From NCBI GenBank assembly GCA_947494325.1, contig CANLUS010000003.1:124001-188000 (forward strand): DNA of 64,000 bases, in the 5' to 3' direction. The stretch comes from an uncultured Flavobacteriaceae bacterium. GTDB taxonomy: Bacteria > Bacteroidota > Bacteroidia > Flavobacteriales > Flavobacteriaceae. The translations under genes and the position numbers were made by a program. The notes beneath the pieces were generated by a model. That model worked only from the letters and a program-made list of their open reading frames with translations, was not told where the DNA came from and did no database searches. How positions within the stretch are numbered: the first letter of the stretch is position 1; each line of letters starts with the position of its first letter. Shown in pieces: positions 1 to 64,000 of the stretch.

Positions 1-8
1 ACAGGCGA

Positions 9-416
9 TTACCTAGCGAAACGATATTCAAATTTATCAGTAATAATTGATCCGTCAGAGGCAATATTTTGATTGATGATAAATCTATTTCCAGTAACGA
101 CTATCGAACCATATTCTAGATCGTCAATAAAAAGAAAATCTTCATTCGCAATGGTTTGAATTGAATAGTCATACGTACCAGGATCTAGAGCGTCGGCTAC
201 TCCTGCAGTATTATGCTCTACTATAAGTGTTCCGTTCACTTCATTAAACGTCCAATTGATCTGGTTTTGTTGGTAAGTTGTGTTACTGCCAGCTAGGCCG
301 CCAGTAGCTTGAATTAAGCTCCATTTGGCACTTGTTTGTGTTGGAGGTTGTAAATCAGATTCGATGGAACAACTTACTAAAACTAAAGACAAAATAATAA
401 TTGCAAATTTTCTCAT
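9..416 (-). CDS. hypothetical lipoprotein
   Basis: Encodes 135 residues. The N-terminus is a short lipoprotein signal peptide ending in a lipobox (LVSC, Cys16), so the product is probably anchored in the outer membrane or periplasmic face. The rest is polar and beta-rich, with a pattern resembling the small lipocalin-like lipoproteins common in flavobacteria, but I recognise no family with confidence. It lies 60 bp downstream of rluF on the same strand. No function is proposed. Confidence 0.65.
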   Translation of the reverse strand: MRKFAIIILSLVLVSCSIESDLQPPTQTSAKWSLIQATGGLAGSNTTYQQNQINWTFNEVNGTLIVEHNTAGVADALDPGTYDYSIQTIANEDFLFIDDLEYGSIVVTGNRFIINQNIASDGSIITDKFEYRFAR

Positions 417-475
417 TATGGTATTTTTAGAAGAGATGTATAAATATAGAAATGGTTGCGAATATACATCGATAA

Positions 476-1207
476 TTATTGATTGGTTTTAGAAGAATCG
501 GCAACTAAACGATGAATCTCATTTAATTCTTGCGATGTTAAATCACGCCATTGCCCAATTGGAACATCCAAAGAAACATTCATGATTCTAACACGTTTTA
601 GCTCCCGTACATGGTAGCCAAGATGCTCAGACATCCTACGTATTTGACGATTCAATCCTTGCGTTAAAATAATTCTGAATTTTACCACGCCAATTTGTTC
701 AACAAAACATTTGCGCGTAATGGTATCTAAAATAGGAACCCCATTACTCATTTGTTGCACGAACTGCTTAGTAATAGGCTTATCAACAGTAACAATATAT
801 TCTTTTTCATGATTGTTACGCGCTCTCAGAATTTTATTGACAATATCACCATCATTGGTTAAGAATATTAAACCTTCACTAGGTTTATCTAATCGACCAA
901 TGGGAAAAATTCTCGTTGGATATTTTATGAAATCAATAATATTATCTTTTTCAACCTTTGTGTCTGTAGTACATACAATGCCAACGGGCTTGTTAAAGGC
1001 AATATATACTGGTTTGTCGTTAGGAGGTGATATTAATTCACCATCTACATGCACTTCATCTGTAGGGCTAATTTTCGTACCCATTTCAGGAACTTTTCCA
1101 TTAATTGTGACACGTTTTTGTTCGATCAATTTATCGGCAGCTCTTCTAGAGCAATAGCCAACTTCACTGAGATATTTATTGATGCGTGTCAATTGATTTT
1201 CTTCCAA
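476..1207 (-). CDS. rluF: 23S rRNA pseudouridine synthase, RluF type
   Basis: This 243-residue protein belongs to the RsuA/RluB/E/F branch of pseudouridine synthases, which isomerise a uridine in rRNA. An N-terminal S4 RNA-binding domain (about residues 7-55, with SRRAADKLI) is followed by the catalytic domain, where the GRLDK motif at 104-108 carries the catalytic Asp107. The segments [14 protein letters not shown] and [16 protein letters not shown] are typical of RluF, which modifies U2604 of 23S rRNA in E. coli. Length fits the family. It is a cytoplasmic housekeeping enzyme. The RluF rather than RluB/E assignment rests on the HEKEY and ILRA segments and is likely but not certain. Confidence 0.9.
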
Positions 1208-1226
1208 TGCCTTTTCTTTTTAAATG

Positions 1227-1832
1227 TTACTTATGCTCCCAGTTAGAAGGGTCGTTGCTTTCACCTGGAGAAAGGCCTAATATATCTCCTTTTGTTGTTA
1301 CACCAAGTCCGAGTACCATCCTATTTACATAATTAAAATAACTAGTGACTTGATTGATTTCTAAGATTTCACCATCCGTAAATCCAACATTTTTTAATCT
1401 TTCGATATCACCTTGTTCGATTTTTTCTAAAGTTAATGTTAACTTTTGAGCATACTTAATGCCTTCGAAATACCTTTTTTCAAAATAGCCATCCAAAGTT
1501 TTATGCTGTATTGCTTCAAAAAATTCTTTTGCTTTTACATCGTCGTTTAAAAGTCTTCTAAGCCCTTCAAAATGGTGTTGAACACAATAATCACAGGTAT
1601 TTAGGAAACTCACGTACACTCCGATAGCTTCTAAGTACCATTTAGGTAATGTATTGTTCGAATTGTGTAAGACACTTTTATATAAGGTCATATGACCAAC
1701 CAAAGAGTGAGGGCGCAAACTATGAATAGAAAGTACATTATCTATGGCATTATTTGGTCCTTTTACACGATCGTAAATTTTTTTGAGTTGAGGATTAGCG
1801 TCCTTGTAATTAATAGTTTCTATCCAGGCCAT
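1227..1832 (-). CDS. AhpD-like peroxidase-related protein (carboxymuconolactone decarboxylase family)
   Basis: The 201-residue protein carries the family signature Cys80-xx-Cys83-xxx-His87 (CDYCVQHH) in a mostly helical fold. In AhpD-like proteins this CxxCxxxH site is a redox-active dithiol with a proton relay and gives alkylhydroperoxidase-type activity. The longer form seen here is usually annotated as a peroxidase-related enzyme. There is no signal peptide, so it is expected in the cytoplasm. It lies 20 bp from the GH16 gene (upstream on this strand) and 19 bp from rluF (downstream), so the three may share a transcript. The physiological substrate is unknown. Confidence 0.85.
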   Translation of the reverse strand: MAWIETINYKDANPQLKKIYDRVKGPNNAIDNVLSIHSLRPHSLVGHMTLYKSVLHNSNNTLPKWYLEAIGVYVSFLNTCDYCVQHHFEGLRRLLNDDVKAKEFFEAIQHKTLDGYFEKRYFEGIKYAQKLTLTLEKIEQGDIERLKNVGFTDGEILEINQVTSYFNYVNRMVLGLGVTTKGDILGLSPGESNDPSNWEHK

Positions 1833-1852
1833 GGTGTAATTATGAATGGGAC

Positions 1853-2851
1853 TTATTGAAAAACACGAACATAATCAACAACCAAGTATTGCGAGAAATT
1901 AGTAGAAGCATCTGGATTACCCGGCCAATTACCACCAACTGCAAGATTTATTAATAAATGAAATTCTTCTTGAAATTCACTCAAACCTGATGGGGTCGTA
2001 TCAATAACATGATATTCTACATCATCAATATACCATGTGATTTTTTCGGCATCCCAAATAATTGAGAAAACATGAAACTCATCTTTCAAATTTGTAGAAA
2101 CGACTTGGTTGCCTCCAAAATTGGCATTCTGACCACTATTATCCCAATGTGCAGTGCCGTACACTGTACTTTCATTACCAACACCACCAATCTTTTCCAT
2201 AATATCTATTTCACCGCATTTAGGCCAGCCAACTTCGTCAATATTTTCTCCTAACATCCAAATAGCAGGCCATATTCCTTTACCAACAGGTAGGGCAGCT
2301 CTTACATCTACTCGCCCATATTTAAATGAAAATTTACCTTTTGTTTTAATTCGAGATGATGTGTAATTATTATTTCCTGATTCGCGTTTAGCTGTGATCA
2401 CTAAATTTCCCTCAACAATCTGAACGTTTTGCTTTTGATACTTTTCTAATTCGTTGTTCCCCCATCCACAAATATTTGGACAACCATCTCCTAAATCGTG
2501 AGACCAAAAAGTATCATCTAAAGAAGAGGAATTAAATTCATCAGACCATATTTTAGTCATACCTGCATAATCCTCCGGTGTCGAATATCCACTATTTGGA
2601 ATAACAAGATTTTCTGCATTTAGATCATCATTGTCATTGGCATTTTCAACAAATCCAGTAGGTTGATCACAAGCCAATCGGGTTTTATTTGGATTGCCAA
2701 GGCCATCTTTGTCGAAATCTTCGTACCATGTTTTTTCAGTACATGCTTCATCAGGTTCTCCTGTTCCGTCAGAACTACAGCTGTTCAAACCGACTAAGGA
2801 AAGTGCAGCAATAGTAAGTAGTTGTAAATAATTTTTGTATAATAGTTTCAT
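1853..2851 (-). CDS. GH16 family glycoside hydrolase lipoprotein (laminarinase-like)
   Basis: A 332-residue lipoprotein with lipobox LNSC (Cys25). Residues about 40-75 form an Asp-rich segment (FDKDGLGNPNKTR, NDNDD) like a thrombospondin type 3 calcium repeat, used as a spacer in flavobacterial surface proteins. The catalytic domain follows, and the GH16 signature EIDIME near residues 213-218 supplies nucleophile and acid/base glutamates. GH16 enzymes cleave beta-1,3- or beta-1,3/1,4-glucans and some galactans; the EIDIME core with GWGNNELEKYQ resembles laminarinases. It likely acts at the cell surface on algal laminarin. No SusC/SusD pair accompanies it, so it is an isolated CAZyme. Substrate is inferred only. 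Confidence 0.9.
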   Translation of the reverse strand: MKLLYKNYLQLLTIAALSLVGLNSCSSDGTGEPDEACTEKTWYEDFDKDGLGNPNKTRLACDQPTGFVENANDNDDLNAENLVIPNSGYSTPEDYAGMTKIWSDEFNSSSLDDTFWSHDLGDGCPNICGWGNNELEKYQKQNVQIVEGNLVITAKRESGNNNYTSSRIKTKGKFSFKYGRVDVRAALPVGKGIWPAIWMLGENIDEVGWPKCGEIDIMEKIGGVGNESTVYGTAHWDNSGQNANFGGNQVVSTNLKDEFHVFSIIWDAEKITWYIDDVEYHVIDTTPSGLSEFQEEFHLLINLAVGGNWPGNPDASTNFSQYLVVDYVRVFQ

Positions 2852-2853
2852 AA

Positions 2854-3792
2854 TTAAAATGGTAATTTTTGTAAATCAACGTTACCTCCAGAGATCATCA
2901 AACCAATTTTCTTTTTCGCGAATTGGGACTTCGATTTTAATACAGCTGCCAAAGCCGTCGCGCTAGAGGGTTCTATAATTATTTTCATACGTTCCCAAAT
3001 GAGTAACATAGACGCCTTTATTTCGTCTTCGGTAACTCTAATAATTTCAGAAACATGATTGTTGATAATATTAAATGTAATATCACCTAAGGAAGTTTTT
3101 AAACCATCAGCAATAGTGTTGGTAGTTTCATTAAATACGATTTCACCAGCTTCTAGAGAACGATAAGCGTCATCAACCTCAAATGGTTCAGCGCCAATAA
3201 TTTTGCAAGATGGTGCAAAACTTAAAGCACTTAATGCAGTGCCAGAAATCAAGCCACCACCACCAACCGGTACTATAATATAGTCAAGATTTGGATGCTC
3301 ATGCAACAATTCTTTTCCTGCCGAAGCATTACCTAAAACCACGTTAAAATCATTATAGGGATGCACGAAGGTAGCTCCTTTTTCTTCTTGAATTTTTTTC
3401 GCATTAGTTTCTCTGGCCTCCAATGTTGGCAGGCATTCAGTTATTTCAGCTCCATAACCTCTTACAGCTTTTTTCTTTACTTCGGGAGCGTTATTGGGCA
3501 TGACAATATACGCCTTGATACCAAGACTTTTAGCGGCTAACGCTAGGGCTTGTGCAAAGTTGCCAGATGAATGAGTAACCACCCCTTTTCTTTGTTGAGC
3601 CTCACTCAATTGTAAAATTGCATTAGTTGCACCTCTCATTTTAAAGGCCCCCATTTTTTGAAAGTTTTCACATTTAAAAAAAATATCGGCTCCAGCAATA
3701 GTGTTTATGGCGGTCGAAGTTAGTACTGGAGTTTGATGCGTATAAGCAGCAATTCTTTCAGCACTTTCAATAATGTCTTCTTTTATATCCAT
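2854..3792 (-). CDS. PLP-dependent serine/threonine dehydratase
   Basis: The 312-residue protein is a fold type II PLP enzyme. The PLP-binding lysine is K51 in KMGAFKMRGA, the phosphate-side motif SSGNFAQA lies at about 75-82, and the glycine loop GGGGLISG near residue 180 holds the PLP phosphate. It has no C-terminal ACT regulatory domain, so it matches the short catabolic dehydratases and serine racemases rather than biosynthetic IlvA. It deaminates L-threonine or L-serine to a 2-oxoacid and ammonia in the cytoplasm. It directly abuts the DUF1684 gene (0 bp) and is 2 bp from the GH16 gene. Serine racemase activity cannot be excluded. Confidence 0.88.
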   Translation of the reverse strand: MDIKEDIIESAERIAAYTHQTPVLTSTAINTIAGADIFFKCENFQKMGAFKMRGATNAILQLSEAQQRKGVVTHSSGNFAQALALAAKSLGIKAYIVMPNNAPEVKKKAVRGYGAEITECLPTLEARETNAKKIQEEKGATFVHPYNDFNVVLGNASAGKELLHEHPNLDYIIVPVGGGGLISGTALSALSFAPSCKIIGAEPFEVDDAYRSLEAGEIVFNETTNTIADGLKTSLGDITFNIINNHVSEIIRVTEDEIKASMLLIWERMKIIIEPSSATALAAVLKSKSQFAKKKIGLMISGGNVDLQKLPF

Positions 3793-4398
3793 CTATTTAA
3801 ATACTTTTACTCCTGCTTTTATAGCAACTTTTAAATGATTTTCCCTTGGTGGAATCGGACATGAGTACTTTTCATTGTAAGCGCAATAAGGATTGTAGGC
3901 TTTGTTGAAATCTAATTCAATTATTCCATCTTTAGGATGACTAACGTCTAAATATCGGCCGCCTCCATAAGATTCGTTGCCAGATGTTTTATCCACAAAA
4001 GGAACAAAAAGATAATCTTTGTATTCGGGTTTGTCCTTGAGCTCTTGATCTTGATAAATCCTTAAGGAATACTTATTTCCATCTATTGTAAAAGTCGCAA
4101 TTCCATATGTTTTATAGAGTGATACTCTGTCGGTAGTGGTCTGCATTTGAAACACTTTCGGATCTTTTTGAAGCTCAAACTTAGCTTGAATTCTATAATT
4201 AGAATCAATAGGAAAAAAATCTAACGCAGAGAATTTCTTAAAATCTTTTTTGGTCAGAATGGTAGTTTCTTTGTCTGCAAATTTGATATTTTCTTCATAC
4301 CGATACTTTCTTATTTCTTGAATATACGAACTCGTGGTTGCTGTCTGTGAGCAACCAATGAGCGGAATTAAAATCAATAAGAACAAATACTTCTTCAT
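3793..4398 (-). CDS. DUF1684 domain-containing lipoprotein
   Basis: A 201-residue protein with a lipoprotein signal (lipobox LIGC, Cys16). The C-terminal half shows the hallmark DUF1684 blocks: GGGRYLDV, then ELDFNKAYNPYCAYN and YSCPIPPRENHLKVAI. These Tyr/Cys/Pro-rich blocks are strongly conserved in the family, but its function is unknown. It is first in a short - strand run with the dehydratase and the GH16 lipoprotein. Its upstream region is shared with the divergent MFS gene leader. Confidence 0.88.
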   Translation of the reverse strand: MKKYLFLLILIPLIGCSQTATTSSYIQEIRKYRYEENIKFADKETTILTKKDFKKFSALDFFPIDSNYRIQAKFELQKDPKVFQMQTTTDRVSLYKTYGIATFTIDGNKYSLRIYQDQELKDKPEYKDYLFVPFVDKTSGNESYGGGRYLDVSHPKDGIIELDFNKAYNPYCAYNEKYSCPIPPRENHLKVAIKAGVKVFK

Positions 4399-4457
4399 GT
4401 ACGAAAAATAAATATCAAAGATAGTGATTACTGTAGTTTTAAATGAAATTTATTTTG

Positions 4458-4465
4458 TACGTTTG
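4458..4465 (+). promoter_or_regulatory. candidate -7 promoter box upstream of MFS leader
   Basis: TACGTTTG matches the Bacteroidota -7 consensus TAnnTTTG. Transcription would begin near 4472, giving a leader of about 160 nt before the MFS start codon at 4632. I see no clear TTG at the expected -33 distance, so this is a moderate call. Confidence 0.4.
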
Positions 4466-4593
4466 ATGTATCAAATAAAGAGAATGATGTTTACCACAAA
4501 TTGTACTGTCCAGATTAAGCTGTCGTTTAGAGCGACTAGTTCGGGTATACATGTGTTGTGATTATATAGAAATAAAAAATAACAATAGTAATG

Positions 4594-4619
4594 AAACCCG
4601 GCTTATAGCCGGGTTTTTT
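4594..4619 (+). terminator. intrinsic terminator or attenuator just before the MFS gene
   Basis: A perfect 9-bp stem (AAACCCGGC, loop TTATA, GCCGGGTTT) is followed by a U-tract. It ends only 13 bp before the start codon of the MFS gene and no coding gene on this strand precedes it. It therefore terminates either a short untranslated RNA that starts near 4472 or acts as an attenuator in the leader of the transporter gene. Confidence 0.75.
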
Positions 4620-4631
4620 AGTTTTATACTT

Positions 4632-5837
4632 ATGGTAAAGAAAACATTTATTTTATACAAAGATTCATTTACTGGATTATCAACCGATATTTGGTGGTTG
4701 GCTTTTATTACGTTTATCAATCGCGCAGGAACGATGGTAATACCTTTTTTATCAATATATCTTGAAGATGATTTGAATTTGTCTGGCCCTCAGATAGGAT
4801 GGATCATGGCGAGCTTCGGTGTGGGGTCTTCAGTCGGCTCTGTACTTGGAGGTAAATTGACAGATAAGATTGGCTATTATAAGGTAATGTTTTGGAGTTT
4901 GTTTCTTACAGGTTTTCTATTTATTGGCTTGCAATTTATCACCACGTTTTGGGGGTTTGTAGGAGGTGTTTTTATAACAATGGTAGTTGCCGATACCTTT
5001 CGGCCTGCCTTATTTGTATCTCTAAATGCCTATAGTAAGCCTGAAAATCAAACAAGATCATTAACATTGCTTCGGTTGGCTATAAATTTAGGATTTACTT
5101 TTGGTCCAGCGATGGGAGGTTTGATCATTACAACATTGAGCTATAAAGGCTTATTTTGGATTGATGGTATTACCTGTATTTTGGCCATTATTTTGTTCCG
5201 ATTCTTATTAAAGAACAAACCTTTTGATAGAGTTGATGTTGAGAATGAATCTGAAGACAATAGATCTTCAATCTTTAAGGATAAACCGTATATGATATTT
5301 TTAGGAATTGTCTTTTTAATGGCGTTTGTTTTTTGGCAACTAATAGTTACTATGCCTTTGTTCTATAAAGAAATACATGGTTTGAATGCCTTTGAAATAG
5401 GGTTGTTAATGTCATTGAACGGCGGTTTAATTTTTATCACTGAAATGCCATTAATTCATAAGCTAGAAAAATCGTCAATTAATAAAATTCAGATTATTGG
5501 TTTTTCTTTAGCATTGTTCGGACTCAGTTTCTTGGTGTTGAATTTGACCAACTGGATAGGTATTTTGATCATTGGGATGACCATTATTACAGTAGCTGAA
5601 ATGCTAGCTTTTCCGTTTACAAATAAATTTGCAATGACGAGAGCTATAAAGGGTAAAGAAGGTATATATATGGCTGCCTATACGACGGCGTTCGGTATTG
5701 CTACAATTTTTAGTGCCAAATTTGGTTTTGAAATAGTTGATAAATATGGATATGACATCAATTGGTATATCATGGGCGGATTGAGTGCGATAGCCGTGTT
5801 GCTATCTTATATATTAAAAAAGAAGGTTGCTAATTAA
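4632..5837 (+). CDS. MFS transporter
   Basis: A 401-residue polytopic membrane protein of the major facilitator superfamily with about twelve hydrophobic segments and the loop 2-3 type motif GGKLTDKIGYYK. I chose the ATG at 4632 rather than the in-frame ATG at 4551, because the longer version would read through the strong terminator hairpin at 4594-4619 and prefix 27 polar residues to the first helix. Substrate is unknown; the sequence resembles drug or small-metabolite exporters more than sugar permeases. The leader with an intrinsic terminator suggests conditional read-through. Confidence 0.82.
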   Translation: MVKKTFILYKDSFTGLSTDIWWLAFITFINRAGTMVIPFLSIYLEDDLNLSGPQIGWIMASFGVGSSVGSVLGGKLTDKIGYYKVMFWSLFLTGFLFIGLQFITTFWGFVGGVFITMVVADTFRPALFVSLNAYSKPENQTRSLTLLRLAINLGFTFGPAMGGLIITTLSYKGLFWIDGITCILAIILFRFLLKNKPFDRVDVENESEDNRSSIFKDKPYMIFLGIVFLMAFVFWQLIVTMPLFYKEIHGLNAFEIGLLMSLNGGLIFITEMPLIHKLEKSSINKIQIIGFSLALFGLSFLVLNLTNWIGILIIGMTIITVAEMLAFPFTNKFAMTRAIKGKEGIYMAAYTTAFGIATIFSAKFGFEIVDKYGYDINWYIMGGLSAIAVLLSYILKKKVAN

Positions 5838-5853
5838 TAGTAACCTTCTTTTT
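5816..5853. terminator. bidirectional terminator between convergent genes
   Basis: An inverted repeat (AAAAGAAGGTT and AACCTTCTTTT arms) overlaps the last codons of the MFS gene and ends in a T-run. On the opposite strand the A-rich flank also gives a T-run, so it can terminate both the MFS gene and the convergent hydrolase gene. Confidence 0.75.
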
Positions 5854-5869
5854 CTTGGTTAAAAATCTC

Positions 5870-7801
5870 TTATTTCAAAATTGAAAATTCAATCGATGAT
5901 GAGGTAAACACCGTATGTGTTTGCGTTTTGAAATCATCTTCAGAAGCCTTGAAAATATTATCTACATAGGTTTGAGGATTTAAATCAATTAACGGGAACC
6001 ATGTGCTCTGTACTTGCACTTGAAGTTTATGCCCTTTTTTGATGGTATGATATACATCCTGTAGTTTGATGTTAACATCTGTTTGCTTGTTAGGTACAAA
6101 AGGCTCAGGGTTTGAAAAGCTGTTTCGAAACTTACCACGCATCACTTCACTGCGCACCATTAAATGGTAATTACTCATTTTTAAATGGTCTTGCATACCT
6201 TCTTCTTGCTCTTCTGCATCAGCAGGATGCACATCTATAATTTTTACAATCCAATCTGCATCAGTTCCGGTAGTGGCGACTTTTAACTTAGCCAGAATAT
6301 CTCCTGCCAAGGTTAAATCTTCCTCTAGTACCTCAGTCTCAAAAACTAATACGTCTGGTCTGCGTGCTGCAAAACGTTGATCATCAGTCATGTATTTTCT
6401 AGGCGTAAAGACGGTTTTGATATCTTCAGAATAGGGTACAGGACGCTTGATGTCACTTATAAATTTAAGCGCTGTATTTCCTCTAGCATCGGATGATAAA
6501 TGTTGATCACTGGATAAATACATAGATTGTTTAGTAACATTTTCTGGAGGCCAATTATCATAGGTTTTCCAATCTTTTTTACCAGAGTCATATACGTAGG
6601 CTTCTGGGAGACCAGAGTCTTTATCTCCTTTACCTTTTAAGAAATGATTGAAAAATTTTGTCTCAATATCTTGCTGGAAAAATTCTGAAATTGAATCTCC
6701 AAAATAATAATTACCTACAATATTTTTACCTCGACTTCGAGCCCATGCACCGTGATCCCATGGTCCAAAAACAATGGTGTTGTAATTATCTGGATTGTGT
6801 TTTTCAATATTCTTATAGGTTTCTAAAGGTCCGTATAAATCTTCAGCGTCAAACCATCCTCCCACAATCATTGTGGCTACCGAAGGTCTGATGTCTTTAA
6901 GATGTTGGATGATTCCTTTGCTCTGCCAAACGCTATCATAGTTGGGATGTTCTTTTAGTTCGTTCCAAAAAAAGTCATCTGTCATGTCATCTTTTTCAAT
7001 ACTTGGATTATCTAAAGTTTCGTATTCGAAGTATTTATTAAGATTACTTAAGGGACCGGCATCTAAAAAGAATTGGTATTGATCTTTGGTTTTGATGTCG
7101 GGTAGTTTATACCAAGCAGTATCTGTTGGAGTATCTTTTTGTGTTCCGAACAGAGCGGTTGCTCTAAAATAACTTAATAAGTAGGCTCCATTATGGTGGA
7201 AATCATCAAAATAAAAATCCCCAATACACGCTTGTGGAGAGGCCGCTTTTAAGGCAGGATGTGCATCAATGGTAGAATAAGTCGCATAGAATCCAGGATA
7301 TGAAATCCCCCAAGTACCAACGTTTCCATTATTATTTTCTACATTTTTAACTAACCAATCGATGGTATCATAAGTATCTGAACTCTCATCGACATCCGAA
7401 GTTGTCTTTTTATTAGGAATATAGGCTCTCATATTATCATAAGTTCCTTCGCTCATCCAACGCCCGCGTACATCTTGATAAACGATGATGTTCCCCTCTT
7501 TCATTAAATGAATATTGGGTCCTATTCTCTCACGAAACTTATCAGCTCCATAAGGTCTCGAACTATAGGGTGTGCGCTGCATCAAGATAGGATATTTCTT
7601 GCTTTTATCTTTTGGACTATAGATGGTTGTGTGTAATTTGATGCCATCTCGCATTTGAATAGCAACTTCTTGTTTGTCATAGTTATCCTGTACGTATGTA
7701 TCTGGTTTTTCTTCAGTTAGTACATTTTTATTTGTTTTTTTACATTGAATAAGACTAATGCTTAAAAGGAGAAATAAGGTTATTCTAAGAAGTAATTTCA
7801 T
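5870..7801 (-). CDS. CocE/NonD (X-Pro dipeptidyl-peptidase S15 type) hydrolase, lipoprotein
   Basis: A serine hydrolase of 643 residues from the ATG at 7801. This start places a lipoprotein signal (ISLIQC) directly at the N-terminus; an in-frame upstream start at 7846 would bury it. The nucleophile elbow GISYPG lies near residue 165, the Asp is in GGWFDAEDLYG and the His in GPWDHGAWA, followed by the C-terminal jelly-roll domain (about 450-640) typical of X-Pro dipeptidyl-peptidases and glutaryl-7-ACA/cocaine esterases. It likely cleaves peptides or acyl esters outside the inner membrane. It is transcribed alone. The true substrate is not deducible. Confidence 0.9.
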   Translation of the reverse strand: MKLLLRITLFLLLSISLIQCKKTNKNVLTEEKPDTYVQDNYDKQEVAIQMRDGIKLHTTIYSPKDKSKKYPILMQRTPYSSRPYGADKFRERIGPNIHLMKEGNIIVYQDVRGRWMSEGTYDNMRAYIPNKKTTSDVDESSDTYDTIDWLVKNVENNNGNVGTWGISYPGFYATYSTIDAHPALKAASPQACIGDFYFDDFHHNGAYLLSYFRATALFGTQKDTPTDTAWYKLPDIKTKDQYQFFLDAGPLSNLNKYFEYETLDNPSIEKDDMTDDFFWNELKEHPNYDSVWQSKGIIQHLKDIRPSVATMIVGGWFDAEDLYGPLETYKNIEKHNPDNYNTIVFGPWDHGAWARSRGKNIVGNYYFGDSISEFFQQDIETKFFNHFLKGKGDKDSGLPEAYVYDSGKKDWKTYDNWPPENVTKQSMYLSSDQHLSSDARGNTALKFISDIKRPVPYSEDIKTVFTPRKYMTDDQRFAARRPDVLVFETEVLEEDLTLAGDILAKLKVATTGTDADWIVKIIDVHPADAEEQEEGMQDHLKMSNYHLMVRSEVMRGKFRNSFSNPEPFVPNKQTDVNIKLQDVYHTIKKGHKLQVQVQSTWFPLIDLNPQTYVDNIFKASEDDFKTQTHTVFTSSSIEFSILK

Positions 7802-7861
7802 TTTAATAAGATTGGGGTTGTGTTTTCTAAGGGTAAAGCTACTCAAAATTATAACAAAGGA

Positions 7862-7887
7862 AAAGCCGCTGAAGAATCAACGGCTTT
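7862..7887 (-). terminator. possible terminator downstream of doxX
   Basis: A 7-bp inverted repeat (AAAGCCG and CGGCTTT, 12-nt loop) lies between the doxX stop and the start of the hydrolase gene. On the - strand the second arm runs into TTTT. The stem is short and the T-tract weak. Confidence 0.45.
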
Positions 7888-7938
7888 AAAAGTTATGTAA
7901 GTCGAAAGAAATGTTCTTTAGAACTCATAGGGTACTTG

Positions 7939-8307
7939 TTATAAGAGAGATCGAAATCGCCCCCAATTTCCATAAATTAAAGCAATCGTTAATAATGTTA
8001 CCAAGACTGCAGGACCAGATCCAGCAAGATCATACTTAAAATGGAAAATTAAAAAGTTAGCGGCCATTGACGCCGTTAATACAAGAGCAAATCCAATCCA
8101 TTTATTGGTTAGCAATAATACTCCGGCAAAAACTTCTAAAACTCCCAATATCGGAAAATATCCAGCTTTCCCGAGGGCTCCTAAAAATTCCGCTGCTTCT
8201 CCAGCAACTTCTGGCGCAGGTAAGAAATGGGCAAACTTATTGAGTCCGAATACGATCAAGACTAGGGCTAAAATGATACGTAAAAGCATCGATACTTTTT
8301 TACTCAT
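7939..8307 (-). CDS. DoxX family membrane protein
   Basis: The 122-residue protein has four hydrophobic helices in a small integral-membrane fold. The N-terminal LLRIILALVLIVFGLNKF is the usual start of DoxX/SURF4-like proteins, and the central GVLEVFAGVLLL segment also fits. Members are linked to respiratory chains or redox complexes, but the biochemical role is poorly known. It is monocistronic and divergent from the thioredoxin gene 151 bp away. Confidence 0.85.
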   Translation of the reverse strand: MSKKVSMLLRIILALVLIVFGLNKFAHFLPAPEVAGEAAEFLGALGKAGYFPILGVLEVFAGVLLLTNKWIGFALVLTASMAANFLIFHFKYDLAGSGPAVLVTLLTIALIYGNWGRFRSLL

Positions 8308-8458
8308 AAATGATAAATTTTAAGTTAGTAATTAATTGATTTGACGTACAATTTAGCAAATTCTAACAAAATGAGTTAGTTATGTCGATTATAGCGACTA
8401 AATTAGCGCTATTATGCTTTGAGCATGATTCTTGATAAAAACAGATAAAAAATAAGTT

Positions 8459-8830
8459 ATGACAACGTTGTTAACCAAAGAAACTTTTTTAGAAAAAGTG
8501 TTTAATTATGAGGAAAATAAAGAATGGAAGTATGAAGGAGACATTCCTTGTATTATAGATTTTTATGCTGATTGGTGTGGGCCTTGTAAAGCATTGGCTC
8601 CTGTTTTAGAGCAGTTAAGTGAAGAATATGATGGGAAAATACATATTTATAAAGTAGATACTGAAGCTGAGCAAGAATTGTCTGCTGCTTTCGCAATTAG
8701 AAGTATTCCTTCAATGTTATTTTGTCCTCCAAATAATGAACAACCTCAAATGGCTAATGGAGCATTACCTAAGCAACAATTAGAACAAATTATTGAAGAT
8801 GTATTAAAAGTAAAAAAGTCTGAATCGTAA
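8459..8830 (+). CDS. trxA: thioredoxin
   Basis: A 123-residue cytoplasmic thioredoxin. The active site WCGPCK (Cys40, Cys43) follows the CIIDFYADWC strand, and the cis-proline loop SIPSM is present in the second half. It reduces disulfides of partner proteins with electrons from thioredoxin reductase. Length is slightly above the 105-110 residues usual for TrxA because of an N-terminal extension. It has no signal peptide and its own terminator follows directly. Confidence 0.92.
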   Translation: MTTLLTKETFLEKVFNYEENKEWKYEGDIPCIIDFYADWCGPCKALAPVLEQLSEEYDGKIHIYKVDTEAEQELSAAFAIRSIPSMLFCPPNNEQPQMANGALPKQQLEQIIEDVLKVKKSES

Positions 8831-8843
8831 TTCAGACTTTTTT
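8812..8843 (+). terminator. terminator of the thioredoxin gene
   Basis: The stem AGTCTGAAT/ATTCAGACT starts in the last codons of the gene and encloses its stop codon, then runs into seven T residues. The A-run before the stem may also let it stop the convergent asd transcript. Confidence 0.85.
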
Positions 8844-8863
8844 TAGTATTTTGAAAGTTGTAA

Positions 8864-9871
8864 TTAAGAAATTACCTTACTTGAAATCAAATTGTTAGCC
8901 AATAGATATTCGGCAATTTGAACGGCATTTGTTGCAGCTCCTTTTCGCAGATTATCAGAAACTATCCACATATTTAATGTTTTTGGTTGTGATAAATCTC
9001 GACGTATTCTTCCTACAAAAACATCATCTTTACCTTCTGCATAAATAGGCATAGGGTAAGTATTGGTATCTGTATTATCTTGAACAGTTACGCCATCAGT
9101 TTCGCTCAAAAGCTTACGTACTTCCGATTCATCGAATTCATTCTCAAATTCGATATTTACACTTTCGCTATGTCCTCCCACTACAGGTATTCTTACAGCA
9201 GTTGCAGTGATGGCAATTGATCTATCATCTAAAATTTTTTGAGTCTCCCGAACTAATTTTAATTCCTCTTTAGTATAGCCATTGCTTTCGAATACATCAC
9301 AATGCGGAATGGCATTTCTATGAATAGGATAATGATACGCCATTTCACCTTTTTTATTATCATATTCATTTTCTAGCTGTTGAACCGCTTTTACTCCGGT
9401 TCCTGTGATAGATTGATATGTTGAGATTACCAACCTTTTTATATCGTATTTTTTATGTAATGGAGCTAAGGCCATTACCATCTGAATGGTTGAACAATTA
9501 GGATTGGCAATTATCAGATCTTCTTCTGTTAATGAAGATGCATTTATTTCTGGGACAACCAATTTTTTTGTTGCATCCATGCGCCATGCAGAAGAATTGT
9601 CAATTACAATGGTTCCTACTTCAGCAAATTTTGGTGCCCATTCTAATGAAGTTCCACCACCTGCAGAAAACAAGGCAACATCTAAGTGCATGTCTACGGC
9701 AGTTTGTAGTCCAACAACGGAATATTGGTCTCCTTTAAAAACTATTTTTTTACCTACTGATCTTTCCGAGGCCACTGGGATCAATTCTGTAACTGGAAAA
9801 TTTCTTTTTTCTAATGTTTTTAACATTACTTGGCCTACCATTCCGGTAGCGCCAACAACTGCAACTCTCAT
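8864..9871 (-). CDS. asd: aspartate-semialdehyde dehydrogenase
   Basis: Catalyses NADPH-dependent reduction of aspartyl phosphate to aspartate semialdehyde, the branch point to lysine, threonine, methionine and diaminopimelate. From the ATG at 9871 the 335-residue protein begins directly with the Rossmann motif GATGMVG (7-13) and has the catalytic Cys126 in NPNCSTIQ. An in-frame start at 9970 would add 33 residues without family support. The later RIPVVGGHSESVNIEF segment carries the acid/base His region. Length is typical. Apparently monocistronic and cytoplasmic. Confidence 0.95.
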   Translation of the reverse strand: MRVAVVGATGMVGQVMLKTLEKRNFPVTELIPVASERSVGKKIVFKGDQYSVVGLQTAVDMHLDVALFSAGGGTSLEWAPKFAEVGTIVIDNSSAWRMDATKKLVVPEINASSLTEEDLIIANPNCSTIQMVMALAPLHKKYDIKRLVISTYQSITGTGVKAVQQLENEYDNKKGEMAYHYPIHRNAIPHCDVFESNGYTKEELKLVRETQKILDDRSIAITATAVRIPVVGGHSESVNIEFENEFDESEVRKLLSETDGVTVQDNTDTNTYPMPIYAEGKDDVFVGRIRRDLSQPKTLNMWIVSDNLRKGAATNAVQIAEYLLANNLISSKVIS

Positions 9872-10019
9872 GAATCTAATTTTAATATTCTTCCTGCAAA
9901 GGTTAAAAAAAAACTTATAGATAGATACTTTACGCGTCGTAAAATGTTTTGAAAGTTGAATTTTTATCAAATTCTAGTAAAATGTTGTAATTTTTGATAC
10001 AAAAAGTAGGTAAAAGCAT

Positions 10020-10027
10020 TATTTTTG
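10020..10027 (+). promoter_or_regulatory. candidate -7 box of trhO
   Basis: TATTTTTG matches TAnnTTTG about 43 bp upstream of the trhO start. The nearest TTG upstream is 23 bp away rather than the preferred 19, so the match is partial. Confidence 0.4.
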
Positions 10028-10069
10028 CCGAAAATATAACTATTCTTTTAACTTATAAATTGGTATAGC

Positions 10070-11101
10070 ATGCAACTGTACAATACATTAAGCGCGAAAG
10101 AAAGGGCTGTATTAATCGAAGAAGCTGGTCAGCAACGATTAACCTTATCTTTCTATCAATATGCGCACATTGGAAATCCTGAATTATTTAGAAATTTTTT
10201 ATTCATAGCTTGGAACGAACTAAACGTTTTAGGTAGGATTTATGTAGCCCATGAGGGTATAAATGGCCAACTGTCGGTTCCTGCCGAGAATTTTGATGCC
10301 TTAAAAGCTCATATAGATAGTATTTCTTTTCTCGAAAATGTACGATTAAATATTGCCGTTGAACAAGATAATATGTCATTCTTGAAACTCAAAGTAAAGG
10401 TTCGTAAAAAGATTGTTGCTGATGGGTTGGTTGATGAAACTTTTGACGTTACTGATAAAGGCGTTCATTTGAAGGCATATGAATTTAATAAGTTGTTAGA
10501 AGATCCGAACACAATTTGTGTTGACATGCGCAATCATTATGAAAGTGAAATTGGCCATTTTGAAGGGGCAATTACTCCAGATGTCGATACTTTTAGAGAT
10601 TCGTTAGATATTATTGAAGAAGATTTAAAAGATCATAAAGAAGATAAGAATTTATTAATGTATTGTACGGGAGGAATCCGTTGTGAAAAAGCTAGTGCAT
10701 ATTATAAGCACAAAGGTTTTAAAAATGTTTTTCAGTTAGAAGGTGGTATTATAGAATATGTACGTCAAGTAAAAAATGAAAAGTTAGAAAATAAATTTAT
10801 TGGTAAGAATTTTGTGTTTGATCATAGAAGAGGAGAACGTATTTCTGACGATGTGATAGCGCAATGTCATCAATGTGGAGAAGCTTGCGATACCCATGTT
10901 AATTGTGAAAACGAAGCCTGTCATTTATTATTTATCCAATGCGATTCCTGTCGAAATAAGATGCAAGGTTGCTGTTCGACAGAGTGTCAAGATATTTACA
11001 ATTTACCATTTGAAGAACAAAAGGCTCTTCGTAAAGGAACACACAATAGCAATAAAATATTTAAGAAAGGACGCTCTGAAGTATTAAAATACAAGAAATA
11101 G
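10070..11101 (+). CDS. trhO: tRNA uridine-34 hydroxylase TrhO (rhodanese-related)
   Basis: A 343-residue protein of the YceA/TrhO family, which hydroxylates uridine 34 of certain tRNAs to 5-hydroxyuridine, the first step of cmo5U formation. An N-terminal acylphosphatase-like domain (about 25-115) precedes a rhodanese domain whose active loop CTGGIRCEK holds the catalytic Cys199. A Cys-rich C-terminal region (CHQCGEACDTHVNC, CDSCRNKMQGCC) can bind a metal and is characteristic of this family. Length is typical. It stands alone, 2 bp from the convergent small membrane protein gene. Confidence 0.92.
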   Translation: MQLYNTLSAKERAVLIEEAGQQRLTLSFYQYAHIGNPELFRNFLFIAWNELNVLGRIYVAHEGINGQLSVPAENFDALKAHIDSISFLENVRLNIAVEQDNMSFLKLKVKVRKKIVADGLVDETFDVTDKGVHLKAYEFNKLLEDPNTICVDMRNHYESEIGHFEGAITPDVDTFRDSLDIIEEDLKDHKEDKNLLMYCTGGIRCEKASAYYKHKGFKNVFQLEGGIIEYVRQVKNEKLENKFIGKNFVFDHRRGERISDDVIAQCHQCGEACDTHVNCENEACHLLFIQCDSCRNKMQGCCSTECQDIYNLPFEEQKALRKGTHNSNKIFKKGRSEVLKYKK

Positions 11102-11102
11102 C

Positions 11103-11288
11103 TTAATGTAGTGCAAAAGCAATAGCGGCAAAAGAAGCAATTACAAGCACAATACCTAAGGCTACAACCCATACCTTTTTATAGTAAATTTTGTGCAGAT
11201 AAATATCTTTTCGATAGCTCCAAATTAGAATCGCTGCGAAGACGAGAATAAAGAATAAAGCAAATAATTTCTGACCGCTACTAAACAT
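11103..11288 (-). CDS. small two-helix membrane protein
   Basis: Encodes 61 residues with two predicted transmembrane helices (LFALFFILVFAAILIW and VVALGIVLVIASFAAIA) joined by a basic loop (YRKDIYLHKIYYKK), so the loop should face the cytoplasm. No family is recognised. It is convergent with trhO with a 1-bp gap and divergent from the SDR gene. The clean membrane pattern and good start support it as real. No function can be proposed. Confidence 0.65.
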   Translation of the reverse strand: MFSSGQKLFALFFILVFAAILIWSYRKDIYLHKIYYKKVWVVALGIVLVIASFAAIAFALH

Positions 11289-11345
11289 ATTTAGTTATAT
11301 TTATCACTGCAAAAATAATCATTTTTGCGGATTAAAATTCAATAT

Positions 11346-12068
11346 ATGAGTAAGAATGCAATTGTATTCGGAGCTACTTCCGGTATGGGAAAAGAATTGG
11401 CCAAATTATTAGTAAATGATGGTTATAGAGTAATGATTACTGGTAGGCGTATAGAACGTTTAGAAGAAATAAAGCAAGAAAATAGCGAGGGTTATGTCGT
11501 GCAACAACACGATATTACGGATCTTGAGGCGACCGAAAAACTATTTGAGAAATTACCAACAGTTTTTGAAAGTGTTGATCTCGTGGTACACAATGCTGGG
11601 ATTGCAACACCAAATTATAACTTAGATTGGGAAAAAGGGGGCCCGACAGTCTATACGAATGTTGTTGGAGCTACACGGGTATATCAATTAGCCTATAACT
11701 ATTTTGCAAAGCAAGGACATGGTCATTTAGTCGGTGTTACCTCTGTTGCTTCTTTGAGAGGAAACAGGCAAGTGCCAGAATATCATGCGTCGAAAGCCTA
11801 TCAAGCGAGTTATTTAGAGTCGTTGTATATGAAATCTTTACGAACGAAAAAGGCGAAAATAAATGTTACCGAGATCGTTCCGGGTTTTGTGGATACTGAT
11901 ATTATTATGGGTAAAACATTTTGGATGGCTTCAGTAGAGAAGGCTACGAAACAAATGTACACTGCGATCAAACGTAAAAAACGTAGAACTTATATAACCA
12001 AGCGTTGGAGATTAGTGGGGGCTGTATTGAAAGTGGTATCTCCTAAAATGTACATGAAATTGATGTAA
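11346..12068 (+). CDS. SDR family NAD(P)-dependent oxidoreductase
   Basis: A classical short-chain dehydrogenase of 240 residues from the ATG at 11346, chosen because the cofactor motif GATSGMG then lies at the usual distance from the N-terminus. An upstream in-frame start at 11325 adds only 7 residues. It shows the NAG motif (VHNAGIA), the catalytic Ser in TSVAS and the YHASK pair of catalytic Tyr and Lys. The C-terminal basic stretch IKRKKRRTYITKRW resembles SDRs that associate with membranes. Substrate is unknown. The MazG-like gene follows after 17 bp and is probably co-transcribed. Confidence 0.88.
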   Translation: MSKNAIVFGATSGMGKELAKLLVNDGYRVMITGRRIERLEEIKQENSEGYVVQQHDITDLEATEKLFEKLPTVFESVDLVVHNAGIATPNYNLDWEKGGPTVYTNVVGATRVYQLAYNYFAKQGHGHLVGVTSVASLRGNRQVPEYHASKAYQASYLESLYMKSLRTKKAKINVTEIVPGFVDTDIIMGKTFWMASVEKATKQMYTAIKRKKRRTYITKRWRLVGAVLKVVSPKMYMKLM

Positions 12069-12085
12069 TAAAATCTAATTAAGAA

Positions 12086-12472
12086 ATGAAAAAAAAGATA
12101 AAAGCCGTTAAAAAATTCCATAAAGCTTTCGGAATTGGCTACAAAAAAACACCAATTGCCAAGTTAGATGATAGTAAATTGAAATTACGATTTGACTTAA
12201 TGCAAGAAGAAAATGAAGAGTATTTAGAAGCCGCTAAAAATGATGATTTGGTTGAAGTGGCAGATGCCTTGGGCGATATGCTATATATCTTGTGTGGTAC
12301 CATTATAGAGCATGGCATGCAGGATAAAATTTCGACTGTCTTTAACGAAATTCAACGTAGCAACATGAGTAAATTAGGAGCAGATGGGAAACCTATTTAT
12401 CGTGAAGATGGGAAAGTGATGAAAGGCCCAAATTACTTTAAACCAAATATTGCAGAGATCTTAGATAAATAA
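12086..12472 (+). CDS. MazG/PRA-PH-like nucleotide pyrophosphohydrolase
   Basis: A 128-residue all-alpha protein. The acidic helices EENEEYLEAAKNDDLVEVAD and ALGDMLY carry the ExxE and ExxD magnesium-binding pattern of the MazG, dUTPase and phosphoribosyl-ATP pyrophosphatase superfamily. These enzymes split NTPs or related nucleotides into monophosphate and pyrophosphate; the substrate here cannot be told. The C-terminal part (YREDGKVMKGPNYFKPNI) is typical of the family members annotated as phosphoribosyl-ATP pyrophosphohydrolase-like. A terminator follows immediately. Confidence 0.82.
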   Translation: MKKKIKAVKKFHKAFGIGYKKTPIAKLDDSKLKLRFDLMQEENEEYLEAAKNDDLVEVADALGDMLYILCGTIIEHGMQDKISTVFNEIQRSNMSKLGADGKPIYREDGKVMKGPNYFKPNIAEILDK

Positions 12473-12500
12473 AAAAGGCGCTCAGATGAGCGCCTTTTTT
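12471..12500. terminator. bidirectional terminator
   Basis: A GC-rich 7-bp core stem (GGCGCTC, loop AGAT, GAGCGCC) is flanked by six A and six T residues, so it works on either strand. It separates the MazG-like gene from convergent ilvE. Confidence 0.92.
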
Positions 12501-12502
12501 AT

Positions 12503-13573
12503 TTATTTTACTTGATATCGCCAGCCAAAATTATCTTCGGCACGGTTATATTGAATATCTGTGATGCGCTTTTTAAAACGAGCAGCATAACTATTTTCAA
12601 TCGTTGGTAATTCATAATCTTGATCTTGAAAACCAAATCCTGATATCGGGGATACAACGGCAGCTGTACCAGCTCCAAACATTTCTTTCAGAGTTCCGTT
12701 GTTTGAAGCATCTACAAGTTCTTTAACTGAAATCTTACGCACTTCAACCGTAATTCCTTCTTCTTCCGCAATGGAAATAATACTTTTACGAGTAATACCA
12801 TCTAGAATTCTATCACTCGTCGGACATGTTAGTAAAGTGTCACCAATACGCACAAATACATTCATAGCTCCAGCTTCTTCAATATACTCATGTGTATTGT
12901 CATCTGTCCAAATAACTTGCTGATAACCTTTTGCTTTTGCTAATTGTGTAGGATAAAACTGACCGGCATAGTTACCGCCAGCTTTCGCAAAACCAACACC
13001 TCCATTTGCAGAACGCGAATAGTTCTGTTCTATTAAAACTTTTACTTCACCACCGAAATAGGCGCCAGATGGTGAGCAAGCGATAACAAACTTGTATTCG
13101 TCAGCAGGTGATGCATGGAAACCGTTTCCTGTTGCTAGTACAAACGGACGAATGTACATAGAACTTCCTGGTGTTGTAGGAATCCAATTACTTTCTATTT
13201 TCAATAGTGTTTTTAAACCTTCCATAAAGTAGTCTTCAGGAAATTCTGGCATTGATAATCTTCTCGCAGAAATATTAATTCTTTTCTGATTATCTAATGG
13301 TCTAAACAACCAAATTTGATCTTCTTCATCTTTATAAGCCTTCATGCCTTCAAAAATTGACTGACCATAATGAAATATTTTGGCAGAAGGGTCTAGACTA
13401 ATATTTTGATATGGTACGACAGCAGGTTGTTGCCATTTTCCATCTTTATAATCACAAACGAACATGTGATCGGTGGTTACCTGGCCAAAAGGTAAATTAT
13501 CAAAGTCTACTTCATTAATCTTAGAAGTTGAAGCTTTTTTGACAGTTATTTTCGTTGATATATCTACGCTCAT
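12503..13573 (-). CDS. ilvE: branched-chain amino acid aminotransferase
   Basis: A fold type IV PLP enzyme of 356 residues that moves the amino group between leucine, isoleucine or valine and 2-oxoglutarate. The PLP lysine is in FAKAGGNYAG, and the family blocks YGQSIFEGMKAY, SMYIRPFVLATG and MFGAGTAAVVSP are present, the last typical of the eukaryote-like (BCAT type 2) group. The start at 13573 gives MSVDIST; an upstream in-frame ATG at 13597 lies inside the likely -7 box region. Cytoplasmic and monocistronic. Confidence 0.95.
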   Translation of the reverse strand: MSVDISTKITVKKASTSKINEVDFDNLPFGQVTTDHMFVCDYKDGKWQQPAVVPYQNISLDPSAKIFHYGQSIFEGMKAYKDEEDQIWLFRPLDNQKRINISARRLSMPEFPEDYFMEGLKTLLKIESNWIPTTPGSSMYIRPFVLATGNGFHASPADEYKFVIACSPSGAYFGGEVKVLIEQNYSRSANGGVGFAKAGGNYAGQFYPTQLAKAKGYQQVIWTDDNTHEYIEEAGAMNVFVRIGDTLLTCPTSDRILDGITRKSIISIAEEEGITVEVRKISVKELVDASNNGTLKEMFGAGTAAVVSPISGFGFQDQDYELPTIENSYAARFKKRITDIQYNRAEDNFGWRYQVK

Positions 13574-13594
13574 AATTATACTTAATTGAAAGTG

Positions 13595-13602
13595 CAAAAG
13601 TA
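13595..13602 (-). promoter_or_regulatory. candidate -7 box of ilvE
   Basis: On the - strand the sequence reads TACTTTTG, matching TAnnTTTG, 21 bp upstream of the chosen ilvE start. No clear -33 TTG is present at the standard spacing. Confidence 0.45.
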
Positions 13603-13759
13603 CGTATTTTAAAGCTTATATAATAACTTGAAAGTTTTTAATTATGATTTTAAACTATATTGATTAATTGTGTTAAATTTCATTATAATCTTTAACAAGG
13701 AAGTACAGATTCTCATTATTTTGTTATCTAAATATGCTAGTAAAACTTAAATAAAATTC

Positions 13760-13767
13760 TAACTTTG
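13760..13767 (+). promoter_or_regulatory. candidate -7 box of the DUF4920 gene
   Basis: TAACTTTG matches TAnnTTTG and lies 23 bp before the start codon. No -33 TTG at 19 bp spacing was found. Confidence 0.45.
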
Positions 13768-13790
13768 TAATTGTTTAAAACTGTATAGAA

Positions 13791-14288
13791 ATGAAAAAAA
13801 TAGGCTTTATATTACTTTGTGTGTTAACAGTATTTGCTTGCAAAGAAGAAAAGGAAAAGGTTGAGGAAATTAAAAAAGAACCGATCGCTTATGCCTCTTT
13901 TGGTGAAAAAATATCAGATGAAAATGTCGTTTCTAAAGAATTGGCAGCTAAAGAGTTTGATAACTTAAAAGAAGGCGACACCATCAATTTAAAGTTTACG
14001 TCGACTATCAACGAAGTTTGTACTAAAAAGGGATGTTGGATGAAATTAGACTTAGGCAATAATAACGAATCAATGGTACGGTTTAAGGACTATGGTTTTT
14101 TTATGCCACTCGATGCCGACAATAAAGAAGTTATTGTGAACGGTCGAGCTTTTGTTTCAAAAACACCCGTTGAAGAATTAAAACATTACGCCAAAGACAG
14201 TGGTAAATCTGAAGAAGAAATTGCCGCAATCACTGAGCCTGAGTTTACCTTCGCCTTTGAAGCCGATGGCGTATTGTTAAAAGAATAA
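13791..14288 (+). CDS. DUF4920 domain-containing lipoprotein
   Basis: The 165-residue lipoprotein (lipobox VFAC, Cys17) has a charged linker (KEEKEKVEEIKKEP) and then the DUF4920 domain with its key segment CTKKGCWMKLDLG, containing two cysteines, followed by VRFKDYGFFMPLD. The domain is common in Bacteroidota and resembles an OB-like fold; its role is unknown, though the conserved CxKxGCWM suggests metal or redox function. The mnmD gene follows after 9 bp, so the two are probably co-transcribed. Confidence 0.88.
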   Translation: MKKIGFILLCVLTVFACKEEKEKVEEIKKEPIAYASFGEKISDENVVSKELAAKEFDNLKEGDTINLKFTSTINEVCTKKGCWMKLDLGNNNESMVRFKDYGFFMPLDADNKEVIVNGRAFVSKTPVEELKHYAKDSGKSEEEIAAITEPEFTFAFEADGVLLKE

Positions 14289-14297
14289 TTCTCTGCG

Positions 14298-14969
14298 TTG
14301 AAAAGAGAAATTATCATTACTTCTGATGGCTCCACAACAATTCATTTACCCGAATGGAATGAGCAATACCATTCGAAACATGGAGCTATTCAAGAGGCTT
14401 ATCATGTTTTCATAAGAAGTGGATTGCATTATTGTAAGGATCTTGACCATGTGAACATACTCGAGATTGGTTTTGGAACCGGACTTAATTGTTTGATCAC
14501 CATGATAGAAGCGATGAAGCTAAATTTAATGATTAACTATACTGGTGTAGAGGCTTATCCAGTCAAGGAGGAAGAGATTCAAAAATTGAATTATATTGAA
14601 GAGTTAAATGCTCAGCTATATTTGAATGATTTTATCAAAATGCATGCCTCTTCATGGGATTCTAAAAATCAAGTGAAACCACAATTTTCTCTGACCAAAA
14701 GGGAACAGTTTTTTCATCAAATTGATGATACTGATGCCTTTCACTTGATTTATTTTGATGCATTCGGAGCAAGAGTACAACCTGAGTTATGGACAGTTTC
14801 TATATTTCAAAAAATGTATGACGCATTACAAGAAAAAGGCACATTAGTGACATATTCGGCAAAGGGAAGTGTGCGCCGTGCAATGCAAGAAGTAGGTTTT
14901 GTTGTTGAGAGATTACCAGGTCCTCCTGGAAAAAGAGAAATGCTGCGTGCAATAAAGCATTCGATGTGA
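14298..14969 (+). CDS. mnmD: tRNA mnm5s2U-type methyltransferase MnmD
   Basis: A 223-residue SAM-dependent methyltransferase of the DUF752/MnmD family, the stand-alone equivalent of the methyltransferase half of MnmC, which completes mnm5(s2)U at tRNA position 34. The SAM motif LEIGFGTGLN sits near residue 56, and the family blocks IYFDAFGARVQPELW and TYSAKGSVRRAM with PGPPGKREM are intact. It starts with TTG at 14298, the first codon that keeps the N-terminus KREIIITSDGS. The last nine codons and stop are part of a 34-bp tandem repeat that continues downstream, which is unusual. Confidence 0.9.
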   Translation: MKREIIITSDGSTTIHLPEWNEQYHSKHGAIQEAYHVFIRSGLHYCKDLDHVNILEIGFGTGLNCLITMIEAMKLNLMINYTGVEAYPVKEEEIQKLNYIEELNAQLYLNDFIKMHASSWDSKNQVKPQFSLTKREQFFHQIDDTDAFHLIYFDAFGARVQPELWTVSIFQKMYDALQEKGTLVTYSAKGSVRRAMQEVGFVVERLPGPPGKREMLRAIKHSM

Positions 14970-15104
14970 TCAAATGCTGCGTGCAATAAAGCATTCGATG
15001 TGATCAAATGCTGCGTGCAATAAAGAATTCGATGTGATCAAATGCTGCGTGCAATAAAGCATTCGATGTGATCAAATGCTGCGTGCAACAAAGTATTGAA
15101 TCAA
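14940..15104 (+). repeat. 34-bp tandem repeat, four full copies plus a degenerate fifth
   Basis: Copies start at 14940, 14974, 15008 and 15042. They are identical except for one C-to-A change in copy 3 (GCATT to GAATT). A fifth copy from 15076 decays after about 15 bases. Copy 1 contains the last codons and the TGA stop of mnmD, so the array seems to have grown by duplication of the gene's 3' end. Each unit has AATGC and GCATT arms that can form a small hairpin, and a TGATCA palindrome. Confidence 0.97.
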
Positions 15105-15218
15105 GTAACATACTTTGATAAATTTGGTTTTATCTTACCCTATTTGTTTTTTGTACACACTAAAAAAATAAATACCTTTAATGTAACCGAAACGCTATAG
15201 TTGTAGTCATATGTAGAA

Positions 15219-15794
15219 ATGAGACAACCAAAAGACCAAATTTATATAGATAAAGTGCTGCAGGGAGATCCTGAATCATTTAGCTATCTTGTAGAGCAGT
15301 ACAAGGATATGGCGTATACAGTAGCAATAAAAATTGTGAGAAATGCCGAGGATGCTGAAGAAGTCGCGCAAGATAGTTTTGTAAAGGCTTTTCAGCAGTT
15401 AAAAACCTTTCAAGGGAAATCTAAATTTTCGACATGGCTATATACAATTGTGTATAGAACGGCGATATCAAAAACGAGAAAGAAGAAAGTTGAAACAACC
15501 AATATTGACGAATATGTCATAGATAATTATTCAACTGGAGGGTCATTTTCTCAAATCGAAGAATTAAAAAAAGAAGAACAACAGAAATATATTAAAGCTG
15601 CGATTGACAAATTACCAGAATTAGATGCTTTATTAGTAACTTTATTCTATGTAAATGATAATAGCTTAGATGAGATAGAGAAAATTACAGGATACTCTAA
15701 AACAAATGTTAAGGTAAGATTGTTTCGAGCTCGAAAAAAATTATATAAGTCATTAGAACTTTTTCTGGATAAAGAATTGAAAACTATTTTATAG
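15219..15794 (+). CDS. ECF-type RNA polymerase sigma factor
   Basis: A 191-residue sigma-70 family protein with only regions 2 and 4. Region 2 (about 20-90) includes DAEEVAQDSFVKAFQQL and KFSTWLYTIVYRTA, and region 4 (about 130-185) includes the helix-turn-helix LDEIEKITGYSKTNVKVRLFRARKKL. ECF factors direct RNA polymerase to a small regulon, usually under control of an anti-sigma factor. The next gene starts 1 bp after the stop and encodes a membrane protein that may be that partner. The target regulon is unknown; the OmpA-like gene downstream is a candidate. Confidence 0.92.
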   Translation: MRQPKDQIYIDKVLQGDPESFSYLVEQYKDMAYTVAIKIVRNAEDAEEVAQDSFVKAFQQLKTFQGKSKFSTWLYTIVYRTAISKTRKKKVETTNIDEYVIDNYSTGGSFSQIEELKKEEQQKYIKAAIDKLPELDALLVTLFYVNDNSLDEIEKITGYSKTNVKVRLFRARKKLYKSLELFLDKELKTIL

Positions 15795-15795
15795 T

Positions 15796-16311
15796 ATGAG
15801 TAAGAGAAATAAAGAACACATAAAAAAAATCCTGCGTGAAGCTGGTGTTGAAAATGCACCGAAGAATTTTACGCAGCAAGTAATGCAAGATATCTTTGTT
15901 TCGACCAGTGAAGAAGGTTTACAAGATGGTAAACTGAAGACCTTGCTAAAAGAACCAATTTTAGAAACGCCTTCTAACACATTTGTCGCGAATGTTATGA
16001 AGGATATACGTGCACAGCAAAATCTAGAATATAAACCATTAATTAGTAAGAAAGGATGGTTAATTATCAGCACTTTTTTTATAGGAATAATTGTCTTTAT
16101 CTTTTTTAAGGAGGGGCCCCAAGAACCTTCGGCTATATTGGCTAAAATAGTACCTTATCTTGAACAGACAAAGAATATGTTTGATCTTCCATTAACAGAA
16201 AATCAATTTTTTAAAGCACCCCAACTTTCGCCGATTTTAGCAATCAGTTTGTTTTGTTTAAGCAGTATGTTATTATTCGATATGCTACTTAAAAGAAGGC
16301 TTTTTACTTAG
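15796..16311 (+). CDS. putative anti-sigma-like membrane protein
   Basis: The 171-residue protein has no recognised domain. An N-terminal region of about 90 residues is polar and helical and holds two similar short segments (KNFTQQVMQDI at about 23 and NTFVANVMKDI at about 59), suggesting an internal duplication. Two transmembrane helices follow (WLIISTFFIGIIVFIFF and ILAISLFCLSSMLLF). Its 1-bp spacing to the ECF sigma gene and its cytoplasmic-domain-plus-membrane layout suggest an anti-sigma or sigma-modulating role, but the classical HxxxCxxC zinc motif is absent. Functional assignment is inference from position. Confidence 0.7.
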   Translation: MSKRNKEHIKKILREAGVENAPKNFTQQVMQDIFVSTSEEGLQDGKLKTLLKEPILETPSNTFVANVMKDIRAQQNLEYKPLISKKGWLIISTFFIGIIVFIFFKEGPQEPSAILAKIVPYLEQTKNMFDLPLTENQFFKAPQLSPILAISLFCLSSMLLFDMLLKRRLFT

Positions 16312-16416
16312 TTTTTTATTAATAATGTTCAAATAAGTAAAGTTTTAAGATGATTTTTTTAACAATGGTCAAATCATATTAATAATTAGATGCTCCTATA
16401 ATTTCATTTTTATTTG

Positions 16417-16424
16417 TAAATTTG
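16417..16424 (+). promoter_or_regulatory. candidate -7 box of the OmpA-like gene
   Basis: TAAATTTG matches TAnnTTTG and would give a leader of about 130 nt. No clear -33 TTG at the standard spacing. Confidence 0.4.
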
Positions 16425-16560
16425 ACTCCTGTAAAAATCTTCGTCTCCCTTTTTTTACACTACTTAAGGTAAAAAACGAATCGCAAGGTTTATATAATAA
16501 ATTGTAAGGAATTCTTTAAAGGTATAGCATTAGAACTGTGCTTTTATAAAAATGTATGTT

Positions 16561-18168
16561 ATGAGAAAGTATATAGCGATTTTGTTGTTTTGCTGTGCAA
16601 CATTTCTTACCGCTCAAACCACTCCAGGTAAGCATAGTGTTAAATTATTGGATGTTAATACAAAAGAAGCTGATTTCGGTGTTGCCTTTTTAGGAAAGGA
16701 TAAAATTGTATTCGCATCTCCGAGTGATAAAGTAACTATTATCAAACGTGTTTGGCGTGAGAATGGGCAAGCATATCTTGATTTGTATTTGGGAGATGTT
16801 GATAGTTTAGGCGGAATTATAAACAAGAGAAAGTTAGAAGGTGAAGCTAACAGAAAATTACATGAAGCTTCCCTTGTTTTTACGAAAGACTTAAAAACGG
16901 TCTATTTCAGTGCGAACAACTATAATGAAAAAGAAAAATCAATACGAGGTAAAAAAGGTTTTGATAACATTCAATTGTACAAAGCGTCTGTAAATAAAGA
17001 AGGTCTATGGTCTAATATTAAAAAATTACCCTTTAATAGTGATGATTTTCAATCAGGATTGCCATCCTTGAATTTTGATGAAACAAAATTGTATTTTGTT
17101 TCGGATAGAGAAGGAGGATTCGGTAAAACGGATATATACGTAGTCGATATTAATGAGGACGGATCCTATGGTGAACCTGTTAATATGGGGCCAAAGATTA
17201 ATACTGAAGAAAGAGAAATGTTTCCATTTATGAGTGATGATAATATATTATATTTTTCATCGACAGGCCATGCTGGTTATGGGAATTTGGATGTTTTTGC
17301 AAGTAAAATATTCGATAATACGGTGTCTGAACCTTTAAATTTAGAAGCTCCTATAAATAGCCCTAAAGATGATTTTGCCTACATTTTAAAAGAAAAACCG
17401 CAAAGGGGGTATTTTTCTTCAAATAGAGCTGACGGTAAGGGAGATGATGATATTTACTCTTTTAGCGAAGATGATGAGTTATTCATAGAATGTTTACAAA
17501 CCGTGACTGGTGTTGTAAAAGATAAAGAAAGTCAGGCATTAATGCCTGGTACAATTGTACAAGTATTAGATGAAGATGGTAACCAGTTACAAATTACTGC
17601 AGCTTCCGAAGAGGATGCGTCTTTTAGTTTTAAGCTTCCTTGTGATACCAAATATCAGTTAGTGGCCATGAGCGACGGGTATCTTAAATTAGAAACTCCG
17701 GTAAAAACAATTAATGATTTAGATGGCCCGGAGCTGGTTCAAGATCTTGAAATGGCTCAAGATTTCATCATGGTTGGAGATGAGCTTTTGGTGAATATCA
17801 ATGTGATTTATTTTGACCTTGATAAATACAATATTCGTCCAGATGCCGCAGCAGAGTTAGATAGAGTGGTAGAGGTCATGACCAAATATCCCGAATTAAA
17901 AATTATGGCGAGTTCTCATACAGATGCTAGAGCTGAAGAAGCTTATAATATGAGGTTGTCTGAGAGAAGAGCAAAGGCTTCTTTAGATTATATTGTTTCA
18001 AAAGGTATTGATGCATCAAGAATTACGAGTCAAGGTTTTGGCGAATCGCAACTGGTAAATGACTGTAACGATGATAAAGAATGTACCGAAGAACAACATC
18101 AATTAAATAGACGAACTAATTTTAAGGTTGTTGAACTTATAAAAATTCGGGAAACAGGCAAGCCTTAA
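16561..18168 (+). CDS. OmpA family protein with PD40 propeller repeats
   Basis: A 535-residue envelope protein with a Sec signal peptide (MRKYIAILLFCCATFLTAQ). I favour the ATG at 16561; one three codons upstream (16552) is equally open. Beta-propeller PD40 segments span about 90-310 (LPSLNFDETKLYFVSDREGG, MFPFMSDDNILYFSSTGH, YFSSNRADGKGDDDIY), then a carboxypeptidase-regulatory-like beta domain (about 325-400), and a C-terminal OmpA domain (about 415-530) with YFDLDKYNIRPDA and the peptidoglycan-binding helix NMRLSERRAKASLDYI. It likely ties the outer membrane to peptidoglycan. Two cysteines in DCNDDKEC probably form a disulfide. Similar proteins accompany gliding or type IX secretion genes, but none are adjacent. 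Confidence 0.9.
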   Translation: MRKYIAILLFCCATFLTAQTTPGKHSVKLLDVNTKEADFGVAFLGKDKIVFASPSDKVTIIKRVWRENGQAYLDLYLGDVDSLGGIINKRKLEGEANRKLHEASLVFTKDLKTVYFSANNYNEKEKSIRGKKGFDNIQLYKASVNKEGLWSNIKKLPFNSDDFQSGLPSLNFDETKLYFVSDREGGFGKTDIYVVDINEDGSYGEPVNMGPKINTEEREMFPFMSDDNILYFSSTGHAGYGNLDVFASKIFDNTVSEPLNLEAPINSPKDDFAYILKEKPQRGYFSSNRADGKGDDDIYSFSEDDELFIECLQTVTGVVKDKESQALMPGTIVQVLDEDGNQLQITAASEEDASFSFKLPCDTKYQLVAMSDGYLKLETPVKTINDLDGPELVQDLEMAQDFIMVGDELLVNINVIYFDLDKYNIRPDAAAELDRVVEVMTKYPELKIMASSHTDARAEEAYNMRLSERRAKASLDYIVSKGIDASRITSQGFGESQLVNDCNDDKECTEEQHQLNRRTNFKVVELIKIRETGKP

Positions 18169-18192
18169 TTATTACCGTTTTATAAGATATAT

Positions 18193-18224
18193 AAAAGCTT
18201 TAGCGACTTGCTAAAGCTTTTTTT
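18193..18224 (+). terminator. terminator of the OmpA-like gene
   Basis: A perfect 12-bp stem (AAAAGCTTTAGC and GCTAAAGCTTTT, 5-nt loop) followed by T residues, 25 bp after the stop codon. Confidence 0.88.
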
Positions 18225-18356
18225 ATTCCTATAGTTTTCTTAAAAAGTTTAATAGTAGTACCACAAGAAGAAATTATTTTAGATATTCGTACCATATTTG
18301 TAATGTTTAGGTTCTTAAGACGCCTAAAGATTACATATTAAAACCTTATAGAGCAG

Positions 18357-20339
18357 ATGAAGAAAATATTAATTACGTCTCTTTTTTTAATTGTTAGTTT
18401 TGTTAGCTTTTCGCAAATTTTTGAGCCAATAAAGTGGGCTACATCAATTGAGAAAATATCAGATTCTGAATTCAACCTAATAACGACAGCAACGTTAGAG
18501 GAAGGATGGCATTTATATGGTCAGTTTATTGAAGATGGCGGGCCGATCCCGACTTCCTTTACTTTCGAAAAAATAAATGATGCCTACCAATTAATTGGCA
18601 AGGTAACCGAAGGAGAAGGGCATGAAGGCTTTGACAAGGTGTTCGAGATGGACATTAAATATTTTGAAAATGAGGCCGTATTTAAACAGAGGATTAAGTT
18701 ATTGAAATCTGGTAAAACGACTATTAGTGGTGTCATAGAATATATGGTTTGCGACGATACTACTTGTTTGCCACCTACAGAAGAAGATATTAGTTTTATT
18801 GTCGAGGGAAAGGCCGGTGAAAGGAATACAGAAACAAGTTTAGGTGACCAACAAAAAGAGAATGATTCCAAAATTGAAGAATCTAAATCTGGTTCAAGCA
18901 AAAATAATAATAAGAGCCTTTTAACAATTTTTATTATTGCTTTTTTCTCAGGGTTTGCAGCCTTATTGACCCCTTGTGTTTTTCCTATGATACCAATGAC
19001 AGTGAGCTTTTTTACAAAGCAAAGTAAAAACAAAGCTGCCGGAATTAAGAATGCCCTAATTTATGGTTTATCGATTGTTATTATCTATGTTTTTTTAGGA
19101 TGGATCATAAGCTCAATTTTTGGTGCTGATGCGTTAAACGCATTATCTACAAATGTCTGGTTTAATATAATTTTCTTCATGCTATTAGTTGTTTTTGCGG
19201 TATCATTCTTAGGTGCTTTTGAAATAGTTTTGCCAAGTTCATGGGGTACAAAGGTGGATGCGCAAGCGGATAGAGGAGGTGTTTTAGGAATATTTTTTAT
19301 GGCCTTGGCCTTGGCGATAGTATCTTTTTCTTGTACTGGACCTATTGTAGGTACTTTATTAGTAGAAGCTGCCGTAGGTGGGGGAAATATTGGTCCCATT
19401 GTTGGAATGCTCGGATTTTCATTAGCAATTGCTTTGCCATTTGCGTTGTTTGCTGCCTTTCCAGGATGGTTAAATTCATTACCTAAATCGGGCGGATGGT
19501 TAAATACCGTTAAAGTGGTTTTAGGATTTTTAGAGCTGGCTTTGGCGTTCAAATTCCTGTCAAATGCCGATTTAGTTTTACAGTTACACTGGTTAGAACG
19601 GGAGGTTTTTCTTGCAATTTGGATCGCAATTTTCGGAGCCTTAGCGCTGTACTTATTTGGAAAAATTCAATTGCCACACGACTCACCGTTAACAAAAATT
19701 TCGGTTAGTAGACTAATTTTTGGGTTGTTGGTATTATCATTTATGGTTTATTTGATCCCGGGTCTTTGGGGGGCGCCTCTAAAATTGATCAGTGGTTTTC
19801 CACCACCAATGCAATATAGTGAATCACCTTATGGCGTTGGCTATACTAAACTAGGGAGCGGAGGGATTAAAGAGAAGCTTCCAGATGGTGCAAAGAACGG
19901 ACCTCATGATATTGTTGCATTTTTAGATTATGAAAAAGGTATGGCTTATGCTAAAACAGTAAACAAGCCGGTACTTTTGGATTTTACTGGACATGCGTGC
20001 GTAAATTGTCGTAAAATGGAAGAAAGAGTATGGTCAGATCCGAAAGTATTAGAGGTGTTAAAGAATGAACTTGTACTAATTTCATTATATGTAGACGATA
20101 AAAGGTCTTTACCAGAAAGTGAACAATACGTATCGGAAACGACGGGAAAGAAAATCAAAAGTATTGGTAATAAATGGAGTGATTTTCAAATTAAGAAATA
20201 TAAAGCGAATGCGCAACCTTATTATGTTCTCCTTGATCAAAATGGTGATAATTTAATCGAGTACTCGGCATATGACCCGGATATAGATAGTTATTTTACA
20301 TGGTTAAAGGAAGGTATAGGTAATTTTAAAACTGAATAA
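18357..20339 (+). CDS. dsbD: thiol:disulfide interchange protein DsbD
   Basis: A 660-residue inner-membrane electron conduit that passes reducing power from cytoplasmic thioredoxin to the periplasm. After a signal peptide (ending SFS), the N-terminal DsbD-alpha domain (about 20-150) has a cysteine pair in VCDDTTCLPP. The eight-helix CcdA-like core follows (about 190-460) with redox cysteines in LLTPCVFPM and SFSCTGPI. A C-terminal thioredoxin-like domain has CVNC near residues 547-550. All three cysteine pairs expected for DsbD are present. A terminator follows; no redox operon partner is adjacent. Confidence 0.94.
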   Translation: MKKILITSLFLIVSFVSFSQIFEPIKWATSIEKISDSEFNLITTATLEEGWHLYGQFIEDGGPIPTSFTFEKINDAYQLIGKVTEGEGHEGFDKVFEMDIKYFENEAVFKQRIKLLKSGKTTISGVIEYMVCDDTTCLPPTEEDISFIVEGKAGERNTETSLGDQQKENDSKIEESKSGSSKNNNKSLLTIFIIAFFSGFAALLTPCVFPMIPMTVSFFTKQSKNKAAGIKNALIYGLSIVIIYVFLGWIISSIFGADALNALSTNVWFNIIFFMLLVVFAVSFLGAFEIVLPSSWGTKVDAQADRGGVLGIFFMALALAIVSFSCTGPIVGTLLVEAAVGGGNIGPIVGMLGFSLAIALPFALFAAFPGWLNSLPKSGGWLNTVKVVLGFLELALAFKFLSNADLVLQLHWLEREVFLAIWIAIFGALALYLFGKIQLPHDSPLTKISVSRLIFGLLVLSFMVYLIPGLWGAPLKLISGFPPPMQYSESPYGVGYTKLGSGGIKEKLPDGAKNGPHDIVAFLDYEKGMAYAKTVNKPVLLDFTGHACVNCRKMEERVWSDPKVLEVLKNELVLISLYVDDKRSLPESEQYVSETTGKKIKSIGNKWSDFQIKKYKANAQPYYVLLDQNGDNLIEYSAYDPDIDSYFTWLKEGIGNFKTE

Positions 20340-20375
20340 ACAGGGTAAATTATTTTATATTGTATCCATTATAAG

Positions 20376-20410
20376 AATTACTTTGGTTAATTTTACTAAA
20401 GTAATTTTTT
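20376..20410 (+). terminator. terminator of dsbD
   Basis: An AATTACTTT arm pairs with AAAGTAATT across a 14-nt loop and is followed by TTTTT. AT-rich but well formed, 36 bp after the dsbD stop. Confidence 0.65.
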
Positions 20411-20420
20411 TAATAAATTT

Positions 20421-20449
20421 AAAATTAGTTAACTTTATTAACTAATTTT
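20421..20449. promoter_or_regulatory. perfect 12-bp inverted repeat, candidate operator
   Basis: AAAATTAGTTAA and TTAACTAATTTT flank a CTTTA spacer, directly upstream of the class V aminotransferase gene and right after the dsbD terminator. A third GTTAACTAG element lies at 20458-20466. The symmetry suggests a dimeric regulator, but no linked regulator gene is next to it. Confidence 0.5.
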
Positions 20450-20472
20450 ACGAAAAAGTTAACTAGTTTAGA

Positions 20473-21993
20473 ATGAATCCGATAGTGAAGAACAATCAAG
20501 AAATAGTTTCGACCGAAGAAGCTACAACGAATTTAGAAGCATACTTTCAGCAATTTAGAGAGCATATTATTGGAGATGATCATCAATTTGATTCAATTAA
20601 TGGGGTACAAAAACTTACTTATGCCGATTGGATAGCGAGTGGACGATTGTATCGACCAATTGAGGAAATTATGACAACTAAGATAGGTCCAATGGTGGCC
20701 AATACCCATTCTTTTTCTAGTGAAACGGGTAAAGCTTCAACTTATGCTTATAAACATGCTCGTGAACTCATAAAGCAGCATGTTAATGCAAATGAAAATG
20801 ATGTCTTGGTTACTTCTGGCACTGGGTTTACTGGTGTTTTATCTAGACTACAACGTGTGATGGGTTTACGATATCCAGATGCCGTTAAGGATAAAATTGA
20901 CATTCCTGTAAAAGAAAGACCCGTGGTTTTTATTTCACATATGGAACATCATTCTAATCATGTTCCCTGGATGGAAACGATTGCTGATGTGGTTATTTTG
21001 GAATGTAATGAACATAAACTAGTGTGTCCAAAAGAATTGCAAAAAGCCTTAGATATTTATCAAGATAGACACTTGAAAATTGGCGCTTTTACGGCTTGCT
21101 CTAATGTTACGGGAATCATAACTCCTTTTTATGAGTTAGCGAAAGTAATGCATCGTAATGGAGGGCTTTGTATTATGGATTTTGCTGCATCTGCACCTTA
21201 TGTAAAGATAGATATGCATCCTCAAGACCCAGAGGCTCGTTTAGATGCAGTTTTATTCTCGCCACATAAATTTTTGGGAGGACCAGGAACTTGTGGAGTT
21301 ATGGTGTTTAATAAAGAGTTATATAATACTAGTTGTCCAGATGTTCCTGGAGGTGGAAATGTAAAATGGACAAATCCGTGGGGAGAATATGGTTATCATG
21401 ATGATATTGAAACTAAAGAGGATGGAGGTACTCCAGGATTTTTGCAAGTAATGCGGGCGGCCTTAGCAATGCAATTAAAAGATAAGATGGGTGTTGAAAA
21501 TATTGCGAAAAGGGAAGAGGAATTATTGGCATTGTGTTTTAAAAAATTACAAGAAATTCCAGGATTATTTGTACTAGGCTATAATGATGAACCAAGAATT
21601 GGTTGTGTTTCTTTTGGGATAAAAGATATTCATTACAATCTGATTGTTCGATTGTTAAACGATCGCTTTGGGATACAATCAAGAGGAGGATGGTCATGTG
21701 CCAGTACATACAGCCATCATTTATTTGATCTTTCTGAAGACAAATCAAAAAAAATCACAAAAGGTATTACCGATAAAGATCTTACTATAAAGCCAGGTTG
21801 GGTGCGTTTGTCATTACATCCTGTAACTACAAATGAAGAAGTGCTGTTTATGTGCGATGCAATTCAACAAATTGTAGCAAATATAGAAGAGTGGAGTGAA
21901 CCATACACTTATAATCCACAAAATAACGAGTTTGAAAGTAACGTTGGTGATGACGCCGTAATTTCGAATGTAAAAAACTGGTTTCGATTATAG
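20473..21993 (+). CDS. class V aminotransferase-fold PLP enzyme (cysteine desulfurase-like)
   Basis: The 506-residue protein is a fold type I PLP enzyme of aminotransferase class V. The PLP lysine is in the segment DAVLFSPHKFLGGPGTCG, preceded by the Asp that contacts the PLP ring (LCIMDFAASAPY). The sequence SMTF of true IscS/SufS active loops is replaced by RGGWSCAST, which keeps a Cys. Relatives act as cysteine desulfurases, selenocysteine lyases or other transaminases, so the reaction is not certain. It is about 90 residues longer than SufS and lacks Suf neighbours, arguing against a role as the main Fe-S sulfur donor. It is followed by the alginate locus but has its own upstream region. 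Confidence 0.8.
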   Translation: MNPIVKNNQEIVSTEEATTNLEAYFQQFREHIIGDDHQFDSINGVQKLTYADWIASGRLYRPIEEIMTTKIGPMVANTHSFSSETGKASTYAYKHARELIKQHVNANENDVLVTSGTGFTGVLSRLQRVMGLRYPDAVKDKIDIPVKERPVVFISHMEHHSNHVPWMETIADVVILECNEHKLVCPKELQKALDIYQDRHLKIGAFTACSNVTGIITPFYELAKVMHRNGGLCIMDFAASAPYVKIDMHPQDPEARLDAVLFSPHKFLGGPGTCGVMVFNKELYNTSCPDVPGGGNVKWTNPWGEYGYHDDIETKEDGGTPGFLQVMRAALAMQLKDKMGVENIAKREEELLALCFKKLQEIPGLFVLGYNDEPRIGCVSFGIKDIHYNLIVRLLNDRFGIQSRGGWSCASTYSHHLFDLSEDKSKKITKGITDKDLTIKPGWVRLSLHPVTTNEEVLFMCDAIQQIVANIEEWSEPYTYNPQNNEFESNVGDDAVISNVKNWFRL

Positions 21994-22032
21994 AATTCCT
22001 TCATAGCTTGTCCAGTCTATTCCAAAAACTAT

Positions 22033-22062
22033 TTGGATAATAAATAAATATGTATATATTTG
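22033..22062 (+). promoter_or_regulatory. promoter of the first alginate operon
   Basis: TTG at 22033-22035, a 19-bp spacer, and TATATTTG at 22055-22062 match the Bacteroidota sigma-A consensus exactly (TTG, N19, TAnnTTTG). It lies 32 bp before the PL6 start codon and overlaps the operator boxes. Confidence 0.85.
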
Positions 22063-22084
22063 GTAAACCAAACTGGTAAACCAA
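22060..22084 (+). promoter_or_regulatory. two TTGG-N4-CCAA operator boxes (alginate regulon)
   Basis: TTGGTAAACCAA (22060-22071) and CTGGTAAACCAA (22073-22084) are repeated at a 13-bp period, overlapping the end of the -7 box and the expected start of transcription. The same boxes occur before the PL17 and SusC genes. The TGGT-N2-ACCA core is the operator style of FadR/UxuR-type GntR repressors, so the GntR protein encoded at 40700-41401 is the likely binder and repression by promoter occlusion the likely mode. Confidence 0.8.
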
Positions 22085-22094
22085 TTTTATATTT

Positions 22095-24425
22095 ATGAAT
22101 TATCGTTCCTTTTTTATCTATTTTTTAGTGTGTACTTGTCTTCTGTCTTGTAAAGACATTCAGAAGGATACGATTCTTGTACTCGATATGGCTGAATTAA
22201 ATGAAGCTATTAAGAACGCCAAACCTGGCGACGAAATTGTACTCAAAAATGGTGTTTGGAAGGATGTTGAAATTAAGTTTCGTGGAGATGGTTCTAAAGA
22301 AAGGCCGATTGTTTTACGGGCAGAAACTGCGGGTAAAGTCTCCATTGAAGGGAAATCTTATTTAAAGTTCGGAGGTTCGTATTTGGTAGTTGACGGCCTA
22401 TATTTCAAGAATGGATATTCACCTTCAAATGCGGTTATAGATTTTAAAATAAGTAGTAAAGATTCACCAGATGAAATCTCCAATAATTGTAAAGTTACCA
22501 ATTGTGTCATTGAAGATTTTAATAAACCAAAACGTGACAAAAGTGATTTATGGGTACAGTTTTGGGGAAGACACAATGAACTAAGTAATTCATACATTGC
22601 CGGTAAAACGAATCGTGGACCAACTGTGAGAGTGAGTATCGCGGGTATTGAAAGCATTAATAATTATCATAAAATCATCAACAACCATTTTGGTCCAAGA
22701 CCAGTTAAAGGAGGTCCAAGTGGAGAAACTATTCAGTTGGGAGATAGTTATACTTCTATGTCTCCGAGTCATACCTTGGTGGCGAATAATTTATTTGAAG
22801 AGTGCAACGGTGAGGTTGAGGTAATTTCGAGTAAAACAAATTTTAATGTTTTCAAAAATAACGTGTTTTATAAGAGCGAAGGTTCTTTAGTGACTCGACA
22901 TGGTAATTATGTAACCATAGATGGCAATTACTTTATTGGAGACGGTATAAATGAAAATTATGGCGGAATTCGAATTATTAATACGGGGCATTGGGTTATC
23001 AATAATTATTTCTACGGCCTAAGAGGAAAGAGTTTTAGAAGTCCATTAGCAGTTATGAATGGTATTCCGAAATCACCTTTAAATCGCTACAATCAGGTGA
23101 CAGATGTTGTTGTGGCCTATAATACTTATGTGAATTGTAGTTCCCCGTGGCAGTTCGGAGTCGGAACCAATATTGCGCAGGCGGATGTCTTACCAAAATC
23201 GGAAATACGATCGGCTAGAGCCATTAGAACGACGGTTGCCAATAATATAGTATATAATGAAAAAGGTATAGAGACCATTGTTGTAGAAAACGATAAGGCC
23301 GACGGTGTAACCTTTAAAAACAATGTGATTAATAATCAGGGTGTAGCCTTTAATGATTTTAAGGGCGGTATAGTCGAAGCATCGCTCGAATTGAAAAAAG
23401 TTTCAGATAATATTTTACTTCCGTTTGGAATCCCTGAAGAAATAGAAGCTTATAATGGGTTTGATTTTAATACAATCGAAAACGACTTATTCGGAGCATC
23501 GCGAAAAAACACTAAAAGTATTGGTGCAGTAATAGGTAGTGAGATTTCTGATCCATCTATATTAGATAAATCCAAATATGGCACATCTTGGTATTCAAAT
23601 GAGGTTGAAGAAAGAGATCCTGTTGTACATACAGTGGCGAATATCGAAGAGTTACAAATAAAAATCGACGAAGCGAAGGATGGTGATATTATTAGTCTAG
23701 AGCCAGGAGTGTATACTTTAAGTAATTCAATAATCATCAATAAATCAATTTCGATTCAATCTCACGGAAAGGAAAAGGCCCAGTTGATTTTCTCAGGAGA
23801 AGTCAATACTCCTTTATTTGCTTTACACCCTTATGGAAAATTAATAGTGAATAATGTTTCTTTGAAAGGAAATGATACAAATTATGCCTTCTCAAGTTTA
23901 AAAGAGAATATGTCTAATCACTTCGGATTGACCGTTTCGAATTCTGAAATAAGCAATTTTAGCTATGTGCTAAAAGCATATAAGGAGTCTTTTGCTGAGC
24001 GCGTTACATTCGATACTACCTCAATTTTAAATTGCGAGAATGGAATTGAATTATCAGAAGAAACGAATGACAAAGGTGATTATAATACAGAATATTTAAC
24101 AATAAAAAACTGCAATTTCACGAATGTAAAAGCAAACGTTATAGATTATTACAGAGGAGGATATGACGAATCAACTATTGGTGGAAACTTGTTGGTAACC
24201 AACAGCATATTTACCGATTGTGGAGCAAAAGAAAAAAACAAAACGCTATTAAATCATAGAGGTATAATAAACGTTAATATTACTCAAAATACCTTTAGAA
24301 ACAATCCGGTACAGTTTGTGTCAATCCTGTGGGGAGCAAAAAACAATATCGAGTCTGAGAATACCATTAAAAATTCGGGACAAATAAAAACAGAGGAAAA
24401 TTTGAAGCTTAAATTGATGTATTAG
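22095..24425 (+). CDS. PL6 family alginate lyase lipoprotein
   Basis: A 776-residue lipoprotein (lipobox LLSC, Cys19) with two right-handed beta-helix modules, the two-domain form of PL6. The first module (about 30-440) holds the catalytic pair Lys247 (EVISSKTN) and Arg268 (LVTRHGN), 21 residues apart, the arrangement known from PL6 alginate lyases. The second helix (about 530-770) begins VANIEELQIKIDEAKDGD. PL6 enzymes cleave alginate by beta-elimination, often at guluronate or mixed MG sites. Surface or periplasmic location is expected. First gene of an operon whose next gene starts 5 bp after the stop. Confidence 0.92.
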   Translation: MNYRSFFIYFLVCTCLLSCKDIQKDTILVLDMAELNEAIKNAKPGDEIVLKNGVWKDVEIKFRGDGSKERPIVLRAETAGKVSIEGKSYLKFGGSYLVVDGLYFKNGYSPSNAVIDFKISSKDSPDEISNNCKVTNCVIEDFNKPKRDKSDLWVQFWGRHNELSNSYIAGKTNRGPTVRVSIAGIESINNYHKIINNHFGPRPVKGGPSGETIQLGDSYTSMSPSHTLVANNLFEECNGEVEVISSKTNFNVFKNNVFYKSEGSLVTRHGNYVTIDGNYFIGDGINENYGGIRIINTGHWVINNYFYGLRGKSFRSPLAVMNGIPKSPLNRYNQVTDVVVAYNTYVNCSSPWQFGVGTNIAQADVLPKSEIRSARAIRTTVANNIVYNEKGIETIVVENDKADGVTFKNNVINNQGVAFNDFKGGIVEASLELKKVSDNILLPFGIPEEIEAYNGFDFNTIENDLFGASRKNTKSIGAVIGSEISDPSILDKSKYGTSWYSNEVEERDPVVHTVANIEELQIKIDEAKDGDIISLEPGVYTLSNSIIINKSISIQSHGKEKAQLIFSGEVNTPLFALHPYGKLIVNNVSLKGNDTNYAFSSLKENMSNHFGLTVSNSEISNFSYVLKAYKESFAERVTFDTTSILNCENGIELSEETNDKGDYNTEYLTIKNCNFTNVKANVIDYYRGGYDESTIGGNLLVTNSIFTDCGAKEKNKTLLNHRGIINVNITQNTFRNNPVQFVSILWGAKNNIESENTIKNSGQIKTEENLKLKLMY

Positions 24426-24430
24426 AAATT

Positions 24431-25432
24431 ATGGCTAAAAAAGTAATAACATTTGGTGAAGTAATGATGAGATTATCACCACCAGGTTATGAGAAATTTT
24501 CGCAGGCTTCTTCTTTTGAACTTGTTTACGGCGGCGGCGAGGCTAACGTAGCCATTTCATGCGCTTATTTAGGTATGAAAGCAGCTCATGTAACTCGTTT
24601 TCCAGATAATGCCTTGGGGAAAGCTGCAACCCAATTTTTACGCAAACACTGGTTAAGTACAGAGCATATTATTTATGGTGATCATATGATGGGGAAATAC
24701 TTTCTTGAAAAAGGTGCTGTGCATAGATCGAGTGAGGTTATTTATGAAAGAGAAGGGTCTTCTTTCTCCTTGATTCAACCTTCAATGGTTGATTGGAAAG
24801 ATGTGCTCAAAGATGCCGATTGGTTTCATTGGACTGGCATTACCCCTGCCATTTCTCAAGGAGCTGCGAGTTGTTGTTTGGAAGCGATAAAAACAGCAAA
24901 CGAATTAGGAATAACGGTTTCTGGAGATATTAACTCTCGAAGTAATATGTGGAAATATGGAAAGACGATGCAGGATATAATTCCGGATTTGGTGCGAAAT
25001 ACTAATGTTGTAATAACGAGCAGTCGCGGTATTCGTGAGATGTTCGGTTTGGGGAATTCTGATGATAAATTTCAGGATTTAGCTAAGCAGTTGATCAACC
25101 TATATCCCAAGGTAAAAAAAGTAATTAAGAAAACTAGAAGAATTATGAGTGCTTCCCATCACCAAATTCAAGGAAAATTGTGGAATGGGCAAGAATATAT
25201 TAAAACCGATATGCTGAATATTACTCATATTATAGATCGCGTTGGTACAGGTGATGCCTTTGCCGCTGGCCTAATATATGGGTTATTACATTATGATGAT
25301 GAACAGGCTATGGATTTCGCCTCAGCTGCCTGTGCCTTAAAACATACGGTTCCTGGTGACGTAAACATAGTGTCTTTGGAAAACGTTCGCAGCTTATTAG
25401 AAGGAAATACTTCTGGCGCAATAAAAAGGTAG
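24431..25432 (+). CDS. PfkB-family sugar kinase, divergent KdgK paralog
   Basis: A 333-residue ribokinase-family kinase related to 2-keto-3-deoxygluconate (KDG) kinase. The N-terminal substrate loop VYGGGEANVAIS and the catalytic signature DRVGTGDAFAAG are intact. Compared with the second KdgK of the locus (43806-44846) it has lost the canonical DLNYRxKLW (here DINSRSNMW), GNEED (here TSSRG) and TLRGSISASH (here KKTRRIMSASH) segments. It may therefore act on a different keto-acid, work poorly, or play a regulatory part. It sits 5 bp after the PL6 gene, so it is certainly co-transcribed with alginate lyases. Confidence 0.85.
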   Translation: MAKKVITFGEVMMRLSPPGYEKFSQASSFELVYGGGEANVAISCAYLGMKAAHVTRFPDNALGKAATQFLRKHWLSTEHIIYGDHMMGKYFLEKGAVHRSSEVIYEREGSSFSLIQPSMVDWKDVLKDADWFHWTGITPAISQGAASCCLEAIKTANELGITVSGDINSRSNMWKYGKTMQDIIPDLVRNTNVVITSSRGIREMFGLGNSDDKFQDLAKQLINLYPKVKKVIKKTRRIMSASHHQIQGKLWNGQEYIKTDMLNITHIIDRVGTGDAFAAGLIYGLLHYDDEQAMDFASAACALKHTVPGDVNIVSLENVRSLLEGNTSGAIKR

Positions 25433-25498
25433 GTATAGAAGACTTTCGATCAATAGAGATTAAGCGTTTTAATCCAATAGAATAAAAAATAACTAAAA

Positions 25499-26536
25499 AT
25501 GTATACTAAAACTATTAAATCGGCATTTCCACTCTTTTTAATGATTGGTTTTGCTTTGGTACTATTCAGTTGTACTGATAGGGCTAAGAAGTCTAGTAAA
25601 GAAGATTTGAAAGGAACTGTGAATCCAAGCGATGTATTACCTTTTATGGATAAATGGAAAATTTTATTGGGAGATGGAACTCACAAAGACGATTTAATAG
25701 GATTTAAAAAAGATAATTTCTTTTACGTAAAGAATGATGGAACTACGGATTGGGTAGTCTACAAAACTCCAAATTCTGGGATTACTTCTCGAACTTCTAG
25801 CAACACAAGAACAGAATTAGGGCAAAAAACACACTGGATTCCTGAGACCGGAGGCAAGTTAACAGGTACGTTGAAAGTTCAGCACGTTTCGACTACAGGA
25901 GATGCAACGGCAGCCTCCTCCTTTTCGGTAGTTATTGGGCAAATTCATAGTGATGAAGGTCATGAAAATGAACCACTTAAAATCTACTATAAAAAATTCC
26001 CAGGTCATACTAAAGGTGCTGTATTTTGGAATTATGAAATTAATACTAAAGGAGATAATATTGGAAGGTTTGATTATTCAACTGCGGTTTGGGGGTATGA
26101 TTTTTCGATGGTAGGAACGAGTCCAACAACATATCCTGATGAACCAGCAGATGGTATAGCCTTGGGAGAAGAGTTTAGTTACGCAGTGCATGTAGATAAA
26201 GGTATAATGTACTTGACTTTTGCTAGTGAAAATCACAAAACAGTTCAATTCACAAAGAGTTTAATAACATCTGAATTTGCAACAAAAGAAGACATTCCAG
26301 AACAGGTAATAAAAGTATATGCAAATAGAGAAAAAGGAGGTGGTGTTGAACGCGAATCCGCATATGCTGGTGAAAAAAATTATTTTAAACAAGGATGTTA
26401 TAATCAGGCTAATGGAAAATCAACGAAATCAGAAACATATAATGGAGATATAGCAAAGCAATATGCGAATGGCAGTTATGCGGAGGTTTGGTTTAGAAAA
26501 GCATCCTTAGAAGAAAATACAGAGCAAATCCATTAA
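25499..26536 (+). CDS. PL7 family alginate lyase, lipoprotein (copy 1)
   Basis: A 345-residue lipoprotein (lipobox LFSC, Cys25) with the three PL7 signatures of the beta-jelly-roll active cleft: R105-TELGQ, QIH at 149-151 and YFKQGCYNQ near 293-301. His151 and the Tyr of the last motif are the expected catalytic base and acid. The QIH variant of the Q(I/V)H motif is usually linked to preference for guluronate-containing alginate. Closest in this window to copy 2 (27890-28972), sharing the insert HENEPLKIYYKKFP. Part of the PL6 operon. Confidence 0.92.
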   Translation: MYTKTIKSAFPLFLMIGFALVLFSCTDRAKKSSKEDLKGTVNPSDVLPFMDKWKILLGDGTHKDDLIGFKKDNFFYVKNDGTTDWVVYKTPNSGITSRTSSNTRTELGQKTHWIPETGGKLTGTLKVQHVSTTGDATAASSFSVVIGQIHSDEGHENEPLKIYYKKFPGHTKGAVFWNYEINTKGDNIGRFDYSTAVWGYDFSMVGTSPTTYPDEPADGIALGEEFSYAVHVDKGIMYLTFASENHKTVQFTKSLITSEFATKEDIPEQVIKVYANREKGGGVERESAYAGEKNYFKQGCYNQANGKSTKSETYNGDIAKQYANGSYAEVWFRKASLEENTEQIH

Positions 26537-26560
26537 AAGTTAATCGTATACCCAAATAGC

Positions 26561-27835
26561 ATGAAAGCAACAGCAACAAATACATCATTATTTAAAAAAA
26601 TTGTCGCTTTGGTATTGGGTTTTGGACCTGGTATTTTTGCCATTGGTTATACGATCGGTACAGGCAGTGTGACTTCAATGATTGTTGCAGGTAGCAAGTT
26701 TAATATGCAATTGTTATGGGTACTTTTTCTAAGTTGTCTTTTCTCCGGAATTTTGATGTTTGCCTATGGAAATTATGCGTTAATTTCAGGCGAAACCGCA
26801 CTTTACGGATTCAAAAAACATCTAAAATTTGGTAAAACATTAGCCATTTTAGTGATTATAGGAATCACATTCGGACAATGGAATTCTCTTATGGGTATTT
26901 TAGGGATTTCGTCCAATATAATTTTTGAAATATTGGCATTAAATTTTGACGGACTCAATTCATATAAGTACATAACTGTTTTAAGTATTGCAATTGTAAT
27001 AATTGTAACTTTTTATTTATTAATGTTGGTAGGGAAGTATACTTTTTTCGAAAAAATACTGATCATATTTGTAACCTTAATGGGTTTGTCATTTATGTTA
27101 TCCTTGTTTTTTGTGCAACCACTTCCGATGGAAGTTTTAAAAGGTTTAATACCGACCATACCAGAAGTTCCTGGTGGAAAAATGCTCGTTGCTGCTTTTG
27201 TAGGTACCACTATGGCCGCTGCAACTTTTTTATCGAGGCCATTATTCGTAAAAGGAAAAGGATGGACCATTAAAAATCTAAATCAACAGAAAAAAGATGC
27301 AATTACCGCAGCCGTTTTAATATTTGTAATTAGTGCAACGATAATGGCAGTAGCCGCTGGAGCCTTATTTCATCAAGGTACAGAAGTTACTCATGTCTTA
27401 GATATGGCAAATACATTAGAACCTGTTGCAGGTAAATGGGCAGTTACTATTTTCTTTTTTGGCGCATTAAGTGCTGGTTTGTCTTCTATATTCCCTTGTT
27501 TGCTAATAGCACCCTTATTAGTTGCAGATTATCAGTCTGGGACGATAGATACGAATTCACGTCAATTTAGAATTATAACAGCCATAGCATGTTTAGTAGC
27601 TTTAATTGGTCCTGCCTTTGGAGCGAATCCAATAGAGATTCAAATTCTATCGCAAGTGTTTAATGTTTTTGTATTACCCATTGTGATTCTAGGTATTATA
27701 CTAATGTTGAGCAATAAAAAAGTGATGAAAGACTACAAAACGAGCTTAAGTGTTTATGTCGGAATATTCGCGGCATTATTCTTTTCTCTAGTGATTTCAT
27801 ATAATGGAGTTATAGCCTTGCTGGAGTATTTTTAG
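26561..27835 (+). CDS. Nramp-fold transporter lacking the metal-binding motif
   Basis: A 424-residue protein of about 11 transmembrane helices. Helix 1 (LGFGPGIFAIGYTIGTGSVT) aligns with Nramp/MntH proteins, whose consensus there is GPGxxxxxGYxDPGN, but the Asp and Asn that hold the metal are replaced by I/T and G/S. Helix 6 also lacks the MPH motif (here AFVGTTMAAATFLSRPLFVKG). It should thus not carry divalent metals by the classical mechanism. Its place between two PL7 lyases, 24 bp after one, suggests that it transports an alginate product such as an unsaturated monouronate or oligomer across the inner membrane. The fold call is from sequence pattern, the substrate is inference. Confidence 0.8.
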   Translation: MKATATNTSLFKKIVALVLGFGPGIFAIGYTIGTGSVTSMIVAGSKFNMQLLWVLFLSCLFSGILMFAYGNYALISGETALYGFKKHLKFGKTLAILVIIGITFGQWNSLMGILGISSNIIFEILALNFDGLNSYKYITVLSIAIVIIVTFYLLMLVGKYTFFEKILIIFVTLMGLSFMLSLFFVQPLPMEVLKGLIPTIPEVPGGKMLVAAFVGTTMAAATFLSRPLFVKGKGWTIKNLNQQKKDAITAAVLIFVISATIMAVAAGALFHQGTEVTHVLDMANTLEPVAGKWAVTIFFFGALSAGLSSIFPCLLIAPLLVADYQSGTIDTNSRQFRIITAIACLVALIGPAFGANPIEIQILSQVFNVFVLPIVILGIILMLSNKKVMKDYKTSLSVYVGIFAALFFSLVISYNGVIALLEYF

Positions 27836-27889
27836 TCACGTTCAATCTGGTTTTAAATAATAATGTTTAATTAGGTCAAAATAATTTAA

Positions 27890-28972
27890 ATGAAAAAAAA
27901 TATCCTTATATCGTTGTTTATTTTTATTGCTATTTTATCGATACTGAATAGTTGTGCAAAGACCTCGAAGAAATCAAGTGCAACAGAAGATAAAAGAACA
28001 CTATATGCCAATGATATTATACCATTTTTTAATGATTGGAATTTAATCTTGGGAGATGGATCAAATGCAGGGGTGGCGAATATGTTTAAGCATAAAGATT
28101 TCTTTTACACGGCAAATGATGGTAAAGGGGATTGGGTAGTTTTTAAGGCTCCAAATGCTGGAGATACACATGGGACTTCTAACAACTGCAGAACCGAGTT
28201 GGCCCAAGTAAAAAAATGGTACCCTAAAACAGCCAATGATACGTTAACGGCAACGCTCAAAGTAATGAATGTGTCTGTAACGGGTGATGCACGCGTGGCG
28301 GCATCATATTCTGTAGTAATTGGTCAAATTCATAGTGCTGATGGACATGAAAATGAACCCCTAAAGATATTTTACAAGAAATTTCCTGACCATGATAAAG
28401 GTTCAATTTTTTGGCATTATGAAATTAATACAGCTGGTGAAGATAATTCAGGGAGATGGGATTATTCAACTGCGGTTTGGGGTCATGATTTTTCAGTCGT
28501 TGGAAGTAAAGAAAGTTCCTACCCGGAAGAACCAATAGATGGTATTGCCTTAGGAGAAGAATTTAGTTATGAAATTATAGTAAAAGATGGTATTATGAAT
28601 TTGAAATTTTCAAGTGAAGGGCATGAAACCAAATCATTTACAAAAAACTTAATCAAATCAGAGTATACCACAACAAAAGATATCCCTCAGCAAACAAGAG
28701 AATTATTTGTACCAATTGGGCAAGATGGAGTAGAACGTAAAAATGGATACACGAATGAAGGTCTCTTTTTTAAATTAGGTTCTTATAATCAAACCAATGG
28801 AAAATCACCAGAGATAAATAGAAATTGGTGTTCTGGAGCTGAAACACATAATGGTGATATTGAAAAACAATATGAAGACGGTAATTATGCTGAAGTTTGG
28901 TTCAAAACGGCACGTATTTCTGTTAGTGATGCTGCGGTTTCTAATCAAGGGTATTTTAAAAAGAATGACTGA
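27890..28972 (+). CDS. PL7 family alginate lyase, lipoprotein (copy 2)
   Basis: A 360-residue lipoprotein (lipobox LNSC, Cys22). PL7 signatures are R101-TELAQ, QIH at 146-148 and FKLGSYNQ near the C-terminus, where the usual Tyr of YFK is replaced by Phe (LFFKLGSYNQ). It shares with copy 1 the long insert GHENEPLKIFYKKFPD after the catalytic His and much of its length, so the two arose by duplication. A C-terminal tail follows the jelly-roll. It is likely a periplasmic or surface lyase acting on alginate oligomers. Followed by the SDR gene after 21 bp. Confidence 0.9.
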   Translation: MKKNILISLFIFIAILSILNSCAKTSKKSSATEDKRTLYANDIIPFFNDWNLILGDGSNAGVANMFKHKDFFYTANDGKGDWVVFKAPNAGDTHGTSNNCRTELAQVKKWYPKTANDTLTATLKVMNVSVTGDARVAASYSVVIGQIHSADGHENEPLKIFYKKFPDHDKGSIFWHYEINTAGEDNSGRWDYSTAVWGHDFSVVGSKESSYPEEPIDGIALGEEFSYEIIVKDGIMNLKFSSEGHETKSFTKNLIKSEYTTTKDIPQQTRELFVPIGQDGVERKNGYTNEGLFFKLGSYNQTNGKSPEINRNWCSGAETHNGDIEKQYEDGNYAEVWFKTARISVSDAAVSNQGYFKKND

Positions 28973-28993
28973 ATTAAATAACATCGGAAGACT

Positions 28994-29764
28994 ATGAATA
29001 ACTCAAATAAATTAGCCGGTAAAAGAGTGCTGATAACGGCCGGTGCTCAGGGAATCGGCGAATCAATTACCAAGCATTTTATTGATTGCGGAGCACATGT
29101 TGCTATCCATTATTTTTCTAGTGCAGATATGGCAGAGGAATTGACAAAGTATGCACTTGACAAAGGACAAAAAGCGCTTGCAATAAAAGGAGATTTGACA
29201 AATGAAATAGAGGCAGCCGAAATGGTTGAAAGAACGATAGTGGCACTTGGTGGTTTAGATATTTTGATTAACAATGCAGGATCTCTTGTTGCACGAAAAA
29301 TGTTGAGTGATATAGACACGGAATTTTGGCATAAGGTGATGGACATAAATTTGACATCAATGATGTTCGTGACGAGAGCTGCTTCTCCGCACCTTGCCAA
29401 AAATAACAACAGTAGTATCGTTAATTTAGCTTCTCTCGCTGGAAGAAAGGGAGGCCATCCGGGCTCGCTGGCTTATGCAACAAGTAAAGGGGCGATCTTA
29501 ACATATACACGAGCGCTTTCTACAGAATTAGGTGGCCAAGGAACTCGTGTCAATGCGGTGGCTCCCGGTCTTATTCTTGGTACATTATTTCATAACACGC
29601 ATACCACAAAAGAGTCTGCCGCTGCAACAACGGCTAGCATTCCAATTAAACGTGCAGGAAATGCGGATGACGTGGCGCGCGCAGTGTTGTATCTGGCTTC
29701 AGAATACGACGGATTTATCACCGGGGCAACCTTAGATATTAATGGTGGTGTTTACAATATGTAA
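28994..29764 (+). CDS. SDR family oxidoreductase, probable DEH reductase (copy 1)
   Basis: A 256-residue classical SDR with cofactor motif TAGAQGIGES, NNAG (LINNAGSL), catalytic Ser in NLASLAG, and YATSK. In alginate catabolism such enzymes reduce 4-deoxy-L-erythro-5-hexoseulose uronate (DEH) to 2-keto-3-deoxygluconate with NAD(P)H. Last gene of the PL6-led operon. A second SDR at 42987-43751 has the same presumed role; the two differ in cofactor-loop sequence and may use different nicotinamide cofactors. Function inferred from context. Confidence 0.82.
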   Translation: MNNSNKLAGKRVLITAGAQGIGESITKHFIDCGAHVAIHYFSSADMAEELTKYALDKGQKALAIKGDLTNEIEAAEMVERTIVALGGLDILINNAGSLVARKMLSDIDTEFWHKVMDINLTSMMFVTRAASPHLAKNNNSSIVNLASLAGRKGGHPGSLAYATSKGAILTYTRALSTELGGQGTRVNAVAPGLILGTLFHNTHTTKESAAATTASIPIKRAGNADDVARAVLYLASEYDGFITGATLDINGGVYNM

Positions 29765-29871
29765 TTGATAATTTATGAGTTTTTTGGTCTCCAGAAGGTA
29801 AAGAATTACTGATTGAAAAATATTTGATTAAATTGTATGTATTGTAAATAGCAAGTTTCGAAAAATAGTTA

Positions 29872-29879
29872 TATATTTG
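29872..29879 (+). promoter_or_regulatory. -7 box of the PL17-kdgF operon
   Basis: TATATTTG, identical to the -7 boxes before PL6 and SusC, 28 bp upstream of the PL17 start codon and overlapping the operator boxes. A good -33 TTG is not visible at 19 bp spacing. Confidence 0.7.
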
Positions 29880-29901
29880 GTTTACCAGTTTGGTTAACCA
29901 A
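29877..29901 (+). promoter_or_regulatory. two TTGG-N4-CCAA operator boxes before PL17
   Basis: TTGGTTTACCAG (29877-29888) and TTGGTTAACCAA (29890-29901) repeat with 13-bp period and overlap the -7 box, as before PL6. The second box is a perfect palindrome and ends 6 bp before the start codon, so a bound repressor would block initiation. Confidence 0.8.
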
Positions 29902-29907
29902 TATTTT

Positions 29908-32184
29908 ATGAAATTTCAAAAATACCTTGTTTTAGTATCAATTGTAGCTCTTTTATCATTGATCTCATGTAAAAAAGAACAGACTTCTGGTTCAGATAAC
30001 GTTCCAACGAATACTAATTCTCATCCTAGCTTGATACTGACAAAACAAGGTGTTGAAAATATCAAAGCTGAACTTGGTAGCATTCCTATTTTTGATAAAA
30101 CCTTGTCTGCCGCCAAGGCAGAAATAGATCTAGCAATCGAAGAGGGTTTTGATGTCCCAATTCCAAAAGATTATTCAGGAGGGTATACGCATGCAACACA
30201 TAAAAGAAATTATGCCTTAATGCAGAAAGCAGGCGTGTTATATCAAATTTTGGAGGATGAAAAATACGCCAAGTTCGTAAAAGAGATGCTATTTGAATAT
30301 GCTAAAATGTATCCGACGTTACCGATTCATCCAAAACCAAGATCATACGCAAGAGGTAAGCTATTTTGGCAATGTTTAAATGATTCAAATTGGTTGGTGT
30401 ATACGAGTCAAGCTTATGATTGTATTTATGATTATTTAACAAAAGAAGAACGCGATATATTAGAAAATGATCTTTTCAGACCATATGCAAATTATATTTC
30501 CAAAGAAAACCCTCAATTTTTTAACAGAGTGCACAATCATAGCACTTGGGGAAATGTAGCCGTAGGAATGATTGCCTTGGTAATGGAGGATGATGAGCTG
30601 TTAGAAACTGCTTTGTACGGTTTAAAAAATGTTGATCTTGATAAGAATTTAAAAGACAATGATGGAGGATTTATAAATAAAGATGGAAAATTTGGTTTTT
30701 TTGCCAATCTCGATGAACCTTTTTCGCCTGATGGTTACTATACTGAAGGGCCTTATTATCAGCGTTACGCCATGTATCCGTTTTTAATATTCGCTCAAGG
30801 ATTGCAAAACAAAAGACCGGCATTAAAAGTATTAGAGTATAAAGATGGAGTACTGTTAAAAGGCGTGAACGCCTTATTGAATTTAACAGACGCGGATGGA
30901 GATTTCTTTTTATTGAATGATGCGCAGAAAGGAATGTCATATTTTAACAGTTCCTTGGTGTCAGCTGTAGATATAGCCTATCATTTCGGTGGAAACAATC
31001 CTGAACTCCTAAGCATAGCAGAAAAACAAAACGAAGTAACACTCGATGATGCTGGGTTGGCGGTTGCACTCGGAATTAAAGAAGGAAAATCGAAGCCTTT
31101 TGTTAAGCAATCTATAGAATTATCGGATGGAGCTAATGGAGGTGAAGGTGCAGTCGGTATTTTGAGAAACGGGAATTTAGAGTTAGTTCATAAATATACT
31201 GCACATGGTTTGAGTCATGGGCATTATGATAAATTATCTTTTGCCTTGTTTGAAGATGGAGAAGAAGTTATTCAAGATTATGGCATGGCTCGTTATGTAA
31301 ACATTGAACAAAAAGGAGGTGGTAATTATTTAAAAGAAAATAAAACCTGGGCAAAACAATCTGTTGCACATAATACCTTGGTTCAAAATGAAAAATCACA
31401 TTTTCAAGGGAAATATGAAATAGCAAGTAAACATCATGCTAATAAGTATATTTTCGATGTTTCCAATAAAGACTTACAAGTAACAAGTGCAAAAGAGGAA
31501 AATGCCTATCCCGGAACGACGATGCATAGAACGCTGGTGATGATAAATGACACGGACTATGAGAACCAGTACATATTGGACATTATGAGAGTGGAATCTG
31601 AAACCGCCAACCAATATGACTTACCCTTGTACTATTTAGGTCAAATTATTCAAACGAATTTTAAGTATGCTAAAAACGATGTTCCGCAAATCTTGGGTGA
31701 ATCAAATGGATATCAACATTTATTTGAAGAAGCTAGTTCTGTGGCTACAGGTGAAAATATAAAACTGAATTGGCTATTAAGAAATAAATTTTACAGTTAT
31801 TCGGCGGTAACATCGCCTAATGACGAAATCGTATTAACTAAAATCGGTGCAAACGACCCAGCGTTCAATTTGCGAAATGAACCTGGGATGATGTTACGTA
31901 AGAGCAATGCCACAAACGCATTATTAGTGTCAACGCTAGAATCACATGGTACATATAGTCCTGTGTCAGAATTAGCTCTAAATGCATATAGTAATATAAA
32001 ACATATTGAGGTTGTATTAGATACGAAGGCCTACACTGCGATACAAATTGTAACCAATAAAGATAAAAGAAAAATTTTCGTCCTCGCAAACCAAGATAGT
32101 AATAGAGAAACGGCACATAAGCTAGAAATTAATAATGGTGAAGTCAATTGGAAAGGTCCTTTTTACTTAAAAGAAATCAATTAA
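29908..32184 (+). CDS. PL17 family oligoalginate lyase lipoprotein
   Basis: A 758-residue exo-type lyase that releases unsaturated monouronate from the ends of alginate oligomers. The start is the ATG at 29908, which gives the lipoprotein signal KYLVLVSIVALLSLISC (Cys21); a TTG upstream at 29890 lies in the operator. An alpha/alpha barrel (about 40-390) carries the conserved Asn-His of NRVHNHSTWGN and Tyr-rich GYYTEGPYYQRY, matching catalytic residues in PL17. The heparinase II/III-like C-terminal beta domain (about 400-755) has GLSHGHYDKLSFALF. Periplasmic. It forms an operon with kdgF. Confidence 0.94.
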   Translation: MKFQKYLVLVSIVALLSLISCKKEQTSGSDNVPTNTNSHPSLILTKQGVENIKAELGSIPIFDKTLSAAKAEIDLAIEEGFDVPIPKDYSGGYTHATHKRNYALMQKAGVLYQILEDEKYAKFVKEMLFEYAKMYPTLPIHPKPRSYARGKLFWQCLNDSNWLVYTSQAYDCIYDYLTKEERDILENDLFRPYANYISKENPQFFNRVHNHSTWGNVAVGMIALVMEDDELLETALYGLKNVDLDKNLKDNDGGFINKDGKFGFFANLDEPFSPDGYYTEGPYYQRYAMYPFLIFAQGLQNKRPALKVLEYKDGVLLKGVNALLNLTDADGDFFLLNDAQKGMSYFNSSLVSAVDIAYHFGGNNPELLSIAEKQNEVTLDDAGLAVALGIKEGKSKPFVKQSIELSDGANGGEGAVGILRNGNLELVHKYTAHGLSHGHYDKLSFALFEDGEEVIQDYGMARYVNIEQKGGGNYLKENKTWAKQSVAHNTLVQNEKSHFQGKYEIASKHHANKYIFDVSNKDLQVTSAKEENAYPGTTMHRTLVMINDTDYENQYILDIMRVESETANQYDLPLYYLGQIIQTNFKYAKNDVPQILGESNGYQHLFEEASSVATGENIKLNWLLRNKFYSYSAVTSPNDEIVLTKIGANDPAFNLRNEPGMMLRKSNATNALLVSTLESHGTYSPVSELALNAYSNIKHIEVVLDTKAYTAIQIVTNKDKRKIFVLANQDSNRETAHKLEINNGEVNWKGPFYLKEIN

Positions 32185-32204
32185 AAAACAATAAATATAA
32201 ATAT

Positions 32205-32582
32205 ATGAAACGATTTAGTGAAAAGTATATCATTACAAAAGATATGGAATGGGAAGCGCTTGGAGGTGGCGTATCACGGAAGTTTTTAGGATACGATAAT
32301 CAAATCATGATGGTGAAAGTGAAATTTGAAAAAGGAGCGTTAGGTGCGCCACATCAGCATTTTCATACGCAGGCAACTTATTGCATCTCGGGTAAATTTG
32401 AATTTGAAATTAACGGAGAAAAGAAAATAGTAGAAGCGGGAGATGGCGTATACATTGAGCCTAATTTATTGCACAGTGCAATTTGCTTAGAGGAAGGAAT
32501 GCTCATTGACACCTTTAGTCCGGTTAGAGAAGATTTTTTAAGTGGTGGTGAGGTATCTTACTTTGGAGATAAGGAATCATAA
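32205..32582 (+). CDS. kdgF: cupin protein KdgF
   Basis: A 125-residue single-domain cupin. His50, His52, Gln57 (PHQHFHTQATY) and His90 (EPNLLHSA) form the metal-binding pattern of KdgF, which speeds the conversion of 4,5-unsaturated monouronates from lyases such as PL17 into the linear keto form DEH. The ATG at 32205 is chosen; an in-frame start at 32148 would overlap the PL17 gene by 37 bp and add a stretch without cupin similarity. Cytoplasmic. Position directly after the exo-lyase supports the assignment. Confidence 0.9.
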   Translation: MKRFSEKYIITKDMEWEALGGGVSRKFLGYDNQIMMVKVKFEKGALGAPHQHFHTQATYCISGKFEFEINGEKKIVEAGDGVYIEPNLLHSAICLEEGMLIDTFSPVREDFLSGGEVSYFGDKES

Positions 32583-32710
32583 AAGAATTCCCTCGATCAA
32601 ATACCTGATGTTTTTATAGCTGAGAAGGTAAATTGCAGGTAATCGCAAGGATGTGATCGTTTTAACATGAAAAACTTACAGATTATTTTTTATTTAACAA
32701 AATAATAACA

Positions 32711-32718
32711 TATATTTG
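32711..32718 (+). promoter_or_regulatory. -7 box of the alginate SusC operon
   Basis: TATATTTG, the same octamer as at the PL6 and PL17 promoters. Transcription would start near 32725, giving an unusually long leader of about 320 nt before SusC. Confidence 0.75.
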
Positions 32719-32753
32719 GAAAACCAATTTGGTTTACCAATTTGGAAAACCAA
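32716..32753 (+). promoter_or_regulatory. three TTGG-N4-CCAA operator boxes before SusC
   Basis: TTGGAAAACCAA (32716), TTGGTTTACCAA (32729) and TTGGAAAACCAA (32742) are spaced exactly 13 bp apart, covering the -7 box and the start of transcription. This is the longest array of the regulon, in front of its most costly genes. Confidence 0.82.
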
Positions 32754-32782
32754 TTTAAACTAAACTAAATCAAATACTTAAC

Positions 32783-32824
32783 ATGAAAACTGCACGAAAT
32801 TTTATGACCATGAATAGTCCTTAA
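32783..32824 (+). CDS. candidate 13-residue leader peptide before SusC
   Basis: An ATG-to-TAA frame encoding MKTARNFMTMNSP lies about 58 nt into the predicted SusC leader, and its stop is 6 nt before a terminator-like hairpin. This spacing fits a leader peptide whose translation affects the hairpin. The peptide shows no run of one amino acid as in classical amino acid attenuators. It could be a chance frame; conservation in related genomes would decide. Confidence 0.4.
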   Translation: MKTARNFMTMNSP

Positions 32825-32830
32825 AAAGAA

Positions 32831-32860
32831 AAAAAGGACAGGTGCACGCCTATCCTTTTT
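32831..32860 (+). terminator. terminator-like hairpin (attenuator) in the SusC leader
   Basis: AAAAAGGA pairs with TCCTTTTT, with an inner AGG/CCT stem separated by one mismatch, ending in a T-run. It lies between the promoter and SusC with no complete gene before it, so it probably stops part of the transcripts and may yield a short RNA of about 135 nt. Confidence 0.65.
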
Positions 32861-33046
32861 ACAAAATTACTTCTTGATGGAAGGGAAGTAACATCTAAAT
32901 ACATGTAATCAATTACTAAAACATGATTTCTACAAAAATACAAAAAACTGTTGATTTATGTAGAATTTAAAGCTTTAGTAATTCGAAAATTAAATGAGTC
33001 GGATACTCATTAAAATACTTAACCAAAGTATTCTCAAACTAAGCAT

Positions 33047-36000
33047 ATGAACATAACAAAATCAATTATGAATTTAAAAACTAAACTGGCGATGATTACG
33101 CTATTACTCGTTAATAGTTTATTATTTGCCCAAGGTAGTTACACCGTGACTGGTACGATAACATCAGCCACTGATCAATCTCCTATTCCCGGAGTAACTG
33201 TACTTATAAAAGGTTCCACAAAAGGAACATCTACTGATTTTGATGGAAAATTTTCTATCGAAGTGAAAAGTGGAGATGTGTTGCAATTTTCCTCAATTGG
33301 ATATGTAACTCAGAGTGTAACAATTTCCAATCAAACAACAATTAATCTAAGTCTTGCAGAAGATGCGAATACACTTGAAGAAGTTGTTGTTGTAGGTTAT
33401 GGTACTCAAAAGAAATCTCACTTGACCGGTTCAATTTCTAAAGTGGTCAACGAGAAACTAGATCAAATTTCGGTTGCAAGGGTTGATGATGCCTTAGTAG
33501 GTCAAGTATCTGGTGTGAACATTGCAGCGACTGAAGGAGAAGCCGGTTCGGCTCCTACTATTCGTATTAGAGGTGTAGGTTCTATTACTGGTGATGCAAG
33601 TCCGTTGATTGTTGTTGATGGAGTAGTTGTTGATTCAGATTTTTTAAGTGCCTTAGATATGAACGATGTAGCATCATTTGAAGTATTGAAAGATGCTGCC
33701 TCAGGTGCGATTTTTGGATCAAGAGGGGGTAACGGTGTTATAATGATTACTACGAAAGATGGAAAAGCCGGTGGAGTAAAATTCACGTACAATATGCTAA
33801 CTGGTTATAAAACAGCCAGACAAAGTGATGATTATTATTTTAGTGTTGCTGAGACTGCTGCTGCTGAACAAGCCGCGACTGGTACTATTTCAGATAGAAC
33901 CCGTGTGAAGCAACTAATTGGTGTAGACCAGGATTGGCAAGATATCATTTTTGATGGAGGTATTATTACGAATCATTCATTTGCCGCAAGAGGAGGAAGT
34001 GATAAATTCAAATTTAGCACTAACCTAAATTACTTACATGATGAAGGCGTACTATTAACTGATGATTTTAAGAAGTATAGTTTTAAAGCGAAATTTGACT
34101 TGAAGCTTTCAAAGAAACTTTCTGTTGGATTATCGTTAACGCCGTCCTATACAAATAGAAGAAGATTTGATGGTTCTACACACGATATCTTAAGACAAAC
34201 ACCTTGGTTACCACTTTACTTAGATGAAAATACAATTCAATTTGTAAATAGAGAAAGAGATGGTGGTAGATATGCTAATGCTCAAGTTGGTGATTACGCA
34301 ATTCAGCGTATGTTTGATGATTTTGATTTGGCAACAATGCAGCCAATTGCCACTGGAGGAACGGATATTAGTAATACTTCTAATACAAACCCTGGTGCTA
34401 AAGTACTTGAACGTAATAGAAGAGAGTTTAGATTTAAATTATTCGGAAGTTTTTATGCAAAATATAAGATTACCAATGATTTAAGTTTTAGAGCAGCTTT
34501 CTCTGGTGATCAACAAAGTAGAAGAGCAACGAGATATCAAGGTGTTCTATCTAACAGAAATGGAGCTAGTGCTTCAAGATTGGATAGTACGAGACAACGA
34601 TCATATCACTGGGTGTCTGACAATGTATTGTCATATACCAAAGAGATTAATAAACATGAAATAAGCGCTGTAGTTGGTATGTCTGCTGAGAAAAACAGAT
34701 TAGAATTTAATACAATTCAAGGAAGTGAATTTGTTGATGATTCGCAACCATATCTTTTTGCAGCAGATCAAATCACGAATCGTCAAAGATTTGAATTCGA
34801 AAATACCTTATTATCATTCTTTGGGAGAGTCAATTATGCATTCGATGACAAATATCTGATGTCAATAAGTTACAGAAGAGATGGTAGTTCGGTGTTTGGT
34901 CCGAATAACAAATATGGTAATTTTGCTGCAGGATCTGTGGGATGGAATGTTCATAACGAAGACTTTTTAGCAGACAGTGAACTTGTCAATAGGTTAAAGT
35001 TCAGAGTAAGTTACGGGGTTACGGGTAACAATGCATTTAGAACAACTGGGGGCTCTTTAGTTGATAATTTCCCTTACCTATCTTTATTAGATAATCAGCA
35101 AGCTTCAGCTGCAATCGACGGTAACTTAACAGCCGCTGTTGATGCATTAAATATTGCGAATCCAGATTTGAAATGGGAGCGATCTATAGAATTTAACCCT
35201 GGAGTTGATTTTTCATTATTTAATAATTTCCTTTCTGGTTCTGTTGATTATTATGTTAGAACAAGTGATCAATTATTATTAGATAATCCTATTTCTTCTA
35301 CAACTGGTTTTACCAATGCCTTGGTAAACATTGGGAAAGTAGAGAATTCAGGTATTGAGTTAGAATTACGTACTCGAAATATTACGAACGAAAACTTCAA
35401 ATGGTCGTCTACTTTAATCGCTTCTAAAAATGAAAATGAATTAGTAGATTTTGCCGATTCTAATGGTCAAATACAGAATGTTGATTCAAAGAGGGCTGCA
35501 GAATGGATTAATTTAGAAGGTAACCCAATTTCATCTTATTATGGATGGGTTGTTGATAGAGATATTCCGTTGGAATTTATAAACGATCCGTATCATCCAG
35601 TTGGTGGTGAAGCACAAGATGTGTATGTAAAAGATTTAAATGGAGATGGAATTATTGATGATGATGACAAAACAATTCTAGGAAATCCATATCCGGATTT
35701 AGTATGGAGTCTTACAAATGATTTCAAATACAAAAACTTTGATTTAAGTTTTATGGTTCAAGGAAGTCATGGTGCAGAAATTAGAAATATGGGTGACCAA
35801 TATTTATTCAATCAGTTTAATAGTTCTCAAGATTTCAATACAGCAACAACACCAGATCAAGCCTTTATAAAGCAAAAGATATTTACGAATGATATCATTC
35901 AAGATGCTTCTTATATAGCGCTTCGTAATGTGAATTTAGGATATAATTTTGGGGATAACGCTTTGACTAAATTAAAATTGTCAAGTGCTAGAATCTATTT

Positions 36001-36154
36001 TGCAGCGCAGAACTTACTGTATTTAACTGCAGATGGTTATACTGGATTTAATCCAGAGTCTATAAATACTACGAGTGCAACTACGTATGGGTATCAAAGA
36101 GCAGGTTCGCCTGTATTCAGTACAGTATCTGTAGGGATTAATGTTGGATTTTAA
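33047..36154 (+). CDS. SusC-like TonB-dependent receptor, alginate locus
   Basis: A 1035-residue outer-membrane importer. After the signal peptide (ending LLFAQ) come a carboxypeptidase-D regulatory-like domain (about 33-110, VTGTITSATDQSPIPGVTV), the TonB-box region with EEVVVVGYGTQKKS, the plug (about 120-240) and a 22-strand barrel ending in the aromatic-terminated VSVGINVGF. It should import alginate oligosaccharides with TonB/ExbBD energy. A second start at 33068 (MNLKTKLAM) is also possible and would leave a shorter signal peptide. SusD follows after 31 bp. Confidence 0.95.
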   Translation: MNITKSIMNLKTKLAMITLLLVNSLLFAQGSYTVTGTITSATDQSPIPGVTVLIKGSTKGTSTDFDGKFSIEVKSGDVLQFSSIGYVTQSVTISNQTTINLSLAEDANTLEEVVVVGYGTQKKSHLTGSISKVVNEKLDQISVARVDDALVGQVSGVNIAATEGEAGSAPTIRIRGVGSITGDASPLIVVDGVVVDSDFLSALDMNDVASFEVLKDAASGAIFGSRGGNGVIMITTKDGKAGGVKFTYNMLTGYKTARQSDDYYFSVAETAAAEQAATGTISDRTRVKQLIGVDQDWQDIIFDGGIITNHSFAARGGSDKFKFSTNLNYLHDEGVLLTDDFKKYSFKAKFDLKLSKKLSVGLSLTPSYTNRRRFDGSTHDILRQTPWLPLYLDENTIQFVNRERDGGRYANAQVGDYAIQRMFDDFDLATMQPIATGGTDISNTSNTNPGAKVLERNRREFRFKLFGSFYAKYKITNDLSFRAAFSGDQQSRRATRYQGVLSNRNGASASRLDSTRQRSYHWVSDNVLSYTKEINKHEISAVVGMSAEKNRLEFNTIQGSEFVDDSQPYLFAADQITNRQRFEFENTLLSFFGRVNYAFDDKYLMSISYRRDGSSVFGPNNKYGNFAAGSVGWNVHNEDFLADSELVNRLKFRVSYGVTGNNAFRTTGGSLVDNFPYLSLLDNQQASAAIDGNLTAAVDALNIANPDLKWERSIEFNPGVDFSLFNNFLSGSVDYYVRTSDQLLLDNPISSTTGFTNALVNIGKVENSGIELELRTRNITNENFKWSSTLIASKNENELVDFADSNGQIQNVDSKRAAEWINLEGNPISSYYGWVVDRDIPLEFINDPYHPVGGEAQDVYVKDLNGDGIIDDDDKTILGNPYPDLVWSLTNDFKYKNFDLSFMVQGSHGAEIRNMGDQYLFNQFNSSQDFNTATTPDQAFIKQKIFTNDIIQDASYIALRNVNLGYNFGDNALTKLKLSSARIYFAAQNLLYLTADGYTGFNPESINTTSATTYGYQRAGSPVFSTVSVGINVGF

Positions 36155-36185
36155 GAAATACTAATAATAATAAAGAGAAAATATT

Positions 36186-37616
36186 ATGAAACAAATAAAA
36201 TTTTTAACATTCCTATTATTGGTAATGTTTGTTTCTTCTTGTGAAGACACATATTTATCGCCAGAATTGGTGTCTGCAGAAAACGGAGATTCGTTTTTCG
36301 CAGGAGATGCAGAGTTAGAAGCTGTTGCCGTTAATATGTATAATGAAATACAAGGGGTGAATGCATTGAAGATCACGAATAATAACTTAAATCATGCCGT
36401 ACAGGTAGAGTTTTATTTAACTGAAATGCGCAGTGATAATACACGAACAAAAAGTAGTGAAGGTGAAGCTGCACAGTTCGAGAGTTTTAATATAGAAGCG
36501 ACAAATGGTATTGTAGATGATTATTATAGAAGTTATTACAATATTATTTATTCAGCGAACTTAGTATTAGAGAATCTAGGAACAGCTTCTCCGGCGGCAG
36601 CCACGAGATATGAAGCTGAAGCAAAATTTGTAAGAGCTTATGCCTATTTTAATTTAGTAAGATTATTTGGAGATATTCCTTTAGTAGAAGGTCTAATAAG
36701 CCCATCTGATGCTGATATTTCGTATACAAGAGTCGCTCAAGCGACGGTTTATAATCTTATTGTGAGTGATTTAACTACTGCCGTAGCTGGTTTAGAAGAT
36801 GGTTCTAAAAACAGAGCTTCAAAAGCGGCAGCCGAAGGTTTGTTGGCTAAGGTACATTTAACCTTAGGAAATTATACAGATGCGCAAGTATTGTTAGAAT
36901 CGATTATGAGTCCTGCAAGAGGTTTTGCATTAGAGGGCGATTTTAAAGATGTTTTTTACAATGAAGGCAACGATGAAGTGATCTTCGCAGTAGGTTATAT
37001 AGCAAGTGATAATCAAAATAGCCAGAACTTTTCGGCAGAATGGTTAAACGCCGTAGGTAGAACAAGTGGTGTAAACTATGTAACAGCAGATGCAAGGGCG
37101 GCATTAGATGCCTTTGGAGGAAATAGAATTGGATATAGAGAAGATTCAGGTCAGGCTGGTCAGTTTCAAGTGGTAAAGTATTTGCCAGATGGAGATACCG
37201 ACTTAGGAATTCCGGTAACATCTTCAGATCCAACGTCGGCAGGAAATGATTGGATCGTATTAAGATACGCTGACGTATTGCTGATGCATGTAGAGGCAAT
37301 TTTAGGTGGTGGAACAGCTACGTCAAGTTCGAATGCCTTAACATCATTTAATTTAGTTAGAAATAGAGCTGGATTACCAGATGATGCCGATGGCGAAATT
37401 TCAATGCAAGAATTATTAGATGAAAGAAGAGTAGAACTAGCTTTTGAAAACCAACGTTGGTTTGATTTAGGTCGTTTTGGAGTGGCACAAGATGTTTTAT
37501 CAGCATTCTCTGGTGCGAACGGACTAGGATTTAGTGCAACAGATCTATTATTACCTATTCCTCAACGAGAAATAAACTTGAGTAATGGTGTCTTAACGCA
37601 AAATCCAGGGTACTAA
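36186..37616 (+). CDS. SusD/RagB-like glycan-binding lipoprotein, alginate locus
   Basis: A 476-residue surface lipoprotein (lipobox VSSC, Cys19) with the RagB/SusD fold: an N-terminal helical TPR-like part with YRSYYNIIYSANLVLENL and AKFVRAYAYFNLVRLFGDIPL, and the C-terminal block LDERRVELAFENQRWFDLGRFG, ending in NPGY. It forms the lid of the SusC channel and binds alginate oligomers at the cell surface. Its place directly after SusC is the standard arrangement. Confidence 0.95.
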   Translation: MKQIKFLTFLLLVMFVSSCEDTYLSPELVSAENGDSFFAGDAELEAVAVNMYNEIQGVNALKITNNNLNHAVQVEFYLTEMRSDNTRTKSSEGEAAQFESFNIEATNGIVDDYYRSYYNIIYSANLVLENLGTASPAAATRYEAEAKFVRAYAYFNLVRLFGDIPLVEGLISPSDADISYTRVAQATVYNLIVSDLTTAVAGLEDGSKNRASKAAAEGLLAKVHLTLGNYTDAQVLLESIMSPARGFALEGDFKDVFYNEGNDEVIFAVGYIASDNQNSQNFSAEWLNAVGRTSGVNYVTADARAALDAFGGNRIGYREDSGQAGQFQVVKYLPDGDTDLGIPVTSSDPTSAGNDWIVLRYADVLLMHVEAILGGGTATSSSNALTSFNLVRNRAGLPDDADGEISMQELLDERRVELAFENQRWFDLGRFGVAQDVLSAFSGANGLGFSATDLLLPIPQREINLSNGVLTQNPGY

Positions 37617-37643
37617 ACATATCATTAATTTAAAGAAATAATT

Positions 37644-38651
37644 ATGAATAATTATATGAAATATAAAAGACGAATTAAAACGACCATCTTGCTTTTTAGT
37701 GCAATGATCGTATCGATCTCACTAGTCTCTTGTGACTATGAATTTGACTTGCCAGAAGCAGGATCAATAGCTGATGCTACACCGCCGAGTGCTGATTTCT
37801 CCTCTACTCAAGGAGCTGGAGATGCTTGGGAAACATATACTTTCGCCAATTTATCTAAAAGTGCAACAACGTATGCATGGGATTTTGGAGATGGGAATAC
37901 CTCTACAGATTTAGATGGAATAAATACTTACCCTGGTGAAGGTACTTTCACCGTGACGTTAACAGCATCAGATGCTAACGGAGTTGTAAGTACTATTTCT
38001 CAAACAATTGAAGTAATAGAACCAGAAGAAGCTGATGTTCCAGATCCTGTGATAATAAACGGTGAGTTTACAAAGTTACCAAAATCTTCAGGCTCTGATT
38101 GTGCTTGTTCAGGATGGATTAACAAGAGTATTGGAGACCAAGGAGAATCTAGTTCAGGGAATGGTGGGTCAGATAATGTTATAAAATTTGATAATAATGA
38201 GCCAGATCACGCATATCAAGAGTTTGAAGTATCTCCAAATGCTGATTACAGTATCGAAATAGTGACTTCTTTTAAAAGCTTAGAAGCAGGAGGTCCTGCA
38301 AGTATGCTTGAACTAAGAGTGTTGGCTGGAACAGGTTATGATAGTGGTTACTCTCCAACGTATTATACAAATACAGTAGATTTTCCACAAGATGGTTATG
38401 GATATTCATCTATTGCTCAGGTGGAAGACGCAGCTAATAATTTATTAGTGGAAGTTCAAAATAATCCAAATGATGACGGCTATATTACGTATACCTATAC
38501 ATTTAATGCAGGCGCTAATACCAGTGTTGCTTTATTTATTAGAGGTATTGGAGGACCTGCAACCGGTGGCGGTGGCGGTGACTTTGGATACAATAGTGGA
38601 GCCGAAGAAATAAGAGCCGATAATATAACTGTTACAGCAATTAACAATTAA
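37644..38651 (+). CDS. PKD-domain surface lipoprotein, probable alginate-binding protein
   Basis: A 335-residue lipoprotein (lipobox LVSC). A PKD domain spans about 45-125 with its signature YAWDFGDGNTST, followed by a C-terminal beta-rich domain (about 135-335) starting NGEFTKLPKSSGSDCACSGW and ending in a Gly-rich stretch before NSGAEEIRADNITV, which resembles carbohydrate-binding jelly rolls. No catalytic motif is seen. The position after SusD is that of SusE/SusF-type surface glycan-binding proteins, so a role in holding alginate is likely. An alternative start four codons later (37656) is possible. Confidence 0.82.
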   Translation: MNNYMKYKRRIKTTILLFSAMIVSISLVSCDYEFDLPEAGSIADATPPSADFSSTQGAGDAWETYTFANLSKSATTYAWDFGDGNTSTDLDGINTYPGEGTFTVTLTASDANGVVSTISQTIEVIEPEEADVPDPVIINGEFTKLPKSSGSDCACSGWINKSIGDQGESSSGNGGSDNVIKFDNNEPDHAYQEFEVSPNADYSIEIVTSFKSLEAGGPASMLELRVLAGTGYDSGYSPTYYTNTVDFPQDGYGYSSIAQVEDAANNLLVEVQNNPNDDGYITYTYTFNAGANTSVALFIRGIGGPATGGGGGDFGYNSGAEEIRADNITVTAINN

Positions 38652-38669
38652 TATTTTGTAATTGACAAG

Positions 38670-39593
38670 ATGAAAAACTTCCGTAGAGAACTATTTATAG
38701 TGGTACTAACAATATTTCTATCTGTCAACGCTACTGCTCAACAAACAAACAGTAGCGTTGCAGAATCGGATGTTAAAGTTTCAAAGAAAAGTAAAAAGAA
38801 TAAAAAGAAGAAGAAATATAAAATTCCTAAGATAGATCTTAGTCACTGGAAAGTAACCGTTCCAGTAAATAAAAAGAATGGTAAACCATTGGAAGTAAGT
38901 CCGCCTGAAATATCAAATTACGCCACGAACGAATCGTTAAAACCATATATGTACAATGATTCTACCAAGGCTGGAGGGTTGGTTTTTTATGCCTATCCAA
39001 CGAACTCTACTACAGCGAATACAAAGTATTCAAGATCTGAATTGAGAGAACAGATGGTGCCGGGTGATAATAATGTCAATTGGACCTTCGCTCAAGGAGG
39101 AACTATGAAAGGGAAGCTTTCTGTTGAAGATATTTCGAAAGATAAAAATGGTAAATATCACAAGGTTATTGTGATGCAGATTCATGGACGTTTGACAAAT
39201 GAACAACGTGATTTAATAGGAGCTAAGGATAATAATGCACCGCCAATATTGAAAATTTATTGGCAAGATGGTAAAATACGTGTAAAGACGAAAGTTCTAA
39301 AAATGACACAACTATCAGGTAATACATTGTTACATGAAGCGGCCTGGGGCAATGATAAAGGGTTTACGTTTGAACAAGAAGTTGGATTTAGAAAATTCAC
39401 ACTAGAAGTGAAAGTTTCGGAAGGTAAAATGGTTGTAGCGTTGAACAATAATGAATTTAAAGTATACAAAAATATCCATATGGAAAAATGGGGAATCTTT
39501 GAAAATTATTTTAAAGCTGGGAATTATTTTCAATCCAGAGATGAAGGATCATTTGCAAAGGTTAAATATTATGAATTATCAGTGAAACATTGA
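38670..39593 (+). CDS. PL7 family alginate lyase, secreted (copy 3)
   Basis: A 307-residue lyase with a signal peptidase I signal (ends NATAQ) and no lipobox, unlike the other PL7 copies. A lysine-rich linker (KKSKKNKKKKKYK, about 39-51) precedes the jelly-roll domain. PL7 signatures are R122-SELRE, QIH at 170-172 and YFKAGNYFQ near 284-292. The canonical SELRE and YFKAGNY motifs place it with typical endo-acting PL7 enzymes. The basic linker could bind the polyanionic substrate. Next PL7 gene starts 1 bp after its stop. Confidence 0.93.
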   Translation: MKNFRRELFIVVLTIFLSVNATAQQTNSSVAESDVKVSKKSKKNKKKKKYKIPKIDLSHWKVTVPVNKKNGKPLEVSPPEISNYATNESLKPYMYNDSTKAGGLVFYAYPTNSTTANTKYSRSELREQMVPGDNNVNWTFAQGGTMKGKLSVEDISKDKNGKYHKVIVMQIHGRLTNEQRDLIGAKDNNAPPILKIYWQDGKIRVKTKVLKMTQLSGNTLLHEAAWGNDKGFTFEQEVGFRKFTLEVKVSEGKMVVALNNNEFKVYKNIHMEKWGIFENYFKAGNYFQSRDEGSFAKVKYYELSVKH

Positions 39594-39594
39594 A

Positions 39595-40497
39595 ATGTTA
39601 ATCTTAACAAAACATAAAGGTCAATTTTTTAAGTCAATTTTGATAGGTACCTGTTTAATTATAACAATGAGCTGTCAAGATAAAAATGATGATCCTTCAA
39701 TTGAAGAAATTGTTGAAGAGGAACCAGTTGAAGAATCATTTAAATTACCCAATATTAATTTGAATAATTGGAAGGTTACATTGCCAATTGGTAACCCTAC
39801 AGAGGTAAAACCACCGGAAATATTGAATTATGCTACCAATGAAACGTTGAAACCTTTTATGTATAATGATTCGATAAATGGAGCCTTAGTTTTTTATACC
39901 TATCCAGGAGCATCAACAGCCAACTCTTCATATTCGAGAACTGAATTGAGAGAGCAAATGAATCCAGGGAGTAATACAACAAATTGGACTTTCGAACAGG
40001 GTGGGAAAATGAAAGGTACACTATCAATGGATGAAATATCGAAAGATAATGACGGCGATTATCATCGTACAATGGTCATGCAAATACATGGTAGATTAAC
40101 AAATGAACAACGTGATCTAATAGGTGAAGATGATAATAATGCTCCTCCTGTATTGAAAGTTTATTGGCAAGATGAAAAAGTAAGGGTAGTGACGAAAGCC
40201 CTAAAAGATATTACCTTATCGGATACAGAAATTTTAGAGACTGATTCTTGGCAAGACGGAGAGAGTTATTTTTTTGATGAAAATGTTGGATTTGAAAAGT
40301 TTACAGTAGAGGTAAAAGTTACCTCTGGAAGAATAGAAGTAATACTCAATGAGAATACCTCCAAGGTTTTTGATGGTATTCATATGGAGAAGTGGGGAAT
40401 ATTTGAGAATTATTTTAAAGCAGGTAATTACCTGCAAACGAAAGACGAGGGGTCTTTTGCGAGCGTAAAATATTATGATTTAACTGTTAGCCATTAA
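39595..40497 (+). CDS. PL7 family alginate lyase, lipoprotein (copy 4)
   Basis: A 300-residue lipoprotein (lipobox TMSC, Cys27) with an acidic linker (EEIVEEEPVEES) instead of the basic linker of copy 3. PL7 signatures are R115-TELRE, QIH at 163-165 and YFKAGNYLQ. Its catalytic domain closely matches copy 3 along the whole length (for example GRLTNEQRDLIG and HMEKWGIFENYFKAGNY in both), so the pair is a recent tandem duplication that diverged in location and linker charge. Last gene of the SusC operon. Confidence 0.93.
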   Translation: MLILTKHKGQFFKSILIGTCLIITMSCQDKNDDPSIEEIVEEEPVEESFKLPNINLNNWKVTLPIGNPTEVKPPEILNYATNETLKPFMYNDSINGALVFYTYPGASTANSSYSRTELREQMNPGSNTTNWTFEQGGKMKGTLSMDEISKDNDGDYHRTMVMQIHGRLTNEQRDLIGEDDNNAPPVLKVYWQDEKVRVVTKALKDITLSDTEILETDSWQDGESYFFDENVGFEKFTVEVKVTSGRIEVILNENTSKVFDGIHMEKWGIFENYFKAGNYLQTKDEGSFASVKYYDLTVSH

Positions 40498-40545
40498 GCT
40501 GATAAGTTTACAGATAAAAGTAGTTTGAATTAGTTAGTTTCTTAT

Positions 40546-40583
40546 TGAGTTTTACTGGTTTTGATTTTCGCCAGTAAAGCTCA
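40546..40583. other. strong inverted repeat after the SusC operon
   Basis: TGAG and TTTACTGG arms pair with CCAGTAAA and CTCA, 12 paired bases with one T/G position and a 12-nt loop. It lacks a T-run, so it is either a rho-independent terminator of imperfect type, an mRNA 3' stabiliser, or a binding site before the regulator gene. Confidence 0.55.
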
Positions 40584-40660
40584 GTAAATCAGAGAAAAAT
40601 AAAACTTTAAAGATTAGAATGTTTTTTATCTTTAAGTTTTTGATTAAATTTAATATATAA

Positions 40661-40674
40661 ACCAGTTTAACCAA
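40661..40674 (+). promoter_or_regulatory. degenerate operator copy before the GntR regulator
   Basis: ACCAGTTTAACCAA resembles the PL17 operator region with four bases missing between the half-sites, about 25 bp before the regulator start codon. Weak autoregulation is possible; the match is partial. Confidence 0.35.
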
Positions 40675-40699
40675 GCGTTGGTGCTGTATACCCAAATAG

Positions 40700-41401
40700 A
40701 TGAAGTTAGAAATACTTACTAAAAATGACAACCTTTCGGTTCAAAACTCTATTATATCCAAGATTAGAGATTTGATCAATTATAAAAACCTTGAACCCGG
40801 TGATAAATTACCATCTGAACGTATGTTGTCAGAAAAGTTTGAAGTTACCAGGAGCAATGTAAGAGAGGCTATTCAAAAGTTAGAGTTTTATGGTTTGCTA
40901 AAGTCGATTCCCCAAAGTGGTACATTCGTCGCTAATATTGGCGTTATTGCAATGAACGGCATGATTGAGGATATTCTAAGACTTGAGGATCCAGATTTTA
41001 AGTCCTTGGTTGAAACACGTATTTTATTAGAATTGAAAACGGTAAAGCTAGCGGCATTAAGGAGAACTGAAGAAGATTTAGAGCATTTAAAACAAACGCT
41101 TGACGCTTATCAAGAGAAAGTGCTGAATGGAGAAGATGCTGTACAAGAAGATTTATTATTTCATTTGGCAATAGCAAAAGCTAGTGGTAATAGTACCATG
41201 AATACGTTCATGTTAACAATTACACCAGAAATTATTACAAATTTTGAAAAGTATCATGTTTGTGATAAAGATCAGGCAACATTAGGAATACAAGAACACA
41301 GAGATATTTATGAAGCGATTAAGGCGCAGAATCCGAAATTGGCAAAAGCAAAAATGAAGATTCATTTCAAAATTTTATATCAGTATTGTTATAACATTTA
41401 A
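40700..41401 (+). CDS. FadR-type GntR transcriptional regulator of alginate use
   Basis: A 233-residue regulator with an N-terminal winged helix-turn-helix (about 15-80, LEPGDKLPSERMLSEKFEVTRSNVREAIQKLEFYGLL) and a C-terminal FCD ligand domain (about 95-225) with metal-site histidines in FHLAIAKASGN and QEHRDIYEAI. The FadR subfamily includes UxuR and ExuR, which sense uronate metabolites and bind TTGGTATACCAA-type sites. The tandem TTGG-N4-CCAA boxes at three promoters of this locus fit that style, so this protein is the likely repressor, released by an alginate catabolite such as DEH or KDG. Confidence 0.9.
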   Translation: MKLEILTKNDNLSVQNSIISKIRDLINYKNLEPGDKLPSERMLSEKFEVTRSNVREAIQKLEFYGLLKSIPQSGTFVANIGVIAMNGMIEDILRLEDPDFKSLVETRILLELKTVKLAALRRTEEDLEHLKQTLDAYQEKVLNGEDAVQEDLLFHLAIAKASGNSTMNTFMLTITPEIITNFEKYHVCDKDQATLGIQEHRDIYEAIKAQNPKLAKAKMKIHFKILYQYCYNI

Positions 41402-41625
41402 TTTAAATGAACTGAAGATAGCGTTGCACGCTTCTATATTCAGAATACATAAAAAGAAGGGAATTAATATTTAGAGCATAATTCAGAAAGTTCTACATAT
41501 TTGAATTTTGACAGCAAAAAAAGTAAATTGTTAGTAAGACGATGTAACTCAAAATGAAGTTGCAAAAGAAAAGTATTGTCTTATGTGCAACTACAGAAGT
41601 ATTATTTATAAAATAGATTTATACT

Positions 41626-42930
41626 ATGAAGGTTAAAGGATTAAGATGGTGGGTAGTAGGGCTAGTGGCTTTGGCTGCGGTGATAAATTATATAGATAGA
41701 CAAGCTTTTGGAGCTTTATGGCCCGACATTGCAAAAGAGCTATTTCCAGATATGGATGAAGACGGTCATAAGGCCATTTATGGTACAATATCAACAGTTT
41801 TTATATTATCCTACGCTGGAGGTCAGGCCCTTTTCGGTAAAATTTTCGATTGGATAGGAACTAGAATAGGCTTTGCTATTTCGATAAGTGTATGGTCTAT
41901 TGCAACTATGCTACATGCATTTGCTCAAGGATTGTTAAGTTTTTCGATCTTTAGGTCAATATTAGGAATTGCTGAAGCTGGAAACTGGCCGGGTGCAGCG
42001 AAGGCTAATGCAGAATGGTTCCCGACAAAAGAGAGAGCATTGGCTCAAGGAATTTTCAATTCAGGAGCTGCTATAGGAGGTATTGTAGCATACCCAATCA
42101 TTGGATTGTTAGCTGCTTTTTTCTCTTGGAAGGCAATATTTATAGTTGTTGGTTTACTTGGATTATTATGGTTGTTACCTTGGATGTTTATAGTAAAATC
42201 ACCACCAAAGTCTCATCCTTGGTTGTCAGATGCTGAAAGACAATATATCCTATCTGGACAGCAAAATCAAGAGCTTGATGAAGATGGAGAATATGATGAA
42301 GGATATAGCCCTAATACTAGTGAACTACTTAATCATAAGGAGAGTTGGGGTGTGATAATTGCCTCAGCAGCTATTGATCCAATTTGGTGGCTTTTTATAG
42401 TTTGGATTCCAATCTATCTATCAGAAGTTTTCGGTATGGATGTAAAAGAAATAGCATTCTCGGCATGGGTACCTTATGTAGGGGCCATGATTGGAGCTAT
42501 ATTCGGTGGTTTACTCGCCAAAAATAGAATTATGGCAGGATGGTCTATAGATAAAACACGTAAGATGACTATAACTTTAGGTTGTTTTATTATGATTCCT
42601 TGCTTCTTCTTATTAAAAGCACCTGGAACTGCAACGAATGCGGTAATTATTATGGCAGTTTTACTTTTCGGATTTCAAGTAGCAATTGGAAATGTACAGA
42701 CCATCCCAAGTGATCTTTTTAGTGGAAAAATAGTAGGTACACTTTCAGGATTTGCAGGAATGGCGGCTAAACTTGGCGCAGCGGGACTGACCATATTAGT
42801 AACATTCATAACTACTGGGGGTAATTATACACCTGCGTTTATAATTGGTGGGGCCTTGGCTATCATTGCACTGTTAGCTATTTGGATATTATGCCCGAAA
42901 ATTGAACCTTTACAACCGAAAACAGAATAA
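41626..42930 (+). CDS. MFS hexuronate transporter, ExuT-like
   Basis: A 434-residue MFS permease with 12 helices of the anion:cation symporter family. The N-terminus VINYIDRQAFGALWPDIAKEL and the loop motif GKIFDWIGTRIGF are typical of ExuT/hexuronate and glucarate transporters. It should bring unsaturated uronate or DEH from periplasm to cytoplasm. First gene of a MFS-SDR-KdgK-aldolase run. The 224-bp upstream region contains an AGTTGCA/TGCAACT inverted repeat (41560-41596) but no TTGG-N4-CCAA box. Confidence 0.9.
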   Translation: MKVKGLRWWVVGLVALAAVINYIDRQAFGALWPDIAKELFPDMDEDGHKAIYGTISTVFILSYAGGQALFGKIFDWIGTRIGFAISISVWSIATMLHAFAQGLLSFSIFRSILGIAEAGNWPGAAKANAEWFPTKERALAQGIFNSGAAIGGIVAYPIIGLLAAFFSWKAIFIVVGLLGLLWLLPWMFIVKSPPKSHPWLSDAERQYILSGQQNQELDEDGEYDEGYSPNTSELLNHKESWGVIIASAAIDPIWWLFIVWIPIYLSEVFGMDVKEIAFSAWVPYVGAMIGAIFGGLLAKNRIMAGWSIDKTRKMTITLGCFIMIPCFFLLKAPGTATNAVIIMAVLLFGFQVAIGNVQTIPSDLFSGKIVGTLSGFAGMAAKLGAAGLTILVTFITTGGNYTPAFIIGGALAIIALLAIWILCPKIEPLQPKTE

Positions 42931-42986
42931 TAGTATAAAGATTTTAAAGAAAATATAACATAGAATAAAGATCAAAAATTAAAAAT

Positions 42987-43751
42987 ATGAGTACATTAAA
43001 TGGAAAAATCGCTGTAATTACAGGAGCCACAGGAGGTATCGGTTTCCAAGTCGCAAAAAGATTAGGAAATGATGGATATACGGTCATTTTAAATGGAATC
43101 CAAGATGAAGAAGGTGCTAGCCGTGTTAAAGAACTTGCTGCTGAAGGAATTACAGCAGAATATTATGGGTTTGATGTGACAAAAGAAGAGGCAGTAACTT
43201 CAAACATTACCAAGATTGGTGAAAAATATGGAAAAATTGATGTCTTGGTAAACAATGCAGGTGGTCTAGGAGGAAGATCTCGTTTTGAAGAAATGACCAC
43301 TGAATTTTATCGTTTTGTAATGGCATTAAATCTTGATTCTACATTTTTTGCTTCGAGAGCTGCCATTCCTTTTTTAAAGAAAAGTGATAATGCATCGATT
43401 ATCAATTATACCTCGAATGCAGGTTGGAATGCAGGAGGGCCTGGAGCAGGAATTTATGGTACCTCTAAAGCAGGTGTTCATGCAATTACGAGGGCCTTAG
43501 CTAAAGACTTAGCAGAATACGGAATTAGAGTAAACGCTGTATCTCCGGGTACTATTGATACTGATTTTCACAAGCAAATTAAATCAACAAAACCAGAGGT
43601 GTTCGCATCGTGGGCTAATAATATTATGTTAGGAAGATTAGGTCAGCCAGAAGATGTTGCTGGGGTTGTATCTTTCTTAGCGAGTAAAGATGCTGCATTT
43701 ATTACTGCTGAAACTATTCAAGTTGGTGGTGGTCAAGCATTGGGTATCTAA
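42987..43751 (+). CDS. SDR family oxidoreductase, probable DEH reductase (copy 2)
   Basis: A 254-residue SDR with cofactor motif TGATGGIG, NNAG (LVNNAGGLG), catalytic Ser in NYTSNAG and YGTSK. Between a hexuronate permease and KDG kinase, the expected reaction is DEH plus NAD(P)H to 2-keto-3-deoxygluconate. Only moderately similar to copy 1 (28994-29764), so the two are not a recent duplication. This copy is the better candidate for the main DEH reductase because of its place beside kdgK and the aldolase gene. Confidence 0.87.
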   Translation: MSTLNGKIAVITGATGGIGFQVAKRLGNDGYTVILNGIQDEEGASRVKELAAEGITAEYYGFDVTKEEAVTSNITKIGEKYGKIDVLVNNAGGLGGRSRFEEMTTEFYRFVMALNLDSTFFASRAAIPFLKKSDNASIINYTSNAGWNAGGPGAGIYGTSKAGVHAITRALAKDLAEYGIRVNAVSPGTIDTDFHKQIKSTKPEVFASWANNIMLGRLGQPEDVAGVVSFLASKDAAFITAETIQVGGGQALGI

Positions 43752-43805
43752 TAGACAGCATTCTAATTAAGTTAAAATTGAATTAATAGAAAATAAAATT
43801 TTAAG

Positions 43806-44846
43806 ATGAAAAAAGTGGTAACTTTTGGAGAGATAATGCTGAGACTAGCACCTCCTGGGTTTTTAAGATTCTCTCAAACAACAAGTTTTGATGTTGTGTA
43901 TGGTGGAGGTGAATCGAATGTGGCTGTTTCTCTAGCGAATTATGGTGTTCCTGTAGATTTCGTAACACGTTTACCGAAAAATGATATTGGCGCTTGCGCT
44001 ATGATGGAAATGCGTAAAAGAGGTGTTGGTGTTGATAAAATAGTATATGGAGGAGATCGTTTAGGTATTTATTTCTTAGAAACAGGCGCAGTGAGTAGAG
44101 GAAGTAAAGTAGTCTATGATAGAGCACACTCAGCTATTGCAGAAATTGAATCTGGGATGATTGATTGGGACAGTGTTTTTGAAGGTGTAGAATGGTTTCA
44201 CTGGACAGGCATTACACCGGCAATTTCACAAGGAGCGGCCGATGTTTGCTTAGAAGCTGTAAAGGCAGCCAGAGCAAAAGGAATTACTGTTTCGACCGAT
44301 TTGAACTATAGAGCTAAATTATGGAACTATGGTGGAGACCGAGAAAAAATAATGACCGAATTAACCTCTTATTGTGATATTATTTTAGGTAACGAAGAAG
44401 ATGCAGAAAAGCATTTCGGAATTCATCCAGAAGGTTTAGATGTGCATAAGCATGGTCACGATGTAAAGGCAGAAGCGTTTTTATCGGTTTGTAAGCAAAT
44501 GATGAAAAAGTTTCCAAACGCAAAAAAGGTAATTACAACCTTAAGAGGATCTATTTCAGCATCACACAATACATGGGCTGGCGTATTATTCGACGGTGAG
44601 AAGATGTATGAAACACGTCAGTATCAGATAACCGATATAGTAGATAGAGTAGGTGGCGGAGATTCATTCATGGGAGGTCTGATTTATGGCTTGTTAAAAT
44701 ATCCAGAAGATGATCAGAACGCCCTCGATTTTGCCGTCGCTGCTTCTTGCTTGAAACATACCATTAAAGGTGATGCAAACCTAATGACAGTGGCAGAAGT
44801 AGAAAAGTTAATGGGAGGCGATGCCTCGGGAAGAGTAGCACGATAA
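43806..44846 (+). CDS. kdgK: 2-keto-3-deoxygluconate kinase
   Basis: A 346-residue PfkB-family kinase that phosphorylates KDG to KDPG. It has all canonical blocks: VYGGGESNVAVS, DLNYRAKLWNYGG, IILGNEEDAEKHFG, TTLRGSISASHN and the catalytic DRVGGGDSFMGG. Cytoplasmic. This is the orthodox KdgK of the locus; the divergent paralog is at 24431-25432. The aldolase gene follows after 76 bp that contain an ATCGTTAAA/TTTAGCGAT inverted repeat. Confidence 0.93.
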   Translation: MKKVVTFGEIMLRLAPPGFLRFSQTTSFDVVYGGGESNVAVSLANYGVPVDFVTRLPKNDIGACAMMEMRKRGVGVDKIVYGGDRLGIYFLETGAVSRGSKVVYDRAHSAIAEIESGMIDWDSVFEGVEWFHWTGITPAISQGAADVCLEAVKAARAKGITVSTDLNYRAKLWNYGGDREKIMTELTSYCDIILGNEEDAEKHFGIHPEGLDVHKHGHDVKAEAFLSVCKQMMKKFPNAKKVITTLRGSISASHNTWAGVLFDGEKMYETRQYQITDIVDRVGGGDSFMGGLIYGLLKYPEDDQNALDFAVAASCLKHTIKGDANLMTVAEVEKLMGGDASGRVAR

Positions 44847-44922
44847 AAAGTTTAGTTGTTGAATCGTTAAATTTGTTTAGCAAGTTTAGCGATTTAACAG
44901 TTTACATATCAACAATAATAGA

Positions 44923-45591
44923 ATGGCACAATATACACGATTAGAAGTAGCAGCAGTAATGAAGGAACAAGGAATGGTTCCGTTATTTTATCACCCTGAT
45001 ATTGAATTGGGTAAAAAAATATTAAAAGCATGTTATGATGGTGGAGCACGACTCCTAGAATTCACCGCCAGAGGTGATTTTGCTTATGAAGTATTTTTGG
45101 AATTAAACAAATACGCTATAAAAGAATTGCCAGGAATGATCATGGGTGTTGGTTCTATCACCGATGGTGCGGCGGCTTCCTTTTTTATGCAGATGGGAGC
45201 TAATTTTATCGTGACACCGTCACTTAGAGAAGACATTGCCATCGTATGTAATCGACGTAAAGTATTATGGTCACCAGGATGCGGTTCATTGACAGAAATT
45301 AACAAGGCTGAAGAACTTGGATGTGAAATCGTCAAACTATTTCCAGGGTCTACCTATGGCCCCGGATTTGTAAAGGCTATCAAAGGTCCTCAACCGTGGA
45401 CAAGTGTAATGCCAACCGGAGGCGTAAGTACAGATGAAGCCAACTTGAAAGGGTGGTTTGATGCCGGTGTAACCTGTGTAGGTATGGGCTCCAAATTAAT
45501 AAGTAAAGAAATTCTGGCAAATGAAGATTATGCAGGTTTAGAAAAACTTGTAAAGAATACGCTATCAGTTATAAAAGAAATTAGAAAATAG
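44923..45591 (+). CDS. eda: KDPG aldolase
   Basis: A 222-residue class I aldolase splitting 2-keto-3-deoxy-6-phosphogluconate to pyruvate and glyceraldehyde 3-phosphate. The Schiff-base lysine is in CEIVKLFPG, the conserved Glu in RLLEFTARG, and the phosphate site in MPTGGVSTDE. This is the last step of the alginate route before central metabolism. It ends the locus and converges with galT, with 5 bp between stops and no visible terminator. Confidence 0.94.
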   Translation: MAQYTRLEVAAVMKEQGMVPLFYHPDIELGKKILKACYDGGARLLEFTARGDFAYEVFLELNKYAIKELPGMIMGVGSITDGAAASFFMQMGANFIVTPSLREDIAIVCNRRKVLWSPGCGSLTEINKAEELGCEIVKLFPGSTYGPGFVKAIKGPQPWTSVMPTGGVSTDEANLKGWFDAGVTCVGMGSKLISKEILANEDYAGLEKLVKNTLSVIKEIRK

Positions 45592-45596
45592 CAGGT

Positions 45597-46634
45597 TTAT
45601 TTACTGTAGTGTTTTTCTGGTAATTTCCTCAATTTTTCGGCGGCTTGTTCTGCCGTAATATCCCGTTGCGGATTGGCAAACATTTCATAACCAACCATGA
45701 ATTTTTTTACAGTCGCTGATCGCAATAGTGGTGGGTAAAAAGACATATGAAAGTGCCAGGCAGGATGTGCTGTTTCATCGGTAGGACTCTGATGAATTCC
45801 AGAAGAATATGGGAACGATGTTTCGAACAGATTGTCGTATTTAACGGTAAGTTTTTTTAGTATTTCCGCGAAAGCACTTTTTTCAACACTTTTTAATCCA
45901 GTTATGTTTTTAATATGCCTTTTAGGTGCAATCATTGCTTCATACGGCCAAACAGCCCAATATGGAACCAGAGCAACGAAATAGTCATTTTCTATGATGA
46001 TACGCTCGTTTATAATTATTTCTTGACGAATATAATCGCCTAAAAGACTTCTATTCGTTTTTGCCCAGTACTCTTGTTGTTTAGTGCTCTTTTTTTGAAC
46101 TTCCTGTGGGATCGTACTTTGCGCCCATATTTGTCCGTGAGGATGTGGATTACTGCACCCCATAATGTCACCTTTATTCTCAAATATCTGAACATGATTT
46201 ATAGTGGGTAAGCTACCGAGTTCAACGTATTCTTTTTGCCATAATGAAATAACATCAACAATGGCTTCAGCTTCCATTAATGGAAGCGTTAAAGAATGAT
46301 TAGGTGAAAAACAAATTACTTTACAAATACCAATTTCAGAAGTTGCTTTTAACAAACCATTATCGATTTTTGAAGAAAGAGTATCAGGCATCAAAGCCGC
46401 AAAATCATTTTCGAAAGCATAGGTCTTTTTATAGGCAGGGGTTTGTATGCCGTTAGCACGTGTGTTTCCAGGGCATAGGTAGCAATTTGGATCATGAGAT
46501 GGTAGAACAGCATTGGTCACTTTTTCTGTTTTACCTTGCCACGGACGTTTAGTTCTATGCGGTGAAACTAAAACCCATTCACCCGTTAAAATATTATAAC
46601 GTCTATGGGGATTATCATTAAAATATTCCATCAT
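45597..46634 (-). CDS. galT: galactose-1-phosphate uridylyltransferase
   Basis: A 345-residue HIT-superfamily enzyme that swaps galactose 1-phosphate and UDP-glucose to glucose 1-phosphate and UDP-galactose (Leloir pathway). The active-site triad HPH is at 164-166 (SNPHPHGQIW), with His166 the nucleophile, and the zinc-ligand pair CYLC at 51-54 is present. It begins exactly where galK ends, so the two are translationally linked. No UDP-galactose 4-epimerase gene is in this window. Confidence 0.94.
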   Translation of the reverse strand: MMEYFNDNPHRRYNILTGEWVLVSPHRTKRPWQGKTEKVTNAVLPSHDPNCYLCPGNTRANGIQTPAYKKTYAFENDFAALMPDTLSSKIDNGLLKATSEIGICKVICFSPNHSLTLPLMEAEAIVDVISLWQKEYVELGSLPTINHVQIFENKGDIMGCSNPHPHGQIWAQSTIPQEVQKKSTKQQEYWAKTNRSLLGDYIRQEIIINERIIIENDYFVALVPYWAVWPYEAMIAPKRHIKNITGLKSVEKSAFAEILKKLTVKYDNLFETSFPYSSGIHQSPTDETAHPAWHFHMSFYPPLLRSATVKKFMVGYEMFANPQRDITAEQAAEKLRKLPEKHYSK

Positions 46635-47810
46635 TTAATATGTTTGAAAAGAAGTTCCATTACTAGGTTTCACCAGTATAGGGCTTAATTCTATGTTGAA
46701 ATTTTCTTTATACGCTCTTGAAACATCTTGAACATATGTTGTGATTACATCCTTATGAATTAGATTTATTGTACAACCTCCAAAGCCACCGCCCATCATT
46801 CTAGATCCTAAAACAGTATCATAACGCTTCGAAAAATCAACCAAAAAGTCTAGTTCATTACAGCTAACGTTATATTCATTTCGTAAACCCTTATGCGAAG
46901 CATACATTAATTCGCCAAAGGCCGATAGTCTTCCCGTCTTTAATGCATCAGCTGCTGCAAGTACTCTTTGGTTTTCATGAAGAACATACGAACATCTTTG
47001 ATAAACTATTGAACTCATTTCGTCCTTAAATTCATTTAAAATGGATAGGTTGGCACTTCTTAAAGAGTCAATTTCTGAATATTTCGACTGTATGATTTGT
47101 ACCCCAATTTCGCATTCTTTTCTTCTAGTATTATATTCACTAGTAGACAAACTATGAGATACATTTGTGTTGAGTAATAAGAGTTCATAAGGGTCTATTT
47201 GTAAAGGTACGAGTTGGTAATTCAACGTTTTACAATCTAAAAGAAGGGCATGATTTGCCTCACTCATGACAGAGGCAAACTGATCCATAATTCCACATTT
47301 GGTACCAACAAATGAATGCTCTGCATCTCTAGACAACTCAATAAGACAGCGCTTAGATAATTGCAAATCGAAGAGTTTGTTTAGTGCAAAGGCCAGACCG
47401 CATTCTAAGGCAGCAGACGAACTGATACCAGCTCCAATAGGTAATTTACTTTCAATAATACAATCGAAGCCTTTAATTTTTGAGGTATGCTTTTGTAATT
47501 CATACACAACTCCAAGAATATAATTCTCCCATTCTGTATCGCTTTTTTTTACAGAGGTTAAGAACACTTGTAAGAAAGAATCATATGTCTTACTGTAAAT
47601 ATTACAAACGTTGTCCTCTCCATTTTTCTTTAAGTGAAAATATATATTTTTATCAATAGCGGTAGGTAGAACGTATCCAGCGTTGTAATCGGTATGTTCA
47701 CCTATTAAATTTACTCTTCCCGGTGATTTGACACTAATTTCAGGTTTAAAATTTGCAACAAGTTGTTCATTCCGAGTGGATAATTTTATGATAGATGTTT
47801 TGAAATCCAA
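46635..47810 (-). CDS. galK: galactokinase
   Basis: A 391-residue GHMP kinase that phosphorylates alpha-D-galactose at C1. The galactokinase signature GRVNLIGEHTDYNAG is near 31-45, the ATP loop LPIGAGISSSAALECG near 126, and the third GHMP motif MGGGFGGCTINL near the C-terminus. It is first in a galK-galT operon with a candidate -7 box and palindromic operator about 85-110 bp upstream. Divergent from the Nudix-type regulator gene. Confidence 0.95.
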   Translation of the reverse strand: MDFKTSIIKLSTRNEQLVANFKPEISVKSPGRVNLIGEHTDYNAGYVLPTAIDKNIYFHLKKNGEDNVCNIYSKTYDSFLQVFLTSVKKSDTEWENYILGVVYELQKHTSKIKGFDCIIESKLPIGAGISSSAALECGLAFALNKLFDLQLSKRCLIELSRDAEHSFVGTKCGIMDQFASVMSEANHALLLDCKTLNYQLVPLQIDPYELLLLNTNVSHSLSTSEYNTRRKECEIGVQIIQSKYSEIDSLRSANLSILNEFKDEMSSIVYQRCSYVLHENQRVLAAADALKTGRLSAFGELMYASHKGLRNEYNVSCNELDFLVDFSKRYDTVLGSRMMGGGFGGCTINLIHKDVITTYVQDVSRAYKENFNIELSPILVKPSNGTSFQTY

Positions 47811-47893
47811 TAGCTATTTTATATTAAAATGTTAACTTTAGCGTCCATTAAGAAAAAGTAGAAAGACGTCGTTATTCTCGATGAAATTGTTGT

Positions 47894-47901
47894 CAAATAT
47901 A
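47894..47901 (-). promoter_or_regulatory. candidate -7 box of galK-galT
   Basis: On the - strand the octamer is TATATTTG, matching TAnnTTTG, 84 bp upstream of galK. No TTG at 19 bp spacing was seen; instead the palindrome at 47905-47921 occupies the spacer. Confidence 0.5.
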
Positions 47902-47904
47902 ATA

Positions 47905-47921
47905 AATGTATTTTATACATT
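47905..47921. promoter_or_regulatory. palindromic operator in the galK/Nudix regulator interval
   Basis: AATGTAT, TTT, ATACATT form a perfect 7-bp inverted repeat. The core ATGTAW-TTT-WTACAT recurs upstream of the galactoside SusC (49869-49883), so both are candidate sites of the Nudix-type regulator encoded next door. Its place between the -7 box and the expected -33 of galK suggests repression. Confidence 0.6.
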
Positions 47922-47977
47922 AATTATATTTTAAATAAAATTACGAATAGTAAGATGTCTACACTAAAACCGAATAT

Positions 47978-48673
47978 ATGACTACAGATTGGGAAAAAGA
48001 TTGGTATAAGGAGCATGATAAAATGTATGTCGCTACCGACTGTATCATTTTTGGATTTGATAAAGGAATTCTAAAGCTATTAGTTTTTAAAAGGCGGGTT
48101 GCTCCTCAAAAGGGCGCATATTCTTTAATAGGAAGTTTTGTGCAACTTAAAGAAAGTGTTACCGAAGCTGCCAAACGTGTATTAACTGAAATTACCGGTT
48201 TAGAAAATGTCTTTATGGAGGAACTAAGAACGTATAATCTTGCCGAAAGAGACCCAGGTTATCGTTGTATATCAGTAGCACAATATGCTCTAATTTCAAT
48301 AGATGCTCAAGATAAAGAATTGGTAGAGTCACATGGAGCAGAATGGCACGATATTAGACAGCTGCCAGCGTTAGTTCTAGACCACAATGATATGGTGAAT
48401 GACGCTTTAAAGCGGCTTAGAGAAAAGGCAAGTTATCAACCGGTAGGATTTGAACTATTGCCTGACAAGTTTACCATTCCGCAATTACAACAATTGTATG
48501 AAGCCATTTATCAGAAAGAAATTGATCCTCGTAATTTTAGAAAGAAAATAATGTCATTTGATATTCTAACAAGGTTAGATGAAAAGGATAAATCAACAAG
48601 TAAACGAGGAGCATATTTGTATAGTTTTAATTCTAGACAGAAGTTGAACTTTAATACTAAATTCAATATTTAA
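47978..48673 (+). CDS. Nudix-family transcriptional regulator (NrtR/AraR-like)
   Basis: A 231-residue protein: N-terminal Nudix domain (about 15-145) and C-terminal winged helix (about 155-225, FTIPQLQQLYEAIYQKEIDPRNFRKKI). The Nudix box is degenerate (GSFVQLKESVTEAAKRVLTE, missing the REuxEE glutamates), so it should bind a ligand without hydrolysing it. Such regulators control NAD or pentose use in other bacteria; AraR of Bacteroides is of this type. Divergent from galK, it is the probable galactose-responsive regulator of this locus. The ligand is inference. Confidence 0.87.
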   Translation: MTTDWEKDWYKEHDKMYVATDCIIFGFDKGILKLLVFKRRVAPQKGAYSLIGSFVQLKESVTEAAKRVLTEITGLENVFMEELRTYNLAERDPGYRCISVAQYALISIDAQDKELVESHGAEWHDIRQLPALVLDHNDMVNDALKRLREKASYQPVGFELLPDKFTIPQLQQLYEAIYQKEIDPRNFRKKIMSFDILTRLDEKDKSTSKRGAYLYSFNSRQKLNFNTKFNI

Positions 48674-48746
48674 AATTCTCCAGTTTCTAGGTTTTTATCT
48701 ATTTTTCACTAATTTGCGTTCACCAAAATAGATCAACTCCCAGGTT

Positions 48747-49757
48747 TTGCTAATAGAAAAAATAAAAGAACTTACCCAATATAATTCGCTTTCTAAGCAT
48801 GAGCAATTAGTCAATGGAGTTCTAGAATCCATAGATGAGGGTTTTTTGAAAACCGGAGATAAATTACCTTCCATTAATGTAATGGTAGAAGAGTTAGGGT
48901 TCGCCCGAAAGACGATAGTTAGGGCTTATGAAGCATTAAAAGAAAGAGGACTCGTAGAGTCTAAAAAGTTGAAAGGATATTATATTGTAAGTCAAGAAAC
49001 AAAAGTGACCATGAAGGTTGCTTTACTTCTTTTTGCTTTTCAAAGTTTCCAGAAAGAGTTTTACAATACCTTTAGAAAAGAATTGGGTAAACGATTTCAA
49101 ATTGATGTCTATTTTCATCATAACAATGTTGCAATTTTTGAGACAATTGTGACTAATATTCGAGGTAAGTATGGTAAGTATGTCATTGCACCTGTTCAAA
49201 ATCAGAAAGTAATACCCTTGTTGAAAAGAATTGCTCCTCAAAAACTGCTAATTATCGATAGGTATATTAAAATGCCTCCAGCTTATTCTTTTATCTCTCA
49301 AGAGTTTGAAAAAAAAACCTACGAGAAATTGGTCGAATTGTTACCAGAAATAAGTCGATACAAAAAGTTCATTTTGTTCTTTAGAGACGACGCCGATTAT
49401 CCAGTCGGAATACTCCATGCTTTTCAAAAATTTATTGATAATCATAATATTAATGGCGTTGTTGAGAAAAAATATAAAAAAGGAATGTTAAAAAAGAAGC
49501 ATTCTTATTTTTTTATTAGCGATACTTTCTTGTGGGAGTTTTTAAAAGACTGTCGAAATGCCGAATACAAAGTGGGTAAAGATGTCGGGATATTGTCTCA
49601 CAATGACAATGTCGTTAAAGAATTTATTTTTGGAGGAATCACAACTATCTCCATTGATTTTAAAGAAATGGCAATGACTGCTGCACTTCATATTAAAGAG
49701 GGGAGTACTATCCAACTCATTGTTCCTTCCAATTTGATTAAGCGAAATTCTATTTAA
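48747..49757 (+). CDS. GntR-family regulator with LacI-type effector domain
   Basis: A 336-residue regulator starting at TTG 48747. An N-terminal winged helix (about 15-80, LKTGDKLPSINVMVEELGFARKTIVRAYEALKERGLV) is followed by a periplasmic-binding-protein-like domain (about 90-330) such as LacI proteins use to sense sugars, ending VGILSHNDNVVKEFIFGGITTIS. It lies upstream of the second SusC/SusD pair on the same strand and may control it, perhaps together with the Nudix-type regulator. The effector is unknown. Confidence 0.83.
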   Translation: MLIEKIKELTQYNSLSKHEQLVNGVLESIDEGFLKTGDKLPSINVMVEELGFARKTIVRAYEALKERGLVESKKLKGYYIVSQETKVTMKVALLLFAFQSFQKEFYNTFRKELGKRFQIDVYFHHNNVAIFETIVTNIRGKYGKYVIAPVQNQKVIPLLKRIAPQKLLIIDRYIKMPPAYSFISQEFEKKTYEKLVELLPEISRYKKFILFFRDDADYPVGILHAFQKFIDNHNINGVVEKKYKKGMLKKKHSYFFISDTFLWEFLKDCRNAEYKVGKDVGILSHNDNVVKEFIFGGITTISIDFKEMAMTAALHIKEGSTIQLIVPSNLIKRNSI

Positions 49758-49868
49758 TCCTTCAGTTGCTGTTTTGAATTTGATGGTTCTCGACGTCAAT
49801 CGTTGTACGTTTTCAAACCCAACAAAATGAAGGAAATGTATTTTTTTGACTACAATTTTATTTAATAT

Positions 49869-49883
49869 ATGTAATTTTTACAT
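49869..49883. promoter_or_regulatory. palindromic operator upstream of galactoside SusC
   Basis: ATGTAA, TTT, TTACAT form a perfect inverted repeat with the same TTT centre as the site at 47905-47921. It ends 7 bp before the -33 TTG of the SusC promoter, a position typical for an activator. Confidence 0.55.
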
Positions 49884-49890
49884 TTATTTT

Positions 49891-49920
49891 TTGGATATCT
49901 CAATTTTTGTTTTAATTTTG
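49891..49920 (+). promoter_or_regulatory. promoter of the galactoside SusC operon
   Basis: TTG at 49891-49893, a 19-bp spacer and TAATTTTG at 49913-49920 match the Bacteroidota consensus fully. Transcription would start near 49927, leaving a leader of about 83 nt that contains a small TGTAT/ATACA hairpin (49934-49949). Confidence 0.75.
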
Positions 49921-50009
49921 TTTAGTAGCATAGTGTATCATAGCATACATTTTAGGCTTTTTTAAACTAACACTAACTATTTAAAACAATCAACTTAATT
50001 ATTTATCTT

Positions 50010-53000
50010 ATGTTAAAAAAAGTATGTAAACAACTAATCGTTTTTGCATTAATACTGGCGAGTCACAGTGTTGTTGCACAAACGGTGACCGTTTCTGGTA
50101 CGGTATCAGAAGCGAGTGGCCCTTTACCGGGGGTAAATGTGGTTGTAAAAGGAACTGATAACGGTACAAGTACCGATTTTGATGGTAATTATACCCTGAA
50201 CAATGTAGATGCTAATGCAACGTTAGTGTTCAGTTTTGTGGGCTATATTACAAAGGAAGTACCCCTAAATGGTCAGACAACTTTAAACGTTATCCTAGAT
50301 AGTGATTCGCAAGCGTTAGATGAGGTTGTAGTTGTAGGGTATGGTTCACAAAATAAGCGTGATATCACCGGGGCAGTATCGTCCATAAAAGGAGCAGCAA
50401 TAAAACAAGTTGTTGCAAGTAATCCCACAATTGCATTACAGGGAAAAATTACGGGGGTACAAGTAGAAAGTTTTGGAGGGCAACCTGGAGGTCCAGCGAA
50501 CGTATTTATTAGAGGGATTAGCTCACTTACGAATTCATTTCCTTTATATATCGTTGATGGAATGATTGTAAATGATTTGTATTATTTGAATTCGAAAGAT
50601 TTTAAAAATATTCAAGTATTAAAAGATGCCGCTTCTGCCGCGATCTATGGTTCGAGAGCAGCAAATGGTGTAGTAATTGTTACAACCGATAGAGGTACAA
50701 CAGATACGTCACCAAAAGTGACCTTAGATATTAGAGCTGGTGTAGATACGCCGAGTAAAACCCTAGATTATTTGAACGGACCGCAGTTCGAACAGTATAG
50801 AAATCAATTAGAACAAAACGATGGTACAGGCTTCGTGTTTCCTAACACAGGAGTGAGTACTGATTGGCAAGACCTCTCTTTAAATAATGGGGCTATCGAA
50901 GATTATGGATTTTCAGTTTCTGGCGGTGGAGAAAGTTCTTCTTATTTATTTTCATCAAATTACTTTAAACAAGATGGAATATTAGTCGGATCTGGCTTTG
51001 AGAAATTTAATATACGCTTAAATAGTAAATTTAATATTGGTAAAGTGAAAATAGAAGAATCTTTATCATTAGCACAAACTAAATTGCAAACAAATGATTG
51101 GTTTGGTTTTGAAGGTTCTACAGCGCCCATATTAAGGTTTAATGTACCCGAAAATGAAGGTGGTTTTGAGGCCCCTGAATTTAGTGTTCATAATTTTGGA
51201 GGTATCAATAAATATGCTTTGGCCACATTAGAGGATAACTTATTAACTTCTCGAAATGTTTTAGGTAGTTTGAGCGCGAGTTATGAAATTATAGAAGGCC
51301 TGACCGGGAAGGTTAATGTTGGAATTGATTATGTGAATCAATACTATTCATTATTTCGACCTACTTATTTTATGAGTAATTCTGATGCGCTAAATAATTT
51401 AAACGAGTTAAACGATCTCACAGAAACACGTTCTGAAACCATCTCAACCATTATGGATGGAACCTTAACGTATAAAAAATCTTTTGGTAAGAATAACATT
51501 CAAGCTTTAATAGGTGTTTCAAGACAAGATATTGATGGTAATGCATTATCGACGACAGTTAATGGATTGCCTTCGAATGATATAAGAAATGTGGGAGCGG
51601 CTGATGCTTCAAACGTAGTTGCTACAGGTGGACAGCGTACGATAAGTGGATTATTATCTTATTTCGGAAATATTAATTATAAATATGATGATAAATATTT
51701 ACTAACAGCGTCTATCCGTCGTGACGCATCTTCTAAATTTAGAGATGGAAATCGTGTGGGATATTTCCCATCATTGTCCGTAGGTTGGAGAGTAAGTAAT
51801 GAAGATTTTTGGAATGAAGATGGGGTAGTGAATACACTTAAAATAAGAGCTGGATATGGTGAACTAGGGTCTCAGAATATTTCCGATTATGCATATCAAT
51901 CAGTATTCGGACTAACCTCTAATACTGCCTTTGGTGAACAACAAGATTTCGCCTTCGGATATGCCTTAACACAATTAGTAGATGAAGACATTAAATGGGA
52001 AGTTTCTAAAACGCTGAATGTTGGTATCGATGCTACCTTGCTAAACAATAAGTTATCATTGACTGCCGACTATTTTAACAAAGATGTAGAAGATGTATTG
52101 GTAGCGGTAAGTATTCCTTCTTCGAGCGGTACTAGTTTACCAGTTATCCAAAATGCAGGTAACATAAATAATAGAGGATTTGAGCTAGGTTTGAATTATA
52201 CCGATTCTCCGAGCGAAAACTTTAATTATAGTATAGGGTTGAATTTGGCAACAGTTAAGAATGAATTAACATCGTTACCAAATCCTATTATTGGCCCAGG
52301 AGTAGATGAGGATGGTAGAACAGTGAATCGCTTTATCGAAGGACAGCCTCTCGGAGTATTTTTCGGATACACTATCTTAGGAGTCTATCCCGATCAGGCA
52401 TCTATAGATAATGATCCAAATACAGTGAATGATCCTGTAAGAAGATCTTTAGTACAACCAGGAGATTTTCAAAGAGCCGATATTAATGGAGATGGCATGG
52501 TAACGGTAGATGACCAGTCGGTTATTGGAGATCCAACACCAGACTTTACGTATGGTATTAACTTCGCCGGAAATTATAAGAACTTAGATTTCAGCTTATT
52601 TTTCCAAGGGGTTCAAGGGAATGAAATTTGGAATCAGAATAAGTTTTTTAATACTTTTTGGTCTGACGACAATAAGTTAGTGGATGTGCTAAGAGCTTGG
52701 ACTCCAACAAATACAATAACTGATGTGCCTAGAGCAACTACGAGTGATGCAGGTGGTAATAGAGCAGCATCGACTTATTTCGTAGAAGATGGTTCTTATT
52801 TAAGATTAAAAACTGTTGAGATTGGTTATACTTTTAATGAAAAATTAGCTGTTGATTGGATTGGTTCAGCTCGAGTATATTTAAATGCTCAGAACCTCTT
52901 CGTTATAACAGATTATTCAGGTTATGATCCTGATGTAGCTTCTACATCTGGTGGACGTTCGCCTCGCGGCTTAAATCCAATATTGGGTCGTGGTATAGAT

Positions 53001-53057
53001 GCAAGGGCATATCCTAATGCCAGAACATTTACTGTAGGATTACAATTGGGCTTTTAA
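50010..53057 (+). CDS. SusC-like TonB-dependent receptor, galactoside locus
   Basis: A 1015-residue outer-membrane importer. Signal peptide (ends SVVAQ), regulatory-like beta domain (about 26-100, VSGTVSEASGPLPGVNVVV), EVVVVGYGSQNKRD at the TonB-box region, plug (about 110-235) and barrel ending FTVGLQLGF. The substrate is not set by sequence; the surrounding genes point to an alpha-galactoside. Only moderately similar to the alginate SusC, mostly in the conserved plug. SusD follows after 14 bp. Confidence 0.95.
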   Translation: MLKKVCKQLIVFALILASHSVVAQTVTVSGTVSEASGPLPGVNVVVKGTDNGTSTDFDGNYTLNNVDANATLVFSFVGYITKEVPLNGQTTLNVILDSDSQALDEVVVVGYGSQNKRDITGAVSSIKGAAIKQVVASNPTIALQGKITGVQVESFGGQPGGPANVFIRGISSLTNSFPLYIVDGMIVNDLYYLNSKDFKNIQVLKDAASAAIYGSRAANGVVIVTTDRGTTDTSPKVTLDIRAGVDTPSKTLDYLNGPQFEQYRNQLEQNDGTGFVFPNTGVSTDWQDLSLNNGAIEDYGFSVSGGGESSSYLFSSNYFKQDGILVGSGFEKFNIRLNSKFNIGKVKIEESLSLAQTKLQTNDWFGFEGSTAPILRFNVPENEGGFEAPEFSVHNFGGINKYALATLEDNLLTSRNVLGSLSASYEIIEGLTGKVNVGIDYVNQYYSLFRPTYFMSNSDALNNLNELNDLTETRSETISTIMDGTLTYKKSFGKNNIQALIGVSRQDIDGNALSTTVNGLPSNDIRNVGAADASNVVATGGQRTISGLLSYFGNINYKYDDKYLLTASIRRDASSKFRDGNRVGYFPSLSVGWRVSNEDFWNEDGVVNTLKIRAGYGELGSQNISDYAYQSVFGLTSNTAFGEQQDFAFGYALTQLVDEDIKWEVSKTLNVGIDATLLNNKLSLTADYFNKDVEDVLVAVSIPSSSGTSLPVIQNAGNINNRGFELGLNYTDSPSENFNYSIGLNLATVKNELTSLPNPIIGPGVDEDGRTVNRFIEGQPLGVFFGYTILGVYPDQASIDNDPNTVNDPVRRSLVQPGDFQRADINGDGMVTVDDQSVIGDPTPDFTYGINFAGNYKNLDFSLFFQGVQGNEIWNQNKFFNTFWSDDNKLVDVLRAWTPTNTITDVPRATTSDAGGNRAASTYFVEDGSYLRLKTVEIGYTFNEKLAVDWIGSARVYLNAQNLFVITDYSGYDPDVASTSGGRSPRGLNPILGRGIDARAYPNARTFTVGLQLGF

Positions 53058-53071
53058 TAAAAATTAATTTA

Positions 53072-54637
53072 ATGAAGATTATGAAAACTAATTTAAAAAT
53101 TACAAACTATTTAGTTGCAGTCTTATTGCTTTTTACGGTAAGTTGCAGTGAAGGTTTTCTGAACCAAGTAAATCCAAATTCGATTGGTTCAGAATCATTT
53201 TGGCAAGATGCCGATGATGCTAAATTGGCTGTGAATGGTATGTTTCATCCAATTGCCAATACATTCTTTTGGGGACGAATTGTACATACAGGAGCTATTT
53301 TACGTTCAGATGAATTCAATATTCGCCCATTCGATACAAATACCGCGATGTCTACTTTTCAAGGTGGCCCGGGAACAGCTAGATGGGCTTTAGAACCATA
53401 TCAAGAATTATATAAAGTAATACTGAGAGCTAATTTAATATTAGAAAATGTAAATGAAACCAATGTTTCTAACCAGACTGAAAGAGATGGGTTTTTAGGA
53501 CAAGCTTATTTCTGTAGAGGATTTGCTTATTGGTACTTAGCCGCGCTCTACGGAAATACTCCGTTGGTTTTAGAATCAGCTCCAGATGATTTATTTCCCG
53601 CTGCATCGACGCAAAGCGAGCTTTGGGCACAATCAATTGCCGATTTTACAGAAGCCGCAAATAGGTTACCTTCTTCATGGAGTAGTGGTGATTTAGGAAG
53701 ACCTACAAAAGGTTCTGCTACAGCCTTTAGAGGTAAAACGCATTTGTACTTAAAAAATTGGGCCGACGCAGAGACAGATTTTAAAGCAGTAACAACTATG
53801 GGATATTCATTGCTTCCCGCAGCGCAATACGGTGATAATTTTGGAATTAATAATGAGAATAATGTAGAATCAGTATTCGAAATCCAATACAAAGGCGATC
53901 CAGAAAACTGGGTATGGGGAGTAGATGTTTCGGGTTCTGGGACCTTAGCTAATTATGTGATCGATTATTCACCACCAGAACATTCATTAGATCAAGGACA
54001 TTATATGAATCCATGGGTAAAAGACTTATTTGAAGCCAATGGAGATGTGGTAAGACGTAACGAAAGTATTGCTTATGACTACCCTGGAGCTACAGGTTAT
54101 GGTGGTGTTCCTTTTTTGACAGATTTTGCAGGAGAGATTAGTGTTGCTGGCGCCGAAGGAGTAGAGCCAATTTTTACAAAGAAATATTCAGGAATGGATA
54201 ATGGTGTAAGAGCAGATGTCCCTGCTAGTGGTATTGATACTGGCAATAATTGGAGATTAATTAGATATTCTGATGTATTGTTAATGTTGGCAGAAGCGCA
54301 AAATGAGCAAGGCAAAACGGGAGAAGCTGAAGGAAATATAAATTTAGTAAGAACAAGAGCCGGAATAAGTACCTACAGTGGTTTGTCTCAAGATCAAATG
54401 AGAACCGCTATTATAGAAGAACGTACCTTAGAATTAGTAGGAGAATCACATAGATTTTTTGATCTCGTAAGATGGGGACTGGCAGATGACTATTTAGGTG
54501 CGACATCGTTGCATGGAACACATCCTAAGTCATTAAGTAATGGAGGTGTTTTTGTATCAGGTAAACATGAGCTCGTTTGGATACCACAACCAGAAATCGA
54601 TGCAAATTCTAATTTGCAGCAAAACCCTGGTTATTAA
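53072..54637 (+). CDS. SusD/RagB-like lipoprotein, galactoside locus
   Basis: A 521-residue surface lipoprotein (lipobox TVSC) of the RagB/SusD family. It shows FLGQAYFCRGFAYWYLAALYGNTPLV in the helical core and IEERTLELVGESHRFFDLVRWG near the C-terminus, ending NPGY. A start three codons downstream (53081, MKTNLKITNY) is also plausible and gives a more standard signal peptide. It caps the preceding SusC channel. A strong terminator follows 38 bp after its stop. Confidence 0.95.
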   Translation: MKIMKTNLKITNYLVAVLLLFTVSCSEGFLNQVNPNSIGSESFWQDADDAKLAVNGMFHPIANTFFWGRIVHTGAILRSDEFNIRPFDTNTAMSTFQGGPGTARWALEPYQELYKVILRANLILENVNETNVSNQTERDGFLGQAYFCRGFAYWYLAALYGNTPLVLESAPDDLFPAASTQSELWAQSIADFTEAANRLPSSWSSGDLGRPTKGSATAFRGKTHLYLKNWADAETDFKAVTTMGYSLLPAAQYGDNFGINNENNVESVFEIQYKGDPENWVWGVDVSGSGTLANYVIDYSPPEHSLDQGHYMNPWVKDLFEANGDVVRRNESIAYDYPGATGYGGVPFLTDFAGEISVAGAEGVEPIFTKKYSGMDNGVRADVPASGIDTGNNWRLIRYSDVLLMLAEAQNEQGKTGEAEGNINLVRTRAGISTYSGLSQDQMRTAIIEERTLELVGESHRFFDLVRWGLADDYLGATSLHGTHPKSLSNGGVFVSGKHELVWIPQPEIDANSNLQQNPGY

Positions 54638-54675
54638 TTTGAGTTAACTTTGTTTTCATATGTTTAAATTAGGAG

Positions 54676-54707
54676 CCAAGTAGTCGTAAAAGACTACTTG
54701 GTTTTTT
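54676..54707 (+). terminator. terminator between SusD and the VCBS lipoprotein gene
   Basis: A perfect 10-bp stem (CCAAGTAGTC and GACTACTTGG, loop GTAAAA) followed by six T residues. It should reduce transcription of the downstream catabolic genes relative to SusC/SusD, an arrangement often seen after SusD genes. Confidence 0.9.
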
Positions 54708-54727
54708 CAATTTCTTTTGATCAGATA

Positions 54728-57700
54728 ATGTCAAAACTATGTACCCTATATATTTTGTGTATTCTTTTGTTTGCTTCTTGTGCTAAGAAGCAAAATACAC
54801 TTTTTAAATATGTCGATTCAAAACATTCGGGAATTACCTTTTCTAACACTATTATCGAAAACGATTCTATTAATGTAATAGAATTTCAATATTCTTATAA
54901 TGGTGGAGGTGTAGGAATTGGTGATTTTAATAATGATGGATTACAAGACATGGTGTTTACCGGTAATCAAGTTTCGTCAAAAATTTATCTAAACAAAGGA
55001 GATTTAACATTTGAAGACATTAGTGAAAAGTCAAACTTTGAAACAAATGTATGGGTCACGGGAGTTTCGGTAGTAGATATAAATAATGACCAACTCGAAG
55101 ATATTTACTTAAGTGTTGGTGGATTCAACTGCAATAATAATAATTGTAACAATTTACTTTTTATAAATAAAGGAGTGAATGGCAAAGGTATTCCTCAGTT
55201 TGAAGAAAGTGCTGCTGCCTATAATTTAGATGATGGCTTATACGCTCAGCAAACACTTTTTTTTGACTATGATCTTGACGGAGATCTAGACGCATATATC
55301 GTTCATAATGGAGAAAGTACACGATCTAAGAATGCATTAATTCCAAAAAAATATCAACCGAATCATATTCAAGACGTTTTGTTGAGAAATGATGTTGTTG
55401 AAGGTGTTAATCACCCCAAATTTACAGACGTGTCTATAGATCTAGGCATTACACATCGTGGGTTTGGATTAGGTATCGCGTTAAACGATTTTAACCGTGA
55501 TGGTTTGCCAGATTTATATATTTCTAATGATTTTATTACGGATGATCTTTTGTATATAAATCAAGGCATAGACACTATATTAAAGACGCATAATGGGTTT
55601 AAAGAAATGAGTCAGCAATGGATGCCGCATCAATCTTTTAATGCGATGGGGGTCGACGTTGCCGATATAAACAACGATGCCCTACCCGATGTACTGGTGT
55701 TAGATATGCTTCCTCAAGATTATACACGCCAAAAATCAATGTTAGGAACTACAAATTATGATAAATACTTGTTATCACAAAGAAACAACTATGCCTCACA
55801 ATATATCCGAAATACACTTCAATTGAATAATGGTTTTATTGATTCGCAACCTCTAAAGACAAGTGAAGTAGGTTATATGTCTGGCATTGCTAGTACTGAT
55901 TGGAGTTGGGCTCCTTTGATAGCCGATTTTGATAATGATGGAAACAAAGATATTTATATAACAAATGGATATGTAAAAGATATCACAGATTTAGATTTTG
56001 TAAGTTATTCAAACAATAATAGCATTTTTGGTACCGATGAGACACGTAAAGCATCAGTGAAGAAAAATCTTCAAAAAGTAAGCGGTGTTAAGTTGAGCAA
56101 TTTCTTTTACAAAAATACCGAGCGTTCCTATTTTGAAGATGTATCGGATAGTTGGATATCAGAAAAAAAATCATTTTCAAATGGAGCTGTCTTCGCAGAT
56201 TTAGATAATGATGGTGATTTAGATATTGTTGTAAATAATATTAACGATGAAGCATCGATTATCGAAAATCAAACAGAGCGTGTTAAAAGAGCGAACTATG
56301 TAAGAATTCAACTAAAAGGAGGGCAACAAAACAGCAGGGCTATTGGTGCTAAAGTCACACTTTGGGAAGGTGGTCGACAGCAGCAGCAATATCAATCGGT
56401 CGTAAGGGGTTATTTATCATCTGTAGAACCTATTTTGCATTTCGGACTGGAATCTGATCGAATAGATTCTTTGGAAGTTAGTTGGCCTAACACTAGTGTA
56501 TCCAAGCTTTATAATGTTGAGGTAAATCAACATCTAATTGTTGATAGTAAATTGATAGAGCGTTTAGAAAGAAGTGACATTATTTTACCTACGAAAATAT
56601 TCAATGTAGATACTACAACCATAGCATTAACACACCAAGAGAATGGTGGTCATGATTATGTATTTCAGCATTTGTTAATGCGTCAGTACAACAGATTTGG
56701 ACCCTGTGTTACTGCGGCAAATGTAGATGGAGAGCCTGGTGATGAACTATTTTTTGGAGGAAGTAAAGATGCGCCTGCGTTAATTTTAAGTCAAGATGAA
56801 GAAGGGGTGTATAAGGTCATGCAAAAGTTAGAAAGTGCTCCCGAAAATACTGACGCTGTTTTTGTCGATATCGATAATGATAATGATTTAGATCTTTATA
56901 TAGCGAACGGAGGCACAGAATTCAAATTGGGTTCGTCTATTTATCAAGATCAACTCTATTTAAACGATGGTACTGGTAGATTCACTATAGCCGCAGATGC
57001 TCTTCCAAAAGTATTCGAAACGACTGCTTGTATCAAACCTAACGATTTTGACAAAGATGGAGACATTGATTTTTTCGTTGGCAGTAGAATAGTAAAAGGC
57101 AAATACCCAACGGCTCCAAATAGTCAATTATTACGAAATAATTCTGGTAGGTTTGAAGCACTTGAAAATGACCAATTACTAAGATCAGGTATGATTACTG
57201 ATGCTCTTTGGAAAGATATTGATGGTGATGATTGGGATGATCTCATCATAGTTGGTGAATGGATGCCTATCACGATTTTTAAGAACAATAGAGGTAAATT
57301 AGAAAAAATGGATGCTCGTTGGATGAATGAAAGTAACGAGGATATAAAAGTTTCAGGTTGGTGGAATTCAATTGAGGCGGGAGATTTTGACAATGATGGA
57401 GATATTGATTTTATTGTAGGTAATCAAGGATTGAATGGTTTTGTTTTACCAAAAGAAGGGAAACCAGTATATATTTATAACAAAGATTTTGATAACAACG
57501 GAAGTATAGACCCGGTTCTTGCTCAATATTTTAAGACTAAAAACGGTTATGAGTTATTGCCTGTGCATACACGTGATGATATTATGAAACAATTGGTAAA
57601 ATTGAAAGATACCTATGTGACATATGCGTCTTTTTCCAAGGCAAATTTTAAAAATTTATTAAAAATTACAGACTTAGAGAAGAGTACATTAAGGGCCGAT

Positions 57701-58075
57701 ACATTTGCAAGCAGCTACATAGAAAATATTGGAAATGGTACCTTTAAAGTTGTTGCATTACCCGACGAATGTCAAGTTGCTCCAATTAATGATATGCTAG
57801 TGAAAGATATTAATAATGATGGGTTTCTGGATGTATTGTTAGTTGGTAATGATTTTACTGCAGAAACAAACTATGGAAAATATGATGCGCTTATGGGTAT
57901 TTATTTAAAGGGAAGTGATCAAGGTTTTAAGGCGATAACGAGCAAAAAATCTGGATTTTACGCACCTGGTCAATCACATCATATAATTGAAATAAGAACC
58001 CGAAATAACAATAATAAAGTGCTTGTAAGCCAAAATAATGATAAGGTAATGATGTTTAGCATCAATAAAAATTAA
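54728..58075 (+). CDS. VCBS/FG-GAP repeat lipoprotein with ASPIC/UnbV domain
   Basis: A protein of 1115 residues from the ATG at 54728, which gives a proper lipobox (LFASC); an upstream start at 54698 falls inside the preceding terminator. At least ten calcium-binding FG-GAP type repeats with D-x-N/D-x-D-G-x-x-D are visible (DFNNDGLQDMVF, DYDLDGDLDAYI, DFDNDGNKDIYI, DLDNDGDLDIVV, DFDNDGDIDFIV). An ASPIC/UnbV segment lies near residues 530-620 (IGAKVTLWEGGRQQQQYQSVVRGYLS). It probably forms a double seven-bladed propeller on the cell surface. Such CRTAC1-like proteins occur in flavobacterial sugar loci with unclear role; binding or isomerising the sugar are possibilities. Confidence 0.88.
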   Translation: MSKLCTLYILCILLFASCAKKQNTLFKYVDSKHSGITFSNTIIENDSINVIEFQYSYNGGGVGIGDFNNDGLQDMVFTGNQVSSKIYLNKGDLTFEDISEKSNFETNVWVTGVSVVDINNDQLEDIYLSVGGFNCNNNNCNNLLFINKGVNGKGIPQFEESAAAYNLDDGLYAQQTLFFDYDLDGDLDAYIVHNGESTRSKNALIPKKYQPNHIQDVLLRNDVVEGVNHPKFTDVSIDLGITHRGFGLGIALNDFNRDGLPDLYISNDFITDDLLYINQGIDTILKTHNGFKEMSQQWMPHQSFNAMGVDVADINNDALPDVLVLDMLPQDYTRQKSMLGTTNYDKYLLSQRNNYASQYIRNTLQLNNGFIDSQPLKTSEVGYMSGIASTDWSWAPLIADFDNDGNKDIYITNGYVKDITDLDFVSYSNNNSIFGTDETRKASVKKNLQKVSGVKLSNFFYKNTERSYFEDVSDSWISEKKSFSNGAVFADLDNDGDLDIVVNNINDEASIIENQTERVKRANYVRIQLKGGQQNSRAIGAKVTLWEGGRQQQQYQSVVRGYLSSVEPILHFGLESDRIDSLEVSWPNTSVSKLYNVEVNQHLIVDSKLIERLERSDIILPTKIFNVDTTTIALTHQENGGHDYVFQHLLMRQYNRFGPCVTAANVDGEPGDELFFGGSKDAPALILSQDEEGVYKVMQKLESAPENTDAVFVDIDNDNDLDLYIANGGTEFKLGSSIYQDQLYLNDGTGRFTIAADALPKVFETTACIKPNDFDKDGDIDFFVGSRIVKGKYPTAPNSQLLRNNSGRFEALENDQLLRSGMITDALWKDIDGDDWDDLIIVGEWMPITIFKNNRGKLEKMDARWMNESNEDIKVSGWWNSIEAGDFDNDGDIDFIVGNQGLNGFVLPKEGKPVYIYNKDFDNNGSIDPVLAQYFKTKNGYELLPVHTRDDIMKQLVKLKDTYVTYASFSKANFKNLLKITDLEKSTLRADTFASSYIENIGNGTFKVVALPDECQVAPINDMLVKDINNDGFLDVLLVGNDFTAETNYGKYDALMGIYLKGSDQGFKAITSKKSGFYAPGQSHHIIEIRTRNNNNKVLVSQNNDKVMMFSINKN

Positions 58076-58076
58076 G

Positions 58077-59846
58077 ATGATGATAGATACTAAAATAGTA
58101 CAGCAGTTGAATGAAATATTAATTACAGGCGTACCTGCCAAAATGGATGCTTCTTTAACAAAGATTCATGATGAAAATGAGATCAAAATTTACAATTTTA
58201 AGTTAACTGCAAATGAATATATAGATGTGGAACCTATTACTTTGCAATGGAAAATTCCTGCACATAATGTCAAAGGTGTTTGGAAGCCAACAAGTGATTT
58301 TTCTAAACGGATTCAGGCCGATTGGGAATTAGATCATATGGAGTCTAGAATTTCCATAGACGCACCTGTGATTTCACTTTTTGGTAATAATGACGAAAAC
58401 GTGTCGACCTTTGCTTGTTCGAATGCTATAAACAAACTAGAACTAAATGCTCGAATAAGAGAAGAAGATGATTCTTTTTACTGCCACATTACTTTTTTTA
58501 CTGAGAAAAATTCCAATATAAAAGAATACAATGTCCAACTAAGAATTGATACAGGAGAAAAACACTTCTCATCTGCTTTAAAAGAAACGGCACGGTGGTG
58601 GGAAAATTTTGCCAGTTTAAAACCTGCATATGTACCTAGTATTGCGAAAGCACCTTTGTATTCTACCTGGTATCAATTTCATCAAGAGCTAGACACCAAT
58701 GAGCTTATTAAAGAATGTAAAATTGCTAAGAAACTCGGATATGAATCTATTATTATTGATGATGGTTGGCAAACGAATGATTCGAATAGAGGGTATGATT
58801 ATACCGGTGATTGGATACCAGAAAGGCTAACAAATCCAAGAGAATTTGTGAGTTCAATTCATAGTGTAGGTATGAAAGTAGGCTTTTGGTATGCTGTGCC
58901 TTTTTGCGGAAAAGAATCAAAAGCCTATCAAAGATTTAAGGGTAAATTTTTAACAGAAAATCATCGCTGGGCACCAGTTTTTGATCCGAGATTTCCTGAA
59001 GTACGCACGTACCTCATAACAATTTATAAAAGAGCCTTATTAGAATGGAATTTAGACGGTTTTAAATTAGATTTTATAGATGATTTTAAACTGTATCCAG
59101 ACACTATTGTTTCTGGAGCCGATGGCAGAGATTATGTCTCTATCAACGAAGCTGTAGATCGCTTAATGACCGATATAATTGATTCACTACGTGCGATAAA
59201 TTCAGAAGTTTTTATTGAATTTAGACAAAAGTACACAGGCCCTGCAATGCGAAAATATGGTAATATGTTTCGGGCGTTCGATTGCCCGGGGGATGCTACT
59301 ATGAATAGAGTTCGAATTGCCGATATTAATATGTTAGCCGGTACTACGGCAGTGCATTCAGATATGATAACTTGGCATAAAAATGAGAAATTAGAAGTTG
59401 CCGCTTTACAAATGGTAAATACTTTATTCGGAGTACCTCAAATTTCAGTGAAACTAAAAGATCTGTCGAAAGATCATTTAGAAATGGTGTCCTTTTACAC
59501 TTCATATTGGACTAAAAATAAAGATATTTTATTAGAAGGTGAATTCATTCCAAGTAAACCTTTGGCAAATTACCCTATCCAGCAAGTCTCTAAAAATGAT
59601 AGTCTTATAGTTGGTTTGTATGATGAATATATAGTACATTTGGAACAAGCACATAAAAATATTGATATTTTAAATGCTCAATTAGCCACTAGTATGATTA
59701 TAAAAGTGGCTAAAAATATGGGCTTATATCAATGTAAAATATATGATTGTAAAGGCAATCTTACGAGCCAAAATGAATTGACCTTAAGTGGGTTAGTTGA
59801 AATTGAAGTGCCTGCTTGTGGAATTGTACAAATAACTCAAATTTAA
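58077..59846 (+). CDS. GH36-like alpha-galactosidase, cytoplasmic
   Basis: A 589-residue glycoside hydrolase of clan GH-D, closest to GH36. An N-terminal beta domain (about 1-190) precedes the TIM barrel (about 195-480) with STWYQF, IIIDDGWQTND and the nucleophile Asp in GFKLDFIDDF; the acid/base Asp is likely in FRAFDCPGDA. A C-terminal beta domain follows. There is no signal peptide or lipobox, so hydrolysis occurs in the cytoplasm after uptake of an intact galactoside. It starts 1 bp after the VCBS gene and precedes a symporter gene by 6 bp, so the three are co-transcribed. The alpha-galactoside of glycerol is a plausible substrate given the adjacent glycerol genes. Confidence 0.87.
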   Translation: MMIDTKIVQQLNEILITGVPAKMDASLTKIHDENEIKIYNFKLTANEYIDVEPITLQWKIPAHNVKGVWKPTSDFSKRIQADWELDHMESRISIDAPVISLFGNNDENVSTFACSNAINKLELNARIREEDDSFYCHITFFTEKNSNIKEYNVQLRIDTGEKHFSSALKETARWWENFASLKPAYVPSIAKAPLYSTWYQFHQELDTNELIKECKIAKKLGYESIIIDDGWQTNDSNRGYDYTGDWIPERLTNPREFVSSIHSVGMKVGFWYAVPFCGKESKAYQRFKGKFLTENHRWAPVFDPRFPEVRTYLITIYKRALLEWNLDGFKLDFIDDFKLYPDTIVSGADGRDYVSINEAVDRLMTDIIDSLRAINSEVFIEFRQKYTGPAMRKYGNMFRAFDCPGDATMNRVRIADINMLAGTTAVHSDMITWHKNEKLEVAALQMVNTLFGVPQISVKLKDLSKDHLEMVSFYTSYWTKNKDILLEGEFIPSKPLANYPIQQVSKNDSLIVGLYDEYIVHLEQAHKNIDILNAQLATSMIIKVAKNMGLYQCKIYDCKGNLTSQNELTLSGLVEIEVPACGIVQITQI

Positions 59847-59852
59847 CAATTT

Positions 59853-61508
59853 ATGGATTCAGTATCTATCATTTCATTCGTCGGTTTCACCTTATTAGTA
59901 GGTTTTGTAGCGTGGTATAAAACTAGAGGAACCGATGAAAGTACAGCTGATGGTTATTACCTTGGCGGAAGAAGTCTCGGCGCAATAACTATTGCAGGTT
60001 CTCTCTTACTTACGAATCTTTCAGCCGAGCAAATTGTCGGCTTGAATGGTCAATCTTTTACAGAAGGTGTATTGGTAATGGCGTGGGAAACCTTGGCGGC
60101 AATCGCAATGGTATTGACGGCAATTCTATTATTACCAAAATATATGCGTTCTGGAATTACAACAATACCAGAATTTATTCAAGGTAGATTTGATGCACAA
60201 ACAAAGACGATACTTTCTATTTTATTTTTAACAGCATTTGGGATAGTATTATTGCCTACGATTCTTTATTCTGGTTCCTTGGCTTTTAGTACGATGTTTG
60301 ATTTACCAACTTTGTTAGGTATGTCTGAATCAGCCGTTATTTGGTTATGTGTTTGGAGTATCGGCGCAATAGGTATCGTATACGCCATTTTTGGTGGTTT
60401 AAAAGCAGTAGCAGTTTCTGATTTAATCAATGCAATTGGTCTTTTAATAGGAGGATTATTGATTCCGATTTTTGGTTTGATGATGATCGGCGATGGAAGT
60501 ATAAGTGATGGATTAAGTACACTTTGGAATAATAACCCCGAAAAATTCAATGTAAAAGGTGATGTGACATCTTCAATTCCGTTTGGAACTATTTTTACAG
60601 GAATGATGATCGCCCAGATGTATTATTGGGGTACCAACCAATCAATTTTACAACGTGTTTTTGGAGCTAAGAGTTTAAAAGAAGGACAAAAAGGAATGAT
60701 GTTGGCGGCTTTCGTTAAGTTTTTAATTCCCGTTATTGTGGTATTACCAGGTATTATTGCATGGCATTTATTTGATGGAGGTTTAGAAAATGCTGATCAG
60801 GCGTATCCAGCATTAGTGCGTAAGGTATTGAGACCAGAATTAACAGGTTTCTTTGCGGCAGTCTTATTCGGTGCTGTATTGAGTTCTTTTAATAGTTTAT
60901 TAAATAGTAGTGCAACCTTGTTTGGTTTTGATCTATATAAAGAGTATTTTAAGAAGAATGCTACTGAACAACAAACAGTAAAAGCGGGTAAAATGTTTGG
61001 TCTTTTCCTGGCAATTATATCCATGAGTATTGCACCGTTTATTGCAAACGCACCAGACGGATTATTCTCGTATATTCAACAAGCGTTGGGTAGCTTAAGT
61101 GTACCAATATTAGCCGTTGTTGTTGTGGGAATTCTTTCTAAAAGAGTACCAGCTATTGGAGCAAAAATAGCGTTAATTGGAGGTGTAATAATGTATTTAA
61201 TAAGTCTATTGATTTTAGGTCCGAATGCCATAGATAGTGCACTTGCCGAAGCGGCAGCAAATGGGATTACGGATCCTGAAGCATTGAACTTAATTAAGGC
61301 TGAAGCTTATCCTCATTTTTTACATATTATGGGTATTTTGTTTGTGATTAACGTGATTGTCATGTTAATTATTGGTCAATTATATCCTAAGAAAGAGGTC
61401 TATGTTCCTGTGGTAACGGAAGAAATAGACACAACGCCTTGGAAATATGCTAAGATTATTGGAATAATTATTACACTATTAGTATTAAGCACCTATTTTA
61501 TTTTTTAA
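59853..61508 (+). CDS. sodium:solute symporter (SSS family)
   Basis: A 551-residue inner-membrane symporter with about 14 helices. The N-terminal YYLGGRSLGAITIAGSLLLTNLSAEQ and the following GLNGQSF match SSS transporters of the sodium/galactose type (SglT, SLC5). Serines in NSLLNSSATLFGFDLY fit the sodium site of helix 8. Adjacent to a cytoplasmic alpha-galactosidase, it probably imports the intact galactoside with Na+. The GlpK-GlpD gene follows after 24 bp. Confidence 0.92.
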   Translation: MDSVSIISFVGFTLLVGFVAWYKTRGTDESTADGYYLGGRSLGAITIAGSLLLTNLSAEQIVGLNGQSFTEGVLVMAWETLAAIAMVLTAILLLPKYMRSGITTIPEFIQGRFDAQTKTILSILFLTAFGIVLLPTILYSGSLAFSTMFDLPTLLGMSESAVIWLCVWSIGAIGIVYAIFGGLKAVAVSDLINAIGLLIGGLLIPIFGLMMIGDGSISDGLSTLWNNNPEKFNVKGDVTSSIPFGTIFTGMMIAQMYYWGTNQSILQRVFGAKSLKEGQKGMMLAAFVKFLIPVIVVLPGIIAWHLFDGGLENADQAYPALVRKVLRPELTGFFAAVLFGAVLSSFNSLLNSSATLFGFDLYKEYFKKNATEQQTVKAGKMFGLFLAIISMSIAPFIANAPDGLFSYIQQALGSLSVPILAVVVVGILSKRVPAIGAKIALIGGVIMYLISLLILGPNAIDSALAEAAANGITDPEALNLIKAEAYPHFLHIMGILFVINVIVMLIIGQLYPKKEVYVPVVTEEIDTTPWKYAKIIGIIITLLVLSTYFIF

Positions 61509-61532
61509 TCACATAAAGCCTTAGTATCATAC

Positions 61533-64000
61533 ATGAAGCAAAAATATGTCATTGCCTTTGATCAGGGTACTACGAGTACAAGAGCTATCCTATTCAATTT
61601 AAAAGGTGAAATTGTGGCTGTGTCTCAAAAAGAATTAACACAGCATTATCCCAAATCTGGATGGGTTGAACATGATGCAAATGAGATTTTCAATGATCAA
61701 AAAGAGGCATTTGAAAATGTGATGAAGAAGGCAAAGATTACGGCCAATGATGTGGCGGCTATTGGAATCACAAATCAACGCGAAACGACCGTTGTTTGGG
61801 ATAAGGAAACTGGTGAACCCATCCATAAAGCTATTGTTTGGTTAGATAAGCGAACGACCGAAATTTGTGATAATTTAAGAGCTCAAGACTTAGAGAGCTA
61901 TGTGCGTGAACATACAGGCTTGGTGATTGATTCTTATTTTTCTGGCACCAAGCTTAAATGGATTTTAGACAATGTTGAAGGAGCACGAGGGAAAGCACAA
62001 AAAGGTCAATTATTGTTTGGGACAATTGACAGTTGGTTGATTTATAAATTCACAAATGGCAAAAAACATGTAACCGATCATACCAATGCATCTCGTACTA
62101 TGTTGTATAACATCAAAGATTTATGTTGGGATGACAAGATGTTAAAAGCGATGGACATTCCCAAAACTATGATGCCTCAAGTACAAAGTTCATCTTCTGA
62201 TTTTGGATTCGTATCTTATAAAGATGAACAAATTCCTATTTATGGTGTTGCTGGTGATCAACAAGCATCTTTGTTTGGTCAAGGTGGTCATAAAGCAGGA
62301 ATGGCCAAAAATACCTATGGCACGGGTTGTTTTTTATTACTAAATACTGGCAAAAAACAAGTTGTCTCTAAAAACGGCCTTTTAACCACTTTGACATGTA
62401 GTTTAGAGAATGAAAAAATAAAATATGCACTTGAGGGTAGTGTTTTTGTTGGTGGAGCTTCGATACAATGGTTGCGAGACCAGATGCAATTGATTAGCAA
62501 AGCATCCGAGACCGAAGCTATTTGTAATGAGATCCCGCCTTTAAAAGATCTATACGTAGTACCAGCTTTTGCAGGATTGGGTGCGCCGTACTGGGATGCA
62601 AATGCGAAGGGTGCTATTTATGGATTAACCTTAGATAGCGGAAAGAAACATCTCATAAAGGCAACTGTAGAAGCGTTGGCTTATCAAACGAGAGATGTAC
62701 TAGATGCAATGATTGAAGATAGTGGTAAACAAATGATTACCTTAAAAGTTGATGGAGGTGCTTCTGCCAATAATTACCTCATGCAGTTTCAATCTGATAT
62801 TCTGAATGTAGCCGTTGATAGACCAAAGATGTTAGAGGTAACAGCATTAGGGGCAGCATTATTAGCCGGGATAAAAGCCGGAGTTTGGACTAAAGATGAC
62901 ATCGATACTGTGCGAGAAGTGGATACGATTTTCGAACCAGAAATGGATCGAAAAATACGCAGGCAAAAGTATAAAGGATGGTTAAAGGCCATCGAAAGAA
63001 CCAAAACATCTGTGGCTAAGAAAAAAGATCGTGCCTTGCGTTTTTCAATTCTCGATCGTGAAAAACAACTTAAAAAATTAGCCGCTACGAAATTTGATCT
63101 GATTATCATTGGTGGAGGCGTAACTGGTGCAGGCATTGCTTTGGATGCCGCATCAAGAGGCCTAAAAACATGCTTAGTAGAAAAGAATGATTTTGCTTCT
63201 GGCACTAGTAATAAATCGACAAAACTGATTCATGGTGGGTTGCGTTACCTAAAACAAATGGAGATTGGTTTGGTAAAAGAGTCTGGTACTGAAAGAGCTA
63301 TTGTGCATAAATTAGCACCGCATCTGGTAGTACCAGAGAAAATGTTATTGCCTTTGATAGAAGGTGGGAACTATGGTAAAATGTTAACATCTATAGGTCT
63401 AAAAGTATATGACATTCTTGCAAATGTGGAGGGTGACGATAGGAGAAAAATGCTTGATACTAAAGAAACAATTCTCAAAGAACCATTGCTTGATGAAGCT
63501 TCTTTATTAGGCGGTGGATACTACGCAGAATATCGTACTGACGATGCTCGTTTAACCATAGAGCTCTTGAAAAAGGCCACAGAATTAGGCGCAACAATTA
63601 TCAATTATTGTGAAATGGAGGAGTTCGTTTATAACAATGAACGAAAAATACAAAGTGTTAATTGTGTTGATCATAATACAGGAGTTAAAGTCAATATAAC
63701 GGCTAGAAACGTAGTTTCTGCAGCTGGACCATGGGTAGATTTGCTACGTACAAAAGATGCTTCAATGAATAATAAACGTTTGCATCTTACAAAAGGAGTT
63801 CATATTGTTTTTCCAGCAGAAAAATTACCCATAAAACAATCTGTTTATTTTGATGTTGATGATGGGCGTATGATTTTTGCAATCCCAAGAGGAAGAGTTA
63901 CTTATGTGGGTACGACTGATACAAATTATACAGGAAATCTTGATAGAGTAGTAGCTACAAAAGATGATGTAAATTATTTATTAGATGCTGTGAACAAGAC
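61533..64000 (+). CDS. glycerol kinase-glycerol-3-phosphate dehydrogenase fusion (cut by window end)
   Basis: A single frame runs from the ATG at 61533 to the window edge without a stop (822 codons visible). Residues 1 to about 496 are a complete FGGY glycerol kinase: FDQGTTSTRAIL at the start, GVAGDQQASLFGQ, GTGCFLLLNTG and the normal C-terminal RRQKYKGWLKAIERT. After a short basic linker (SVAKKKDRA), GlpD begins near residue 502 with RFSILDREKQLKKL, then the FAD motif IIGGGVTGAG, FASGTSNKSTKLIHGG and AGPWVD. About 320 of some 520 GlpD residues lie inside the window. A TTG at 63036 sits where a separate GlpD would start, so internal initiation is also possible. Together the halves take glycerol to dihydroxyacetone phosphate. 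Confidence 0.92.
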   Translation, partial: MKQKYVIAFDQGTTSTRAILFNLKGEIVAVSQKELTQHYPKSGWVEHDANEIFNDQKEAFENVMKKAKITANDVAAIGITNQRETTVVWDKETGEPIHKAIVWLDKRTTEICDNLRAQDLESYVREHTGLVIDSYFSGTKLKWILDNVEGARGKAQKGQLLFGTIDSWLIYKFTNGKKHVTDHTNASRTMLYNIKDLCWDDKMLKAMDIPKTMMPQVQSSSSDFGFVSYKDEQIPIYGVAGDQQASLFGQGGHKAGMAKNTYGTGCFLLLNTGKKQVVSKNGLLTTLTCSLENEKIKYALEGSVFVGGASIQWLRDQMQLISKASETEAICNEIPPLKDLYVVPAFAGLGAPYWDANAKGAIYGLTLDSGKKHLIKATVEALAYQTRDVLDAMIEDSGKQMITLKVDGGASANNYLMQFQSDILNVAVDRPKMLEVTALGAALLAGIKAGVWTKDDIDTVREVDTIFEPEMDRKIRRQKYKGWLKAIERTKTSVAKKKDRALRFSILDREKQLKKLAATKFDLIIIGGGVTGAGIALDAASRGLKTCLVEKNDFASGTSNKSTKLIHGGLRYLKQMEIGLVKESGTERAIVHKLAPHLVVPEKMLLPLIEGGNYGKMLTSIGLKVYDILANVEGDDRRKMLDTKETILKEPLLDEASLLGGGYYAEYRTDDARLTIELLKKATELGATIINYCEMEEFVYNNERKIQSVNCVDHNTGVKVNITARNVVSAAGPWVDLLRTKDASMNNKRLHLTKGVHIVFPAEKLPIKQSVYFDVDDGRMIFAIPRGRVTYVGTTDTNYTGNLDRVVATKDDVNYLLDAVNK

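Follow-up and report, generated by a model that had tools for sequence, protein, structure and literature searches.

A SusC/SusD locus of an uncultured flavobacterium with a probable role in alpha-galactosylglycerol utilisation

Gene content of the locus

We analysed a stretch of 64,000 nt (the window) from an uncultured Flavobacteriaceae bacterium (assembly GCA_947494325.1, contig CANLUS010000003.1, positions 124,001 to 188,000, forward strand). Every gene named in the initial annotation was found in the window at its coordinates and in the order described, including galK and galT, which lie on the opposite strand past two regulators. The features are as follows.

45597..46634, minus strand: galT, galactose-1-phosphate uridylyltransferase (NCBIfam NF008724, 516.9 bits, above the cut-off of 448)
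46635..47810, minus strand: galK, galactokinase (TIGR00131, 314.8 bits, above the cut-off of 226.65; Pfam galactose-binding signature)
47903..47923, no strand assigned: palindrome between galK and the Nudix gene; a similar block occurs in L047, L117 and L141
47978..48673, plus strand: Nudix-type transcription regulator with an NrtR winged-helix domain (Pfam PF21906, E 1.2e-27; AraR_C; NUDIX)
48747..49757, plus strand: GntR-type regulator with a periplasmic-binding-like C-terminal part (Pfam GntR, 38.2 bits; Peripla_BP_3 under cut-off)
49866..49886, no strand assigned: the galK/Nudix palindrome again, within the susC promoter
49921..49950, plus strand: conserved operator GTAGCATAGTGTATCATAG (scoring 41.6 by matrix, with 6.4 for the runner-up site in the window)
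50010..53057, plus strand: SusC, TonB-dependent outer-membrane transporter (TIGR04056, 834.8 bits)
53072..54637, plus strand: SusD, surface ligand-binding lipoprotein (Pfam SusD_RagB, E 5.3e-36)
54671..54706, plus strand: terminator-like hairpin 3' of susD (15 pairs, 5 of them G-C)
54698..58075, plus strand: FG-GAP repeat / ASPIC-UnbV surface lipoprotein (Pfam FG-GAP_3, E 1.6e-54; UnbV_ASPIC, E 1.1e-19)
58077..59846, plus strand: divergent clan GH-D hydrolase (Melibiase at cut-off; AF2 model with pLDDT 91.7; best folds GH36 alpha-galactosidases)
59853..61508, plus strand: sodium:solute symporter, a vSGLT relative (vSGLT 2xq2, E 1.7e-61)
61533..64000, plus strand, leaving the window: fused glycerol kinase and glycerol-3-phosphate dehydrogenase/oxidase of 1055 aa (its frame ends at window-equivalent 64700)

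Homologues of SusC and SusD are adjacent, as in polysaccharide utilisation loci (PULs) of Bacteroidota, and a co-directional carbohydrate-active enzyme is present in the Melibiase-type hydrolase. Downstream of the VCBS (FG-GAP) gene, for which gaps of 1-24 bp had been described, the gaps are 1, 6 and 24 bp. The true start of the FG-GAP gene is likely the in-frame ATG about 30 bases past the listed TTG. Terminator-like hairpins were slightly more numerous in the region than expected (15 vs 10.0), and the stem behind susD was the longest listed; it perhaps reduces expression downstream. A scan for sigma-70 promoters gave 74 sites in comparison with 76.9 expected, and at gathering scores the window matched no Rfam model.

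The fused glpK-glpD gene is a single frame on the contig, and the next two listed genes lie on the opposite strand. Its GlpK half is a glycerol kinase (NCBIfam NF000756, 754.0 bits, cut-off 498). The GlpD half has DAO and DAO_C domains, with the dehydrogenase and oxidase equivalogs below their cut-offs (323.1 vs 360 and 478.2 vs 840). No second GlpK or GlpD gene was found in the genome; thus the fused gene must serve general glycerol use too. GalE is encoded elsewhere in the genome (C1:419736-420734; TIGR01179, 404.1 bits, cut-off 262.3) and completes the Leloir pathway with GalK and GalT of the window.

The hydrolase and the symporter

The initial annotation had described a GH36-like hydrolase without an export signal. 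The second part held: the protein has no N-terminal hydrophobic stretch, its Kyte-Doolittle peak being 1.17 as compared with 2.45-2.82 for SusC, SusD and the FG-GAP lipoprotein. The family label was borne out by fold and is loose by sequence. The nearest folds to the predicted model are GH36 alpha-galactosidases (Foldseek E 2.4e-28 to 6phw), and the hydrolase shares the fold, the DDGW motif and the nucleophile region with the clan GH-D enzymes AgaA, SpAga and the L. brevis enzyme. It differs from them in having only 12-15% identity in fold alignments, a Melibiase score of 27.1 bits, just at the cut-off of 27, and no match to Glyco_hydro_36N or 36C. Melibiase_2 (PF16499) had no match in the genome. 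D228, D229, D332 and D402 are invariant across 57 sequences, so that a GH-D fold with its catalytic acids and DDGW pair is present. D402 would be the acid/base; the profile alignment ends at residue 322, before this position. We propose that the hydrolase is a cytoplasmic alpha-galactosidase acting on galactosylglycerol.

The symporter belongs to the SSF family (185.3 bits) and has a recognisable sugar site. Of the seven residues that we take to form the galactose site of vSGLT, five are kept (Q69, E88, Y263, K294 and Q428), and the other two differ from the sodium/galactose symporter (S91 to A, N260 to Q). Its equivalog NCBIfam match above cut-off is PRK10484, named merely 'solute:sodium symporter family transporter'. 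We propose that it carries the intact glycoside inward.

The company of the two genes was surveyed among 98 hydrolase rows of more than 500 aa, with identical rows counted once and the partial L094 and L104 (no frame found) dropped. With export called from a hydrophobicity peak of at least 1.9 rather than by a signal-peptide program, 59 of 74 cytoplasmic rows adjoined a symporter, compared with 1 of 24 exported rows. Exported paralogues adjoin sulfatases in three loci (L069, L073 and L074), and in L069 an exported and a cytoplasmic copy lie within one run. In genome G032, the operator (score 36.5) precedes susC of an exported-paralogue locus, L154, which has no symporter; therefore, the regulator is not limited to the symporter-hydrolase run. 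These three observations would suit a related solute, such as a glycerol galactoside that is sulfated or longer, on which exported paralogues or sulfatases act first. The run in the window has neither a sulfatase nor an exported glycosidase, and we regard such a solute as highly improbable here.

Conservation of the run and its operators

A search for the gene order in other marine flavobacteria, which the initial annotation had suggested, found the same run in six genera: Aquimarina, Tenacibaculum, Polaribacter, Maribacter, Cellulophaga and Dokdonia. Carriers of the cluster are marine, often seaweed-associated bacteria. We counted neighbours in 59 relatives, defined by hydrolases of at least 56% identity and sampled from the best 80 of 89 relatives. 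The symporter lay within 6.5 kb of the hydrolase in 54 of the 59 (in three of the 54, L052, L053 and L059, it was a different SSF of 31-34%), and a GntR orthologue lay within 12 kb in 46. Nearby glp genes were found in 28, galK/galT/galE in 21 and a LacA-like gene in 12. Taking these three types together, 49 relatives had one or more of them, 10 had none, and 10 had both glp and gal. Relatives in Bacillota and Chloroflexota offered no clear substrate clue among the four neighbours scanned.

A tree of glpK-glpD was built from 50 stretches having both GlpK and GlpD (the unlinked G120, G211, G215 and G086 were among those left out). It contained two lineages, parted by a 100% branch, each joined to the locus separately, and its starred branches require at least six linkage changes. 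A chance neighbourhood was rejected, given that several genera keep the run and that glp was joined repeatedly. Against the galactosylglycerol reading, the symporter and GlpK-GlpD were retained without the hydrolase in 4 of 19 control genomes (L117, L121, L122 and L127).

The operator matrix was built from 35 susC promoters, and the site was present in 56 of the 59 relatives from the best 80 of 89. The operator is probably bound by the GntR protein. In the 17 genomes scanned, it also occurred in trans: in G001 and G236 it precedes an unlinked glpK, and in G086 it precedes glpD. G001 and G236 belong to one genus, so these amount to two independent cases. In G236 the operator also precedes a TetR-type gene, behind which lie genes of the GAPDH and galactose-1-epimerase families. 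By matrix, the operator was absent from the glp stretch read in 7 of 10 unlinked genomes (G026, G102, G120, G018, G050, G215 and G211), the stretches of G120, G211, G215 and G086 containing GlpD only and not the glpK promoter; G211 has a two-mismatch operator core before glpD. None of 19 glp stretches from genomes without this hydrolase type contained the operator, the best of 707,004 positions scoring 1.9.

These results bear on the possibility that the locus is an ordinary alpha-galactoside system (for melibiose, raffinose or galactan oligomers) with glp as a housekeeping gene at the operon end. Linked glp is missing in 31 of the 59 relatives from the best 80 of 89, and the fused gene is the only GlpK/GlpD found in the genome, as this explanation would predict. 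It accounts poorly for the separate joining of two glpK-glpD lineages, for the three genomes in which the locus operator precedes unlinked glp genes, and for a gap of 24 bp within a single run. We consider it clearly unlikely.

The window's galK promoter has no GntR-type site; a different palindrome is common to it and the susC promoter. This palindrome is a probable operator of the Nudix regulator. It occurred 6 times in 13.2 kb of susC promoters compared with 4 times in 354 kb of control sequence, an enrichment that is partly circular because the pattern was defined after viewing the window. Among Nudix-bearing loci with susC, it was present in 5 of 13 and absent in 8. L035 also carries it, and no Nudix gene was seen in the stretch read.

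Substrate and proposed pathway

The initial annotation had combined a cytoplasmic alpha-galactosidase with gal and glp genes to deduce a galactosylglycerol. We found this likely for the compound class, and floridoside, the best choice within it, is unproven as the exact substrate. The logic is strengthened because gal and glp genes were repeatedly joined to the same hydrolase-symporter core, because two glpK-glpD lineages were joined separately, because three genomes have the operator in trans, in front of glp genes that are unlinked, and because the second palindrome is shared with galK. The locus is thus rather probably a dedicated inducible system for uptake and cleavage of alpha-galactosylglycerol, most likely the red-algal floridoside (2-O) or isofloridoside (1-O). 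Glucosylglycerol is disfavoured, as far as sequence and predicted fold can tell, by the galK/galT/galE company and the GH36 fold.

Galactolipids are known as constituents of algae in general. Their deacylated headgroup, digalactosylglycerol (alpha-Gal-1,6-beta-Gal-glycerol, from algal chloroplast membranes), would likewise yield galactose and glycerol if the hydrolase removed the alpha-galactose and a beta-galactosidase from another part of the genome freed the remainder. It is a bigger solute and a better match to SusC/SusD, and its wide occurrence fits carriers that bear alginate lyases. Against it, no beta-galactosidase or lipase was found in the run (nine proteins and the fused gene scanned), and the single additional glycosidase identified in a relative's run, with part of the neighbours scanned, was a canonical GH36 (L050). 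We judge the headgroup unlikely. Since it needs an added beta-galactosidase, floridoside or isofloridoside is the most economical substrate.

One paper (PMC8509150) names floridoside and isofloridoside as the chief product of photosynthetic assimilation in red algae and describes a GH36 alpha-galactosidase that synthesises isofloridoside in vitro from galactose and glycerol. The preference for floridoside over the headgroup found modest support in GH86, a family of red-algal enzymes, which was present in 5 of 17 hydrolase carriers and 12 of 282 other genomes (odds ratio 9.4, p 0.0013). PL7 alginate lyases were enriched too (9 of 17 carriers; odds ratio 4.0, p 0.007), and these p values are optimistic because the genomes are related. 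Stratified by PL7, the odds ratio for GH86 was 5.4 in positive genomes (p 0.039) and 7.7 in negative ones (p 0.16). The genome studied here had no match to the GH86 and Agarase_CBM models; Agarase_CBM matched 2 of 299 genomes, which makes it of no use as a niche test, and one of the same genus (G119) has it and lacks the hydrolase. Red-algal specificity of the locus is therefore weakly supported.

In the proposed pathway, SusD/SusC and the FG-GAP lipoprotein, by their families, would take the solute at the cell surface into the periplasm. The vSGLT-like symporter may then move the intact glycoside with sodium over the inner membrane, as its homology, site residues and cytoplasmic hydrolase company suggest. 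The GH-D hydrolase would then release galactose and glycerol in the cytoplasm, to judge by its fold, its invariant acids and the genes around it. Following established family functions, the fused GlpK-GlpD would convert glycerol to dihydroxyacetone phosphate, and GalK, GalT and the GalE encoded elsewhere would pass galactose to glycolysis. The GntR protein would control transcription via the site at 49921-49950, and the Nudix regulator presumably acts via the palindrome common to the galK and susC promoters.

Similar to PULs of Bacteroidota, the window has a SusC/SusD pair, a glycosidase-like gene and a regulator in a single run. It differs in its cytoplasmic hydrolase, with no exported surface enzyme for cutting polysaccharide (the run's sole glycosidase lacks an export signal by hydrophobicity), and adds a symporter of the inner membrane as well as enzymes that feed both halves of a small glycoside into metabolism. 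Melibiose and raffinose operons pair a cytoplasmic alpha-galactosidase with a transporter and are not known to include glycerol genes; the window has the same pairing plus glycerol genes. A SusC/SusD pair for a solute of 254 Da would be unusual, which counts against the galactosylglycerol reading. NanOU, a SusCD-type pair for sialic acid (excerpt of PMC3969230), is a precedent for a small solute, with a ligand different from that of the window, where the NanU model matched weakly (54.7 bits vs a cut-off of 425).

Among the matches listed in the literature on these compounds, none described a bacterial system for uptake and breakdown of floridoside or galactosylglycerol. We tentatively suggest, at somewhat less than even chances, that the locus represents the first regulon of Bacteroidota dedicated to floridoside (galactosylglycerol) utilisation, in which a SusCD-symporter route brings in the storage solute of red algae intact, with a new galactosylglycerol-specific family of cytoplasmic GH-D hydrolases and an operator of its own that recruits distant glycerol genes. 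If the substrate assignment is true, seaweed bacteria use SusC/SusD beyond polysaccharides, in competition for an algal solute that is small and abundant, and a hydrolase family at the border of GH36 gains a testable function; the operator GTAGCATAGTGTATCATAG permits looking for the pathway in further genomes. Under the regulon reading, the GAPDH / galactose-1-epimerase run of one genome would also be recruited in trans.

Gene run and its conservation

The initial annotation had described galT-galK, two regulators, SusC/SusD, a hydrolase, a symporter and GlpK-GlpD, and family searches agreed with this content and order:

45597-47810, minus strand: galT and galK, by family profile matches
Plus strand: a run of genes for a Nudix-type regulator, a GntR-type regulator, SusC, SusD, an FG-GAP/ASPIC lipoprotein, a Melibiase-like hydrolase (58077-59846), a sodium symporter and GlpK-GlpD
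61533-64000, plus strand, exiting the window: glycerol kinase and a GlpD-type oxidoreductase fused in a single frame

The fused gene encodes 1055 aa on the contig, where two genes of the opposite strand come after it. The genome yielded no second GlpK-GlpD-type gene; the only other hits were one of 27% over the kinase half and one of 60 residues. Two MIP channels lie elsewhere in the genome, one of them adjoining its galE. A long hairpin (54671-54706) is located 3' of susD and perhaps steps expression down from SusCD to the enzymes.

The same run was looked for, as had been proposed, in other flavobacteria. Among 59 relatives of the hydrolase at ≥56% identity, drawn from the best 80 of 89, a symporter was found within 6.5 kb in 54 (three of these being a different SSF at 31-34%), the GntR regulator in 46, an orthologous SusC in 42 and glpK/glpD within 6.5 kb in 28. 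Twenty-one had galK, galT or galE nearby, 19 on the same strand and three on the other, with both in one. A LacA-like acetyltransferase lay within 1.5 kb in 12 and a canonical GH36 was near only one. At least one of glp, gal and LacA accompanied the hydrolase in 49/59, and none of them in 10. The arrangement varied: galK and galT directly followed the symporter or hydrolase in some runs (L146 and L152), galE was the last gene of the run in many Aquimarina, and GlpK-GlpD was sometimes placed between hydrolase and symporter. The acetyltransferase-like gene (maltose/galactoside O-acetyltransferase type, below NCBIfam cut-offs) stands close 3' of the hydrolase at L031:11688-12302 and in 11 more loci. 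Some Aquimarina also have a HAD-type phosphatase gene near the end of the run (L047:13597-14379, L049, L050 and L065).

The hydrolase type was present at ≥57% identity in 17 of the 299 family genomes sampled. Among the matches listed, the glp genes adjoined it in seven of these carriers and lay elsewhere in 10.

Hydrolase and symporter

The hydrolase is a divergent member of clan GH-D. In the Pfam search its Melibiase score was barely at the cut-off, and neither the N-terminal nor the C-terminal domain of GH36 was matched. An AlphaFold2 model built from 57 relatives had a mean pLDDT of 91.7. Its nearest solved structures were GH36 alpha-galactosidases and an alpha-galactosaminidase, followed by GH31 enzymes, alpha-galactosidases among them, with about 11-15% identity across the fold matches. 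D228-D229 (the DDGW pair), D332 and D402 were invariant in 57 sequences. D332, which aligns with the KWD region of the L. brevis enzyme, is the putative nucleophile and D402 the putative acid/base; the profile alignment with canonical GH36 ends at residue 322, before both.

The lack of an export signal extended to the closer relatives of the hydrolase. No N-terminal hydrophobic stretch was present at ≥51% identity (hydrophobicity peak ≤1.75) or in L071 (49%), whereas all listed Bacteroidota relatives at ≤48% had one (peak ≥1.96). On a tree of 98 rows, called cytoplasmic or exported by this peak, the export state needed three changes, and a symporter lay within 6.5 kb of 59/74 cytoplasmic rows versus 1/24 exported rows. 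This company fits the import of an uncut glycoside. The symporter is a relative of vSGLT (E 1.7e-61). At what we take to be the galactose-site residues of vSGLT, Q69, E88, Y263, K294 and Q428 are kept and S91 and N260 are changed. Exported paralogues of the hydrolase adjoin sulfatases in L069, L073 and L074; in L069 one exported and one cytoplasmic copy share a run with a symporter and GalK.

Operator and palindrome

A 30-base element around GTAGCATAGNNTATCATAG was common to the susC promoters. With a matrix trained on 35/44 of these promoters, the window's operator (49921-49950) scored 41.6 and the next best position 6.4. Sites scoring ≥12 occurred somewhere in the stretch for 56/59 relatives, a set that partly overlaps with the training set. 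They stood before susC, or before the hydrolase where it stands apart (e.g. L031, L142 and L143). The GntR protein, whose gene is adjacent, is the putative binder.

We scanned the 17 carrier genomes for sites in trans, first with an 18-base core and next with the matrix. The core alone with two mismatches was at background level in most genomes, as reversed-pattern controls showed, and therefore the full matrix was used. The unlinked glpK matches of G001 and G236, two genomes of a single genus, had an operator 27-34 bases upstream (scores 24.4 and 31.7); in G086 one lay 77 bases ahead of glpD (16.8). In 7/10 unlinked genomes the matrix site was absent from the glp stretch read; one of the seven, G211, has a core with two mismatches 28 bases upstream of glpD. 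Among the ten stretches, those of G120, G211, G215 and G086 covered glpD only and not the glpK promoter. The 19 control glp stretches, from genomes that lack the hydrolase type, had no operator (best of 707,004 positions, 1.9). The link in trans between operator and glp is thus real in two lineages, and generality across the unlinked genomes was not seen. G236 has a further strong operator (35.3; L196:8094) before a TetR-type gene, followed on the same strand by GAPDH and galactose-1-epimerase family genes. In G032, whose glp stretch was among the 19 controls, an operator scoring 36.5 precedes susC in a locus that has an exported paralogue and no symporter (L154:52), which we counted against a narrow reading of the operator.

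The galK-Nudix intergenic region contains a palindrome (47903-47923), and L047, L117 and L141 have a similar block. The window's susC promoter has a copy (49866-49886), and so do those of L027, L029, L035, L060 and L141; in L141, CGTA...TACG replaces TGTA...TACA in both copies. Its presence in both promoters links galKT with the window's operon, but the window is also where the pattern itself was defined. The susC-promoter copy was absent in 8/13 Nudix-bearing loci with susC.

Substrate and the glycerol module

A single cytoplasmic cut that yields galactose and glycerol points to galactosylglycerol. Of the substrates initially proposed, an alpha-galactosylglycerol is considerably strengthened, and floridoside stands only as the most economical choice, a prediction. 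For floridoside or isofloridoside an alpha-galactosidase alone suffices, but a digalactosyl headgroup would also need a beta-galactosidase, and none is present in the window's run. Reverse hydrolysis by a GH36 enzyme yields isofloridoside from galactose and glycerol (PMC8509150), so the family is capable of this chemistry. Our confidence fell slightly on account of the G032 site and of the loci lacking the palindrome copy. On balance we favour an alpha-galactosylglycerol system, with floridoside or isofloridoside as the most likely predicted substrate. No description of a bacterial floridoside or galactosylglycerol system was found among the literature matches listed, most subscription journals being outside their scope, and a search on macroalgal epiphytes gave no match.

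A habitat test for a red-algal niche was only suggestive. GH86 occurred in 5/17 carriers versus 12/282 other genomes, and PL7 in 9/17 versus 62/282. The window's genome has PL7 and no GH86 match; its PL7 genes lie in a region upstream of the galT locus:

25649-45591: alginate utilisation region
25649-40494: PL7 matches, all four of the genome
33047-37616: SusC/SusD pair, followed by a GntR/FCD regulator, MFS transporter, SDR, PfkB kinase and KDPG-type aldolase

A tree of 50 GlpK+GlpD pairs placed the 29 linked ones in two lineages with a fully supported branch between them, one of four Maribacter/Cellulophaga pairs and the other of 25, and the starred branches forced at least six linkage changes. 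A glycerol module of this kind therefore joined the locus on more than one occasion, which is hard to square with a chance neighbour.

A literature search on GlpK-GlpD fusion in flavobacteria gave a single match which, by its listing, concerned intranuclear Coxiellaceae. The fusion does not set the locus apart: several flavobacterial lineages have fused genes, some of them in genomes that lack the hydrolase (L117-L123), while a number of linked pairs are separate genes. Small genomes contain long frames at 43-46% identity that may be further fusions, but each row reports an internal stop. The symporter is still beside GlpK-GlpD in L117, L121, L122 and L127, where the hydrolase is absent; galK/galT and the Nudix regulator accompany them in L117, and galE and an aldose epimerase in L122. 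An aldose epimerase also adjoins GlpK-GlpD in L119 and L123.
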